DNA from: Antedon mediterranea
Lineage: Eukaryota > Echinodermata > Crinoidea > Comatulida > Antedonidae
Direction of reading: 5' to 3'
DNA: 64,000 nucleotides
Assembly (NCBI RefSeq): GCF_964355755.1
Contig: NC_092670.1
Location: 18,599,201-18,663,200, forward strand
A model generated the notes under the pieces. It worked only from the letters and a program-made list of their open reading frames with translations. It was not told where the DNA came from and did no database searches. Both the position numbers and the translations under genes were made by a program. The number at the start of each line of letters is the position of its first letter. Position 1 is the first letter of the stretch. Of the stretch, positions 1 through 64,000 are shown one piece after another.

Positions 1-88
1 TTGAGTAATTATAAAAAACAAAAAATAGTATAATAAATAATTTTTGCTAGGGAGAAAGGAAGTGTTCTTTGCAAGTTTTGAATTAAAA

Positions 89-3000
89 ATGCAGAACTCT
101 GACACTGTTGTTGAATCAACTGAAGACGAAGTTAATCGCTTAATTGAATATACCTGTGCAGAACCTGAAGATGATGGTTTAGATAAAGATGTGCAAATTA
201 TTAAAGGTATAAACTAATAATATAATAAAGGAATTCTATATTAATATTAAATTAATTAAAATAAATTCAATTCTACTGTGGACTGCTGTCATAGCCTGTG
301 ATTGTGTATAGCGAATACAGTTAAGATTTTCTGAATGTTTCATCAAAAAAAAAATTGTCTAATTAAAAAACAAATTTTTAGTAAATATTGCTGTTCTGAC
401 ATAGAGAAGTGGAAATAAAGGTGCCCTCACACAGAACAACATGAGTATCGATCATGCGGTTTGAGGGGATATTACAGAATATACACATTTTGAGTTAATG
501 CTATTATAATGCTTATTATTATGCTTTTGTCATTTCAGACAGTCTGATTTCAAAAATTGAAAGTGCTGATCCAGAATTAAATCAGTAGGTTTTTTATTTT
601 TAACAGTTTTAAAATCCTACCATAAGTAAAATAATGTATTGTCCTTGCTTGTGGCTCATTAACCATGGTGGAAAACATATTCACAAATTTATTTCCACAT
701 TTCCTATAACCTGTGTATTTGCATTATTCAGGAATGATGGAGTAGTCCCAGAGACTGAATCTGATGTGGTTTTTACTGTTGCTGAATCCGGCTCACAGCG
801 TGGATGTCGTCTTCTCTTGGACAGCAGAGGTTATTCATACACAGTTAAAGTATGCACTTCTTGTTCATGGTACATATAAAGGCCTCAGGGGAGGATCCAA
901 AGTGGGTGCCCAGGCCCCCAGCCCCCACCTAAATTTTGCAAATTGTAATGCAAAAGATAGGACATCCAATTAAGCTCAGCCCTTCATTTTACAATTTTTA
1001 GGACCTGGGCTGCCTATTTCAATATTCTGAAAACACCACTAGGCTTGCCCGACTTTGGCTACACTGGTATGGTGCAACCAGTTTCAAGGAGATATAGTTC
1101 TTAACTAGAGTGTTAACACCATTCAGGAATTAATCTATGTAACTTATACAATTTTAAATGTTTTATCCGTCATTTTACAAGATTTTAATAGTTTTCTTGT
1201 TTTAACATTCTGCTATTTTTTATTTTACCATTTTTTATAAATATTTCCTCTTTTAACTGAACTCATACTTACAACCTATTTTAGGGTTTTATTGAGTTCC
1301 ATTTTTTGTCAGTAATTTTAACTTTTTATTGTATTCATGTTTTTTAAAAAACAAAATAAAGATTGAATTGAAGTGAAAGCCGTTCACTACTACCAAATGA
1401 AAAATGAAATGAAGTTCCTCAATTGAAATGTTCTATTTGTTTTCAGCTTTATGGGAAAACAGGCACTTGGTGGTGGTGCTCAATGCGTAACAGGACAAAG
1501 CGTTGTCTGGCAACTGTGAAGCAGATGCCAAACGGATTTAGGATAGGCAAGAAAGAACACAGCCATGAGCCTAAACCGAAAACAATATCTAAAGTTAACA
1601 TTTATACAGAGGTAATTTGATTGTATTTAATGACGCAGAAACATTTTGATGTTGAAATGATTATTTATTAAATAAATCATCATTCAAATTAAGTGGCTCA
1701 TAGCTGGATGGAATAAACTTTAGTAGATTGGGAATGGTTGTTTTATGTATTTTTCTGCTTTTCTCATTGGTGAAAGGACAGAGGGAAGTATGCTATTTTT
1801 GAAATTAGCCCTGATTTGGATACTTGTGAATTTAACTATAATTATTACTACCATGGGCTTACAACTGAGCTTCTTAATGCTTATTCATTTTTTTTCTAGA
1901 TTAAAAGGCTCTCAAAATCACAGATCAATGACACTGCTCGAAACATAGTAGCTCATGTAATACGTAAACATTGTGATTCCCAAACACTACTTGAGACATT
2001 GCCCTCTACAGCAACGCTGATACGACTTGCCAATAGGGCACGGGAAACTCTACGTCCAACTCATCCGAAGAACCTAAATTTCAAGGTAGAATTTATTTTT
2101 CTCATAAACAAAAGTTTATCGTCTTCGTTTATATTATGGAAGTATGTTTCCATACCAGGGTAATAATATGCAGCGCATTGAGAGCTTGCTTATATGCGCT
2201 ATATAAGGATGAACTGTTATTATGTTATTGTCTAGCAAAGTTACATTAATTGGTAAATATTGATTTTATTCCAAAGATCAATGAAGAATTTATGCCAGAA
2301 GATTTCATTAAGGGTGATATGCACTGTGATGCTGACCACCATATCCTGATGGCCACTACAGACCAACTGTCCATTCTGGCTGATACTAAAATCTGGTTGG
2401 TTGACTGCACCAATAAGGTATAGTTGTGTTATTAAGCTCTGTCTACACTATCAAACTTTATGTGATAACCAAAAGATGAGTGATGTGCCCATATATGGAC
2501 ACGATGCCATACCACCACCATATTGAGACACGTCACACTTTTTTTGTCAAACTAGTTTGATAGTGTAGACAAAGCTTTAGAATTGTGACCATTTCAAAAC
2601 ATAGTTTCTTACTATCAGCCTTTTGATTTCTGTGCCTCCTCAGGTCTAGGCATGTCCCTAGTACAACTATGAATATTAAAACATAAATAAAAATCAATAG
2701 GATAGGCCCTGTTTATGTGGTTAATGTTTACTACCATTAAAATCTTTATTCTCTCATGTTTACAGTTTGTTCGTAAACCTTTCACGCATCTTCTAACAAT
2801 ACAAACATTTATTCGTCTACAACGTGATCTACACACAATTCCATTGGCTTTTGTTTTGATGTCAAATAATCGAATGCGTGATTACAATTCTGTAAGTATC
2901 TATTTGTGCGTTCACAACATACATATTTATATTGATTTCCAACCTTTTGGATAATTAAATAGTTTTTGTATACAGGAACTTTAGCTAGTGAGTAACTAAA

Positions 3001-6000
3001 TATCTTATGGTGAAATGAGAATACAGTAGTAGAACCCCTCATTTGAGACATCTCTATTAAAGGGACACCCTATTAAAGGGACACCTCTATTAAAGGGACA
3101 CCCCTATTAAAGGGACACCTCTATTAAAGGGACACCCCTATTAAAGGGACACCTATTAAAGGGACACACCCCTATTAAAGAGACACCCCTATTAAAGGGA
3201 CACCCCTATTAAAGGGACACCCCTATTAAAGGGACACCTCTATTAAAGGGACACCTCTATTAAAGGGACACCTCTATTAAAGGGACACCCCTATTAAAGG
3301 GACACCCCTATTAAAGGGACACCCCTATTAAAGGGACACCTCTATTAAAGGGACACCTCTATTAAAGGGACACCTCTATTAAAGGGACACCTCTATTAAA
3401 GGGACACCCCTATTAAAGGGACACCCCTATTAAAGGGACACCCCTATTAAAGGGACACCCCTATTAAAGGGACACCCCTATTAAAGGGACACCTCTATTA
3501 AAGGGACACCCCTATTAAAGGGACACCTCTATTAAAGGGACACCCCTATTAAAGGGACACCTCTATTAAAGGGACACCCCTATTAAAGGGACACCTCTAT
3601 TAAAGGGACACCCCTATTAAAGGAACACCCCTATTAAAGGGACACCCCTATTAAAGGGACACCCCTATTAAAGGGACACCCCTATTAAAGGGACACCCCT
3701 ATTAAAGACACCCTTATTTAGGAGACACCCTTATTTAGGAGACACCCCTATTAAAGGGACACTTTTCTACAGAACTAATGAGAGGAAATACATGTTTTAA
3801 CATTATGGCCATTATGACATTATGGTTACACCAGTGTACTAGTTCACACACACACACACTGGACAGACGTAATGGCGCCGTAGTTGGCTGCCGATGACAC
3901 GAGTCCCCGTAATAGAGGTTCTAATGTACTGTACTCTTATATCCTTGTGTATTAAAATACAAAATTAAAAATGTTTTTTATTCTGTACTTTTATCTTTTA
4001 GGTTTTAGAACTTTTACTTAAGATTCTCCCCCATCGGCATCGTGTCAGAAAATGTATACTTCCTTTAAAGATCCCATTATGGAAGGCGTTTAAATCTAAT
4101 ATGCCAAGAACTTCTCTTCAAGGATGCTCTTTCCATTGGATTCAAGAAGTCCAAAAGAAATCGCAGAAAACACTTAACGATGTAAGTGATTGTTGTAAGA
4201 CATAATTATATATTGATAATGTCGATGACCCTCCACTGCACCCTGTCTCAGCATAGGACAATCCAAAACCAATTCTGAAATACTAGCTAACTTTTTTGAG
4301 ACATAGTATGTGGTCCAGAGGATAGACAAAATAGCTTTTATAGTACAGTTGCCAGAAGGGGTATCGTGCACCCCCGGAAATATTTGTTAATTGATGCCAC
4401 TACACTAAAAAAAATTGCATAGAAATTGATTTTCTATGTTAACACACACACGCATAGAGTTTCCCATTTACCTTTTTTATGAAAATTAGTGCCACCTGAG
4501 TAACATAGACAATTGTTTTCCACACAATTTTATATAGTCTAGTGGTATCAATTAAAAAAAATATTTATGGTGGGGGTGGGGGGTGATGATACCCCCTCGG
4601 GAGGGAAATTGTACTATTAATGCAAATTATTTTTAATAAAATACTGTAATATAACAATAATAAAATGAATTTTTTTAAGGCAATACAATTACAAGTATTA
4701 GCGTTAGTTTACTTGCCACCTGAAGAAATCAAAGAAGCACTTACAAGGTAAGAAGCAGATATTTTATTTCTTGTTGTTTTTGTCTCAACACTGAGATGCC
4801 TTTTTCACTCGAGCTCCTGTGAATACGGTGCCGACGAGCTCTCATACGGGACCTTCAAAGTGCTAGAGAATGGAGCAGTGTAAAGGGTTCCTTTGCTTTT
4901 CTTCATTTTTTTTATCAACTTTCAATGGATCATTTTTGTGTGTAAATTGCTTAGAAACATTATATTAGGCGCTATAAGACTATCATTATTATTAAACCTT
5001 CAAGGTGCAGAAGGAAAACCAAGTCTTTTTCCAAAGGTTGAGGCTACAGTGCCTTTATTACATACTCTAATTCTTCTTAAAGCTCTGTCTACAACTCAAA
5101 CTAATTTACAAAAAAAGTGTAATGTGCCTAAATATGGCAGTGATATGACATCATCGTATCCATATATGGGTTACATTTTTTGTCACATGAAGTATGTACT
5201 TAATCATAGCCAGAGATGAAACCTTTCCTACTGGAAACCAACCACGATCATAACTGCACTTTTTATAATGTTGTTTTCAGAATAGAAAAAAATACTAAGA
5301 AATGTCCAGCTGCACAAAGCCTTATTCAATATGTTCGTAAACAATGGGTTAATCATGCTTATTGGGAACCAAAAGATTGGAGTACGTTTGACGGAATCTT
5401 ACGGACAACTGAGGCTGTTGAGGGCTGGCAAGACAAAATGGATAAAGCAGATGGTAGATTTGAAATTGATTTTTCCTTTATTTATTATTACTTTATAAAC
5501 AATCTTCTTGGCAAATTTAATGTTTCAAATTAAAATTCAATTTGGCTGTTGGCTGTATATTTTTAAAACAATCATATCTTTAATATCATTTTGTAGGTAA
5601 ACACTTATGCTCTGTCTACACTATCAAACTTTATGTGACAAAAAATGTAATGTGCCCATATATGGACATGATGATGTCATACCACTACCATATTTGGGCA
5701 CATCACACTTTTCTTGTCAAATTAGTTTGATAGCGTAGAGAGAGCTTAAAGAATTTCAATCCTTTGATTTGATGATTTAACTTACTACTTCAAATGTATT
5801 TATTGGATAGAAGTAAGTTGCACAAGTAGTTGCACCACAATCAATCAATTTCTCAAAACATTCACCAAAATCAATATGAGCGAATCACTCTGTTGGATGC
5901 ATACCTAATGGACCACTATCTCATTATTATTGTTTTAGAGACTGTTGGGTTGTACAAATTAGTAAATCAACTTCATACAGTATCAATTGATATACCACTA

Positions 6001-6394
6001 CAATGGAAATTGGTATCTGAGGGGAAATTGAATTCCGCACAAAGGTCACAGGTACTGTTTTGCCAGGTTTTTTTTGCATACTTTCTGTATACTAGTTATT
6101 GCAATAGAAAGATAAACAGTATTCTTACTTACGTATTGTTGACTATCCACCTTTCAAAGTTTCTTTCTGTTGTCTTTCCATTCTAATTCTCCTTCCCTTT
6201 CTAACTTCAGCACCCTGTTGCCCAAAAGTTAATACTGTAGCATTTTCAGTTCTTCTAATTATTTTTTTTCACTTTTATAGGACCGTTTTCAGCCAAACGA
6301 GTTATTTAGACTCTGGCGTAAATATTTGAAGAGCAAGATAACTGTAGAAGAACTTTTAGATGGCTGCACGTACCTGGATTATCCATTACCGTGA
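89..6394 (+). CDS. FLYWCH zinc finger / MULE transposase-like protein, paralogue A
   Basis: Twelve coding exons: 89-206, 539-584, 732-849, 1447-1611, 1900-2085, 2277-2417, 2766-2891, 4002-4181, 4680-4747, 5281-5453, 5939-6051, 6281-6394. They join in frame to 515 aa. The N-terminus is acidic. A FLYWCH finger spans about residues 70-135, with candidate zinc ligands C105, C114, H132 and H134 and the run TWWWCSMRNRTKRC. A MULE-like domain follows, with WLVDCTNK (about 251-258), PLAFVLMS and GCSFHW (341-346). The family is common in invertebrates and usually derives from Mutator-like transposases. The second acidic residue of the transposase core is lost (see findings), so this copy is probably not an active transposase; DNA or RNA binding is an inference. 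The ATG at 89 follows a splice-acceptor-like TTTTGCTAG, so a 5' UTR exon may lie left of the window. AATAAA lies at about 6613. Confidence 0.75.
2435..2576. mobile_element. MITE family M2 copy (Harbinger-like)
   Basis: Full copy with terminal inverted repeats AGCTCTGTCTACACTATCAA / TTTGATAGTGTAGACAAAGCT and flanking TTA duplication (2432-2434, 2577-2579). The interior has CCCATATATGGACA and GTCACA-type motifs shared by all copies. It lies in intron 6 of FLYWCH paralogue A. Confidence 0.8.
3055..3770. repeat. 17-bp minisatellite (CTATTAAAGGGACACCC)
   Basis: About 40 near-identical 17-bp units, varying mainly CCC versus CTC at the unit end. In intron 7 of FLYWCH paralogue A. Confidence 0.95.
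5081..5196. mobile_element. MITE family M2 copy, right end lost
   Basis: Starts AGCTCTGTCTACAACTC and runs through the interior (GTGATATGACATCATC, CCATATATGGG, TTGTCACAT) but stops before the right terminal repeat. It is in intron 9 of FLYWCH paralogue A. Confidence 0.65.
5609..5745. mobile_element. MITE family M2 copy
   Basis: GCTCTGTCTACACTATCAAA at the left and TTTGATAGCGTAGAGAGAGC at the right, with the standard interior. In intron 10 of FLYWCH paralogue A. Confidence 0.8.
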
Positions 6395-8840
6395 AAGAAA
6401 CACGTACCCAAAGGATTTTAGATTATTCTGTATTACCTTTTACATGACATTTGCATACATGACTGTTATGAATGAACATAATACTGAGTTGACAATGGAT
6501 TTACACAAATCTTTTGAAGAATCATCTGTCACTGTTGAAGGGTTTTGTCTTTGTGGGTAAAGAAAAGAATAATCATGTAATCAAATGTATAATACTGTAC
6601 ATTCATTATTGAAATAAAACTTTTTAAGCAGCACAAATAAATGTTTATATGATTTATTTTTATGTTTCTTTAGCAAGTTTAAAAAAATATAGTTTTTAAG
6701 TACAAAAATAAAAACAATATTAAATAATATCAAACTGTAAGAAAATACATGATGGATATTATAACAGTGAGATGAGATATATTATAAGTACAGTATGGTA
6801 AAAGTATGTTATTGTTTTTTTATTTTAGAGAAAAAAAACACGTGTGATGTTTGTTTATGTTTTTTAAGACATGCGCAAAAGTTTATTCTAAAGATTGTTA
6901 TAGCGCCCCCGCGTAGCGTGGAGCTAGCGAGAGAGAGAGCGGCGCTATACACAGTCTTCTTAGGCCTAGTTCTTTTTTATGCATGGTAAGTAAGGGCAAA
7001 GCTAAACAGTTTATATTCACTATTTTTAACGTTTTTATGCCGTTGTAGCTTTTGATACTATTATCAATCTAAACACTATTGAGTCTAGACTGAAAATAAA
7101 GTGTCGAATACAACAAAAGGTATTAAAAAATGGTCATTTTGAACCAATTTTAGTCGATTCGTACTAAAAACCTTAACGGGATTAGCTTTCCCACCACGCG
7201 CTGCCTGAACAATTTTCGCGGGCGTGGTCGGTTTGTACATACTGCTTGGCATTATTGCACAGACTGACCGGCCACATTGTGTTTTGCCAATTGTACAGAG
7301 TCGCTTCGCTCCCATCTCGGGTCATTTTGACCTGAGTGATTAACAAATGCAATTGTTAATTAGGCTATTTGTATCAAATGATGTATTTTTAAATGACATT
7401 TTAGTTTATTATAATAATATTTTAAGTAATAATACAGTATAGCCTAGATAGGCCTAGCCTAGGCCTAACTAGTAAATGAATAGTGCCATACACACAGTAT
7501 AGGCCTAGTAGTAATACAGTAATCCACTACAGTACTAAGGGTCCACTGTTGTAAATATACAGTAGTTGTACTGTGTTGTTGCTGGTGTGTGACCAAAACA
7601 ACATTTTCTATGGGACGCCAATACTGTCGCAGCTACATACAAGCCAATACTGTACAGCACCGCCGTACAGTATTCTGAATATTGATTTATTATGAACTTA
7701 CAGTAAGCCTATGAAACCAACCAATATGTTTAAAGATGTATTGTCCCTTTGACTAATTCCAAAAAAATTTTTAAAAAAGATTTCGAAAAAAGGTGGGTCA
7801 TTTTGAAGTATCATAATAGTTTATATTAACTTTCACAAAAAATTTGTCTAAAAAAAAATAACTTTGACTTCCGGTCAAAGTTTTCTATCAAAACATATCT
7901 CATAATGCAACGTGCTTGTTTGGCTACTCTGTATGCATAATCATAAAACGCGATATGTTTTTTGAAAACACCTTCTCAACCGTGACGAGTTGTAAACAAT
8001 CCTAATTAGCATACATGAGTAGCATGCATACTAATTTACCTGTTAATTACGTAAACTTGTTGTTTTTGGCTCGAATTTTCAACTTAAAGTGAATGACTTT
8101 GATATGGCCAATTTAAATTTAGATTACTTTGACCTTCATTTTTTTGTGTTTCAAGGGACAATACATGTTCTTATGAAAATAATGATTATTATAATCATTC
8201 ACCGTTCTAAGCGCAGTATATAGGTTAAAGCAGTACAACAATAACATATAAAAAGATAAATATGGTATGTCAATATTTTCAAGTTAAAATGGGTAAAAAT
8301 AGGAACGTACTCTAATTTAATATTTAGTAAAGCTATTTATATTGTTATTTATTAAAATATTAGGTCCATAGTGAATTCAATAAAATATTAAATTGTGTAA
8401 TAATATTCAAAAGACTACGAAAATACAATATAGTATTAACATCTTAATATTATGCCAATAAGTTTTTTCATAAGTACATGTTATTCCTTCTGAATAATAT
8501 ATTTTGTATATAATAATATTTTTTTTATTTTTTTTTTATACACATCTAAATATATTGTTTATTATAAATTTAATTGTTAAGATCATGTGACTGCTGACTT
8601 TTGAAGTTGTATCTTGTTTACTTTAGCAACTGACCAAATCAAATCTCTGTATGATTTGTTGGTCAAATAAATGAAATATGTACCTTATCACGAAAGATGC
8701 ATAATTATGATTTGAATATAATTGTCTGTTTACTGTATGTCTTTATTATTTATTTCTTGTGTTAAATAGCTAAATTTCATGTTGTGTAAAATACAGGTTA
8801 AGTGTCTTTTTTGATAGGTGGAATTTTGCGGGAATCCAAG
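6395..8840. other. Intergenic, FLYWCH A to B
   Basis: No gene is seen. There is a polyadenylation signal for paralogue A at about 6613, a GC-richer patch with an inverted TATAGCGCC / GGCGCTATA pair at 6900-6950, and an AATACTGTAC hairpin at 7646-7674. The rest is AT-rich; promoter elements for paralogue B were not recognised. Confidence 0.6.
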
Positions 8841-11800
8841 ATGGAGAAGAATGTATCGGAAGAAGAAGCTGCAGGAGATGTAGAAGCTGAATCCACAAAT
8901 TGTAAAAAAGGTAAGGGGAATCCCCAGTGGCATAATGCTGAGGCCCCTGGTTTAGGAACCTTAAGTTTCCCGTCCAACGCTGGAGGCCTTGGATATATTT
9001 AGCCTTTTTCAACATATTCTAATGCCAGTTTTTTCCTCTTGGCCCTGCTCAGTGACCCCCATTAGCCCCTGGGTTTAGCCAGTGAGCGCTCATAGCCGTT
9101 ATGCCACTGGGAATCCCTTCATTTACAGTACCCTCTCTAAAAACGATACATTCCTGTTTGGTAAAACTGAACATGGTTCATCATTTTGAAATCTCCAGCT
9201 GGCTGAAATTGTGTATAATGAGAGTTCAAAACCCTAGTTTTAATTTTTACTTTTGCTTTTCATCAAATTGCAGTAAATGATTTTCTTATTTCCAGAATCA
9301 GAAATGTCATTGCCCATGGAGCTAGGCCCTATTGAACAAGATGTACAGATGATTAAAGGTAAGAAAACATGCATCACAGGCCTTTATCTTTTAAAAATTG
9401 CAGGGGTGCTGTTTGTATCTTGATGTGTTGGTGGCCTATAAATCGCACACCATGAAGACATTTTATCAGTGTGTAGGCGAGTGATCGCACTCCCACCCCT
9501 CAAAAGACCAGGCCTGGCATCAACTACAGAGATCTGTAGGTGGTTTAACATAATTGATTTAAAAGGCCACAATCCATTGCCCAATGCTGTGTTCAGTTCA
9601 TGTATACTACCATGAAGACGTTTTCTAATATCTCTATTATACTACACTGGTGACTGAGAGTGGTACATTACTACAGTATATCAGTATTTGCTATTGTTTT
9701 CAGAACTTCAATCGACTCAAGTAAGAACAATTCAAGAAGAGCTACAGCTTATAAAAGGTAGATAAAGCTCTGTCTACACTATCAAACTAGTTTGACAAAA
9801 AAGTGTAATGTGCCCAGATATTCGATGGTTGTCATATGACATCATGTCCATATATGGGCACATCACATTTTTTTTGTCACATAAAGTTTGTAAAGTGTAG
9901 ACAGAGCTTAACTGTAGATTGTGTAACAAATGATCGTGGTGGTATTAGTAGTAATCAATCAGTCTTGAAATTTAGCTATAAATACAACACTTTATTGGGT
10001 TGTTCCAACAACAATCTAAAACATAGTCTCTCTATCCTCAACACCCACAAAGTCTCACCCTGAACGCCCTCTATAGAGTGATGTTCACTTATAGGGTTTC
10101 AATTGCACAGCCCAATATGCCTTTTTCCAAACCTAAACTAGCATTACAAAATTGAAGTATAGACCATGTTGTGTTGATCTTTTTGTTAAATATCTCTGGT
10201 TCTAGTAATCCTTGCCAGTTGGCTAGTTCAGATGAGATTGAATGAGACTTAAACTGGGTTAGTTTTAAAGCTCTCATTTACATAATTGTTATGATTATAT
10301 TTTTATATCTTTTTAGAAACTCGGAATGCAGCAATGTCTATCGTTAGGTAAGTTAGTTGATTTTTAGTTGGTAAAAGTATTTTATTTGTGGAAAGTTACT
10401 TTTTGAAAGTTTTATTGTCATTTATTGATAAGTGAAATATATCATTAAATATGTACAAAAAAGAAATTTGATTAAGTCACATTTTGAATAACTAACAATT
10501 AAAATTTCATTTTTATTTTGAGCCAACCTATCACCATTTTCTTTTCACTGTTGTCCAATACTTGTATCAACTACTGTAGCTATTTTTTGCAACTTTCTTT
10601 TCAGTGAAGACCCTGCAGCCGAAGAAACAGTTTCTCTATCAGATGGAGTAGTAGTCCTACAGTAAGTATTAGTTTTATTTATGAATATTATTACAGTCAA
10701 CTCTTTCAATACCCTTGGTCTGGCCTAATACGTCTGTATCATAGATTCTATAATCGTGTGCGTATATGTTTCTTTACGTCATGACAAGCAAGAATTTCTC
10801 CAAAAGATTTCAACAAAGATAAAATTTATTTTGTCAATGAACCACATTTTGAACGGTTAATAAAGGCGTATAGAAGTCAAGAGGAATATCCAACTCATAT
10901 TCCAAATATGTTTTGATGGTAAAGAATTTTGGAACTTGTGATTCTGGTTATCAGATAATTCAATTATGAGAGTTAACTGTATAAAATATTTTTATTTCTA
11001 ATTGTTCTTTTGTATAGAAATGACATTGATATGTCTGAGATTGTTGGTCCGGTCTATACGATTGCTGATAATGGAACAAAGCGTGGAGGGCGTCTGCTTC
11101 TGGATAGTAGAGGATTCTCATTTACAGTCAAGGTACAGTATTACTTATTTAAAGCTTGCAAATTGCCTTTCTTGTATTCATACTTCAATTAACAAGAGTT
11201 CTAGTAAGCTTAAAATTATTTTGTACATGCCCCTTACACTTATACAATACTCTGAAGTTTACACACTGGAGTGTCAACACTGGTGTTGCACATACCGTAC
11301 TGTCAACACTGGTGTTGCACATACCAGAGTGTCAACACTGGTGTTACACATACTGGAGTGTCCACACTGGTGTTACACATACCAGAGTGTCAACACTGGT
11401 GTTACACATACTGGAGTGTCCACACTGGTGTTACACATACTAGAGTGTCAACACTGGTGTTACACATACCGGAGTGGCAACACTGGTGTTACACATACTA
11501 GAGTGTCAACACTGGTGTTACACATACCAGAGGGTCAACACTGGTGTCACACATACTGGAGTGTCAAAACTGGTGTTACACATACTAGAGTTTCAACACT
11601 GGTGTTACACATACCGGAGTGTCAACACTGGTGTCACACATACCGGAGTGTCAACAATGGTGTTACACATACCAGAGTAACAACACTGGTGTTATACATA
11701 TCAGAGTGATAACACTGGTGGTATACATACCGGAGTAACAACACCGGTGTTACACACACACACCAGTGTCAACACTAGTGTTACACATACTTGAGTGTCA

Positions 11801-14800
11801 ACACTGGTGTGTTTAAACTCTGGAGTTTGAAGAGGGTAATAATTTAGTTTATTACTGTAAATGTATTCAATGAAGAGTACAGATTGACATACCATCATAT
11901 ATTTACTGACAGCTTCAAGGAAAAAATACCACTACCTGGAAATGCAGTGTTCGGAATAAAGTGAACCGTTGTCCTGCTTCCATCAAGCAGACACTGGAGG
12001 GCTTCAAAGAAGGAAAGCAAAGCCACAATCATGAACCTAAACCAAAATCGATTACTAAAGTTAACATTATAACTGAGGTATGCTTTTTATCAGTCTAATT
12101 TTCTGACCTCTATACATGTTTACAATGATTTCATTTGTTACTACCTAAATTACAGTAGTGTTAGTCTACTAAAGTTAACATTATAACTGAGGCATGCTTT
12201 TTATCAGTCTAATTTTCTGACCTCTATACATGTATACAATGATTTCATTTGTTACTACCTAAATTACAGTAGTGTTAGTCTACTAAAGTTAACATAACAG
12301 AGGTATGCTTTTAATTAATTTTCAGACCTCTATAGGCCTACATCTATACAATGATTTCTCTTATTACTTATATTAGTGTTAGCATCTATTAGTACTGTAT
12401 TATACTAATGCGTGGTTCCCACTAGCGACGCAACGCAAGGACGTAACGCAACGCAAGTGAATTGACCAATCACAAGCGATGGCTTATTCGCTTGTGATTG
12501 CTAACTGTCTATAACTTCGCTTGTCATTGGTTAAAACGCTTGCGTTGCGTTTACGTCCTTGCGTTACGTTCTACTGGGAACCAAGCTTTACTTTGTTATC
12601 TCCTGCAACAATCTAATTTAGACGGGAGTAAACACATTATAAACATTTGTTATTCGGTTTTTACAGATCAAAGAGCGTTCAAGGCTAATGATGAATGATA
12701 CTGCTCGCAAGGTAGTTAGGGATGTGGTATCTAAATATTACAATGCAGGAATTGTGGCTGGAGGACTGCCAAGCACTCCAGTGTTAATAAGACTTGCAAA
12801 TAGAGCAAGGGCTACGTTACGGCCTAACAATCCAAAGAATTTAAATTTCAAGGTAATTCTTACAAAACAATGTGATGTGCCCGTATATGGACACAATGAT
12901 GTCATATCACACAGAGATTTAGTCCTTATTTTTTTTTCTACCTGTTTCTACCTTATGCATAACACTCACTATATAACATACAGGGTACATAAATTAATTC
13001 ATTAATTTGATTTTATTTTCACTTTTTTAGATAAATGACCATTACATGCCTCAAGACTTTATTAAAGCTGATATACAGTGTGATTCTGACCGCCATATCT
13101 TAATGGCCTCAAATGACCAACTGTCCATTTTGGCCGATACTAAAATCTGGTTGGTTGACTGCACAAACAAGGTAAGTTGAAGTACAGTATGTGTAAGATT
13201 AGTGGCGTTGTAGCTGGGTGGTTTGCTGCTTGTCTTAAATATACCACAGTCCTCTGTTCAACTCCCAGGCCTCTGCAATATGTTTAATACCACTCTATTA
13301 CATTACAAATTTGATTTTTAATTATTTCTTTTTTAGCATTGTCTGGTTCTTGCCTTTCTTACTATTCCTTAAAAATGTGCATATTTTTAAAATTATGAAT
13401 GATAAAATGATTAATTTTAATATGTTTTTTCCTACAGTTTGTGCAACATCCCTTTACACATGTCTTATCAATCCAGACGTATGTGCGCCTGGAACTTGAA
13501 GTGATTCTAATACCACTTGCTTTTGTTTTGATGTCAAAACATCGCCAACGTGACTATAAAGCGGTGAGTGTAACAAACCAACTGATTTGTTTTGTTGTAA
13601 TGTAATTCTAGACAAGTTTGAAATGCAAACTATATTACTGTATTCACTATTTCAATAAAGTTACATTTTATGATGTTGTAAAAATCACTGTAAATACACG
13701 TTATTATGGTTACCATTATAATACCAAAAAAATGTACGATTGATGGAATAAAGTTACATATACATACTGTTATAGGAACACTTTTTAACCCAACTAGTGT
13801 CCACTGAATATTATTTAAAGTTACAGTAAAATCACTATTAAAGGGACACGTTTTGAACCCAACTAAGTCTCCCCTGAATATTATTTAAAGTTACTGTACA
13901 GTAAAACCACAATAAAGGGACACTTTTTGAACCCAACTAAGTCTCCCCTGAATATTATTTAAAGTTGAAGTAGAACCACTATTAAGGGGACACGTTTTGA
14001 ACCCAACTAAGTTTTCCCTTAATAGTATTTAAAGTTAAAATAGAACCACTATTAAAGGGACACTTTTTGAACCCAACTAAGTCTCCCCTTAATAGTATTT
14101 AAAGTTAAAATAGAACCACTATTAAAGGGACACGTTTTGAACCCAACTAAGTCTCCCCTGAATAGTATTTAAAGTTAAAATAGAACCACTATTAAAGGGA
14201 CACGTTTTGAACCCAACTAAGTCTCCCCTTAATAGTATTTAAAGTTAAAATAGAACCACTATTAAAGGGACACGTTTTGAACCCAACTAAGTCTCCCCTT
14301 AATAGTATTTAAAGTTAAAATAGAACCACTATTAAAGGGACACGTTTTGAACCCAACTAAGTCTCCCCTTAATAGTATTTAAAGTTAAAATAGAACCACT
14401 ATTAAAGGGACACGTTTTGAACCCAACTAAGTCTCCCCTTAATAGTATTTAAAGTTAAAATAGAACCACTATTAAAGGGACACGTTTTGAACCCAACTAA
14501 GTCTCCCCTTAATAGTATTTAAAGTTAAAATAGAACCACTATTAAAGGGACACGTTTTGAACCCAACTAAGTCTCCCCTTAATAGTATTTAAAGTTAAAG
14601 TAGAACCACTATTAAAGGGACACTTTTTGCATCCACAAAGTGTCCCTTAATATTTATTAGTGGCTTTAGTGTTAAGTTGCCCCTTATTTGTGTCAAGTCT
14701 TCGATTTCAATTTGTTTCCACAAACATATAGCAACACAGTTATGATAAAACAAATTCTTCAATTCAATTCACATTTATGTACTCATCGTTTATAAATACA

Positions 14801-17010
14801 GTTTCATTGCATAAATGATGGCAAGGATCCTGCATAGAGAAGTTTACACTTCTGTTTTCGCAGGACCCTTTTACATAAAAAACATAAAACAATAAACACA
14901 AGATAATAGATACAAAATAAAAAAAAACATTTCCTATATACATTTTAGAGTTGTTCATCATCAAAAAGCGATAGTCTTTTTCCAACATGATTATTTATAC
15001 ATTTTTTCTTAAAAAAGAAGATATTCAGTTTATTACTTCCAGTACATGTGGATTCTTTCTATATATATATTATAGCAAATGCAGTTTAAAAGTTTAGTTT
15101 CACGTTCATTAGGTGTGTCTCCTGAATAGGGTGTGTCCCCTGAATAGGGTGTTTCCCCTGAATAGGGTGTGTCTCAAAAGAGGGATTTACTGTATTAGCA
15201 TAATATGTTCTACAATCTGTACCTAATAGGTTCTCGAACACCTTGTTAAACTTCTACCACACAGACAGTCTGTCAAAAAGGCTGTGCTGGATTTTGATGT
15301 TCCGTTGTGGAAGGCGTTTCAGTCTGCAATGCCCAACGTATTGATTCAAGGCTGTGCATTCCATTGGATGAAGAACATCAAGAAAAAAATGCCAAGAACA
15401 AAACTAGTAAGTATGCGTAACGTAAAGTTTCTGTCAGTGATAGAACCTCATGACTATTTTTGTATGATGGCAGTTATTTATTTTACCATGTTTCGCGAGT
15501 GGAACCCTGCCAGCGTGTGCTGATTTTATGGAGGGCCTCAACAAGACAATTAACATGACAACAAATTAGTATAAAATATGACAAATATATAGAGATAGTG
15601 ACATTGGTACTATTGTCTTCACCAAAGTACAAGAATATCATACTGATTTCTTTCTGCTTTAAAACATGTTGTTTTTAATTAATCTATGTATTTTAGGAGG
15701 CAGAAATTAGTTTATCAAGGAAAATAATGGCTTTAGTGTACTTGCCATCTGAGGAGATACCAGATGCTCTAATTAGGTAAGGAATTTAAAATCCAAATAA
15801 ACACAACATCACCATTTACAGTATATAAATCCTTTCCAAAGATCAAAGTCATTTACATGGACTGATCAGAGAAGAGTCTCTAACACTAATCAGTGAATTT
15901 ATTGTGAAACCAAATTACAGTATTACCGGTATTATTTCTTTATTTTTAAACGAACCTCCATGCTTCTATATGCAAGACAGTATTAATGTGGTTTTCATAT
16001 TCAGGTTACAGAAAAAAAACAAAAAGTGCCAAAGCCTATTCAGTCATGTTGAAAGCAACTGGGTGAAACACACTTTTTGGAGACCACATCATTGGAGTGT
16101 TTTTGAACAAGTTGTACGAACAGAGACCGATGTTGAAGAATGGCACAGGAAAATAGAAAAGCACATAGATGGTAAGATTGCTTTGTTATCTGTGTGCATG
16201 CTCATACATATTCATGACGTATTAAAGTTGAGATAGCTACCCAGTAGGTACGCAATTACTTGCCTTTGTTGCTAGGCCTAGCATAAGAGATGGAATACAA
16301 ATGATTCATAGCTATTAATATATTGTGTAAATCTTGGCCAATGAATATAATGTAATGTAAACCCCATATCATCTTTATTGTAAGTTTTAATGCTTGTAAA
16401 TTTTTATTGTAAGTTTTAATGCGTGTCATTTTAAGATTTATCCATTTAAGTATTGTGATGTATGTACGGCGCTCTGGGAAGGGGCCTTATAAATACCATA
16501 TATTATTATTATTATTTGTTTTATAGGGAAAACGACCGGTTTGTATGAATTAGTTGGTCAATTTGACAGCATATCAAAACTTGATTTACCAGCGCATTGG
16601 AAATTAGTATCTGAAGAGAAACTCTGTAGTCTAAAAAAGGTAAGGAAACGGTACAGTGATGTGAGTGATTAGAATAATTTAATTCAGTTCTTTATTAATA
16701 TATCAAACAAATTTGATAAAATTAACGTCAAGAAGGTAAGCAAAAAAACAAGCAAATAAACAATATCAGAACTTTCATTTCAAAAACAATTATGTCTCCT
16801 AAAAAAGGCGGAGTTACAGTAACATAATTGATAACGGGCAAAATAGGGTTTCAACTCCATTCTCTAAACCTAAATATTTATTTTGGTTTTTCCCCCCAGA
16901 AACAATGGCAACATGCAAAGTTATTCAGACTGTGGAAGAAGTATTTAAAACACAGGATAAGCATTGAAGACCTCCTTGAATCCTGCACCATTCTGGACTT
17001 CCCAATCTAA
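8841..17010 (+). CDS. FLYWCH zinc finger / MULE transposase-like protein, paralogue B
   Basis: Fifteen coding exons: 8841-8910, 9296-9358, 9704-9757, 10317-10347, 10605-10661, 11018-11132, 11913-12077, 12667-12852, 13031-13171, 13438-13563, 15230-15406, 15697-15776, 16005-16171, 16527-16639, 16900-17010. They join to 551 aa. The FLYWCH finger is TWKC (C140), NRC (C149) and HNH (H167, H169). The MULE-like part has WLVDCTNK (287-294), LDFDVPLWKAF (356-366) and GCAFHW. Five middle and C-terminal exons match paralogue A exactly in length (165, 186, 141, 126, 113 nt), so the two are tandem duplicates. The acidic N-terminus is split into small phase-1 exons and differs from A; exons 2 and 3 both end in a similar D/E..IKG motif. 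It keeps the two Asp of LDFD that A has lost. Function is unknown; a domesticated transposase-derived nucleic-acid-binding protein is likely. Confidence 0.75.
8925..9109. mobile_element. Non-autonomous hAT-like element, perfect 8-bp duplication
   Basis: A 185-bp element with inverted termini CAGTGGCATAA / TTATGCCACTG, flanked on both sides by GGAATCCC (8917-8924 and 9110-9117). CAGTG-type ends and 8-bp duplications are hallmarks of hAT transposons. It sits 14 bp after the exon-1 donor of FLYWCH paralogue B. Confidence 0.8.
9766..9908. mobile_element. MITE family M2 copy with TAA duplication
   Basis: Complete terminal repeats and perfect TAA target duplication (9763-9765, 9909-9911). The insertion lies only 6 bp after the donor of exon 3 of FLYWCH paralogue B. 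Confidence 0.85.
11262..11815. repeat. 29-bp minisatellite
   Basis: About 19 units built on ACACTGGTGTTACACATACC and GAGTGTCA; successive units are 29 bp apart. In intron 6 of FLYWCH paralogue B. Confidence 0.95.
12054..12305 (+). repeat. 114-bp tandem triplication spanning a splice donor
   Basis: ACTAAAGTTAACATTATAAC recurs at 12054, 12168 and (shortened) 12282. Each unit contains the last 24 nt of exon 7 of FLYWCH paralogue B plus its donor; the second donor is GC and the third GT. Confidence 0.85.
12407..12588. mobile_element. MITE family M1 copy
   Basis: Long imperfect palindrome: GCGTGGTTCCCACTAGCGAC at the left and CTACTGGGAACCAAGCTT at the right. Arms repeat ACGCAACGCAAGGACGTAACG, and the centre has ATTGACCAATCACAAGCGA / TCGCTTGTCATTGG. 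In intron 7 of FLYWCH paralogue B. Confidence 0.8.
12862..12910. mobile_element. MITE family M2 fragment
   Basis: Interior fragment (TGTGATGTGCCCGTATATGG, ATGATGTCATATCAC) just after a donor site in FLYWCH paralogue B. No terminal repeats remain. Confidence 0.55.
13800..14650. repeat. 70-bp minisatellite
   Basis: About 12 units of 70 bp containing ACCACTATTAAAGGGACACG, TTTTGAACCCAACTAAGTC and AATAGTATTTAAAGTTAAAA. In the homologous intron of FLYWCH paralogue B (13564-15229). It shares the CTATTAAAGGGACAC core with the 17-bp array. Confidence 0.95.
15112..15175. repeat. 19-bp repeat, about three units
   Basis: Units of GGTGTGTCCCCTGAATAG type, in the same intron as the 70-bp array. Confidence 0.8.
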
Positions 17011-17947
17011 TGCAACTTTTTTGGCGGAGAAAAATACTCCGTAGAATTCCGAAAGGCTGTCTTTTAATGAAGCATTGAAAGAGACGCTGTCAAAAAATAT
17101 TTAAAACATTGTGTACTGATAAACTATTAATTTTCAGTTATGAATTTTAAATCTTGTTTTTAATTAATTGTAATATTTGTTATTGTACAATAATTATGTT
17201 ATTGAACACTTTATTGGACTAACGATAATTTAAACACGGTTGTTCTAAAATTAGGAATTACTGGAAAGAATTAAAACACTTTGGAATTTTATAGACTAAA
17301 TCTCTACACTATCAAAATTCAAGTGACAAAAAAGTGTGATATACCCAAATATGGTAGTGATATGACAACATCATGTCCATACATGGGCACATCACATTTT
17401 TTTTTTCATAAAGTTTGACAGTGTAGACAGAGCTTTAAATTGCACTGATTCAGTATTAAATAATGTGTGTACAGGGTGAAACATTCTGTCATTACAGACT
17501 GTTCCATTTTTAATTGGGGGATGTACACCCAACTACTGTAAATGTTAATGTTTGTAAATAAAAAGTGGTGTATAACATTAAATATGTTAGTTTAATTATA
17601 ATTTGATTTTTTAGTTGATTTTTACTAGGTATGTTATAGCTCAAGCAATTATTATTTTTGTATTATACTGTACAGGTATGTGTGTGTTTTAGTAACTGTA
17701 TATGGTTTAGTGATAATACATCTTATGATACAAAATAACCAGTTATTTAATTGGCAAGAACAATCCGGTCAAAGTTCATGTCCTGTGGCATCCCACACCT
17801 TCATTCAGAGGCGCGTTCATCCATTGTGTTATTTCCGAAAAAGGATAATATTTCCACTAATGACACTATATAACCTAAATGAAAATTTATTGTCATAAAT
17901 AAATGTGTTTTCTCATAGCCTGTATCTGATGAACAGAGATTTAAAAC
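17011..17947. other. Intergenic, FLYWCH B to THUMPD1
   Basis: Holds the M2 MITE at 17301-17434, AATAAA at about 17557 and the THUMPD1 upstream region. No other gene is seen. Confidence 0.6.
17301..17434. mobile_element. MITE family M2 copy
   Basis: Left end degenerate (TCTCTACACTATCAAAATTC), right end GTTTGACAGTGTAGACAGAGCT. Intergenic between FLYWCH paralogue B and THUMPD1. Confidence 0.75.
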
Positions 17948-19683
17948 ATGACAAAACAAAGGACAAATAAAAGACCAAAATCTTATTACATCAAGTCTGC
18001 TCATAAGAAGGGCAAGTATGCCGAGCAGGAGCTGGATGCTGGAATGAAAGGATTCATAATAACCTGCAATTACAACGAGTTTAAATGCAGACAAGATGCT
18101 TATCAACTCTTAAATGAATATGCTGATGAAATGTATGGCCCAGCAGTTCAAGGCTTTGTAAAAGGTATATGTTGTTTGTTTTGTCTTATTTGAGACAACT
18201 TTCAGGTCTTATCCATCTTCATTCACTGGAAGCTGAGATTGTTGTCTCAGCTGGAAGTGAGAATATGTTCTGTGGATTGAGTAACTAAGTAACAAAAAAT
18301 ACATGTAGAAACTGCTGATTGGATTATGGTTATGTGTTCAAGAAAATGGAGATTTTAAACAATTATATTATTTTGATTTATAAAATAATTTTCCCATTAG
18401 TCTTTGTACATATACTGTACTTTCCTCATTCATAACTTTATTTTTTCTTTAGAAGAAGAAAGTGATGATGATGATGAGGAAGATTTTGATTTGGCATTGA
18501 AAAAGGAAGTATCCAGCATAAAAGAGAGAAAGCAATTTAGATTCCAGGCGTTAAAAACTAGTGCAAACAATGTGTTGTTTATTAAAGCTGATGTAAGTAC
18601 ACATTTGCTATACATGTCAGCTGCTACTGCTATGGTCTCTTGACATGGTTGTGCTCCCCACTTTGCTTTCGTTTAAAGGGAAGACACCTTTTTTTTATAG
18701 TAAAACTGTATACCTGCTTTCACTTAGTACCAGATGATATTCACTTGAAGCAATAGTTTATAACTCGACTGCTTCATGGTTACAGGATGGAGCTATACAA
18801 TTGTATAGCTCCATGGTTAAAGAAACTGCTCTTGCATGGCTTGTCGTCTGGCTTTTGATTCATTCAGACTATTATTAAGACATTTAAGTGTTATTTAAAT
18901 GTTATTTTTATCTAGATTGAAAATCCATGCGAGCTAGCCCATTACATTCTCAGTGATCTCCAAGAAACAAAGAAGTTAAAATCACGCGCCATCCTTCGTC
19001 TTCTCCCTGTCAGCGGAACGTGTAAAACCTACGACGACAAGTTAGAGCAACTTGCAGACAAAATTGTTGCACCTCATTTTGAATTTTCATGTAAAACATA
19101 TATGTATGTTATTAAAATAAGAATCAATACCACTGTGAAAAGCAAGACTATTATGGGTATCTTGGATAGGATTATTCGGAGGAATGAAGATTTGAATCAT
19201 CGGGCAAACATGGATAATCCGGAATTGGTCATCCTTGTTGAAGTTATCCGTAATGTATGTTGCATGAGCGTTATCAAGGATTTCAAGAAGTTTAGGAAGT
19301 ATAACTTGCATTCCATTGTTGAAGTTCTTGAAGATAAAAAGGAAGGAAAAGAAGAAAGCAAAAGAGATGGAGAAATAGAAGAAAACCAGGATAGTGCAGA
19401 AACTGAAGAAAAGAAGGATAGCGGAGAAACGGGAGAAAACAAGGATAGTGGAGAAAAAGAAAAACACAAAGATAGTGGAGCAAACAATACTTCTGGTAAT
19501 GGTAAACCAGAAGAAATAAAGACTGAAAAGGCTGAACAGGATAAATGTGAAGGATTGCAAAAAGCTGGTGGAGAACAAAAAGAACCAACAACAGATAAGA
19601 AGATGGTAGATGTCAATACTATAAAAGAGGAAGCTGTGGATGTTGATGATGAACCAAAACTAGAAACAAATGCCAGTAACTAA
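17948..19683 (+). CDS. THUMPD1: THUMP domain-containing protein 1 (tRNA acetylation adaptor)
   Basis: Three exons (17948-18164, 18453-18592, 18916-19683) give 374 aa; the human protein is about 350. Conserved blocks are ITCNYNEFKCRQDAYQLLNE, an acidic DDDDEEDFDLALKKEV, ANNVLFIKAD, RAILRLLPVSGTCK, and the THUMP-domain core around residues 214-250 (MDNPELVILVEVI, CCMSVIKDFKKFRKYNL). THUMPD1/Tan1 proteins bind tRNA and help NAT10/Kre33 make N4-acetylcytidine in the D-arm of tRNA-Ser and tRNA-Leu (family knowledge). From about residue 260 there is a low-complexity Glu/Lys tail with imperfect repeats around KDSGE. The ATG at 17948 matches the short basic N-terminus of the family. The gene converges on the MSRB1 pair. 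Confidence 0.93.
18233..18250. mobile_element. Micro-palindrome insertion, 7-bp direct repeats
   Basis: CTGAGATTGTTGTCTCAG, a hairpin with 6-bp perfect arms, flanked by CTGGAAG on both sides (18226-18232, 18251-18257). In THUMPD1 intron 1. Confidence 0.5.
18786..18815. mobile_element. Micro-palindrome insertion
   Basis: A perfect 28-bp palindrome (18787-18814) whose arm is ATGGAGCTATACAA. Flanks are GTTACAG and GTTAAAG (6 of 7 identical). In THUMPD1 intron 2. Confidence 0.5.
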
Positions 19684-20020
19684 AGACAACTATATCCAAA
19701 TTTAGGAATAATAATTTACATATACATTTATAATTTGTCCAATACAGTATTGGTTTTCTTTATTTTGCACATCAAGACTCCCAGAACAACCCTCACTACT
19801 AACAGATTAAATAACAGATCAAAAATGTACTTATTTCTTTTTTGCTATTGAAGGAAGAAAAACTCTTTACCATATTAAATTAGATTTAAAATGCATTATG
19901 TAATACTAAATACTGTACTAATTTACTTGGAATTACAAGCCAATATAATATTAATTTATTGCATCTATGCTAACTAACATCTCATAATAATTCATCTTAC
20001 AAAAATAATGCTAAGACCTT

Positions 20021-20570
20021 GTACCTTGATTTTATACTGAAAAACTTTGTAGGGTATTAAATAAAATATTTTGATGCTATGATAATGCAATTTAATCTTA
20101 ACTGCATCTTTCCTATATAACATCAAAATATGAATATCCTACTGTATACAAAATATTGGTAAGTTTTAAACATTTTACCCTGATTTTATTTAATAAATAT
20201 ATACTGTAATTCTAAGTAGGTCGGGTATTAAATAAATAGGACATTTTGATGTTCAATATTATGCTATTAATTTAAATTCCTGATATCTCAATATGAATAC
20301 CCTATAAAAGTATTGCCAAATTCTCAACTTTGTACCCTGATTTTATTTAATAAATATATACTGTAATCCTAAGAAAAGTAATTAAATAAATAGGATATTT
20401 TGATGTTCAATATTATGCTATTAATTTAAATTCCTGATATATCAATATGAATACCCTATACAAATATTGCCAAATTCTCAACTTTGTACCCTGATTTTAT
20501 TTAATAAATATATACTGTAAATCTAAGAAAAGTAATTAAATAAACACGATATTTTGATGTTCTAGTAGCA
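20021..20570. repeat. About 155-bp tandem repeat 3' of the MSRB1 copy
   Basis: Roughly 3.5 units starting near 20021, 20178, 20335 and 20489, each with CCTGATTTTATTTAATAAAT and GATATTTTGATGTTC. One diverged unit at 22195-22265 sits at the equivalent place next to the other SECIS. Confidence 0.85.
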
Positions 20571-20582
20571 TGGCCAGATACC

Positions 20583-20628
20583 TCAACTCTCAAAGTCTTC
20601 CATTAAGGCTTTAACTTGAGCGTGTCAT
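20583..20628 (-). promoter_or_regulatory. SECIS-like hairpin 3' of the Gln-type MSRB1 copy
   Basis: On the minus strand the core is ATGA (20628-20625), 12 nt, AAA (20612-20610), an apical loop, a returning helix, then TGA (20585-20583). The helix pairs CTCAAGT with ACTTTGAG with one bulged base, and GGACCA/TGGCC can pair below the core. The ATGA...AAA spacing of 12 nt fits eukaryotic SECIS elements. In the spliced 3' UTR it would lie about 80 nt after the stop. The gene no longer has a Sec codon, so this may be a relic. Confidence 0.65.
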
Positions 20629-20812
20629 ACTTTGGTCCGTCGTAATGCCACAAAAACATTAAAATATGTTCTCGAGGTTTAATGCTGTTGCATTTCTTTA
20701 TTCATTTCTAGAATTAAAGAAAAAAAAACATGGCTGTGAAATAAATAATGAGAATATTTAGAGCTATTACATTTTTAGAGGTTTTAATCATGTGAGTGAC
20801 AAACTGCTTACC

Positions 20813-21788
20813 TTAAGCAGGAACAAAGCTTAAAGATGACGAGAATATTTGGAAGCTTGACTTGCCATCGGGACCACCGCCGAGAATTTCATATCCCAGA
20901 TCATTACCACATTTTGCACAGGTTACCTACACAGAAAAATACAATTTGAATCTCTTGGCCAAACTTTTTGCACAAACCAGCATTTTCTGACTTTAATTGG
21001 TTTGTAAGCATGTGCAGATATTTATAATAAGTTTTATTGCTTCATCATAGTTGACATGTCTACCAATACAAAAAGTCAGTAATATACAGTATTGCTATTC
21101 AGTTTGTTGACTTTACCTTTAATTTATTCTGGCTTTCATCTCTTTTGAAAACACTATCGGCATTGATAGTCTCTGTAAAGGCAGGCCAAGCTGAAGAGTC
21201 TTTATATTTTGCTTTGCTGTCAAATAGCTCATTGTTACATTTTGAGCATTTGTAGATACCTTGCAAAGACAGAAAAAATTAAGCAGTTTAAACTATTTCG
21301 AGCTTGGTTTAATTAATGGATTTGATTAACGTGCTGAAATCAAAATGTTATGCACCATGCCTCCCTCGATAATATTGTCATTCGTTACTAAGAGGCAGTG
21401 CAGAGTAAAACTTTATTCAAATAATCTACAACTTAAATTAATAAATAAATTGCACTTGGAATTTGCCTGCACTGCAAGGTAATTATGCAAGAATTTCTTT
21501 CTAACAGTTCTACTATATGATTTTTGGTAATAAAAGAAAATTGCTAAAATGTGTACTAGTTTTTATTAACTAAAGGCTTTACAAAGTGGGCCCTAGGCCT
21601 AACTTAGGTAGTACTAACTAGGGGTGTAACCCTCTAGCCAGTTGCGACCTTCTAGTACTATAACTGGTATGTTGATCGGCAGTCGTTAAAGAGAAACTTT
21701 ACTTTACTACCAATTAAAACTCCAAATTACCATCTTCAAAATGATCTTTGTATAATATTTCTCCACCCCATCCAGCAGCGAACGACAT
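20813..21788 (-). CDS. MSRB1-like protein with Gln at the selenocysteine site
   Basis: Minus strand, three coding exons: 21731-21788, 21117-21259, 20813-20926; 104 aa, close to the 116 aa of mammalian MSRB1. The start is [20 protein letters not shown]. The fold is intact: both zinc CxxC pairs (CSKC, CAKC), AWPAFTETI and the C-terminal [10 protein letters not shown]. The residue aligned with selenocysteine (human Sec95) is Gln93, codon CAA at 20851-20849. The resolving Cys4 of mammalian MSRB1 is Ala. HSSPWPAF and IHADS of the partner copy are changed to DSSAWPAF and INADS. Methionine-R-sulfoxide reductase chemistry therefore looks lost, leaving a zinc-binding MsrB fold. An intron donor (G|GTAAGC) lies one base after TAA, with an acceptor at about 20708, so the 3' UTR is split. 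A SECIS-like hairpin lies at 20583-20628. Confidence 0.85.
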
Positions 21789-23215
21789 TTTGATCAATTA
21801 ATTGACGGCAAACGGGCAAAACGAAAAAATGATTTTGTTGCGTTTACTTAGTTGATTTTAAGCTTGGTTTCTCAACAGGTATGTCGTTTAATGTTTCCCC
21901 TCGAACACTGTATATTATTTGACCAATTAAACCGCGATGGATCATCCGAACTGTCCTTTGTGATTGATCAACTCACTTGTGTTGTCAAGCGGTAACTTAT
22001 GTGTTGTTCGTGTGAGCGTGGACGTGACGACGATGACAAAGGATTTGCATAGGCGGCGACATCAAGGAACATGCACTGCTGTCAATAAAACGCACTCTCT
22101 TTGAACACAATGTTTTTATTTATTTAGTCCTTGATTCATTTATTACATCTTTGCTAACGTTTCAATATAACTTATCATATAAAAATATTGCTCAACATTG
22201 TACCTTGATTTTATTTAATATATACTGAGTAGATTAAATAAATAGGATATTTTGATGTTCTAGTAGCATGGCCAGATACTTCAACTCTCCAAGTCGTCCA
22301 TTTAAGGCTTTAACTTGAGCGTGTCATACTTTGGTCCGTAATGCTACAAAAATATTAAAATATGCTCTTCCCTGGAGGTTTGATGTAATAATGCAAACTT
22401 AAGTGCTTAGTTTCATAGTTAACTCATGAAATATACTGTGTTTAATAAATATTTGATAATAGTACTGTACTACTATCAATTGCATTTAATGTTAAAAATG
22501 TATTGTCTTCCAAAAACATTAAGATTAATCAAATTAGTATGCCATTTTGCAGTTTTAATAAAGTTAATCTCCTCTGTAGGAAAAAAACGAAAAAAAAAAT
22601 GTTTTCACTTAGAAAAAGACAAAATAATTGGTTAAATGCAACTAAATACCCATTGACTGGCAGCCAATTTTACTATTTTTTTGTTTCAATTTTGTTTATT
22701 CAATGTTTAGTCAAAGTGAATAACTAATATGTGACATTAAAATGGCATATTCAACAACAACAAAAATGTTTACAAGGGACAAACAATATACCTTTAATTA
22801 GTTAAATTGATAAAGAAATGTTTTGTACTATCTGCGTTAAGGTAACTAGTTTTCTCCAGGGGAATGCGTACATTGTTAGTTGAATGGTTTCTACTGCTGC
22901 ACCTCTCCATTCTTTTCTAGAAAGTAAAGAAAAAACATGGTTATTATATAATAATAATACATTTTATTTTAACAATTTACAATATAAAAAAATAAAAGCA
23001 CATACAAAAATCATCATAAAACATCAAAGCATCACTAAAAAGAAAAGCCAATAAAAAACAAATAAAGCCCTGAGAAGAGCCACACTGTTAAAGTGTAGCT
23101 TCCAATCTTTGTTACTATATTGATAGCATGAGTATATTATAATTATTATACATATATAATGACATGAGTATATTTTGACAACAATTTTTAGAGGTTAGAT
23201 GAAAAAGTACTCACC
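21789..23215. other. Region between the MSRB1 copies
   Basis: Contains the upstream region of the Gln-type copy, the SECIS-like hairpin at 22281-22327, one 155-bp repeat relic and the inferred 3' UTR intron (23214 to 22917) of the selenoprotein gene. No other coding potential is seen. Confidence 0.55.
22281..22327 (-). promoter_or_regulatory. SECIS-like hairpin of the selenoprotein MSRB1
   Basis: The same architecture as the hairpin at 20583-20628: ATGA (22327-22324), 12 nt, AAA, apical loop, helix strand ACTTGGAG, then TGA. The bulged base differs between copies (T versus G) while the pairs are kept. It lies about 590 nt into the presumed terminal 3' UTR exon (from 22916) of the TGA-containing MSRB1 gene, and about 490 bp upstream of the start of the second copy. 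Confidence 0.7.
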
Positions 23216-24242
23216 TTAAGTCTTCAAAGCAACAAACTTCAAAGACTCTGAGAATATTCAAAAGCGCGATTTGCCATCAGGACCGTCGGTAAGAAATTCA
23301 TGCCCCAAACCATTACCACATTTTCCACAGGATACCTACACAAAACAAAATCTCTTGGTCAAAATTTTGTGAAGCGATAGGAAGGTGTCACAACATTGAT
23401 CGGTTTGCAGAGAATCGAAAATTGGAAAATATAATTGCAGGAGCAATGACTTATCTCTGAAATAGCGCTATACAAAGAATTTATTCATAAAAAAAGTTTA
23501 TATATACTTCCTTGTTGACTTACTTTTAAGGCATTCTTGCTTTCTTCTCTTTTGGAGACACTGTCAGCGTGAATGGTATCTGTAAATGCAGGCCAAGGTG
23601 ACGAGTGTTTGTATTTCTTCTTGCTGTCAAATAGTTCATAGCCACATTTTGAGCATGTGTACATACCTTGGAAAAAAAACATTAAAATAATACCTTTTTT
23701 GCGTTTACTATATTACGGACACAACAAAACGCAAGAGATTTCAAACACTACTTGGATCTGGTTTGTTAAAAAACAATTTGACTACTACTACTAGGCCTAG
23801 GTCTACTTCTACTGACAGGGAAAAATTTCATTTTAAAATCAAATTGATTTTTGAGTTGAGAAACATAGTTTTGAATTGTATTTTTTGCTAGACAATTTTA
23901 GAAATGTGTACAGTACAGTGTAGCAATAAGGTTTTTTTGTATAGCTTTTTGCTATGCTACACTGGCGAAATTATTCCCTGATTGACTAAACTAGCTAAAA
24001 GCTAGGAACAACAACTAGGCCTACTTCCGCCTAAATATGGAGAGACAGGGCCTGTTGGTTCTACTCTCTCTGATCTAGCCCTAGCCTATCCAGGGAGAGA
24101 GGCCGAATGCCCTACTCTCTCTCTATAATTTAAGTCTAGCTAGCTAGGCCTAACCCTAAAAAACAGTAAATTTTGGGTCGAAATTACCATCTTTAAAATG
24201 GTCTTTGTACTTTTCCCCAGAAAACCACCCACAGTACGACAT
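23216..24242 (-). CDS. MSRB1: Methionine-R-sulfoxide reductase B1, selenoprotein
   Basis: Minus strand, three coding exons: 24188-24242, 23524-23666, 23216-23335; 105 aa when the in-frame TGA at 23260-23258 is read as selenocysteine (residue 92). The start [19 protein letters not shown] keeps resolving Cys4. Zinc ligands are CSKC and CGKC; catalytic-site blocks are [17 protein letters not shown] and [10 protein letters not shown]. The C-terminus reads [14 protein letters not shown], matching vertebrate SRF-U-IFSSSLKFV around the TGA. The enzyme reduces methionine-R-sulfoxide in cytosol and nucleus (for example on actin) using thioredoxin. Automatic annotation would truncate this gene at the TGA. 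As in its tandem partner, an intron begins one base after the stop (G|GTGAGT), with an acceptor at about 22917. A SECIS-like hairpin lies at 22281-22327. Confidence 0.9.
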
Positions 24243-25159
24243 CTTGACCAATTACTCGATAGCAAAGAAAATGATGACAACGCGAAATTGTTTTTATTGT
24301 GGTTCCGGATTCAGATTAATTAGCTCAACGCCGATGATCATGATTGATTTGTTTTGTTTTTTTGAGAGCCAACTAGCGCCCTCTACAACAAATAAAGAAG
24401 AGTTAAATTTAGCTTTGGTTATGCCGCGCCGTCGTGTTGTGTGTGTGTCTCTCTCGCGCGGCGGCGATTATCGCGTTTTTTATTTTGTAAATAGAGGGCG
24501 ATAGATAAAATCTCGAATTTTCCCCGTGGATCCCATGTCTACCTTTTCTCTCTCTCGCGACCAAATATTTTTTTGAAAAAGTGATTTTGAATGATGTTGC
24601 AATAATCGGATAGTAGGTTGTTTTTCATCTTAATTCATAGAAGATTAAACCAAACTAGGCCTATCTTTATGAAAATAAAAATATGACTTTATTTTATTAA
24701 TATTAGTATGCTTTCTCTTCTAGTAGTAGGAGGAGGGCCTAGCCTAGGCTATAATAATACTTGGTATTGTAGGCTCAGTATTATAGGTCTGGCGGAGCCA
24801 GACCTACTTCTACTACTACCGTGTTAGGCCTAACACCTATTTATTAGGCCTAGCCCATCCGACAAACGATGACCATACACAGACTGGTGTGTGTTTTCGA
24901 ATCGAAAAGTGCTACACGATCGTACATCATGAACAAATCAATCGTAGCATATTTGGAAGGAAGTGAATAAATAATTATAATATTAATAATGAACAGAAAC
25001 AAAAAAAAAACACGAAAAAATACACAATGAAAAATATGTATACTATATTAGTATTTGTATAAATTATTAATTAAGCCTATGCTATAGAAAAGAAATATGT
25101 TTATGAATATGATTTTTTTTAAACAATTTTACTCTACTTAGAAAAACTACATAAAAACA
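24243..25159. promoter_or_regulatory. Shared divergent promoter region, MSRB1 / UBFD1
   Basis: The 917 bp separating two start codons on opposite strands. A local GC-rich patch (24421-24490, ATGCCGCGCCGTCG, TCTCGCGCGGCGGCG) and further CpGs (TCTCTCGCGACC) stand out from the AT-rich surroundings, as expected for an animal housekeeping promoter. No TATA box is assigned. Confidence 0.4.
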
Positions 25160-27977
25160 ATGGAAGCCCCAACAAATTCAGATGAGACATCTGCAACAGA
25201 AACAGAAATAACTCAATCAATGGAGACATGTGACAAAATTGAACCTGGAGTGAAAGAAAATCATTCTTCGGTCAATACTACCAGTAACGAATCCTTAAAA
25301 ATTGAAGATAATTCATCAGAAAAAAAAGAAACTGATTTACAAAATGAAAAAATAAATGAGGATGGTGACAACGTCTCATCAGAAACTGTTACTTTTAAAC
25401 TTGTTTACATGAAGAAAAATTATGACATTACCTTTGAACTAGATGCTAAAATATCGCAGCTGAAACAGAAAATTCAAAGTTTAACAGGTAACAAAGATTA
25501 ATCCAGGAAACAGATCAGATCTCTTTTAATATTATTTTTAGGGAGTTTTTGGTCGAACAATTAAACCTTAATTTTAACGGATTAACATTCTATTAATTTG
25601 CATAACAGCATAGTTGCGAACAGTTGTGTTAACATACTTCAATTTTTATTCAATGAAGGCTTAGAAAAAACACTTGCCAGTGTTTAAAACCATAGGACTA
25701 GAGGAGGTGTAGATCTTTTTTTGCATTGAACTGAGTTTACAAGTTAGAAAATATTGTTAAAATTAAGGTTTACAAAAAGTCTCTATTATTAGAAAAATAA
25801 TCCTTTCATTTTAAAGATCACTCTGTAATTTTTGTAAAATATAGATTTTTGTCTTGTGGTAAAAGACATCAATTCAATACAATTATATTTGGTGATCTCT
25901 CTAAACCTTACTTGATATTTATTTAACGAAATTATATTTTTGTTAGATGTGCCGCCAGCTATGCAAAAATTAATGTACAAAGGGTTGGTGAAAGACGAAC
26001 AGACATTACGAGAGTCAAAGGTCACGAAGGGTGCTAAGATGATGATGATTGGTTCTACACTTAAGGATGTGTTGACGGTAACAACCACTCCAACAGCATC
26101 TGGTGTACCTATTCAAGAAACAGGTATGTAATAAAGTTTATGTGACAAAAGAATGTGATGTGCCCATATATGGACATGATGATGTCAAATTACTACCATA
26201 TTTGGGCACATCACACTTTTTTGTTAAACTAGTAGAATTTATTCTTTATATTATGTACACCCTTCATTCAGTATCAATATCATTTTAAAGTAAATTATAA
26301 AAAAGAGCATTTTTAAGATGTATAACAGGCAAATTTAAAGTTGGTTGTTATGGCATATGGTAGGTTGTTCATGTTCCTTAAATTCAGTAATAATATTAAT
26401 GAAGATTTCTTTCGCCGCCAAAGGTGCTCAAGCATTGTACTTTTTTAATGGTACTTTTTAAATTTACATAAAACTATTTCAAAATTATGATTTTCGTAAT
26501 AAGTTCTATGCATGTCATCTGAAATTAATACTTTAATTTACTCTATTTGCATATTATATATCTATACACATCCATTGAATTCAAAGTATTGTTTGTGTTA
26601 CAGCAGGCACCACGAAAGAGCCATTAAGTCGGCAAAAGCTTCATAAAAAGGTTCTAGATAAAGGAAAACCAGAGGATATCATGCCAGGAATCAAAAATAA
26701 AAAGGTATCAGGAGTCAAATTCATCAAATGTGCTTATAAAAAAAACCCAACAAATTATTTTAAAACTTTATTTTAAACTTAAACTAACATATAGAAATTA
26801 TTTAAAGATATTTAAATGAAGTCAGATAATAAAAAAATGCTTGATAAATGAAACCTCCTGTTTTTCACTTAAGTACCTTTTGACTATCTTTCACTTAAGC
26901 AAAAAGATTGATAACTGCCAGTCCTGGTAATCTTCTATCTCATTCCAGATTATTGTTAGTACAAAGTTACAATCTTTACTTTCTTTGCAGGAACCATTAC
27001 CAAATTTCCCAATATCAGGAATGTTCAACAAATCTGGTGGAAAAGTACGGCTAACTTTTAAACTTGAACTAGACCAGTTATGGTTAGGAACAAAAGGTAT
27101 TATTTGTTTTTTATTTTGATGTTTACAGTTACAATTCCATGTTTGAACTCTTTTTTATTTATCATCGTTAAAATATAAAGAAATCAGAAACTAAGGTCGA
27201 TAAAGAGGTAAAAATGAAACACATAAATATTTGAAATGAGCTTGTAATGTACCCTAAAATTAAGTATCATATTATTATTTAAAATCATAACTACAGAACA
27301 TAGACTAACTTTAACCATGAACTATAGAGTAGTTCCATGCTTTAACCATTAAGTGGCATTTTCATTTTAAAGATCAGCAAAAGAGATCAGAAGTGATGGT
27401 AAATAAGCCTAACAAGCTAATGACGGTTTTTCCCCTTTCATTGAAAAACTAAACCCTCTGTAAAAATCTTGTATATTGTCTTGTATGTATTACTTTTCTT
27501 GTATAAATATGTCAATTTCAGAGAGAACTGAAAAGTTAAAGATGGAATCGATTAAAAAGGTTGTAAGTGAACCAATTGAAGGCCACGAAGAATATCATAT
27601 TTTGGTGAGTTCTCTGAAATCTTTATTTTGCATTTATAATTTATTAATAAAATAATTAATTGCAGGATTTTTTGAAAAAGTTTGATAGTGTAGACAGGGC
27701 TTTATAGCCAGTCGGTTATAACAAACATATAGTATTACTGTATACATGAATGCATTGTGTGGTGTGGTTTACACAAACAGCGACATTTCAATCAAGAAAG
27801 AGATCAAATAAACCAGCAAATTGCCTAGCTAACCAAAACAAATATATATAAACTTATTTTTAGGCCCTCCAGCTTGGCCCAACTGAAGCCTCGAGATATT
27901 GGATATATTGGGTGCCAGCACAATATGTGGATTCTATCAAAGATGCAGTTCTTGGTAAATGGCAGTCTTTCTTCTGA
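25160..27977 (+). CDS. UBFD1: Ubiquitin-like domain protein UBFD1
   Basis: Six exons: 25160-25487, 25947-26123, 26604-26704, 26991-27096, 27522-27604, 27864-27977; 302 aa (human about 309). The first 75 residues are acidic and low-complexity. A ubiquitin-like domain follows (about 76-165: VTFKLVYMKKNYDITFEL, PPAMQKLMYKGLV, KVTKGAKMMMIGST). The C-terminal domain is highly conserved: RQKLHKKVLDKGKPEDIMPG, SGMFNKSGGKVRLTFKLE, KKVVSEPIEGHEEYH, LGPTEASRYWIYWVPAQYVD and the terminal VLGKWQSFF. UBFD1 binds polyubiquitin and has been linked to NF-kB signalling in mammals (family knowledge). Exon 3 has a CAGCAG tandem acceptor. The 3' UTR probably runs to AATAAA at about 28897 and holds a 50-bp triplicated repeat. 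The gene is divergent from MSRB1 across about 0.9 kb. Confidence 0.93.
25541..25790. repeat. Possible TIR element in UBFD1 intron 1
   Basis: AAACCTTAATTTTAAC at 25563 and its complement near 25755, with outer similarity GGGAGTTTTTGG versus AAAAAGTCTC. The boundaries are unclear. Confidence 0.35.
26131..26236. mobile_element. MITE family M2 copy without terminal repeats
   Basis: Interior of the element (AAAGTTTATGTGACAAAAG through GGCACATCACACTTTTTTGT). It begins within about 10 bp of the UBFD1 exon-2 donor. Confidence 0.6.
27683..27705. mobile_element. Solo right terminal repeat of MITE M2
   Basis: Only GTTTGATAGTGTAGACAGGG and CTTTA remain, in UBFD1 intron 5. Confidence 0.6.
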
Positions 27978-29183
27978 CAAAAACTTATCTTCATAAAAAA
28001 GCTGCTTATATCCAGCGCGCTAATTCATCAAAAGGTCAACAAATGGAAAAGTAACACAACTGACATAATTTGTACTAATTTTGTACAATGTAAATAACAT
28101 CTAATGTATTATAAATCAATTGCTTGAAGGTTAAAGTTCATGGAGGTCACAGTGCATATCTTATGCTGTGTGGTTCTTCAGAATAAGCGGTTTTTTTCAT
28201 TGCACGATCGTGACGCATTTCATAAAAAGCAAAATTAAGAAGATTAGGAAAAAGATTGCATGGATGCCCATGAAACAATCTCTCCACTTTATCTTTCATA
28301 GCTTATTTCCCTCATTGCCCAAAGTAAGATGTTATTAAAGATATTATTTTTTCAACCATTGTGTTTCATAATTTATATAAAAAAAGATGAATGATAGATT
28401 ATATGAATAATTAAAAATGCTTAATCAAAATGATCAAAATTTCAGGATTTGTTGGAAGAAAGATAAAAAGACACAACATTTTGGCGCTTATAGCGTGTCA
28501 TACCTGAGTTAAGACAAATATTAAACAAATGAATATTACATAATTTAAGATTTTTCAAAATAATGCTCCGGATATAGAGTTTTACAGTTGCTATCATTTT
28601 ACTGTAAAAGTTGTAACCCCACCTACTGTAAAGTTAATTTAATTGTTTTATTTAAAAAAAAGAAGAAACTTCAAATACTTACCAAAGCCCAATGAATCCT
28701 AGCTAAAGCCTTTTGTTAACTGTTAGATTTCACAAAGCCCTATGAATCCTAGCTAAAGCCTTTTGTTAACTGTTAGATTTCACAAAGCCCTATGAATCCT
28801 AGCTGAAGCCTTTTGTTAACTGTTAGATTTCAGAATTCGTACGTACAAGAAAGTAGAAAGTATTCTATGGTCTTGTAATCTCTGTGATTTGTTCATAATA
28901 AAGTTATTCATAAGAAAGATTTGTTTTTGTTTCTGAAATTGAGATTATTTGCACAGCAGATTTTTGTTTATATACCTTTTGTATATTTAATGTTAAAGAC
29001 CGGGAAGAATTATATTATTCGATACCTTGTTTGATTATTTGTTGATCCCCTTTGCACCACTTATCCCATGTTCACACCATTATCTTTTTTTTGTGGGAAC
29101 CTCTGGGCTACACAAATTTCTATTGTATTAAATGTTGTAATTATTTCTAATTATTTAGTCAAACTTCGACTTGGTAACAAGTT
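27978..29183. other. UBFD1 3' UTR and convergent spacer
   Basis: Includes the 50-bp triplication and AATAAA at about 28897. About 280 bp then separate it from the stop codon of the minus-strand helical-repeat gene. Confidence 0.5.
28681..28830. repeat. 50-bp triplication in the probable UBFD1 3' UTR
   Basis: Three units of AATCCTAGCTAAAGCC, TTTTGTTAACTGTTAG, 50 bp apart, upstream of AATAAA at about 28897. Confidence 0.85.
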
Positions 29184-29931
29184 TTAAGATTGCTTATCAG
29201 TTTCATCTTTGTAACCAAGCAATGTCAGGAGAATCGTGGCGTAGTTACATTCCCAACCATTCCAAGAAAGGCCCACCGTTTTCCTCAGTAGATTTGGGAG
29301 ATCTGGAACACCAGATAGCGCCCTAAGAATCGCTAAATTATTCACACTACTCGTCACTAAGGTATAAATGCACCATCTGGTCATCCGTGGGTCGGTTGTC
29401 GATCCTAGGTTATCTGTGATGGAACTAATCCCCCCGTTTCTCACGAAGCTGTCGATATTGTCCCTATGACCCTTGCAGATCTCACTGACACTTCGCACAG
29501 CTTGTATGCGTAGAGCTCGTGGATTCTCAATGTTGTTCAGTATTTCGAGAACGAGATGAATGTATTTTCCGGCACTCTTCGATGCTTCGGGTCCTCCTAT
29601 AGAATTGAAATATAACATTAATGCCCATCTAGGCCCTAGTATTTGTTGTCACAATATTTAAATGAATATTTGAACCCCTTGGTTGGTTAGTTTCCTTTGA
29701 GAATATTTTGTTGGCTGACCTACCTGTGTATGCTAAGTGTCCAATTTTTTTCAACGCTTCAATTTTTGTGTCAACGTCAACTCTATCTGAAAGAATCTGA
29801 GCGTTCATTAATATACCACGTTTGTACAAGTTGGTTTCATTGTCCCACGCGTTGCCTTGCTCGGCGTGCGAAGCTAAATGCTGCCATGTTTTCTCCACAC
29901 TTTGAACAACTTTTTTCATGGAATTAAACAT
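29184..29931 (-). CDS. Small armadillo-like helical-repeat protein
   Basis: Minus strand, two exons (29724-29931, 29184-29596), 206 aa. Helical-repeat features include VDTKIEALKKIGHLAYTG, IQAVRSVSEICKGHRDN, VRNGGISSITDNLGS and WCIYTLVTSSVNNLAIL, a spacing typical of ARM-like repeats. No signal peptide or membrane segment is visible. It may belong to the ARMH (armadillo-like helical domain) group, but I cannot place it in a named family with certainty. The start at 29931 is followed by a second Met four codons on; either could be used. It converges with UBFD1, the stop codons being about 1.2 kb apart. Confidence 0.7.
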
Positions 29932-32019
29932 TTTGAATGAAGTGTATTAGATAGACAATAGGAAAAAGGTGTTTTTAAGGTTTAAACATACAGCAGTAAT
30001 GGTCCAAAAGACTCCGCGTGGAATAAGCTCCTTTTAAATTGCGCGCGAAAATTCTTAAGACGTTAATTTAAATTAAAGCGCGTGTGAATAAATTAATACG
30101 CGCTCTTTACAACGACTGCCAAAGATAATATAGCGCTGCTGCTATACCATCTACCTCCTTTAACAACTATAATCTAATTGTGATTATAAAACGGTCTCTA
30201 TTTAAAGTAGTGTATACTATAAAATTTGAATATATGTTTAATTGCCTTTTCCATTCCCGGCCGGGCAACAATTGTCATCACAAGAACCTGTAACTAATCA
30301 GTTAAAATGATCAAATAAATTGCTTTTAAATTCTCTCTATAATATTCCACTAATCTACAATTTTTTTTTTAAATCTGCGTTGTTTCTGATATTAATGTAG
30401 CCTATACATTTTTACATTTTATTCATTCATTAAATCCTGCTCTTTGCCTGTCCGTCATAGAGGGCCTTATCCGCGTTACGTTTAAATGCAAGTACATTAC
30501 TATAATATTCACACACCATGTACCGAGGTCTTATATAGATTCAAGACGAAAGATATTAAGCCTTCAGAATAATTACTTTCTATCTCTGTACCAAAGAGGG
30601 ATATCTATACGTCACATCCGGTTGATTAGGATTTGAAATAAATGTCATGTTAGCTACTGCAGTGCTTGTCTAGTTCGTGCCGTTTTCCAATCCATCAATT
30701 TGTCTTATTGTAAACCATTGATCTATGTTTCTCTTATCACTGTCACGAAACGTATCCATACAATTTAATGATGATGCGATACTGTTGTAGATTTGTGTAC
30801 ATCTATTTCTGTTGTTGTAGTGACTTGCTTGCTTATATCGTTGAAGCATTTTACTTATATTATTAAGTCTTATGTAGATTTGTTTCGGTATATCTAACAC
30901 AATTATGTTAATGTGTTGGAGAGTTGTACTAACAACGTTTTTAAAACTATAGGCATATATAACGATCTCATGTTTCTTGTTTTGGCTGCTGATAGTACTG
31001 AGTTATGCACATTTATTAGTCTTCTTTCGAACAAATCGTGTCACTATACCATTATGTTAATGCTTTTATGTAGCGACCCTGGATTGTTGTATAACATTTT
31101 CAGTACTGAGTCAAATGGTTATGAAGCAGTGTTTAACTTAACTGGAGTTTTTGAATCTAGAAACTGGCCTCATGCTGGATGATGGTGTAATAGAATTTCA
31201 TTTTAGAAATAACGTCCATAACAGAAACAAAATTAAATGAAACAGAACCCCTATTAACGGGACACCCTCCCTTGAAAAGAAATGTACCCTAAATAGCCTT
31301 AAATATATCGCTCGTCATTCGTTTAACTTAAAAATGTCCATTATTAGGGGTGTCCCAAAGGATGGAAAGAGGGGAGGGGTGTTTGGTGTGCACCGGTACG
31401 TCTCCTGCGTATTACTTATGCCGTTCCTGATATTCCTGACATTTCAATTAGATTTTTGTAGAAAGTATAATTGTGTATATACAGCATTATATAGACCTAC
31501 CGTATATTATAAAAATACTGATTTTTGTTGCTGTATACAATTGTGCTGGTGATTAGAAATAATGGAATATACACTGTACATACATTACGATGACAAAGAC
31601 CGGAATTAGAGTGCAGCAAAAAAAAAAGAAATCAATGACATTATGTTACAATAATACCGTAGCTTATGCCAGGCATATTTCAATTCAATTAATTTATTTA
31701 CCAATGGCAAAATGGACTGTACAGGCCTACGCCAGTTATCTATAATTGAGAGTAGGCGATTGCTAAGAGCAATTCCTGTAATGTTGTGTATCTGCATTGG
31801 ATTTGTGAAAGGTTAGCGACCAGCAGTCTAAAATCCCAAACCCACGATTGCAGGTTCAGCGTACTGATGATGATTTTATTTTGAACGACAATAAATAAAA
31901 AAACAAAGTCCGTTAAAATTGACGTATAAAAAAACAAATTTAATTTTGTTCGCAGATATTCAAAGTCTTAGGCTAGCTATTTACACACGTCGTACGACAC
32001 ACAGCAAGAACGTCTTAAT

Positions 32020-32139
32020 CTCTGTTTACACCATCAAACAATTTTGACAAAAACAGTTGTGATGTGCTTAAATATGGTAGTGATATGACATCATCCTGTC
32101 CATATTGTTTTGTCACAGTTTGATAGTGTAGACAGAGCT
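32020..32139. mobile_element. MITE family M2 copy
   Basis: TCTCTGTTTACACCATCAAA at the left, GTTTGATAGTGTAGACAGAG at the right, interior partly deleted. Intergenic. Confidence 0.75.
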
Positions 32140-32334
32140 TTTAAGTCGACTGCTTCTTATTAGTTCGCTCAGAACCATTGTTTATCCCGTATATTTGATT
32201 ATTGGTTTAAATTTGCATAATAACCACAATAAACACAGCAAGGATGAAGTATTACCCCGGATACATTATTTTTTTCCTATTAGGTTAAGGCAGAAGTCAT
32301 GAATAATTCACGACCCTCATTATTTTCTATGATA

Positions 32335-32665
32335 AAGCTTGGTTCCCACTAGGACGCAACGCAAGGACGCAATGTAAGCTTGTTAAAGCGTGGTTCCCAC
32401 TAGCGACGCAACGCAAGGACGTAACGCAACGCAAGTGAATTGACCAATCACAAGCGATGGCTTATTCGCTTTTGATTGCTAACTGTCTATAACTTCGCTT
32501 GTCATTGGTTAAAACGCTTGCGTTGCGTTTACGTCCTTGCGTTACGTTCTAGTGGGAACCAAGCTTTACCAATGAGAAACGACAGCTCGAATAATCCATC
32601 GCTGGTCAACTCACTTACGTTGCGTTACATCCTTGTGTTGCGTCTTTGATGAGAACCAAAACAAA
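32335..32665. mobile_element. Nested pair of MITE M1 copies
   Basis: An outer M1 begins AAGCTTGGTTCCCACTAGGA, is interrupted at about 32385 by a complete inner M1 (to about 32569, flanked by TTA/TTA), and resumes with CCAATGAGAAACGACAG to end near GATGAGAACCAAAAC. This gives a relative age of two insertions. Confidence 0.8.
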
Positions 32666-33140
32666 TATATAGCGTAGGTCATGAATTATTCATGATTTCT
32701 GCCTTAACATCAAAGGAGAAAAATAACCCACCCCGCATGGGTGCGGCCTATTAGTATTACATTTAATATTTTCAGTACAGCAAGCATTGATCACCTACAC
32801 CATTTTTATACTGACTTTAGGCCTAATAGCAGTAGACACAATAACTGTAACAAATATTCATTATCGATTTATGTGTTTTTGTGACTGATACGAGGTGTAA
32901 ATGTTGTATTTTCAAGTGTTAAAATCAATAAAAATAATATTCTTTACGTGAAAGAAGTATACAGTAGAGATTATAATGTTTAGAATGTACCGTTATTACT
33001 ATTATTATGTTCATATCTTAAGATATCATGTTGCATAATGATTATCAGTTGGGTGATATACATTATATAGTGACCGTTTTGAGTTTTCGAAGTTGCTCAG
33101 TAAAATAATGTCGTTCGTATTCGTTTATTGTTGTTCCATC

Positions 33141-33342
33141 CAATGGCGTAACGCAGATGCCTGACGCCCCTGGTTTAGGGAACCTTTGTGGTCCTCCAAT
33201 GCTAGCTGGAGGCCTCGGGCGTTTTTAGCTTTTTCGACATATTTGAATGCCCTTTTCCTCTTGGCACTGCTCAGGGGCCCCCATGAGCTCCGTGGCCCGT
33301 GGGTTGATCCAGTGAACGCTCATCATAGCCGTTACGCCACTG
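33141..33342. mobile_element. Second hAT-like element of the same family
   Basis: About 202 bp, similar throughout to 8925-9109 (GCCCCTGGTTTAGG, CTGGAGGCCT, TTTTCCTCTTGGC). Ends CAATGGCGTAACG / CGTTACGCCACTG; flanks GTTCCATC and GTTCAAAC agree at 6 of 8 positions. Confidence 0.7.
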
Positions 33343-33615
33343 GTTCAAACAACAATAAATAATGCATTTGTTTAATTCAGAACGTCACTGTTTCAATGTG
33401 AATGTCTTGTTTCTCCATTTCCTTCTTCCTGCCCGTATTAGTTATTCCTGACATTTTTGTTATAAAGTCGTCGCATTGGTATAGCACAATTCGTACATGA
33501 TGATAGCACATCAAGGAGCATTTCCAATGTTTACACAAAGCCTAAATACAATTGTTTAAATTAATAATGTAGCAGGTTGTAACACGTGCGCCAGAATGGT
33601 GCATGATTTGAGTCT

Positions 33616-36600
33616 TTACTTATAAATAGCTCCACACGAGGCACACCTCTGTTTCGACATCATGAGGCAACATATCAACCCCATAGGAAAAAAGAAAACC
33701 GCACAACAAATTCCAAGAACAGAATATGACACTTTTAAGTCAGTTCTACAAGTTGGACAGACGCTGTCCAGGGCTACCCACTCGTTCTGTTGCTCTTGCA
33801 TTTTGATTGTATGTTGATCCGAACCTGGCGGACCATGCGTGTAAGCTACTACAGTAGTTTTTGTTGCCATATTCGTCGATTGATTTGCTTGAAGAAGGCC
33901 AGATGATGAATATTTAGGAATCTGCTGGAATTGGCCGGTGTGGTACTGACCACCGGTGTGTGGTGGTGGTGGGTACACAGGCTGGTTTGCCAAGTATTGA
34001 CCAGTGTTTGGTTGGTAAATCGGTGGTTGGCAAATCGGTTGATTCGTCTGGGGCGGGTAATAGCCCGTCTGATGTGATTGCTGCCACAGCGGAGGATATG
34101 ACGGATCTGTAAATCAGAAAAGAAAAAGAAGTTAAAATTTAAATTCATTATAAACTAGATACTGTATTTACTATTTGATTAAGAATACCTCTTGGTCAAC
34201 AACAGCAATGTGCGATGAGTTCACAGAATATAGAACACTGTACGGTGATTAACGTCACTTTGGTAAATGCATGCTACCTCAATATTTCAGCGTTGTGTAT
34301 TTACAGTTTTTTTTTAAAGCTAAGTATTCGGTACCGAGTAAAGAATGGAATTCTGGGCGATTCCATTAGTGGCACTGCGCATTAGTGTCCTTTCGTACCT
34401 TTATAAAAAGTACGATGTAAAACTCTACACTATCAAACTAAAAAAGGTCATATACAATATGGCTGCTGTCGCGTGCTTAAATTTGAGTTAGTGTTTACCG
34501 ACCGACCGACCGACCAACCGACCGACATAGTGAGAGCTGTAGAGTCGCGTTTGCACGCGACTAAAAACACAAAAAAATGTGCAGTGATGTGCTCAAATAT
34601 GGTAGTGATGCCCAAATATGGTAGTGATATGACATCATCATGTCCATATATGGGCAAATATATTTTATCATCAAACTAGTTTGATCATGGACCTATTAGT
34701 CCATGGTTTGATAGTGTAGACAGAGTTTTAAGCACATACCAGATATTGCTTGATTAACTTATTGCAAAAGATCGCGTTATAAATTGATATATACTGTTGC
34801 ATTTTAGTGCACTACCCCTGAGCATCGAATGATGACGTAGCACTGATACCTAATGAGCTGTTCATCGAAGCTGTCAAGCAATAGAAACAAATGGCGATTG
34901 CTATATATTAATTTTCACATTTATTTCAAAACCGTTTCACATATAACCTTTTACGTTCATTTGAGACTATTATAATTTTGCACACTTTTAATCAAATTTG
35001 TTTTCACTTTTAATCGTTACTCGCATAATTGATATGTTTTCAAATTACAATTCCCGATCATTTTATCTCGCATATGTTTGCTGTCCTACGTACGCACGTA
35101 CGTGCCTTCAAGCTTGGTTCCCACTAGTGACGCAACGCAAGGACGTAACGCAACGCAAGTGAATTGACCAATCACAAGCGATGGCTTATTCGCTTGTGAT
35201 TGCTATAACTGTCTATAACTTCGCTTGTCATTGGTTAAAACGCTTGCGTTGCGTTTACGTCCTTGCGTTACATTCTAGTGGGAACCAAGCTTTAAGCTCT
35301 GTCTACACTATCAAATTTTATGTGACTAAAAAATGTGATGTGCCCATATATGGACACGAGGATGTCATATCACTACCATAATTGGGTATAACGCTTGGGC
35401 ACATTGATTTTATGCTCGTTTTATTTATTTATTCTATGTTATTATACTTTGTTTCTGTGTTTATCGTATGAATACACACAAAATACCGGTCCTTGCGCAC
35501 TATCTACCAAAATATGTTTGCCTGATCATCAATAATACGTATTCGATCGTAGATGGCTGTTATTATTGTAACTCTCCGTGGAACGATAAACAACGACTCT
35601 TCTGGCCAGAGCAAACTTCAAATAAATTATTATAATATACAATATTCTACAACTAGTTCGTTATGAACTATTCTCGCTGTAATTCAGGAGATCACATTGT
35701 TGTTGTTTTACCGTTGCTGAAACGTTAAAACGAAATATAATGTAGCGGCTATCTATGGGAAAATAAGTGCTTATTACCTTCCTCCGTGGCTACTATGACT
35801 AAACCGACTATGTTATACCAGGGAGTTGTAAATTAGTAATTACAACTCCCTGGTTAGGAACCTTCAATGATGGTTATACGGTTTGCGATTTATAGTTTAT
35901 CTATAGTTTTACTGATATAACTCTATCGAACGACCTGATCACTCTTTATAAACAATCATCAACTGCACTACCCCTAGGATCAATAGCATAACAGATATAG
36001 AAATGATTCGGAGAATAGCAGAAAACAAACAGGAGGAGAGCAATACGATATTATAAACAAAGCAGCCGAGGCGGGAAAGTCAGACTATCTGGCGAACCGA
36101 CAATAAAGTATAAGTAAAGTTGTTTAACTGAGAATGGTTTCTTGCTAGGTTAGTAATTGGTCACTCGGTTGGTTAGTAAATGGTTAGTTAATTGTTTTGC
36201 TTCCCAGACAGTTGATTGGTTGCAAGAATCAGTTACCCAATCCGTCGGCTGGCTGTGGTTAACTGATTTGTAAAGTAAAGTTTAGATTGACTGATATATG
36301 TTGGAAGTTTGCTTTGAAATCGTTCTTTGTAAAGCGATATAAATGATCAAAACGAAAAACATACAAATAACCAATTACCGTTAAATATAAGTATCGTATC
36401 ATGAATAGCCTAATTACCATAACAATTATTTTATGTAATTTTTAGCAATTATTATTGATAATCCAATCATAGTCATGAATTGTAATCTTCTCAGAAAATG
36501 CAAATTTGACTTATTGAGATTATACAGCTATCTGCTGATAGCCTGGAGAATTCTGCTTAATATCCTTGACGACTTCAGATTTGCGATCGCAGAGTATGAC

Positions 36601-38132
36601 AATGTGTTAATAACATGTCAAATGAGAGACAGACAAACAGACCATCAGGCTAAATATGTTTGAATAACAATATTCAATTAAACTATATTCTCATTTACGA
36701 ATGATTTTTTTTTATTAAAACAAAAATTAATAATAATGATAATAACTACTTTTAGTATTTGGATTTTTCTACAAAATAATCTTTATTGAATAAAATTCAA
36801 TTAAAACTCATTTTCGATGTTTGTCCGAACAGTGATTTAAAAAAAAATCAATTATCTGTCATTGATAATAACTAACTAAAATTTGGATTTTTCTACAAAA
36901 TAATCTTTGTTATAAGAACGACAAACCGAAGACAAACACCGAAACAGCGGCGTAAAAAATATATTATTATTACAATTTCAGTTTACAGTAGTACATATAT
37001 ATGTAATTATAAATAGTTATACATGTCAAGTTTAATTAGAAGTGTCTACTTAAGAGACTGTTAAATGGTGTGCATTAACCGTCACTTAACGCATCCACAC
37101 AATTCTTACATTTTGTATCGTAAAGTACAAATGGAAATATGAAAATGCATTTCATCTCTGTGCGTAGTAAAATATGAATAAATTCATGTATCAGATTTAT
37201 TGCGATATGTATGATATTAAAAAATGATTTAACTAAAAGGTTTAAACGCCTCCTGCTCCACGTCGTCGTCAATAGTGACGACGGTGATAACAATTAAATA
37301 TCTTATAAGAAACTGGAAAATTAAAGCCCCTGGTAGCTAGCTCGCGTATACAACTTTTTTTTTAAATTAGCCAATTTAGATACTGTATCGGTCATGAATA
37401 TTGATGCGTACATTTTATCATCCTAAATATTAATAAATTTATGTATACTAGTTAGACCTATTTATTGCAACATTTATAATGTTAATGTTTTACTAAATGT
37501 TTTAAGCGCCTAGGCCTATGCCTACTATACTACTACCGTACTTACGTCTATGCACATAGATTGGAGAGGCAAAAGATATTAGCTCAAACTTCTGTTTTTT
37601 TTTAATGAACCAATTTAGGTATCGGTGAAGAATAGTTGAAACAACTTGCATGCATTTTATATATAAAATAATTTACTAAATGTTTTAAGCGCCCAGGCCT
37701 ACTACATATCGTACTTATTCTACATGTGATCAGTAAATGGATGCACAGTAGATTGGAAAGGAAAAAGATATTAGCTCAAACTGATTTTTTTAATGAGGCA
37801 ATTTAGTTATCGGTGAAGAATATTGTGAACAACTTTTATACATTTTGTATATACATTGTATATACTATAAAATATAAAAACTATATATTTTGGTGATGAT
37901 TGTTGAATATTATACGGAGTGTTGATATTTTTGGTATTTTAACTATTATATTTATCAATATTTGAGTTGCATTTCAACACTAATAACTCACCCACGTTAC
38001 AAAGAAATAATGACCATCTTTTTATTTTTAGCATTCCCCAAGGAAATTGTAAATTTATTTCTTACCTGAGTTCGCCAAACCGGCTTCAAGTAATGGATAA
38101 GACGCCTGTTGTGCCGCCGACTGATTTGTCAT
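33616..38132 (-). CDS. BRI3-family membrane protein 1 (LITAF-like zinc ribbon)
   Basis: Minus strand, two exons (38066-38132, 33616-34106) split by a phase-1 intron of about 4 kb; 185 aa. The N-terminal two thirds are rich in Pro, Gln, Tyr and Thr. The C-terminus is the BRI3/LITAF-like module: CPTC (139-142), a hydrophobic stretch VLGICCAVFFFPMGLICCLM, then CASCGAIYK (C177, C180). In this family the two CxxC half-sites form a zinc ribbon and the hydrophobic part inserts into late-endosomal or lysosomal membrane. Unlike its two neighbours it has no PPxY motif at the N-terminus (ASYPLLEAG instead). The intron carries MITE copies and a ~200-bp tandem duplication. Confidence 0.85.
34418..34729. 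mobile_element. Rearranged MITE M2 copy with insertions
   Basis: M2 ends at 34420 and 34729 enclose extra DNA with a (GACC)n tract (34498-34526) and a doubled interior motif. A 20-bp palindrome (34686-34705) interrupts the right terminal repeat. In intron 1 of BRI3-family gene 1. Confidence 0.75.
34686..34705. mobile_element. Micro-palindrome inserted into an M2 MITE
   Basis: CATGGACCTATTAGTCCATG with GTTTGAT on each side (34679-34685, 34706-34712). Other M2 copies have one uninterrupted GTTTGATAGTG here, giving the pre-insertion state. Confidence 0.65.
35109..35292. mobile_element. MITE family M1 copy
   Basis: Intact ends AAGCTTGGTTCCCACTAGTG and CTAGTGGGAACCAAGCTT, with an M2 element abutting its right side. 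In intron 1 of BRI3-family gene 1. Confidence 0.8.
35295..35395. mobile_element. MITE family M2 copy, right part lost
   Basis: Starts AGCTCTGTCTACACTATCAA directly at the right end of an M1 element and loses similarity after GGATGTCATATCACTACC. Confidence 0.7.
35819..35872. mobile_element. Micro-palindrome insertion (54 bp)
   Basis: Begins CAGGGAGTTGTAA, has 14-bp perfect arms (35818-35853), then a 20-bp tail ending GATG. GTTATAC flanks both ends (35812-35818, 35873-35879). Confidence 0.5.
37363..37860. repeat. About 190-240-bp diverged tandem duplication
   Basis: Units begin at 37363, 37603 and 37792 with variants of CCAATTTAG(A/G)TA(T)CGGT and share AAAAGATATTAGCTCAAACT and ATGTTTTAAGCGCC. 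In intron 1 of BRI3-family gene 1. Confidence 0.7.
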
Positions 38133-38560
38133 TTTTATAATGATAGCCGTTTCAGTTACCGTACGATGAGAGAAAACACAATAAATCCTTTTAATTCGCC
38201 AGACCACGATATAATTTCTACTTCTTTTTGATTTGTTTGTATTAATATTACAGTGATATTTTCTATCTGGTAGAACGAATTGCTATTGATATTCAATAAT
38301 CATTTGCGATATACGTAATGCGTGGTTGTAATTAACAGTTTAGTGTCCAATCTCGCGAAAGTGATGTGCGCCCTCTCTTTGAGGTTTTATCAGGTTACCG
38401 TACTTCAACCTTGTTGTATTACAGATAATAAAATAGTCTAACTATTTAATCCATGATTACAGTGGACACTTTCCTGTGAAATAAAATGTTTAAATACACG
38501 GGAAAAACAATTCAGTGAACGCCGCTATGTATTAGCATTAGCGATAGATAATTAGGGTTG

Positions 38561-38705
38561 GAGCTCCACCCACTATAGGACGCAATGCAATCAGGGACGT
38601 AAAAAGTGATTTGACCAATCACAAGCAATGGGTTATTGGAACTTTCGCTTGCCAATGGTCACCTCGCTTGCGTTACGTCCTTGTGTTGCGTAATTTTCAC
38701 TACAA
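38561..38705. mobile_element. Degenerate MITE M1 copy
   Basis: Contains GACGCAATGCAATCAGGGAC, TTGACCAATCACAAGCAAT and TTGCGTTACGTCCTTGTGTT in M1 order. Terminal repeats are eroded. Confidence 0.6.
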
Positions 38706-38992
38706 AAAATACATTTAGGGGCGGGGGTTGGAAGGGTTACGTTGAGCGAACACCCAACATAATAAATTATAAATAGGGGTTTGGGAAAAACATCTCTCTC
38801 CTCTGGCCTAATTCTACCGCGTCCGATATCGTAAAGACAGTGGGTCACAATGAAACTAAGAGTACCGTCCAGAAACAGAATCGTACCCAATCATTAATAT
38901 ATCGATGAACTCGTGTTTTATTTCGCTGGATATAGGCCTAAGCTGACGTGAACAGACTAACGTCTGACACTCCGATTCAGCACTGGAGACGT

Positions 38993-39015
38993 CACACACA
39001 CACACACACACACAC
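38993..39015. repeat. (CA)n microsatellite
   Basis: An uninterrupted CA run between the first two BRI3-family genes. Confidence 0.9.
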
Positions 39016-39753
39016 GTTAGAGAGTAGATTCTTTTTTTTTTTTTGCGAGACTCATTTTTTCAGACACTTGAGAGTGCAGAGGTGGACAACTAAGCATCGA
39101 GAGACTGTACTCACGTGACTTTTGGATGGCTTATACACTCACCATTGCGTGACATGGCATTCATTGAGGGTGAATATTGTTGCTTTTTGCAAGGCCGGTT
39201 TTAAATAAGACTGACAATAAATTATGGCACTGCTGGACATCGACAATCTGGTTCAGAGACGTACATAAACTTTATTCCAACATACAGTAGTTACATTTAC
39301 AAACAATTTAAACTAAATATTAAAATTCATAAATTGATTGAGCATCAAATTATATTAGATGAGCATTTATGATTTGCCTTGATTCTGTAATGATGCAGAC
39401 ATTTTGTAAAAAACTTTACTTATACACACAAACATCAAATTTGTAGTAAAATCTTTAGTAAAATCTAATCATTATACTTGAATAAGTAGTGAACGGGTCA
39501 GACAGGGTAGGAACAAAGTCCTCCATACACAGTTCACTAATGCCTCAGTAAGCCTATTTGAACTGCTACTTTCTTCTGATAATTATTTGTAAATTTTTAC
39601 ATAAAAAACACTCGTCCTTTTCAATTATTAATTGCTTTTTTAGATGCTAAACAAATTGGTGTTTGGTTTATTTTTAAGCTGCTTTGTTTTCTTTATTTAT
39701 ACGTGATGACAAAATTTCGATTTTCTTCTGATGATTTGGCTTGTGATGGTGCT

Positions 39754-42075
39754 TTATTGGTATATAGCGCCACAAGATGGACAATGCCTGTTCCTCATCA
39801 TTAAACAACACAGCAAACCGAGCGGGAAAAAGAAAATAGCACAACATATGCCAAGTGGGGTAAACGACTCCTGTAGAATACCGATGTGACACCGTGGACA
39901 AGTCGTACCAACGACTACCACTTGACTTGTGGTAGCGCCTTGTTGTACAGTGACGGTTTGGTGTACTGCTCCTGAGGGACCGGATGAGTAAACAGTCGTT
40001 CTGGTGTTTGGTGGTGGATAGGCTGCCATCGGCTGGTTTGCTTGTGGAGGGTATGGAGAATATCCAGCCGGTTGCGCTGGGTATCCTGTCGGCTGTGGTG
40101 GATACACTGGATCACCAGTAGCTATAAAATACAAATTCAGTTCAATTTATTTCCACAATACATAATAACATACAGGATACTAAATACAATAAAGTAATCA
40201 TGGGGTGGGGGGTCATATAAGTCAGAAAGACTTTAAGTTTGACCCATCCCAACATATAACAATAAATACAAATACGAAAAAGAAAAAAAATACATAAACT
40301 AATAATTATTAATATTAAATAAAAGAAAAACAAAGCTACAATTTGATTCATCATAAATACTATGGTACGATATGAGGGGAGCCAGCCCGTAGACTCGCAT
40401 TTCTTTCTATGAAACAGTCTTTAGAAAATGTGTCTTTCATGATCATGTTTCTTTGATCCTCCTCCTAGGAGGACGCAGCGTAAGTGCAGCGCAAGTAATG
40501 CTTGGTTTCCACTAGCGACGCAATCCACGCAACGTAAGAAAAATTTCCAATCCTTCCAATCGGTTGCCTCCGCGCGCCTGTGTGAAATCAAAGCTACGAT
40601 GTTTGCAGCACAATTGTATCAAAGATTGTATAGCGCCGCTACGCGGCGCTATACAATCTTTGATTGTATCGTCGGTTCCCACTTATACAACACTTTGCTT
40701 CAATACGTCGTTGCGTTGCGTTCTAGTGGGAACAACCAAGCTTTAGTCCCTTTTATACGCCGCAGGAAAAAATGATTATTCCATGCCTATTTTTCAATTT
40801 TAACGCTCATCCCAATGACGTAATTAATTTGAATTGTATACACCCCTACCTGATCGTCAGGCCTATATTAATAATATTCATATTGAACAAAGGTTAATTC
40901 ATATTGTTAAATTAATCATGTAACGATGTTTGTATTTTGGATGATGTATATTGATTTCCCTTCGGTTATTACTTCCCCTTTGGCCTATTAAAATGCATGA
41001 TCTCTATGTCGACATTAACATGAGACCTAATGTTCATATAATACACCATGGACAAAATTGATATAGTACTTGTTTTGTCCATGCATAGACTGGTATTTAT
41101 TCGATAAAGCCTGGACCCGTACTCATTTTTGTTTGGAACGAATTACAAACTTTCATAAAATAAAATAATTATTAGACTTTTATGTGGTTTCGGTCAATTA
41201 AAAATGGAATTGTTGCTTAATATGTCGATAATAACTGTAATGAACTTTTAATCTAAAAAAAAAGACACGCCAAGCAAATTTTTGAAAATAAATTCAACAG
41301 TGGACTTGAACAGAACCCATCGAAAAACCGTTTCAACTGCCGTTTCAATCCATCCCACCTGAAGTAAATTTATGTATGATTACTATCCTACTGTATCAGA
41401 ATAGCGTTTTATTCAGCACTGCTCAGGCTGGTATATTATAAACATTATTTTTATCGACTTATTATTGTATTGATTTCGACAAAGGGCTTGATTCTAATAG
41501 GCATAATGGTTATTTAATTGCTCCTTATTGCATTTTGTTATTTTAAAACTATTGTTGTTTTATTACCATTATTGAATAAATGTTATTGAACTTGAAAATA
41601 AACAGTACCGCTGCTTACAGCAAAACACGTATGATTTTTTGAACTCCGGGAATGTTTTGTTTTAACATGCTTGAATGTGATCTAATACATCACGGTACAT
41701 AAAAGAATTTGGCTAAGAAGACATAAAATAGTCAAAATCCAACTACCCACTCTTTTCTTTTCTTTTTTCCCACTGGGAATTTTCGATATCATCATCTTGT
41801 TTAATGTCTTAATAAATTTAGACACCAATTGGCACTTTTTATGCGATAATTTGCACCACCATCATGTCCAATATATTATAAGCGATTTTAAAAGCAAATC
41901 TGCCACGGGCCTCAAACCCAGTCTCTGCCTGATAAGTAATTAATCGTCCGCGCCATCTTCTCTGAAATGATGGCAATCAAGAAAGAAATTTAATTGTCTT
42001 CTTACCGGATTTTGTCCATCCTGCTTCGGGTGGTGAGTATGGTGGCGGCTGCGTGTTTCCTGCAGGGTCTGCCAT
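39754..42075 (-). CDS. BRI3-family membrane protein 2
   Basis: Minus strand, two exons (42006-42075, 39754-40121), phase-1 intron, 145 aa. The N-terminus has PPPYSPPEAGW, a PPxY motif of the type that recruits NEDD4-family WW domains. It is followed by Pro/Tyr-rich GYPAQPAGYSPYPPQ. The C-terminal module is VVVVGTTCPRC (C98, C101), a hydrophobic segment LGICCAIFFFPLGLLCCLMM and HCPSCGAIYQ (C137, C140). Same exon layout as the neighbouring BRI3-like genes, so the trio arose by duplication. Likely an endolysosomal membrane-associated protein. Confidence 0.9.
40500..40744. mobile_element. MITE M1 copy carrying a perfect palindrome insertion
   Basis: Left GCTTGGTTTCCACTAGCGAC, right GCGTTCTAGTGGGAAC then AACCAAGCTT. 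The body is interrupted by a perfect palindrome at 40620-40662. Confidence 0.7.
40620..40662. mobile_element. Perfect palindrome insertion (20+3+20 bp)
   Basis: Arms are perfect (CAAAGATTGTATAGCGCCGC and its complement), loop TAC. ATTGTAT flanks both ends (40613-40619, 40663-40669). It sits inside a degenerate M1 MITE. Confidence 0.6.
41047..41083. mobile_element. Micro-palindrome, weak flanking repeat
   Basis: CATGGACAAAA ... TTTTGTCCATG with a 15-nt loop. Flanks AATACAC and CATAGAC agree at 5 of 7. Confidence 0.35.
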
Positions 42076-43820
42076 AACGACTGTTCAAAATATTAGCCAA
42101 AAAATGATATAAAATGACTAGGATAAAATAAGTTGGTTGATCGTCACAAGAAATTTTAGATCCAATTTTTGTATTCAATATACAGTAACTAATAATGTTG
42201 CTACGTTATAATGTAAACTCGTGATTGGACCTTGTACCGGGTGTGCTTTCGCTGTCGAGAACAATTAAGACCGTGTCATCCATTCAGAATTTAATAAATA
42301 ACTTATTAACTTTCATCAGCCTTTTAACTGTGATCGTCCGATGACATTTAGACTACAATAGCCAACTTGTTTGATTACCGTCGAATGTTTATGTAATAGG
42401 CGGTATAGTAGGTATAGTACGTATATAGGTAAATTGCCTATTATAAATCATTCAATTCGCCCTATGAGTGGTGATGTAAACCGCACAGGCAATGTAGGCC
42501 TTACGCTTTGAGTGGTGGTGGATACTACCGGATAACATTTCATTGCTGATGATAGGCTGATTATTGTTAAAATTAATCACAATCATCATGATTCAGTGGG
42601 GTAGAGGTGTTAAGTAAATTGTTTGTTAGGAAATGTTTTCGAGAGTCATATCCTGTTCGCCAGTCGCTACCCCCTTTCCCCCTCCAAACCGTCCCTATCC
42701 ATTTTCTCCTCCCATTTGAGCTCAACTTCGGTCAACAATGATCTTTATTATAAGTAATTACTAAATAACCATTTTTTTCTTTTCTTATCTGAATATTTTA
42801 AAGAAATCGAGTACTTGTTTGTTTGCTATCCATTAAGGTAGTAAATACTGGTTGTGTACGTTTAATAATTTTATTTTTATTAACTGTTTATAGTTCACCC
42901 AGGGAGTTGTAAAATGATTATTATTATTATTTTACAAGTCATGGTTCACCCATATATAAGTGTAAGTAAATAAATAAAAAAAATAAAGTGTGTTAAAGTT
43001 CATTGGATGACCGAACAGTTTTAAATACCGCCCTCTTTAATTTCAGAATAGTTCCTGTTCCTTGTCATGTGACCATATCGAAATAGAATGTTTTTCACAT
43101 GATTGTTTATGACGAAAAATAAAATTCTCTACTGAACTGTTGTTTTCAGCATATTGTTGTGATATACTGACATTTGCTATATAATTAATATATATCGGAC
43201 ACGTAATAGTGCTTTTATGTTGTACCAAACAAATAAGGTAAACATTGTCGTTAGTTTTTTTGTACTTATTTAGGTATTTCTCCCTCTTTCTTAGTTAGGC
43301 CTCCAGGCTCTAGCCTCCTACCTATGCTGCTAGGCGTAGGACTTGGCCGGTTTGGTTGTTTGGTGCTCGGAGATTAGCAGGTAGGCCCAACCTTCTTTAA
43401 TAGGCCTACTAGACTAGGTAACAGTGCTAGGAGGTGGTAGGGGCTAGGTCTAGTAGCAGTATTACTTGGTATTTAGACTAAAAAGCTACTGTTTTTTATG
43501 TGGTGTAGGCCTATATGTTAGATTTTAGTTTTACTACTTGGCTAGAAGAGAACAGATGTATAATGGAGCTAAAATAAGACAGCTCAGTGCAGTGCTGTCA
43601 CATTTTCTGTGGAAAGTCTATATACTTATTTTTAGGAATCTTATATGTATATTAACGATACAAAACTGTACAAACAGAACAGAGAATTATAGCAATTAAT
43701 GCTATATAATATTAAATAAATGTATCATAATTTCTATTGTTAATGTTAATATTAAAGGTAATCACTACATTCCAGAGAACCGAAAAACAACAACTCTACT
43801 AAGCTACAATATCATAAAAC
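42076..43820. other. Divergent spacer between BRI3-family genes 2 and 3
   Basis: No coding sequence is seen. Contains the micro-palindrome at 42900. Positions 43740-43820 probably hold the 5' UTR of the plus-strand gene. Confidence 0.5.
42900..42943. mobile_element. Micro-palindrome insertion (44 bp)
   Basis: CAGGGAGTTGTAAAAT, a TTA-rich centre, then ATTTTACAAGTCATG. Perfect GTTCACC on both sides (42893-42899, 42944-42950). Confidence 0.55.
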
Positions 43821-45048
43821 ATGTCAGCACCTCAACAACCTCCACCTGAAGAGAAACCCCCAGCATATAATGGCCAAGGGATGATGCCACCAAAAATGGC
43901 CAATGGTGCACCACAAGGCTATGGCATGCCACCACCTGGATATACAAGTAAGGACTGTCATTATTATGGCTATATTGTATGTTCTAACAGTACATTGAAT
44001 TTGTATTCTGTGTAATGTATTAAATTATGCTTATCACTAATTATGTAACCTGGAAATTTATCTTTATCATTTCAATTTACGTTTTAGTCCAGTAAAATTA
44101 CATCTTATTATAAATTTCTTCATTTAATTATCTCTTTATATATTGTTCTGATCTTATTTTTGAGATGAAGATAATGATCTATACAAAATTTACTGTAAAG
44201 TGCTGAAATCCAAATTTATAAGAACATTTTTTTATATGGCCGCCACTTTATACTTGAGTATTTATTATTATTAAACATCAAAAGCTTTGGAAATATTTAT
44301 CAACTATGAATCATAATGACTTGAGGCATGGAGTGAGAGAATCAATGAATTGCTAACATAGAGCAGTCTACCAGCATACTATATCTAATTATGATATAAT
44401 AAAATGACTGTACTGTATTACACATAATCAATAAAGTAATCAATGTTGAGAAATAAGGGGATTTTCAAACATTGTAAAATAGTCAGCAATAAATATTATG
44501 CTGTTACTGAATATGAATAAAACTTATACTCCAAATAAAAGATTAAATCAACCTTTCGATTTTTATTGGATCATCATCAGTGTATCATATTTATTTTAAT
44601 ACCTACCTACCTTATAGTGTTGGTATGGTTGGTATTTGTATTTATAATGCATTTTAATTTAAATATATGTAGTATAATTTAATGCAGTGACCATTTCTTT
44701 ATTATACAGTTCTAATTTATATAATAATTAAAGCATGTAATTGGTTATAAAATAACTTTTTATTTTTATTTTCTAGGCTACCAATCAGGGGCACCACCAG
44801 GTTATCAGCCAGCGCCACCACAACCAGGATACCCCCCTCAACAGGCATACGGCCAACCAGTCACAGTCACGCACACCACAAATGTGGTTGTTGTAGGTGG
44901 GTGCCCTGCCTGTCGAGTTGGTGTTCTCGAAGATGATTTTACCGTCCTTGGTGTGCTCTGTGCCATTTTATTTTTTCCGCTCGGAATTCTGTGCTGTTTA
45001 GCAATGAGGCAGAGGCGATGCCCAAATTGCGGAGCTGTATTTGGTTAA
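43821..45048 (+). CDS. BRI3: BRI3 (brain protein I3) orthologue candidate
   Basis: Plus strand, two exons (43821-43947, 44777-45048), phase-1 intron, 132 aa, close to human BRI3 (125 aa). The N-terminus has EEKPPAYNGQ, matching the conserved PPAY motif of BRI3, then Gly/Pro/Tyr-rich sequence. The C-terminus NVVVVGGCPACRVGVLED (C85, C88), hydrophobic LGVLCAILFFPLGILCCLAM and RRCPNCGAVFG (C124, C127) is the closest of the three to vertebrate BRI3. It is divergent from the minus-strand copy at 39754-42075, with 1.7 kb between start codons. The symbol reflects family resemblance; one-to-one orthology is not shown. Confidence 0.88.
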
Positions 45049-45572
45049 TATTTATTATTAAGAATCATGTTTGGGGTCAGGAGATGGAGCAATTGAATCA
45101 TTTGAATTACCTGGCTGGCTCAGAGGGGAAAAAACTTTAGACAAACATGTTTTGAGTCTTGGCTTTCACTCTTTAAGAGAAATTTATGATTCGAAAACTG
45201 ACCATTAGGCCTAAAAAAATGTTATTGTTATATTGTCCAATATTTAAATAATTAAATGAGAGAAATATTGGATTTGTGAGTTACATTTCCACAATTTTAT
45301 CATGTATTATTTCGCTGTCTTTCCCCTCTGAGCTGGGATGGAATATTTTTTTAATTTAAAACATTTCTACTACTACGCAATGCAAGCATTTTAACCTCTT
45401 AAGTTATTTCCTTCGTAAACATGGAATAACCAAGATTGTTTATTTAAATGATTTTTCAGGTTTTGTTTTGAAAAAGAATTTGTAATTTTAGTGATATATT
45501 TATAAACATATACAAAGGTAATCTTGGGACTTTCTGTATATAATTAACATAATTATTATTTGCTTGATATTG

Positions 45573-45635
45573 TTATTTCCCATATTTGTTCATTATTTCC
45601 CATATTTGTTCATTATTTCCCATATTTGTTCATTA
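45573..45635. repeat. 20-bp triplicate
   Basis: Three copies of CATTATTTCCCATATTTGTT, 3' of the plus-strand BRI3 gene. Confidence 0.9.
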
Positions 45636-46717
45636 TTTACACAAGAATATATAGATATTATTTTAATATCTTTGAAGGTTATTGTCTATTGAATATACAA
45701 TATAGTTTAAAATATTTATTTTTAATATTGCAATCCTTTATTACCGTATAATTTGCCGTTTTTCTGCTTATTAGAGTTTCTACTTTTTTGTGCTTATATT
45801 TCACTTTGAGTAAGCCAATTTTAAAAATAATGTTATCCAAATAAAATAATTGTTGGCTGCTCAAATAAATTGTAGGGATTCGTTATTGAACCATGCAACT
45901 ATAAATTAGGTAGGTCCATAAAGGAACAATGGTGGTTTTGTTTATTGTCCAAATTCCTGGATTTGAACCAACAATACTGTGGAATTGATATCGTATTACA
46001 ATGCAATATTACATCTAGTTTATGGTTTTTATATTCTCCGTGAACCACTGCATATTCTGTCATGGCTATACTAGACGAATTTCTTCTCAACAACATTCCA
46101 TGCACGTAACACATTTACGTTATTTAATTAGGCACAAATATAACGTATGAAATCGAATTTATATTTCAGCCCAGTATAGTTATATTTGAATATAGTATGT
46201 TTAAAAAAATTTTTTTTATTATTCATGGAATAGATAAAATTAAACAATAATTGCTTTATACTTGTTTGTTGATAAATTACATATAGCGATAATGCTATAA
46301 TAACATGTTAGGTACTATTAAAGTAGCTATATTGGTGTTATCACCGTTTTCAGTAAACTATAATAGAATAATAAATCATTTATACAGTAATTGGTTTTGT
46401 TTTCTTCTGTGTCTACTTTAAATAATATTCGCGCCGCGCGAATGTATGAGTTCAGATTGGTTGCGCACTTATGTTGCATGCTACAGGGCGATAACGATCG
46501 ACGAAATATATTACATAAAACAAGTTTTCATTCTATTACTATAGGATAACCATTTATACTGTCGTTGAGAAAAATAAGATTTTTTTAAATCAATTGACGA
46601 TTAAAAACAAAATCGTTGTATCGCCACGATGTTATTGCCCTTACTAATCATGACGTCATTTGAACGTGTGAAATGGTCATCATGGTTCCTAGTTCTATAG
46701 CATGGAGTTGGTTCTAG

Positions 46718-46744
46718 GAGGGAGTTGTAATTTACAAATCCCTG
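46718..46744. mobile_element. Micro-palindrome insertion (27 bp)
   Basis: GAGGGAGTTGTAA then TTTACAAATCCCTG, with GTTCTAG on both sides (46711-46717, 46745-46751). Related in arm sequence to 35819 and 42900. Confidence 0.55.
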
Positions 46745-47204
46745 GTTCTAGGATGAAAACTTAGTATCTATCGTGGATCGTTATTTCTTTTGTTTTATGT
46801 TTGAAAAATGCAAATCTGTTCAATCGTATAAAAAATGAATGATGAACAAGTTTGTTTAAAAACTAAATGGTGACTGGATGGGTATTTATTTTGTGTGAAT
46901 AGGCCTATGTGGACGTTTTAGCTAGTAAGTTTTTGCACTGGCGGGATTTTAGCCCTGTTACCGTATATTTTTCGAGAATATACACATTGTCTTTGGATTT
47001 AATTTTGGTAAAAGATGAGTCTCGGCGTCATTAGGTCTATAAAATGTAAATTCTTTAGAGTTGTATAATGAGATGTTGATGTAGGCCTGGTTTAATCATG
47101 AAGGTATAAACAATCAATGTTATACCTCTAAATTAATTCACGGCAGTGGTTTTTAATCCATTTTGTGCGTTTATCCGTCTTTTATGTAGGGCCTGGGCCT
47201 AAAT

Positions 47205-47235
47205 CAAGGACTTTAGATAACAGTTAAAGTCCTTG
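47205..47235. repeat. Inverted repeat, 11-bp arms
   Basis: CAAGGACTTTA ... TAAAGTCCTTG. Resembles the micro-palindromes, but the flanks do not give a clear 7-bp duplication. Confidence 0.5.
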
Positions 47236-48411
47236 GTCTAATACATGTTTAAAATGTTGCCCATGTATAATAGGCCTACAGTACTAGTTACTCTGTAGTG
47301 TTAATTGAATTCACGGATTTAAAAAAAGGTCGATTCGTTAATGACCAGTTATTAACTCGTGCAAGAAGAATGCTATACCTGCACAAAATGTGCTAAATAA
47401 TCAATAATCCTGATGGTACGTGAAGTCAATATAGAATAGTACTGTGGTAGGTCATAGAGATAATTAATATCTCTATGATGAATATGCAGAGTTCGGTTGA
47501 TTGAGAGGAACTAGACTGCGCTTGTTGCCGTGTCATGAGTTTTTATTTATTTATTTCCATAATTGCCAGTTAAGGTAACCTTGGTAGATAATATTGGTGA
47601 ATTGAAAAAATTGACCAAATATTATTGTTAGACGATAATATCAAAATTATGAAATACAATTACGTCATTGCCTCAAAAGTGGGAGGCGGTAGAGGGCGGT
47701 AGTCAACTTTTGAGTTGGTGATAGTACTGTACTAATGATTGAGAGATTTATTAGTATCCAAACAATTATACTTGACACAATGCAGAATCTTCCCAATTAA
47801 AAACGAATGTTATTCTAACGAAATTAATTTCAAGATACCACTGGGACACCATATGCCGGTAGCGTATATACAAGAAAATTCAAATAAATAATTTCAGTTT
47901 GCTTGATATTAATTAATTTGATGCTGAATTGGATTGGGATAAGCAGAGACAAGTATATGCTTATTTTAAATCCCAACCAGAATTGTATTAAATATGACAA
48001 TGTTAAATATTTAATTGTTATAGGCCTACTGTTCAAAATTAAGGTAGTTTGTGCTATTTAACCGGTTTTTGTTGTTTTTTTGATTTTCTGATCGTTAACT
48101 TTGTACATTTTGATGCCTATATAGTATATTTTAATTTTATGTATTAATTATATTTGAGTTTTTTAGACATCCTGTAATTATTGGCGATTTTGCTGTTGGA
48201 TGTATGTGAAATAAAATAAAGTAAAAACACTATTTTGGTTGATCATGTACTGTATTGTTGTCCTGTTGTTTGAAACCCATAAAATATGACTACGTTCCAA
48301 TGGAAATAAGTTGACATACTTTTAATTGTCGACTTAATTGGTTATCTAGGTATTCTTTTACTTTTCTATTTTACTATTTTAATATCGAATAAAATCAATC
48401 AATCAATCAAT

Positions 48412-48437
48412 CATGGAGGTATATTTATACCTCCATG
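48412..48437. mobile_element. Micro-palindrome insertion (26 bp)
   Basis: CATGGAGGTATA, TT, TATACCTCCATG. AATCAAT flanks both sides, but the locus is an (AATC)n tract, so the flank match is weaker evidence. Confidence 0.45.
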
Positions 48438-48876
48438 AATCAATCAATAATTATTACGATAATGAATTAATTTATTAAAATATTAACAATAAATTATTAA
48501 TAAAACTAATCATTTTCAGTCTCGTATCTAAACTTGTGCGAACATTTTTACAGGATTTCCTCTCGTAGTTTATGCTGTTTTTCAAGGAATCATTATCTCT
48601 TTCTAATTAATCACAAAAAAACCTATAAGAAATTGAATATCTATATTCGTAATTTCCGATGAATAAGTGGCGCTATACAACAAAATACTTACTTTATATA
48701 GATCATGGAATGGCACGATTGACCTAGTCGGGCCGTGCTAATATCATATTTTTCGATATTTATAATTGCATAAAAAAATAATAGTGGAAAAAAGTTCGCG
48801 CTGGGTGTTTGTTGGGTTTCGACTGCTGATGGAAGTTAATTTTTAGCAGTTTTACTAGAAAATAATTTATTTGCGC

Positions 48877-48907
48877 ATGGTTCATCGCCTTGAACGTTTG
48901 GATGAAG
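48877..48907 (+). promoter_or_regulatory. Possible 5' UTR exon end of TECPR1 with an upstream ATG
   Basis: A donor-like AAG|GTATGT follows position 48907, and TECPR1 exon 1 is preceded by an acceptor TTTCTACAG ending at 49473. If the two are joined, an upstream ATG at 48877 would open a short reading frame ending in a TAG that overlaps just past the TECPR1 ATG. The transcription start is not identified. Confidence 0.3.
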
Positions 48908-49486
48908 GTATGTACATGTAATAAATTGTAATCTGGTATTATTTTAAAAGTTTAATAATGTTGTAGGTTGAATGTTGGCTAGGCCTAGGCCTAGGCCCGG
49001 TTTATTTTACTAGACTAGAGCGCGAGAGACTCAGTCCATACGTCACACACAGTACACACACCGACTGCTGTGTAGTCGTTTCCTGATGACAGATGTTGTC
49101 CCTTGTTTTATTTATAAAGGTAGGCCTAGCATAGCCAGCCATATTAAATCAGATTTGTTTGCACAAGACCAAGTATTGACGTATTACTTATTTTAAAAGT
49201 AATTAAAAACTTTCTCATGAACATTTATGAATTTATTTAGTTAGGCAGGGCCTAGGCCTAGTAGTAGGAGGCTAGCCTACCTAGGCCTAGTGTGAATTTG
49301 AAAAAAAAAACAAATAATATTAAATATTATTATTTAAGTTTTTGTTTATTTTCTGCCTTAAAATTAAAAAGATTGTTTTTCCCCTTTTCATACTCATACC
49401 ACTGTAATTTATAATATATATTCAAATTCATTAAAACATGCATGCTTTTTTACAGTATTCTCTTTTTCTACAGCCTATGTTACACC

Positions 49487-52400
49487 ATGGTAGTGTCGTA
49501 CCTATGGGGAGTGGATAGTTTTGGTAAAGCCTACACTCTCTCCACAGAGAATCAGTACTGGGAGCTACGAACCAACGCATTCAAGGGACGGAACATTGAT
49601 TTCAAGCGAATCTCAGCTGTACAACAATGTGCTTGGGGCTTAGGCTGTAACCAACATGTATATGTGTATGTACACAACACAGACGTACCAATTAGATATC
49701 AAGAATACACATATGAAAATCAGGTTAGAGGAATGCCTTAAATATTAGTTAATGTACATCTTATTGCTGTTGTGTCCCCTATCAATGTATCTACTTTAAT
49801 ATATATATTTTTTAAATACAGAAAAAGAAATTGATGAGAAATATAATATTTATTTTATTCAGAGATGGAACCCAATCCATGGATTCTCACCTCGTTCTCT
49901 ATTCCCAACGGATCGCAATCCATGGAGTAATGAAACTGGATCACGTACCACCGTTGAACCACAGCTATTCTGTCTTCCCTCAGAGCACTGGAGCTGGGAA
50001 GGTGACTGGTATATAGATGAGAATATAAGAGGACAACCAACAGGAAGAGGGGTAAGTTACAGTAATACATGAATAGTGAATTACTCCAGTTAATACAACC
50101 ATGCTTAAAATATACGAACTTGGAGTTTAATCTGTAGATTATTCATTGGGATACATACAGTATGCATGATTAAATTCTACACCTACAGTAGTTGCCATTT
50201 TGTTACACACATGCAAAAATATCATCTTTCTTAATCATTGTAATTGTTTGTACTGTGGAATAGCTTTGCGTCAGGCAAGTAGTATACTCAATGTACTTAG
50301 TATAAAGTACAAATTACGTCAGAGCAGGGCAAAACATTTGACCAATTTCTTAATCTTTATATTTCTATCTCATTTCTATTTTATAAGGGATGGCAATATG
50401 CTGTTAACTTCAATGCCAATGATCGCTACACCGCTGACAAGAAATGGAACTCTTGCGTTAGGCGGAGAAAATGGATACGTTATCGGCGGTACACTGCAAT
50501 GGACGTTTGGGCGAAGGTTAGATTCAGACAACATACAGGCTACTTAAATTAATATGTAAAAAGTATTATAGACAGTTAAAACAAGGCAATTTAACAACAG
50601 GCCACTGAGCTTGCCTTGCTAAGATAGAAATTTGTAACAGTCCTTTGATCTTAGGTCTGGCTGCAACAAATACCAACAGTACTGTACTGTGTACATATTC
50701 TCTGTGGCGCGCAGTGTCTATTAAGAGGCGTGGAAGCAACAAATAAACCCTTTGATCTCCAGAGCTCAGCATCCTGTTGTTAGATTGCCATGTTTAAAAC
50801 CACTATACAATATTGCATTTATATTCAATAGGGAAATCTAACAATATTAATGAAGACTAGTTGGGTGAAAGGTTCATAAAATCAATATGGTCCTTTTATT
50901 AAATTTTATGAGCCACACTTAGAATAAGAACAGTCAGCATTATGAACTAAATCATTCATGATTCAAAGGCAAATTGTTTAAACAAATGTTTACTTTTTAT
51001 TTTACCAATATTGATCATCTTAACCTTTCCAAAATTTTTGAAAAAAGAAAGAAATTATTTTAACATACCAATTCGTTTTTCTTTATTGTGTTTTTTTCTC
51101 TTGATGTTTTTTTATTTTTGATCTCTCAAGACTTCTATAATCATTGTTTTCTTCTATTTAGTCTACTTATTGATTATTGATTATTGATTGTTGATTCAGC
51201 ACATAGGGTGTTGGATATTAATTTTTGCCCAATTCTACACATATACAATTATATTTCTATTCAGTCTAAGTTGTGTTCTTTACAGCACTAAAACAGAAGA
51301 ATTTTCTCTTAATGGATTTTATTATTAATGACCTTAACCTATCTGAAATTGGATGCAATAATAATAGTTCATAATTAGCTAATAAAGCGAGGAAAGATAA
51401 AATTATAAAATAATCATGATCTTATTTGATCATATTTTGAATTATATTTACAATATTACTGAACGAATATACCCTTTTTTCTGTTTTATTGTTATTCAAG
51501 CTCAGATTTATAGGTCTCCTCAGGATTTTGTAGTTGCAGGCACAAACACTCTTAAAAAACTTGGCAATAAAAATATAAAAAATGTTAACATACAGATAAG
51601 CTGAACAGTGCTATCTTAAATTAATACTGTAAATTCAGGACATTTAGACTACATACATTATTCATTGTGTACTTTATATATCATATAATTAATTAAACAA
51701 TTAAAATGTTAATTGAAATAGATTATGCGATTGATCTCTTTACTTTGTATTCATAAATAAAAGTTTTGATAATTCTGCAGGTACCTAGTCTCCATCCAGA
51801 CCCTGTAGAAGAACCATTTATGGATCTGGCGGTAGGAGGCTATGAGTTGGCAGGTCAGCCAGAAGGTTTCCTTACTGTATGGACAATAACAGCATTAGGA
51901 AAGGTAAACATATGGTAATATAACAATGGTAATTGTGCCAACATTGTATGTAAATTACCTTATTACCCTACAGTCACTAAATATTTAAAATAGCAAATAT
52001 CAGTTGTGTTATCCTTTAATCTTACCGTCATTTAAAAACATTAAAAACAACATAGAGAACTTATTACTGATGAATTCTTTTATGATGGTTAAGGATCATG
52101 TAAAAATTATTCTACTGCAATTACTGCAGTAACTACATTTTTTTTGACTGCAATATTTTATGATCTCAGTTTGTTTCAATGTAGAAGTTTATAAGGAATT
52201 CATTGCAATAAATGTGTATAACTATACCCCAAAAAGAGAATGTAGTTACTGCAGTAACTGCAGTACAATAATTGTGATATGGTCCTTTAGTTGTTGTGTT
52301 TTAAGGTTGTCCTTATAAAATAAAGAAGATTTTTAATTTTAAAAATCAAATTAAATTCATTGTTTGCTAATAAAATATTTAATTTTGTATTGGTATATAT

Positions 52401-55400
52401 TACATGATAATAATACACTATTTATATATTGATTTTCAAGCTTAATTTTATAAAGGTTTTTTTTTGCTTTTTTTTTTATTGTCAATAATTATTTATTAGG
52501 GCATTATTAGCTTAAAGATTTGTGCTCTGTTTAGCACTACATATCTTAAAATGTGCACCCTTCATGTACATGCATTGGTGTTGGTATGTTGAAATAAAAT
52601 ATTGAATTCAATTCTTCTATATTTTCTAGGTTTTCTGTCGACATGGGATCAACAAGAAAAGTCCTGAAGGTATAAAGTGGGTTGAGATCCCCATTAAGGA
52701 TGGCAAAGGTATGGTTCAAATCTCTGTTGGGCCATCAGGAATCGTATGGGGTGTCACCTGGGATGGTGTGTCAGTTGTACGCATTGGTGTGTCCAGAGAT
52801 CATCCATTTGGTGAGTGTGTAAAAATGTTATGCCCTCAATTATCATCAAGATTATTATTGTTAACATTGTCAGTATCATGACATAATGATCAAAATCATT
52901 GTTAAAATCATTATCACTAACATAATTCTGTCTACACTATCAAACTTTATGTGATGTGCCCATTATATGGACATGATGATGTCATACTACCATATTTGGG
53001 CACATTACATCTTTTTTTTTTCAGACTAGTTTGATAGTGTAGACAGAGCTTTAGTTGCACCATTTTCTGAATATTTTCTCATAAATATTTGTTTATTTTT
53101 TCAGGGACAAGGTGGGAGTATGTACAGCCACCTCCTGATATTAGGATTTGTCAGGTGACAGTTGGCTCAACTGCATTGTGGGCCATCTCAACTAACTATA
53201 AGGTACCACTAGTCATTTAAATATTCATGACCAAATGTGAATATTCAAGCAATGAAAAAAACATGATTGAAAATGCAACTAAAATATAACAATTAATGCA
53301 GAAACCTCTGTATACAATTTTTTATGTTAAACCATTAATAGATACATATGTTTGTGACTTGTTCATCTGGCAATGACTAGGTGTTAGTGTTTCATAGAAG
53401 TAGCTTTAGTAGAACAGCGCCCAATATTAGTAAACTTGGTCTGCGATTTGTTCTTCAGCTTTTTAGGTGAAATGAGTTGTTCATATATGCGAGAAATGCA
53501 GAAACCATCCTTTTTCCTTCGTTTCTTCCTGTCGTCTGTAAATGTCCTATCATCCATCATAATATTGATATTCATTTCTTGTTTATTGTCAGGTTTGGTT
53601 TCGGACAGAATTTGATGCCAAAAAGGCCCTGTTGGATAAAAGGTATGCCACAGGTGACTCATGGGTGCTGATGGTTGGTCGCATGTCATCAATATCTCTA
53701 GGACCCAATGATCAGGTGAGGAAGGTTTTCTGGTCTTTATGAACAATTATTAAGAGATTTAAGGCCAATTTACACAGACACGCGGTAATGGTAAGCGGAA
53801 AACCGCGTAGCTTGTCGCATGTAGAATCTGTATCTATCTCTGCGTTTTGTGTAAATGGTCATATGGAATAACAAAGATTCTATATTTTTTTTACCGTTAC
53901 AACTCGTCTGTGTAAATGGGCCTTTACAGGAGAAAGGAAATGTTCAATTATTAGTGCTCTGTTCACAAAATTTTCTTTTTTATTTATAGGTGTGGGCAAT
54001 AGGCTTAGAAAATCGTGTTGTACATTTTCGACTTAACGTCACGCAAAGTGAACCTAGTGGTCGTGAATGGTGTGGCATTGAACTTCAAGAATGGGGACCA
54101 TTTGACACTACAAGCCTCACTGAAACCTCCTCAGTTGGCATCAGTGAGGGAAGTGGTCTTAGTCGACGAATATCAAACACGTCGTCGGAGCCTAGGAATT
54201 ATGTCACTGACGACTGTGACAATTCAAAATTGCTTCCAGTATGCAGTTCAATTCCTGCCAATATACCGGACTCAAAATCACTCCAGTTGAATTCTGCTGC
54301 TCCAAACTGTTCTAAAACAATGGGGATTAAATTTTTACAAGATTTAGAAGATGGATTACGAAAAATAAATTACACGGAAGATACTGGACCAAGAGAAATG
54401 ACTGTTAATACGAAAAAAGTACCGGTTAATGGTATTAGAACTCCGAATAATCATAGTAACGTTGCATGCGTTAGTCTTCCTAACATAACACCTTCCATTC
54501 CTCAATATCCGGTCTTGAATACAAATTTAAAAGACACAAAAAGTGCGAAACATATTGAACGAACAACCAGCTGGCATTCAGACGCCACAGATGAAATCAT
54601 TGATTTTGTAAACGATTTTTCTGACGATGATGTTATTGAAGGAACAAATAATGATAATGAAGATAAAAATGATGTAGATGTTGAAGTAGATTTATCAAAA
54701 GTGAGTTTAAATGATGATAATTCAGGGAATAAAATGTGCAATAATTTGAACGCAACTGATAAAGCTACTGGCGATAATGACGAACAGGACTTATGTAATG
54801 TGAATTCTGAGAAAACAATTCATGATGCAAATCTAGAAAATTCCGAACTTGATTGTAATGATAGCGCCATAGATGTAATTCAATCGTACGAGAAACTTGG
54901 AAATGCTGAAGAAACGTGCAATAGGGATGAGACGCAAGATAGTGGGATCGATATCGAGAGGGGGAGTCCAATGAGTAGAATTCATAGCGTGGAAAGCGTA
55001 ATGGAGAGCACGCCCTCTGTGGATGTGTCAACAGAATTGAAGTGGGTTGCTATCAGTGGAGGTGGATGTTTAGTGGATTCTTGTGTTCCAATGTCTTGGT
55101 TTCAATCAAGTAAGTCCATCTACTTTGCTAAATATTACCATATATCATAATATCATAATAATATTACACTTGCACTGATGAAGGGCTAGTGTTGCTCAAA
55201 AGCTCTGCTAACTTTTCTGGCTGTTTTACTTATCGTTGTGATTTAGCTTTTCGTTTTTTTTTGTATCTCCATTGAGATCCAGCCACTGATACCCACAGCA
55301 TTGTCATTTTTTCAGTAATTTGCCTTTGGATTCATAATATTATTAAGTACATAAATATGTTTTTGTTTGATATGGGCTTGTATCTGAGGCCTTTGGGAAT

Positions 55401-58400
55401 TTTAATTTATATATCCGAGATATTTGGGTATGGGATTATATCTAAGACATTTGAGTATGGGATTATATATCAGCCATTTGAGTATGGGATAATATCTTAG
55501 ACATTTGAGTATGAAATTATATCTCAGACATTTGAGTATGGGATTATATCTCAGACATTTGAGTATGGGATAATATCTTAGACATTTGAGTATGAAATTA
55601 TATCTCAGACATTTGGGTATGGGATTATATCTCAGACATTTGGGTATGGGATTATATCCAACACATTTTGGTATGGACTTATATCCGACACATTTTGGTA
55701 TGACATTTGAAACAATACATTATATTATCATATGTAATTATATTGCTTCAGGTCAGCAGAATAACACAGCTTACAACCGAATTGAGGAAGGTGCCTGGAG
55801 ATGGCTAGTGTTGAGAAGATTACAGGAACGAAGGATCAAGGAAACAGCCAAGTTTGAGCATTATGAGAGGGCTGTTGAAAGGGTAGGATAAGTATTGTAA
55901 TGATTCACACCTAACCAACATCGTCAATATCATCGTAATTATCATTATCATCATTACTGTCAACATCATTGCCAATAATACAATACTATTAAAATGGTGG
56001 TGTTTTAAATATCTTTTTCTTTCGGTTTTTATTCAGAGTTCATGGGTTAAGGTTGGGCGTATGCAGTATGTAACAGAAGGGCGGCGACGCCAATGGGTAG
56101 ACTGTACAATAGAGCTAGAGAAAGAACTCGACGGCAAAGGAATTAAACATAGCAAGTTTACCTGTCACTATACCATTTATGGGAAATCAAGGGTAAGCGG
56201 TGTTCATGTAACAAATTTAAAGGTTGTTTTAAATTGTCATAAACCTGTAGGTTAACAACTCTAAGAACCACATTACATGGACATTTTGAATTTATTACTA
56301 CACCCCAATTGTGGATTGACCTTTATTAAGGGGACACGTTTCACAAAATAAACAAGGGGAAATATATTGCTTTAACACAACGACCAACTACTGTTCAGGG
56401 GACATTCCAATTATTGAAATACTTTCTTGAATGTCTCTTATTACTATGATTTTGACCTATTTTGCGTTCCATAGCATATACAATATCTGCTGAGTGAGAT
56501 TACATGTGTGTTGGAAGTTAACAATTCAGACAGGCCTGCATTTGGTATTTACACTGGCAAGAGGGTGCTGGATAGGAAGCCTATCAAAATCAGAGGAAAT
56601 TCACATAAGGAGGTCAAAGAATGGGTAAGTACATGGTTGCTCACATTTTGAGCTGTATTTGTGTTTGAGATTGCACTCTAGTTGTATAATACCTCTATGA
56701 TTTCAAAGTATACTTTATTCATCTTCTAAATTATTCTACTGGATGTTCACTGTACTCTTTCATTCTGTTAATAATTGATAGATGAGTTCTGGCATAGAAA
56801 ATAGCAATAGTCTATACCTCATTGCCATTTGTTTTCCTCTAAGCTAAGCTATGTCTACACTATCAAACTAGTGTGATGTGCTCAAATATGGTATTGATAT
56901 GCCATCATCATCATCACATTTTTTTGTCACAAAGTTTGATAGTGTAGCTTTAGTTTCCAATTTTTTATACTGTTGATAGGGATGTTATGTCCAATACAAA
57001 ATGAATCCTATATTTCTTTGATCATAGATTGCAGCAATGAGTCTAGCATGCTGCGAGGTTCGTGGTCTGCATGGCCCGCCCTCAAACAGAGCAGCTTGGT
57101 TTGTGTCATGTCGTGGGGATGTCTTTGTTCACGAAACTATGTCAGATATTGAGGTTGCTCCTTCAAACAGAATGTAAGTCACTCATCTATTAATATAGTA
57201 GACAAGCAGAAAAACTAAAATGCTACTACAATAGCCTAATTTCAGGCTTAAAAATTATGTATTTTTACCCTATTAATTGTACTTGTTACCAGAATTTGGA
57301 ATAACTTACCCAGTGAAATCCGCAACTTAAATATTTCTGTTAGTTCTTTTAAAACCAAATTACTTAATTATCTCAATATTTATTTTTTAAATAATTTTGA
57401 TATTGAAAATGTGTGTAGTTGGTCGCTTTCTTGTCGATGCTTTTATTGTAGAACGTAATTTATTTATTTTTCTCTGTTCTGGGTTGACCAACTAGCATAG
57501 GTGTTTAGCACCTGTTTGGTCTTTCCGTGCCTCCTTTTACAATTGTTTTGTCTTCTTTGTTTATGTATATGGCAGAAATTGAATAAATAAAAAAAAAATA
57601 AATAAATAAAAAAAAAGAAATAAAAAATCTTTGTCTATTAACATTTTGTTTATAATTCATATACTGTATATATATTACAGGTTTTGGCGTCAAATTGGAG
57701 GTCACATGGCTATAGTCGAGTCGTGTGCTGCCGGTGTTGTCTGGGCGATCGGTATGGACCATACACCCTGGGTGTATACTGGAGGCTATGGTGGTGGTAT
57801 ATTTAAAGGTAAGATCGGTTGTAATTACTTATGAAAGCCTATCTAATTTTATTTTTGTTTATATTAGAATAAGTTCACTTTAAATTGAATAATAGCTGTA
57901 TGACTTCCTCATTTATGTATTCTTTGTAGGTATTGATAGTAGTACAGTTGGGATTAACACGCAGACAGACACAAAGAATATTTATATCTATGAAAACCAA
58001 CGATGGAACCCAATTGAAGGGTTCAGCTACAGGTGAGATTTGTTTTCAAGCAACTCGCCAATTACAGGATAGATAAACTATTTTATAATTTATCATGCTT
58101 ATAAACTCTTTGAGGCTTAGGGAGTGGTGTTGATAGAGTCGTGAGTTACAGCCCTGGCACCAGGTCAGGAAAGCAAGCATGTTAACCAGCAAGCTACAGC
58201 TTCACTACAACCTGATTTCTGAACATTCCCATCTATTTTCTCTTATCATAATTCTTGTCTTTTCATTTTCTACTATTTTTTTCTCACACTTCTGTTTTAG
58301 GCAGAATAGTTTCTATTCATGTGTATGTGTTATTTATTTTTAGGGGATTCCCAACGGATCGCTACACATGGAGCAATGAATCTGGACGGCAAGATTGTTC

Positions 58401-61400
58401 CAAGGACAAAGTCAACCCACCGTCACAACACTGGAACTGGGTATGTATATCATTGCACTATGTATGTTCCTACTAGTACATGCCTTTTACAGTACATATC
58501 TATTTTGTTGATTCTTATTCAATTATTTTTACAGATTACAGATTGGTCAGTTGATTTCAATATATCAGGGGGTACAGACCCAGAGGGATGGCAATATAGT
58601 CGAGATTTCAAAAGGTTAGTGCTATAGTTTTAAGCATATACACATGACAATCTAAAGCTCTGTCTACACTATAAAACTAGTTTGACAAAATTTGATGTCA
58701 TCATGTCTATATATGGGCACATCACATTTTGTCACATAAAGTTTGATAGTGTAGACAGAGCTTAAGCATAATGAATATAGTCGATAAGAATAGTAAAAGT
58801 AAACAATTTCATGAATACACTCTTTCATATACACAGCACAAAATTTGGGACAGAAAGAAAAATATATTTATATACTGTATTTTGTTTACATTTATGTAGT
58901 TAAGAACTGAACCACTTTGGAAATCAGTACATTGTATTGAAAGTGTATTTCAGAATAAAGAAAGATTAATTAAATAAAAAAATAATACATATAAAATATC
59001 TATCCAAATTCAAAACTTGTTGAAGCAATTTAAACTTAATTTTAACATCTTTAAGAAAATTGATATCTTTTATGCTGTCTACATACATTTCTTGATGTTT
59101 TATTACAGTATTATTAATACAGTATTACATAATAGAAATAAGACAAAAATGATACTGTAAAATGAAAAATCTTCCTTACTTTTACTGTATCTATTTAGTT
59201 TTTTGTCACTTAAGCTGGTCATTATCATTGCACAAATTTTGTAATATGTTGTAGCGGAGATATATATATATATATATATTATAAAAGTAGATCTTGGTTT
59301 AAGTCAGTATGATGTTAAGATGGTGTAGTATTGATGTTTAATCACCTCATGGTATCTATACTCTATCTACACCTTTTTCACGACTTTTCATTAAAAGGCA
59401 ACATTAAATTCTAATTCATGACAACAGCAAACTTTTATGTATCAAATATAAGCACTCTTTGTTTGCCTTGCCTTGGCCATTGAAATTCATATGACACGGT
59501 CCTGGATGTAATGCATTGTGGGTATAAAGTAGTATTTTTTAAATTGGGTAGAGTAAAAATAATATGGTAATACTGTTAATAGGTTGTGAATTTGATGATG
59601 AAATGTTTATGTTAGCTAAAGAGCTTTGTTTCATCATAGAGCTATTATAATAATATGGTTTGGTAAACGTGTGCATGTTTATAATGGTATAATGGCAGAG
59701 CTGCAGGTGCAGGCAGGAAAACACTGACATCACTGGTTCATGCATGCCAATGGTCTAGATCAGGGCTAAATACATTCATAGGAAAATACCGGTCTACATA
59801 TTTGTGGTATACACTGTAAAGCTCTATCTACACTATCAAACTTTATGTGACAAAAAAATGTGATGTGCCCATATATGGACATGATGATGTCATATAACTA
59901 CCGTATTTAAGCATATCACTACCATATTTAGGCACATCACACTTTTTTGATAGTATAGACAGAGCTTAAATCTGCATGCATGGCACATTGTGGTCATGTT
60001 AAATATAGACATGTGTAGTATGAGTAAATGAAGGATGTGTGTAGACGCATACTGTTTAGTAGACTCGTGTAGAACACATTTGGATTATGTGGTCCTAAAC
60101 ATGTTTAGTACATGGCAGATCTAAATGCAGGGTATACATATTTAGTTAGGCCTTCATAAACATGTACCCATGTTTTGGTTTAACACTTGGGGTATAGACT
60201 GAAAACATTCATTTTAATCTGAATTATTACTACCCACAATGCATTACTTTACGGACAGCGAGAATGACATGTCTTTCATGTCGTTTGGAATCCCGATGTA
60301 CTCTGCCGCTTTTAACATCATGCCGAAGAAGATGAGATCAAAAGCCAGCACTAGGGCATACTCAAAGTGAGTGGTACTCTACTCTAGTAAACTAGTGTTT
60401 ACTCAGTATTGTTACTTTTGCAATTACCTGTATTTCATAGTTTAACCATGAGCAAGACATGGCAGTAATTTATGTATATACAGTAGGCAGTGGTTGAATT
60501 TACTTAAAATATTCTTGTTATCTTTAAAAGACTGTACTGTATGTAACATTATAATCTCGGTAGGGTCCAGGCTTGTGATAAGCTGTTGATTTTATTTATT
60601 TTTTACTATACTATAGTTGTTGACTATGTTTGTATTTTGTTGTCCAATAAACTTGGACTGAACACCAGAATAATTGATTTCGACTGCACTTGCGAATAAA
60701 CTTTAATTGTAACTTGAGAAATTTAAATTCTAAAGCAATTGTAGTTTAAAGATATATTTTTTGTTTATTAATTTTGATGTTTTTGGAAGACAATGTATCT
60801 TTAATTTAATACAATGAATATATTTATGTTTAATTGTTTTTCCTTCAAAGGTTTTATCCCCTTCTATTGTTTGACCATGTATCAATATTTGTTTTCTTTT
60901 TATTTCAGGACCTTTCATAAAGAAAAAAACTGGAGAGATGTTGTACGACGGAGGCGATGGGTTAGGTATGTCAGATATCTTGATGCTGTTTGCTAATTCA
61001 ATAACATTCATAATAATCTAGACTGTACTAACTTTAACACTTTATAATTATGTGGCTAATAAATATAATATACGCAAAGATGTGCAACAAAGTAAAGTAA
61101 ATAATAGAATAATAATTATCTATTTAGGAAATGTCAACTGGTGACCACTGGCCCGTGGCAAGTAGCAGGCACTTTGCCCCTTCTTGATATTTCATTACAA
61201 CCAGATATACATGAGGAATGGAACATGTCTATTGCGCTTTGGGCGGTGGCTGCAAATGGGGATGTAATAACACGGCTTGGGGTGACAAAACAGTGCCCAA
61301 AGGTAGGCTAACTTATGGTGGCAGTGGTGGTTGCAAGAAATGTGTTGTGCTGGTTGTGGTTGTAGTGCTATTGGTGGTGGTAGTGATGATGGTAATGGGT

Positions 61401-62829
61401 TGTAATGTTGCTGGTGGTTGTGATATATAGCTATGGTTGAATTAAATTCTAATTTTATTTACTTCATTTATAACTATTATTATATCATATTTACAGGGCG
61501 TGTCCTGGCAGCATATTCCCACAGACCAGCCTTTCCAGGCCATCACCATCGGCGGTAGATACCAAATCTGGGGGCTAGGTCGCGATGGTTCAGCCTTCTA
61601 CCGCAATGGTGTGACACAGTCCAACCCTGTAGGCAGTGCCTGGTTTCATGTGCGTGCACCGTCTGTGGCACCTCTGAAGCATATCTCAGGTGGTGCTAAG
61701 TCAGTGTTTGCCATTGATTCTCACAGTAAGTACTCAACTGATAAGAAATAAACTAAACTAGAGTAGAACACCTCCTTTCAGAAACTTCTATTCAAGGCAC
61801 ACCCCTTTTAAGTGGACACTTTCCTGTGAAACAAACAAGGAGAAATAGAAGTCAATACTTTTTTGTGAAACAAACGGTCAATATATGTTTTAAGCTATGA
61901 CCAACCCCTATTCAGGTGACACCCTAGGAACTCTTTCTTGGGTCCCTTAATAGAGGCTCTATTGTAAGTCACTGGTTGTTGCTTTATTTATTCATTTTGT
62001 AATTATCTGATTGATTGACCTGATTGTTCTTGTCTAGTGAACTTGTGGTATAGACTGGATATTACACCAACTTTTCCTGAAGGAACAAAGTGGATCCATG
62101 TTTGTCAAAAAGTCCGGAAGGTTTCTGTCGGACCAAAAGACCAGGTAAACTTTCTAAGCTTAAAGAAAAACAAATGGTATTAGCGTATGGTAGCTTATTT
62201 ATTTCTCCTGATAAAATGATGGCCGTGTTAATGGTTTGTAATGAAGTTATGATTTTTTTAATCATGCAGGTATGGATCTTGGCAGATTATGTGGATGGAG
62301 GACGTGGCGTGATCTGTCGAAGGGAAGGAATAAACTCAGCAAAACCTGGGGGAACTGCTTGGGACAAGGGAGCAGGGGTATGTCACAAGTTTAGTCAAGA
62401 AATATTTGACATTTTTATTATTATTTCATTGAGTTTTTTTTCCATTTCATTTATTTCGTCAATTTTAAAACATGATTAAAACAATACATATAAAGATAAC
62501 AAACCCATGACAGAGACAGGATTAAACAAAAGCAAACTTAATTTCTGTACGTCACAGGTGTCATCTAATTTGCATAATTACAAAACTCTTGAAATACATT
62601 TCAAAATTATGTGATCTAGGATAACATCCAATGATACAGTACATGATAAAACTTCACTTCATTCCTGCAGGGTGGAATTATTCATCTTTCAATACGAGGC
62701 TGCACCAAAGAGAGCGGACCACAGGTCAAAGTTGAAGACATTGCCAAGGCAACAATTCATGGTACTAACATCGAGGACCAAACTGATATTCCTGTATACA
62801 CCAGTGGTAAAGATAATGCTCTCTGTTGA
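49487..62829 (+). CDS. TECPR1: Tectonin beta-propeller repeat-containing protein 1
   Basis: Coding exons: 49487-49723, 49863-50051, 50388-50516, 51781-51903, 52630-52810, 53105-53202, 53593-53715, 53990-55109, 55752-55882, 56037-56192, 56475-56624, 57028-57173, 57681-57808, 57930-58032, 58344-58440, 58535-58614, 60909-60965, 61128-61302, 61497-61725, 62038-62144, 62270-62377, 62671-62829. They join to 1341 aa (human 1165). Order: N-terminal tectonin repeat and dysferlin domain (RWNPIHGF, GWQYAVNF, CVRRRKWIRYRRY), a tectonin propeller, a long Asp/Asn/Ser-rich linker in the 1120-nt exon, a PH-domain region (about 770-900), a second dysferlin domain (about 985-1085) and a C-terminal propeller. 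TECPR1 acts on damaged lysosomes and autophagosomes: it binds ATG5-ATG12, sphingomyelin through the dysferlin domain, and PI4P through the PH domain. The linker accounts for much of the extra length. The protein ends in Cys, as in vertebrates. Confidence 0.93.
52091..52287. mobile_element. Short TIR element in TECPR1 intron 4
   Basis: Imperfect terminal inverted repeats of about 50 bp, built on CTGCAATTACTGCAGTAACT and its complement, from AGGATCATG to its inverse. TTA flanks both sides. Probably another Harbinger-like MITE. Confidence 0.6.
52928..53050. mobile_element. MITE family M2 copy
   Basis: Left TTCTGTCTACACTATCAAAC and right GTTTGATAGTGTAGACAGAG ends. In TECPR1 intron 5. Confidence 0.8.
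55425..55700. repeat. 27-bp minisatellite in TECPR1 intron 8
   Basis: About ten units of GGGATTATATCTCAGACATT plus TGAGTAT, the last ones diverged. Confidence 0.9.
56847..56949. mobile_element. MITE family M2 copy, shortened
   Basis: AGCTATGTCTACACTATCAA ... GTTTGATAGTGTAGCT with an internally deleted body. In TECPR1 intron 11. Confidence 0.75.
58656..58762. mobile_element. MITE family M2 copy with TAA duplication
   Basis: Intact terminal repeats with TAA at 58653-58655 and 58763-58765. In the TECPR1 intron that also holds the candidate cassette exon. Confidence 0.85.
59259..59279. repeat. (TA)n microsatellite
   Basis: A run of about ten TA dinucleotides in a TECPR1 intron. Confidence 0.9.
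59820..59966. mobile_element. MITE family M2 copy with TAA duplication
   Basis: AGCTCTATCTACACTATCAA at the left, TTGATAGTATAGACAGAGCT at the right, flanked by TAA. A short internal motif (CACTACC(A/G)TATTTA) is doubled. Confidence 0.8.
60259..60366 (+). other. Candidate cassette exon of TECPR1
   Basis: A 108-nt open segment flanked by ACGGACAG| and |GTGAGT inside the intron 58615-60908. Spliced between the neighbouring exons it keeps frame on both sides and adds 36 residues, including SFGIPMYSAAF and a basic PKKMRSKASTR stretch, inside the second dysferlin domain. Skipping it restores the vertebrate-like junction. No expression evidence is available here. Confidence 0.45.
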
Positions 62830-64000
62830 GCAATAACATTACTTGATTCTTGAACAAAAAACATCAAATAATGCGGTGCGTTAGTGCAACAAATAGGGAC
62901 CTTTCGATAAAGCTCTGTCTACACATCAAATTATATGTGACAAAAAATTGTGATGTGCCCAAATATGTTAGTGATATGCCTAAATATGGTACTGATATAT
63001 ATTGGCACATCACATTTTTTTTGTCACATAAAGTTTGATAGTGTAGACAGAGCTTTAGTAGTTAAGTCATATGTTAACCATTGTGTGCATACACTGCCAT
63101 GAGAGGAGTTGTGTCACCTTTTTCACACAATTCAATGGCGGATCCAGGATTTTGAAATAGTGGGGGTCCAGGGCCTAAAATGGTAAAATGAAGTGCTGAA
63201 CCTAATGTCTTGAATTATAAATTGGAACCGCTTATGCTGACGCAGTTTTTCACAGTTTTTAGATCCAGATGATGATAATTCGAAAGCTCTCTACTACTAT
63301 TCCATTTTGTCAATCAATCATTTCTTTAACCATTCATTCATGTATTCAATCTGGTATTCATTTATATAATTTATCTAATTAAATAAATGTCCTCACACAT
63401 CTTCATTATTTTGCACAATTAACAAATTTATATTTCAAATGAATATCTGATGATACATATTCATACACTACGGTACAATACATACTGTATTCATACACTA
63501 TGGTAAAATACATATTTATACACTATGCACCTAATAATAGAACTGGGATGTTGGAAAGAAGGCCTAGTATTAAGATAATAAATACTTTGCTTTACTGGCC
63601 CTTTTTTCAGTACTAGATAAGAAAATTGTTTATTTTATAATTAATTTAGCTAATATAGAATTCATTGAATTGAATTAATTGTATTCAGATAAACTTATGA
63701 AATAATTTATATAATATAATCAGTTTAATTTGTATGTGTTAAAACATATATTTCCCCTCGTACATTTCATGTGAAAGTGTCCTCTTAATAGGGAAGTCCA
63801 AAAAAAAAAAGTTTCTACTTTTTATGAAGAGAAGATTGCAAATTCATATTCTCCATGGATTCAAGATTGTAATTGTTTGAAGATGTATTGTCCCCCTGAA
63901 AAATAATTTTTTACATTTTTTTTATGCATATGCCATTTTGATGTCACATAATACTTTTACCAAAAATTGGACCTAAACAAAATTTATTTACTTGAAAAAA
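62830..64000. other. TECPR1 3' flank
   Basis: An M2 MITE, then a repeat fragment (63137-63210, GGATCCAGGATTTTG, GGGGGTCCAGGGCC). Its central part resembles the complement of a segment at about 960-1012. No gene is seen. Confidence 0.5.
62911..63054. mobile_element. MITE family M2 copy
   Basis: Terminal repeats with flanks TAA (left) and TTA (right). It lies 82 bp after the TECPR1 stop, so probably in the 3' UTR. Confidence 0.8.

Follow-up and report, generated by a model that had tools for sequence, protein, structure and literature searches.

Micro-palindromes between 7-bp repeats as probable excision scars of P-superfamily transposons in Antedon mediterranea

The short palindromes that punctuate the window (the whole 64,000-nucleotide stretch of the Antedon mediterranea genome analysed here) are, on the strength of sequence comparison, very probably the repaired excision sites of transposons belonging to the P superfamily. 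Such scars keep ~18 letters of both element ends between two copies of the target-site duplication (TSD), and the genome would thus preserve, in legible form, hundreds to thousands of such excision events. The original prediction had considered that they might be the last vestiges of cut-and-paste elements that duplicate 7 bp; they do appear to be what such elements left behind on excision, but not elements that had already shrunk to palindromes when they inserted. The accompanying puzzle, that no named transposon is so small, dissolves once the palindrome is taken not to be the transposon itself.

All nine of the palindromes predicted are found in the window. The 7-bp repeats said to flank them are exact and immediately adjacent in six of the nine and carry one mismatch at 18786, but do not hold at 35819 or 41047; for the former, GTTATAC had been claimed on both sides, but the adjacent right flank reads GTTAGGA, the next GTTATAC lying ~20 bp further on. 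The features are as follows (window coordinates; ‘scar’ in the sense of the proposed reading):

18226-18257: scar, P family 1; palindrome CTGAGATTGTTGTCTCAG at 18233-18250; TSD CTGGAAG on both sides, exact
18779-18822: scar, CATGGAGCTATACAAT class; palindrome at 18786-18815, first base changed from C to G; TSD GTTACAG/GTTAAAG, one mismatch
34679-34712: scar CATGGACCTATTAGTCCATG; palindrome at 34686-34705; TSD GTTTGAT, exact; within an interspersed repeat
35819-35852: scar-like palindrome CAGGGAGTTGTAAATTAGTAATTACAACTCCCTG; GTTATAC on the left without a direct right-hand repeat
40613-40669: palindrome CAAAGATTGTATAGCGCCGC-TAC-GCGGCGCTATACAATCTTTG at 40620-40662; TSD ATTGTAT, exact; CAAAGATTGTATAG class, without a matched parent element
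41047-41083: inverted repeat CATGGACAAAA..TTTTGTCCATG; no TSD detected; membership doubtful
42893-42950: scar, CAGGGAGTTGTAAAAT class; palindrome at 42900-42943, right arm decayed; TSD GTTCACC, exact
46711-46751: scar, CAGGGAGTTGTAA class; palindrome at 46718-46744, first base changed from C to G; TSD GTTCTAG, exact
47453-47477: possible extra scar CATAGAGATAATTAATATCTCTATG, absent from the original prediction; without a TSD
48405-48444: scar CATGGAGGTATATTTATACCTCCATG; palindrome at 48412-48437; TSD AATCAAT, exact

The additional candidate at 47453-47477 shares its tip with an exact-TSD scar elsewhere (L009:1604), whilst the TSD at 48412 sits within an (AATC)n microsatellite, such that the length of its repeat is ambiguous. 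When the window is scanned on its own under strict terms (near-perfect ends and an interior bounded by C and G), just three scars are recovered, the rest being mutated or having trimmed arms.

Looking beyond the window, we listed all palindromes whose arms reach 7 nt or more in the window plus fetched loci (304,279 bases) and tested for exact flanking repeats at C...G boundaries. Forty-six C...G palindromes carry an exact 7-bp repeat, as compared with two at 5 bp, two at 6 bp and one at 8 bp; shuffling the right flanks among palindromes yields a mean of 0.2 exact repeats at 7 bp. The excess is also seen in the window and in palindromes lying away from locus centres. As this sample had in part been picked by palindrome or GTT-flank pattern, a genome-wide spacing test was added, in which GTT, a CATGGA...TCCATG palindrome and a second GTT were sought with the first GTT placed for a 7-, 8- or 6-bp duplication. 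The 7-bp spacing gives 538+501 matches (~1,039), the 8-bp spacing 23+19 (42) and the 6-bp spacing 6+7 (13), all counted on both strands, so that the same locus is in part counted twice; a small share of true 8-bp duplications, as reported for Galileo (PMC4168063), could lie behind the 42 matches at 8 bp. Genome-wide, there are 261 matches to CATGGAN6TCCATG and 8 to its reversed control; CAGGGAGTTGTAA...TTACAACTCCCTG has 101, and its control none. The excess of 7-bp repeats over neighbouring lengths, without which the original prediction would have fallen, is present by a wide margin. The preferred target is symmetric, approximating to GTTNAAC in a hand-compiled list of 35 TSDs from scars and full elements.

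Full-length candidates for the parents are present in the same genome (354 Mb, 18 contigs), where PF21787, the P-transposase domain, has at least 35 matches. Family 1 comprises three copies of 5551, 5574 and 5562 bp (L050-L052), ~99% identical, each bounded by a terminal inverted repeat (TIR), CTGAGACAACAATCAAAGAGATTGGAAACGCT, that is perfect over 32 bp, and flanked by exact 7-bp TSDs (CGGACAC, GCTAGCT and GTTTATA). Its open frame of 794 amino acids matches PF21787 and PF21788 (3e-26 and 6.5e-18 in L050) and the Drosophila P transposase structure 6p5a (E=1.5e-14). A second element, found as one 6324-bp copy on contig 11 (L056), has the exact TSD GATACCG and a TIR, CATGGAGGTATAAAAATAGAAGGAGAGAGCTC, again perfect over 32 bp and with tips CATGGAGGTATAAAAATA...; its exons match PF21787 (4.9e-24), PF21788 and PF21789, that is, all three P-transposase RNase H/GTP-binding models. 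Four copies thus combine a perfect 32-bp TIR with a 7-bp TSD, as against the ~31 bp and 7–8 bp that define the superfamily, and from their predicted transposases, of the P type with an RNase H domain carrying a GTP-binding insertion, we assign the parents to the P-superfamily DNA transposons. The exons resolved in the parent transposases matched no THAP domain, and a THAP exon may have been missed upstream in L050. The N-terminus of the contig 11 transposase gives a weak zf-AD match (1.9e-5, bits below the curated cut-off). Five further P matches (L053-L055, L057 and L058) show no clean TIR/TSD pair inside the stretch fetched.

In Drosophila, P footprints consist of TIR tips left between two target duplications, with variable joins. 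The same arrangement, TIR tips between two TSD copies, is seen here for the CTGAGACAA and CATGGAGGTATA classes. The palindrome at 18233, CTGAGATTGTTGTCTCAG, consists of family 1 TIR tips of the CTGAGACAACAATC type joined head to head, its arms being those of the tip CTGAGA(CAACAA) of the 5.55-kb element (L050-L052); the arms at 48412 match the tip of the 6.32-kb element on contig 11 letter for letter, and belong to the CATGGAGGTATA class that the tips of this element form. For the CAGGG class, a lone CAGGGAGTTGTAAAATAAG end (L079) runs into AGGAGAGAGCTCGA, a subterminal stretch of the contig 11 element, which ties the class to related P elements; this one end, rather than a complete copy, suggests that the CAGGGAGTTGTAA parent was likewise a P element. 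No opposite CAACTCCCTG end was found within ~6.5 kb of either candidate parent end (L079, L080), and a third candidate, L081, proved to be a scar with ~22–26 bp of filler and an apparent 8-bp flanking repeat. A hAT-like origin, hinted at by the CAGGG termini, was rejected on account of the 7-bp TSD and the P transposases with matching TIRs. Members of the CAAAGATTGTATAG class are present genome-wide in many copies with variable joins, and the palindrome at 40620 has the architecture of the other scars. We propose that distinct P families leave distinct tips: CTGAGACAACAATC, CATGGAGGTATAAAAATA, CAGGGAGTTGTAAAATAA and others.

If the palindromes are repaired excision sites, then their arms must end at the transposase cut, and this they do. 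Among the first ~50 matches listed for each pattern, the 96 arms of the CATGGAGGTATA class, aligned with the parent TIR, have a mode of 18 nt and a maximum of 20 nt (four of 19 nt, two of 20 nt); none of the 96 extends to 21–27 nt, in a search that allowed up to 27 nt of a 32-nt TIR. The CAGGG class has the same mode and maximum, and family 1 arms reach at most 17 nt. The pattern is that of a staggered cut, which in Drosophila falls at 17 nt, and the retained arms point to a stagger of 18 nt here; the rare 19–20 nt arms would be expected if the match runs on by chance or the cut shifts by one base. Variation is found in the middle: 35 of 48 listed scars are distinct, with constant outer arms and differences at the centre, and many have one arm trimmed. 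The most frequent, CATGGAGGTATAAAAATATTTTTATACCTCCATG, measures 34 bp, equal to two 18-nt arms less a 2-nt self-complementary TA overlap. For one class, 214 scars were counted, whereas intact ends of that TIR type number 18 and are ~12 times rarer.

These features suggest a sequence of events that begins with insertion and duplication of 7 bp of target, as seen in the full-length copies. Transposase would then cut at the 3' end of the element and, on the other strand, ~18 nt inside the TIR, leaving on each flank a single-stranded tail made up of the outermost ~18 nt of the TIR; here we draw both on the anatomy of the scars and on Drosophila biochemistry, since Drosophila P transposase cuts one strand 17 bp inside the TIR, leaving long 3' tails—a position unusual among cut-and-paste transposases—and donor flanks therefore keep the TIR tips (PMC7776569). 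Host end-joining would presumably fill in, trim or align the two identical tails, the last by way of a few self-complementary bases, before joining them. The product would read TSD, TIR tip, inverted TIR tip, TSD: a palindrome of 17–45 bp between 7-bp repeats, which might thereafter stay put, decay or be copied along with a surrounding repeat.

That an insertion preceded the scar can be seen at 34686, where more than ten window copies of the host repeat lack the insert (for instance 9763-9821 and 52990-53053) and cross a single GTTTGAT-like motif. The empty sites sought by the original prediction are thus available for this scar in the form of related, unfilled repeat copies in the same genome, and speak for insertion; in another copy of the repeat (L016), a CAGGG-class scar occupies the same GTTTGAT-like motif. 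Some identical palindromes recur at different loci, and those checked (with CTGAGACAATAACTATTT tips) all occupy a single position within a repeated sequence. A repeated sequence other than that of 34686 carries, at the site CCTACAT, CTGAGACA-class scars with several different joins.

Could the palindromes instead be ultra-short MITE-like elements, moved in trans by P transposases and duplicating 7 bp as they insert? The exact 7-bp TSDs, a copy number in the hundreds, the identity of the tips with those of autonomous elements and the presence of some palindrome sequences at several loci would all fit, yet we consider this improbable. Differences between copies are concentrated at the central join (35 of 48 being distinct) rather than scattered as among derivatives of master copies, and the arms stop at 18–20 nt, and so lack both the inner half of the TIR and the internal sites bound by P transposase (PMC7776569, PMC1562414). 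MITEs are master-derived copies retaining the sequences needed for transposition, whereas these palindromes retain just the outermost ~18 nt of the TIR; the many scars trimmed in one arm should moreover be immobile. Palindromes of 18–45 bp in general should be unable to move on their own, given that a Drosophila P element must have no less than 138 bp at one end and 216 bp at the other in order to move, and that Anopheles P-MITEs retain just under 100 bp (PMC1562414). That some of them have nonetheless been re-mobilised in trans by P transposases, scars thereby becoming elements, we regard as marginally less probable again.

Hairpin or templated-insertion repair without any transposon, the other origin originally entertained, would account for the palindromic form, and some junction fillers do resemble templated additions; but of insertion by this route we see no sign, the recurrent fixed tips being those of P-element TIRs, the TSD fixed at 7 bp and the target preference GTTNAAC-like, and we hold it to be very improbable. 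Least credible of all is a chance or low-complexity artefact of an AT-rich genome. The microsatellite setting of 48412 and the missing TSD of 41047 are in keeping with it, but the shuffle and spacing controls exclude it, with 46 repeats where 0.2 were expected and a fall from ~1,039 matches to 42 and 13 at neighbouring spacings, and the reversed-pattern controls give 0–8 matches.

Scars of this type most resemble the P footprints of Drosophila melanogaster, with which they share a P-type transposase, retained tips and arms whose length is set by a cut within the TIR (a 17-nt stagger in the fly; PMC7776569). They differ in having a TSD of 7 rather than 8 bp, a TIR of 32 rather than 31 bp and a probable stagger of ~18 rather than 17 nt, and in that hundreds to thousands of sites make up a natural archive across the genome, where the Drosophila examples are experimental events. 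Galileo, a P-superfamily element of Drosophila, likewise has a 7-bp TSD (with a few of 8 bp) and a palindromic target consensus, GTANTAC as against GTTNAAC-like here; its TIRs are very long, and palindromic scars go unmentioned in the portion of the published account drawn upon (PMC4168063). The P-derived MITEs of Anopheles gambiae are similarly short and non-coding, with P TIRs and exact TSDs, but have an 8-bp TSD and keep an internal region as well as sequence from the two P ends, in contrast to scars that hold only the outer ~18 nt and nothing internal (PMC1562414).

As to extent, scaling up roughly from the window (6–8 scars per 64 kb) would put the genome-wide total in the tens of thousands, whereas the pattern counts, lower because they cover few tip classes and exact matches only, back only about one thousand. 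In our view the mechanism is a known one, while the abundance, the 7-bp duplication and the apparent 18-nt stagger are new details; a search of the open-access literature found no description of such a scar archive, which is weak evidence of novelty. Footprints of cut-and-paste transposons usually amount to a few bases and are invisible in a reference genome. With the long overhang of the P type, by comparison, family, target site, cut position, trimming and filler would be readable at hundreds of loci. For annotators of repeats, the scars carry a warning that such palindromes are probably not mini-transposons. For the P superfamily, they would offer a natural data set on transposase cleavage outside Drosophila, with its 7-bp duplication and probable 18-nt stagger, as well as on germline end-joining and on the numbers of elements that have departed relative to those that remain.

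Both P families carry an extra gene, convergent with and on the opposite strand to that of the transposase:

L050:4465-5436, strand (-), second gene of P family 1 (full-length copy)
L056:510-1508, strand (+), second gene of the contig-11 P element
L056:2885-4654, strand (-), transposase of the contig-11 P element

The products of the second gene, of 323 and 332 aa respectively, are weakly similar to each other (a pairwise comparison gives E=6e-07, with 23% of residues identical across 186 aa), with neither matching any Pfam family above cut-off. The N-terminal zinc-finger region of the contig-11 transposase returns a weak zf-AD match (1.9e-5, bits below the curated cut-off); the region sits at the position expected for THAP.

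One CAGGG-class scar has its arms separated by ~22–26 bp of filler, and lies between copies of what is apparently an 8-bp repeat:

L081:244-302, CAGGG-class scar with filler

Scars with the TSD CCTACAT lie at the same site of one repeated sequence (loci L060-L066, L068 and L071) and have several different central joins, reflecting either independent excisions or else drift within the repeat copies. Elsewhere (loci L002, L020, L038-L043), scars of different classes adjoin, with a shared 7-mer, GTCAAAC/GTTTGAC, between them; as if the same target had undergone repeated insertion and excision.

Two further repeats were seen:

window 32391-32659, 35114-35294 and 12445-12551, interspersed repeat with abundant AACGCAACGCAAG
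G000:C3:297727-298580, scar CAGGGAGTTGTAAAATAAGATTATCTTACAACTCCCTG in a tandem array

The former contains inverted repeats and has several copies in the window. The latter has a period of mostly 45 bp, equal to the 38-bp palindrome plus 7 bp; apparently a satellite made from a scar and one TSD.
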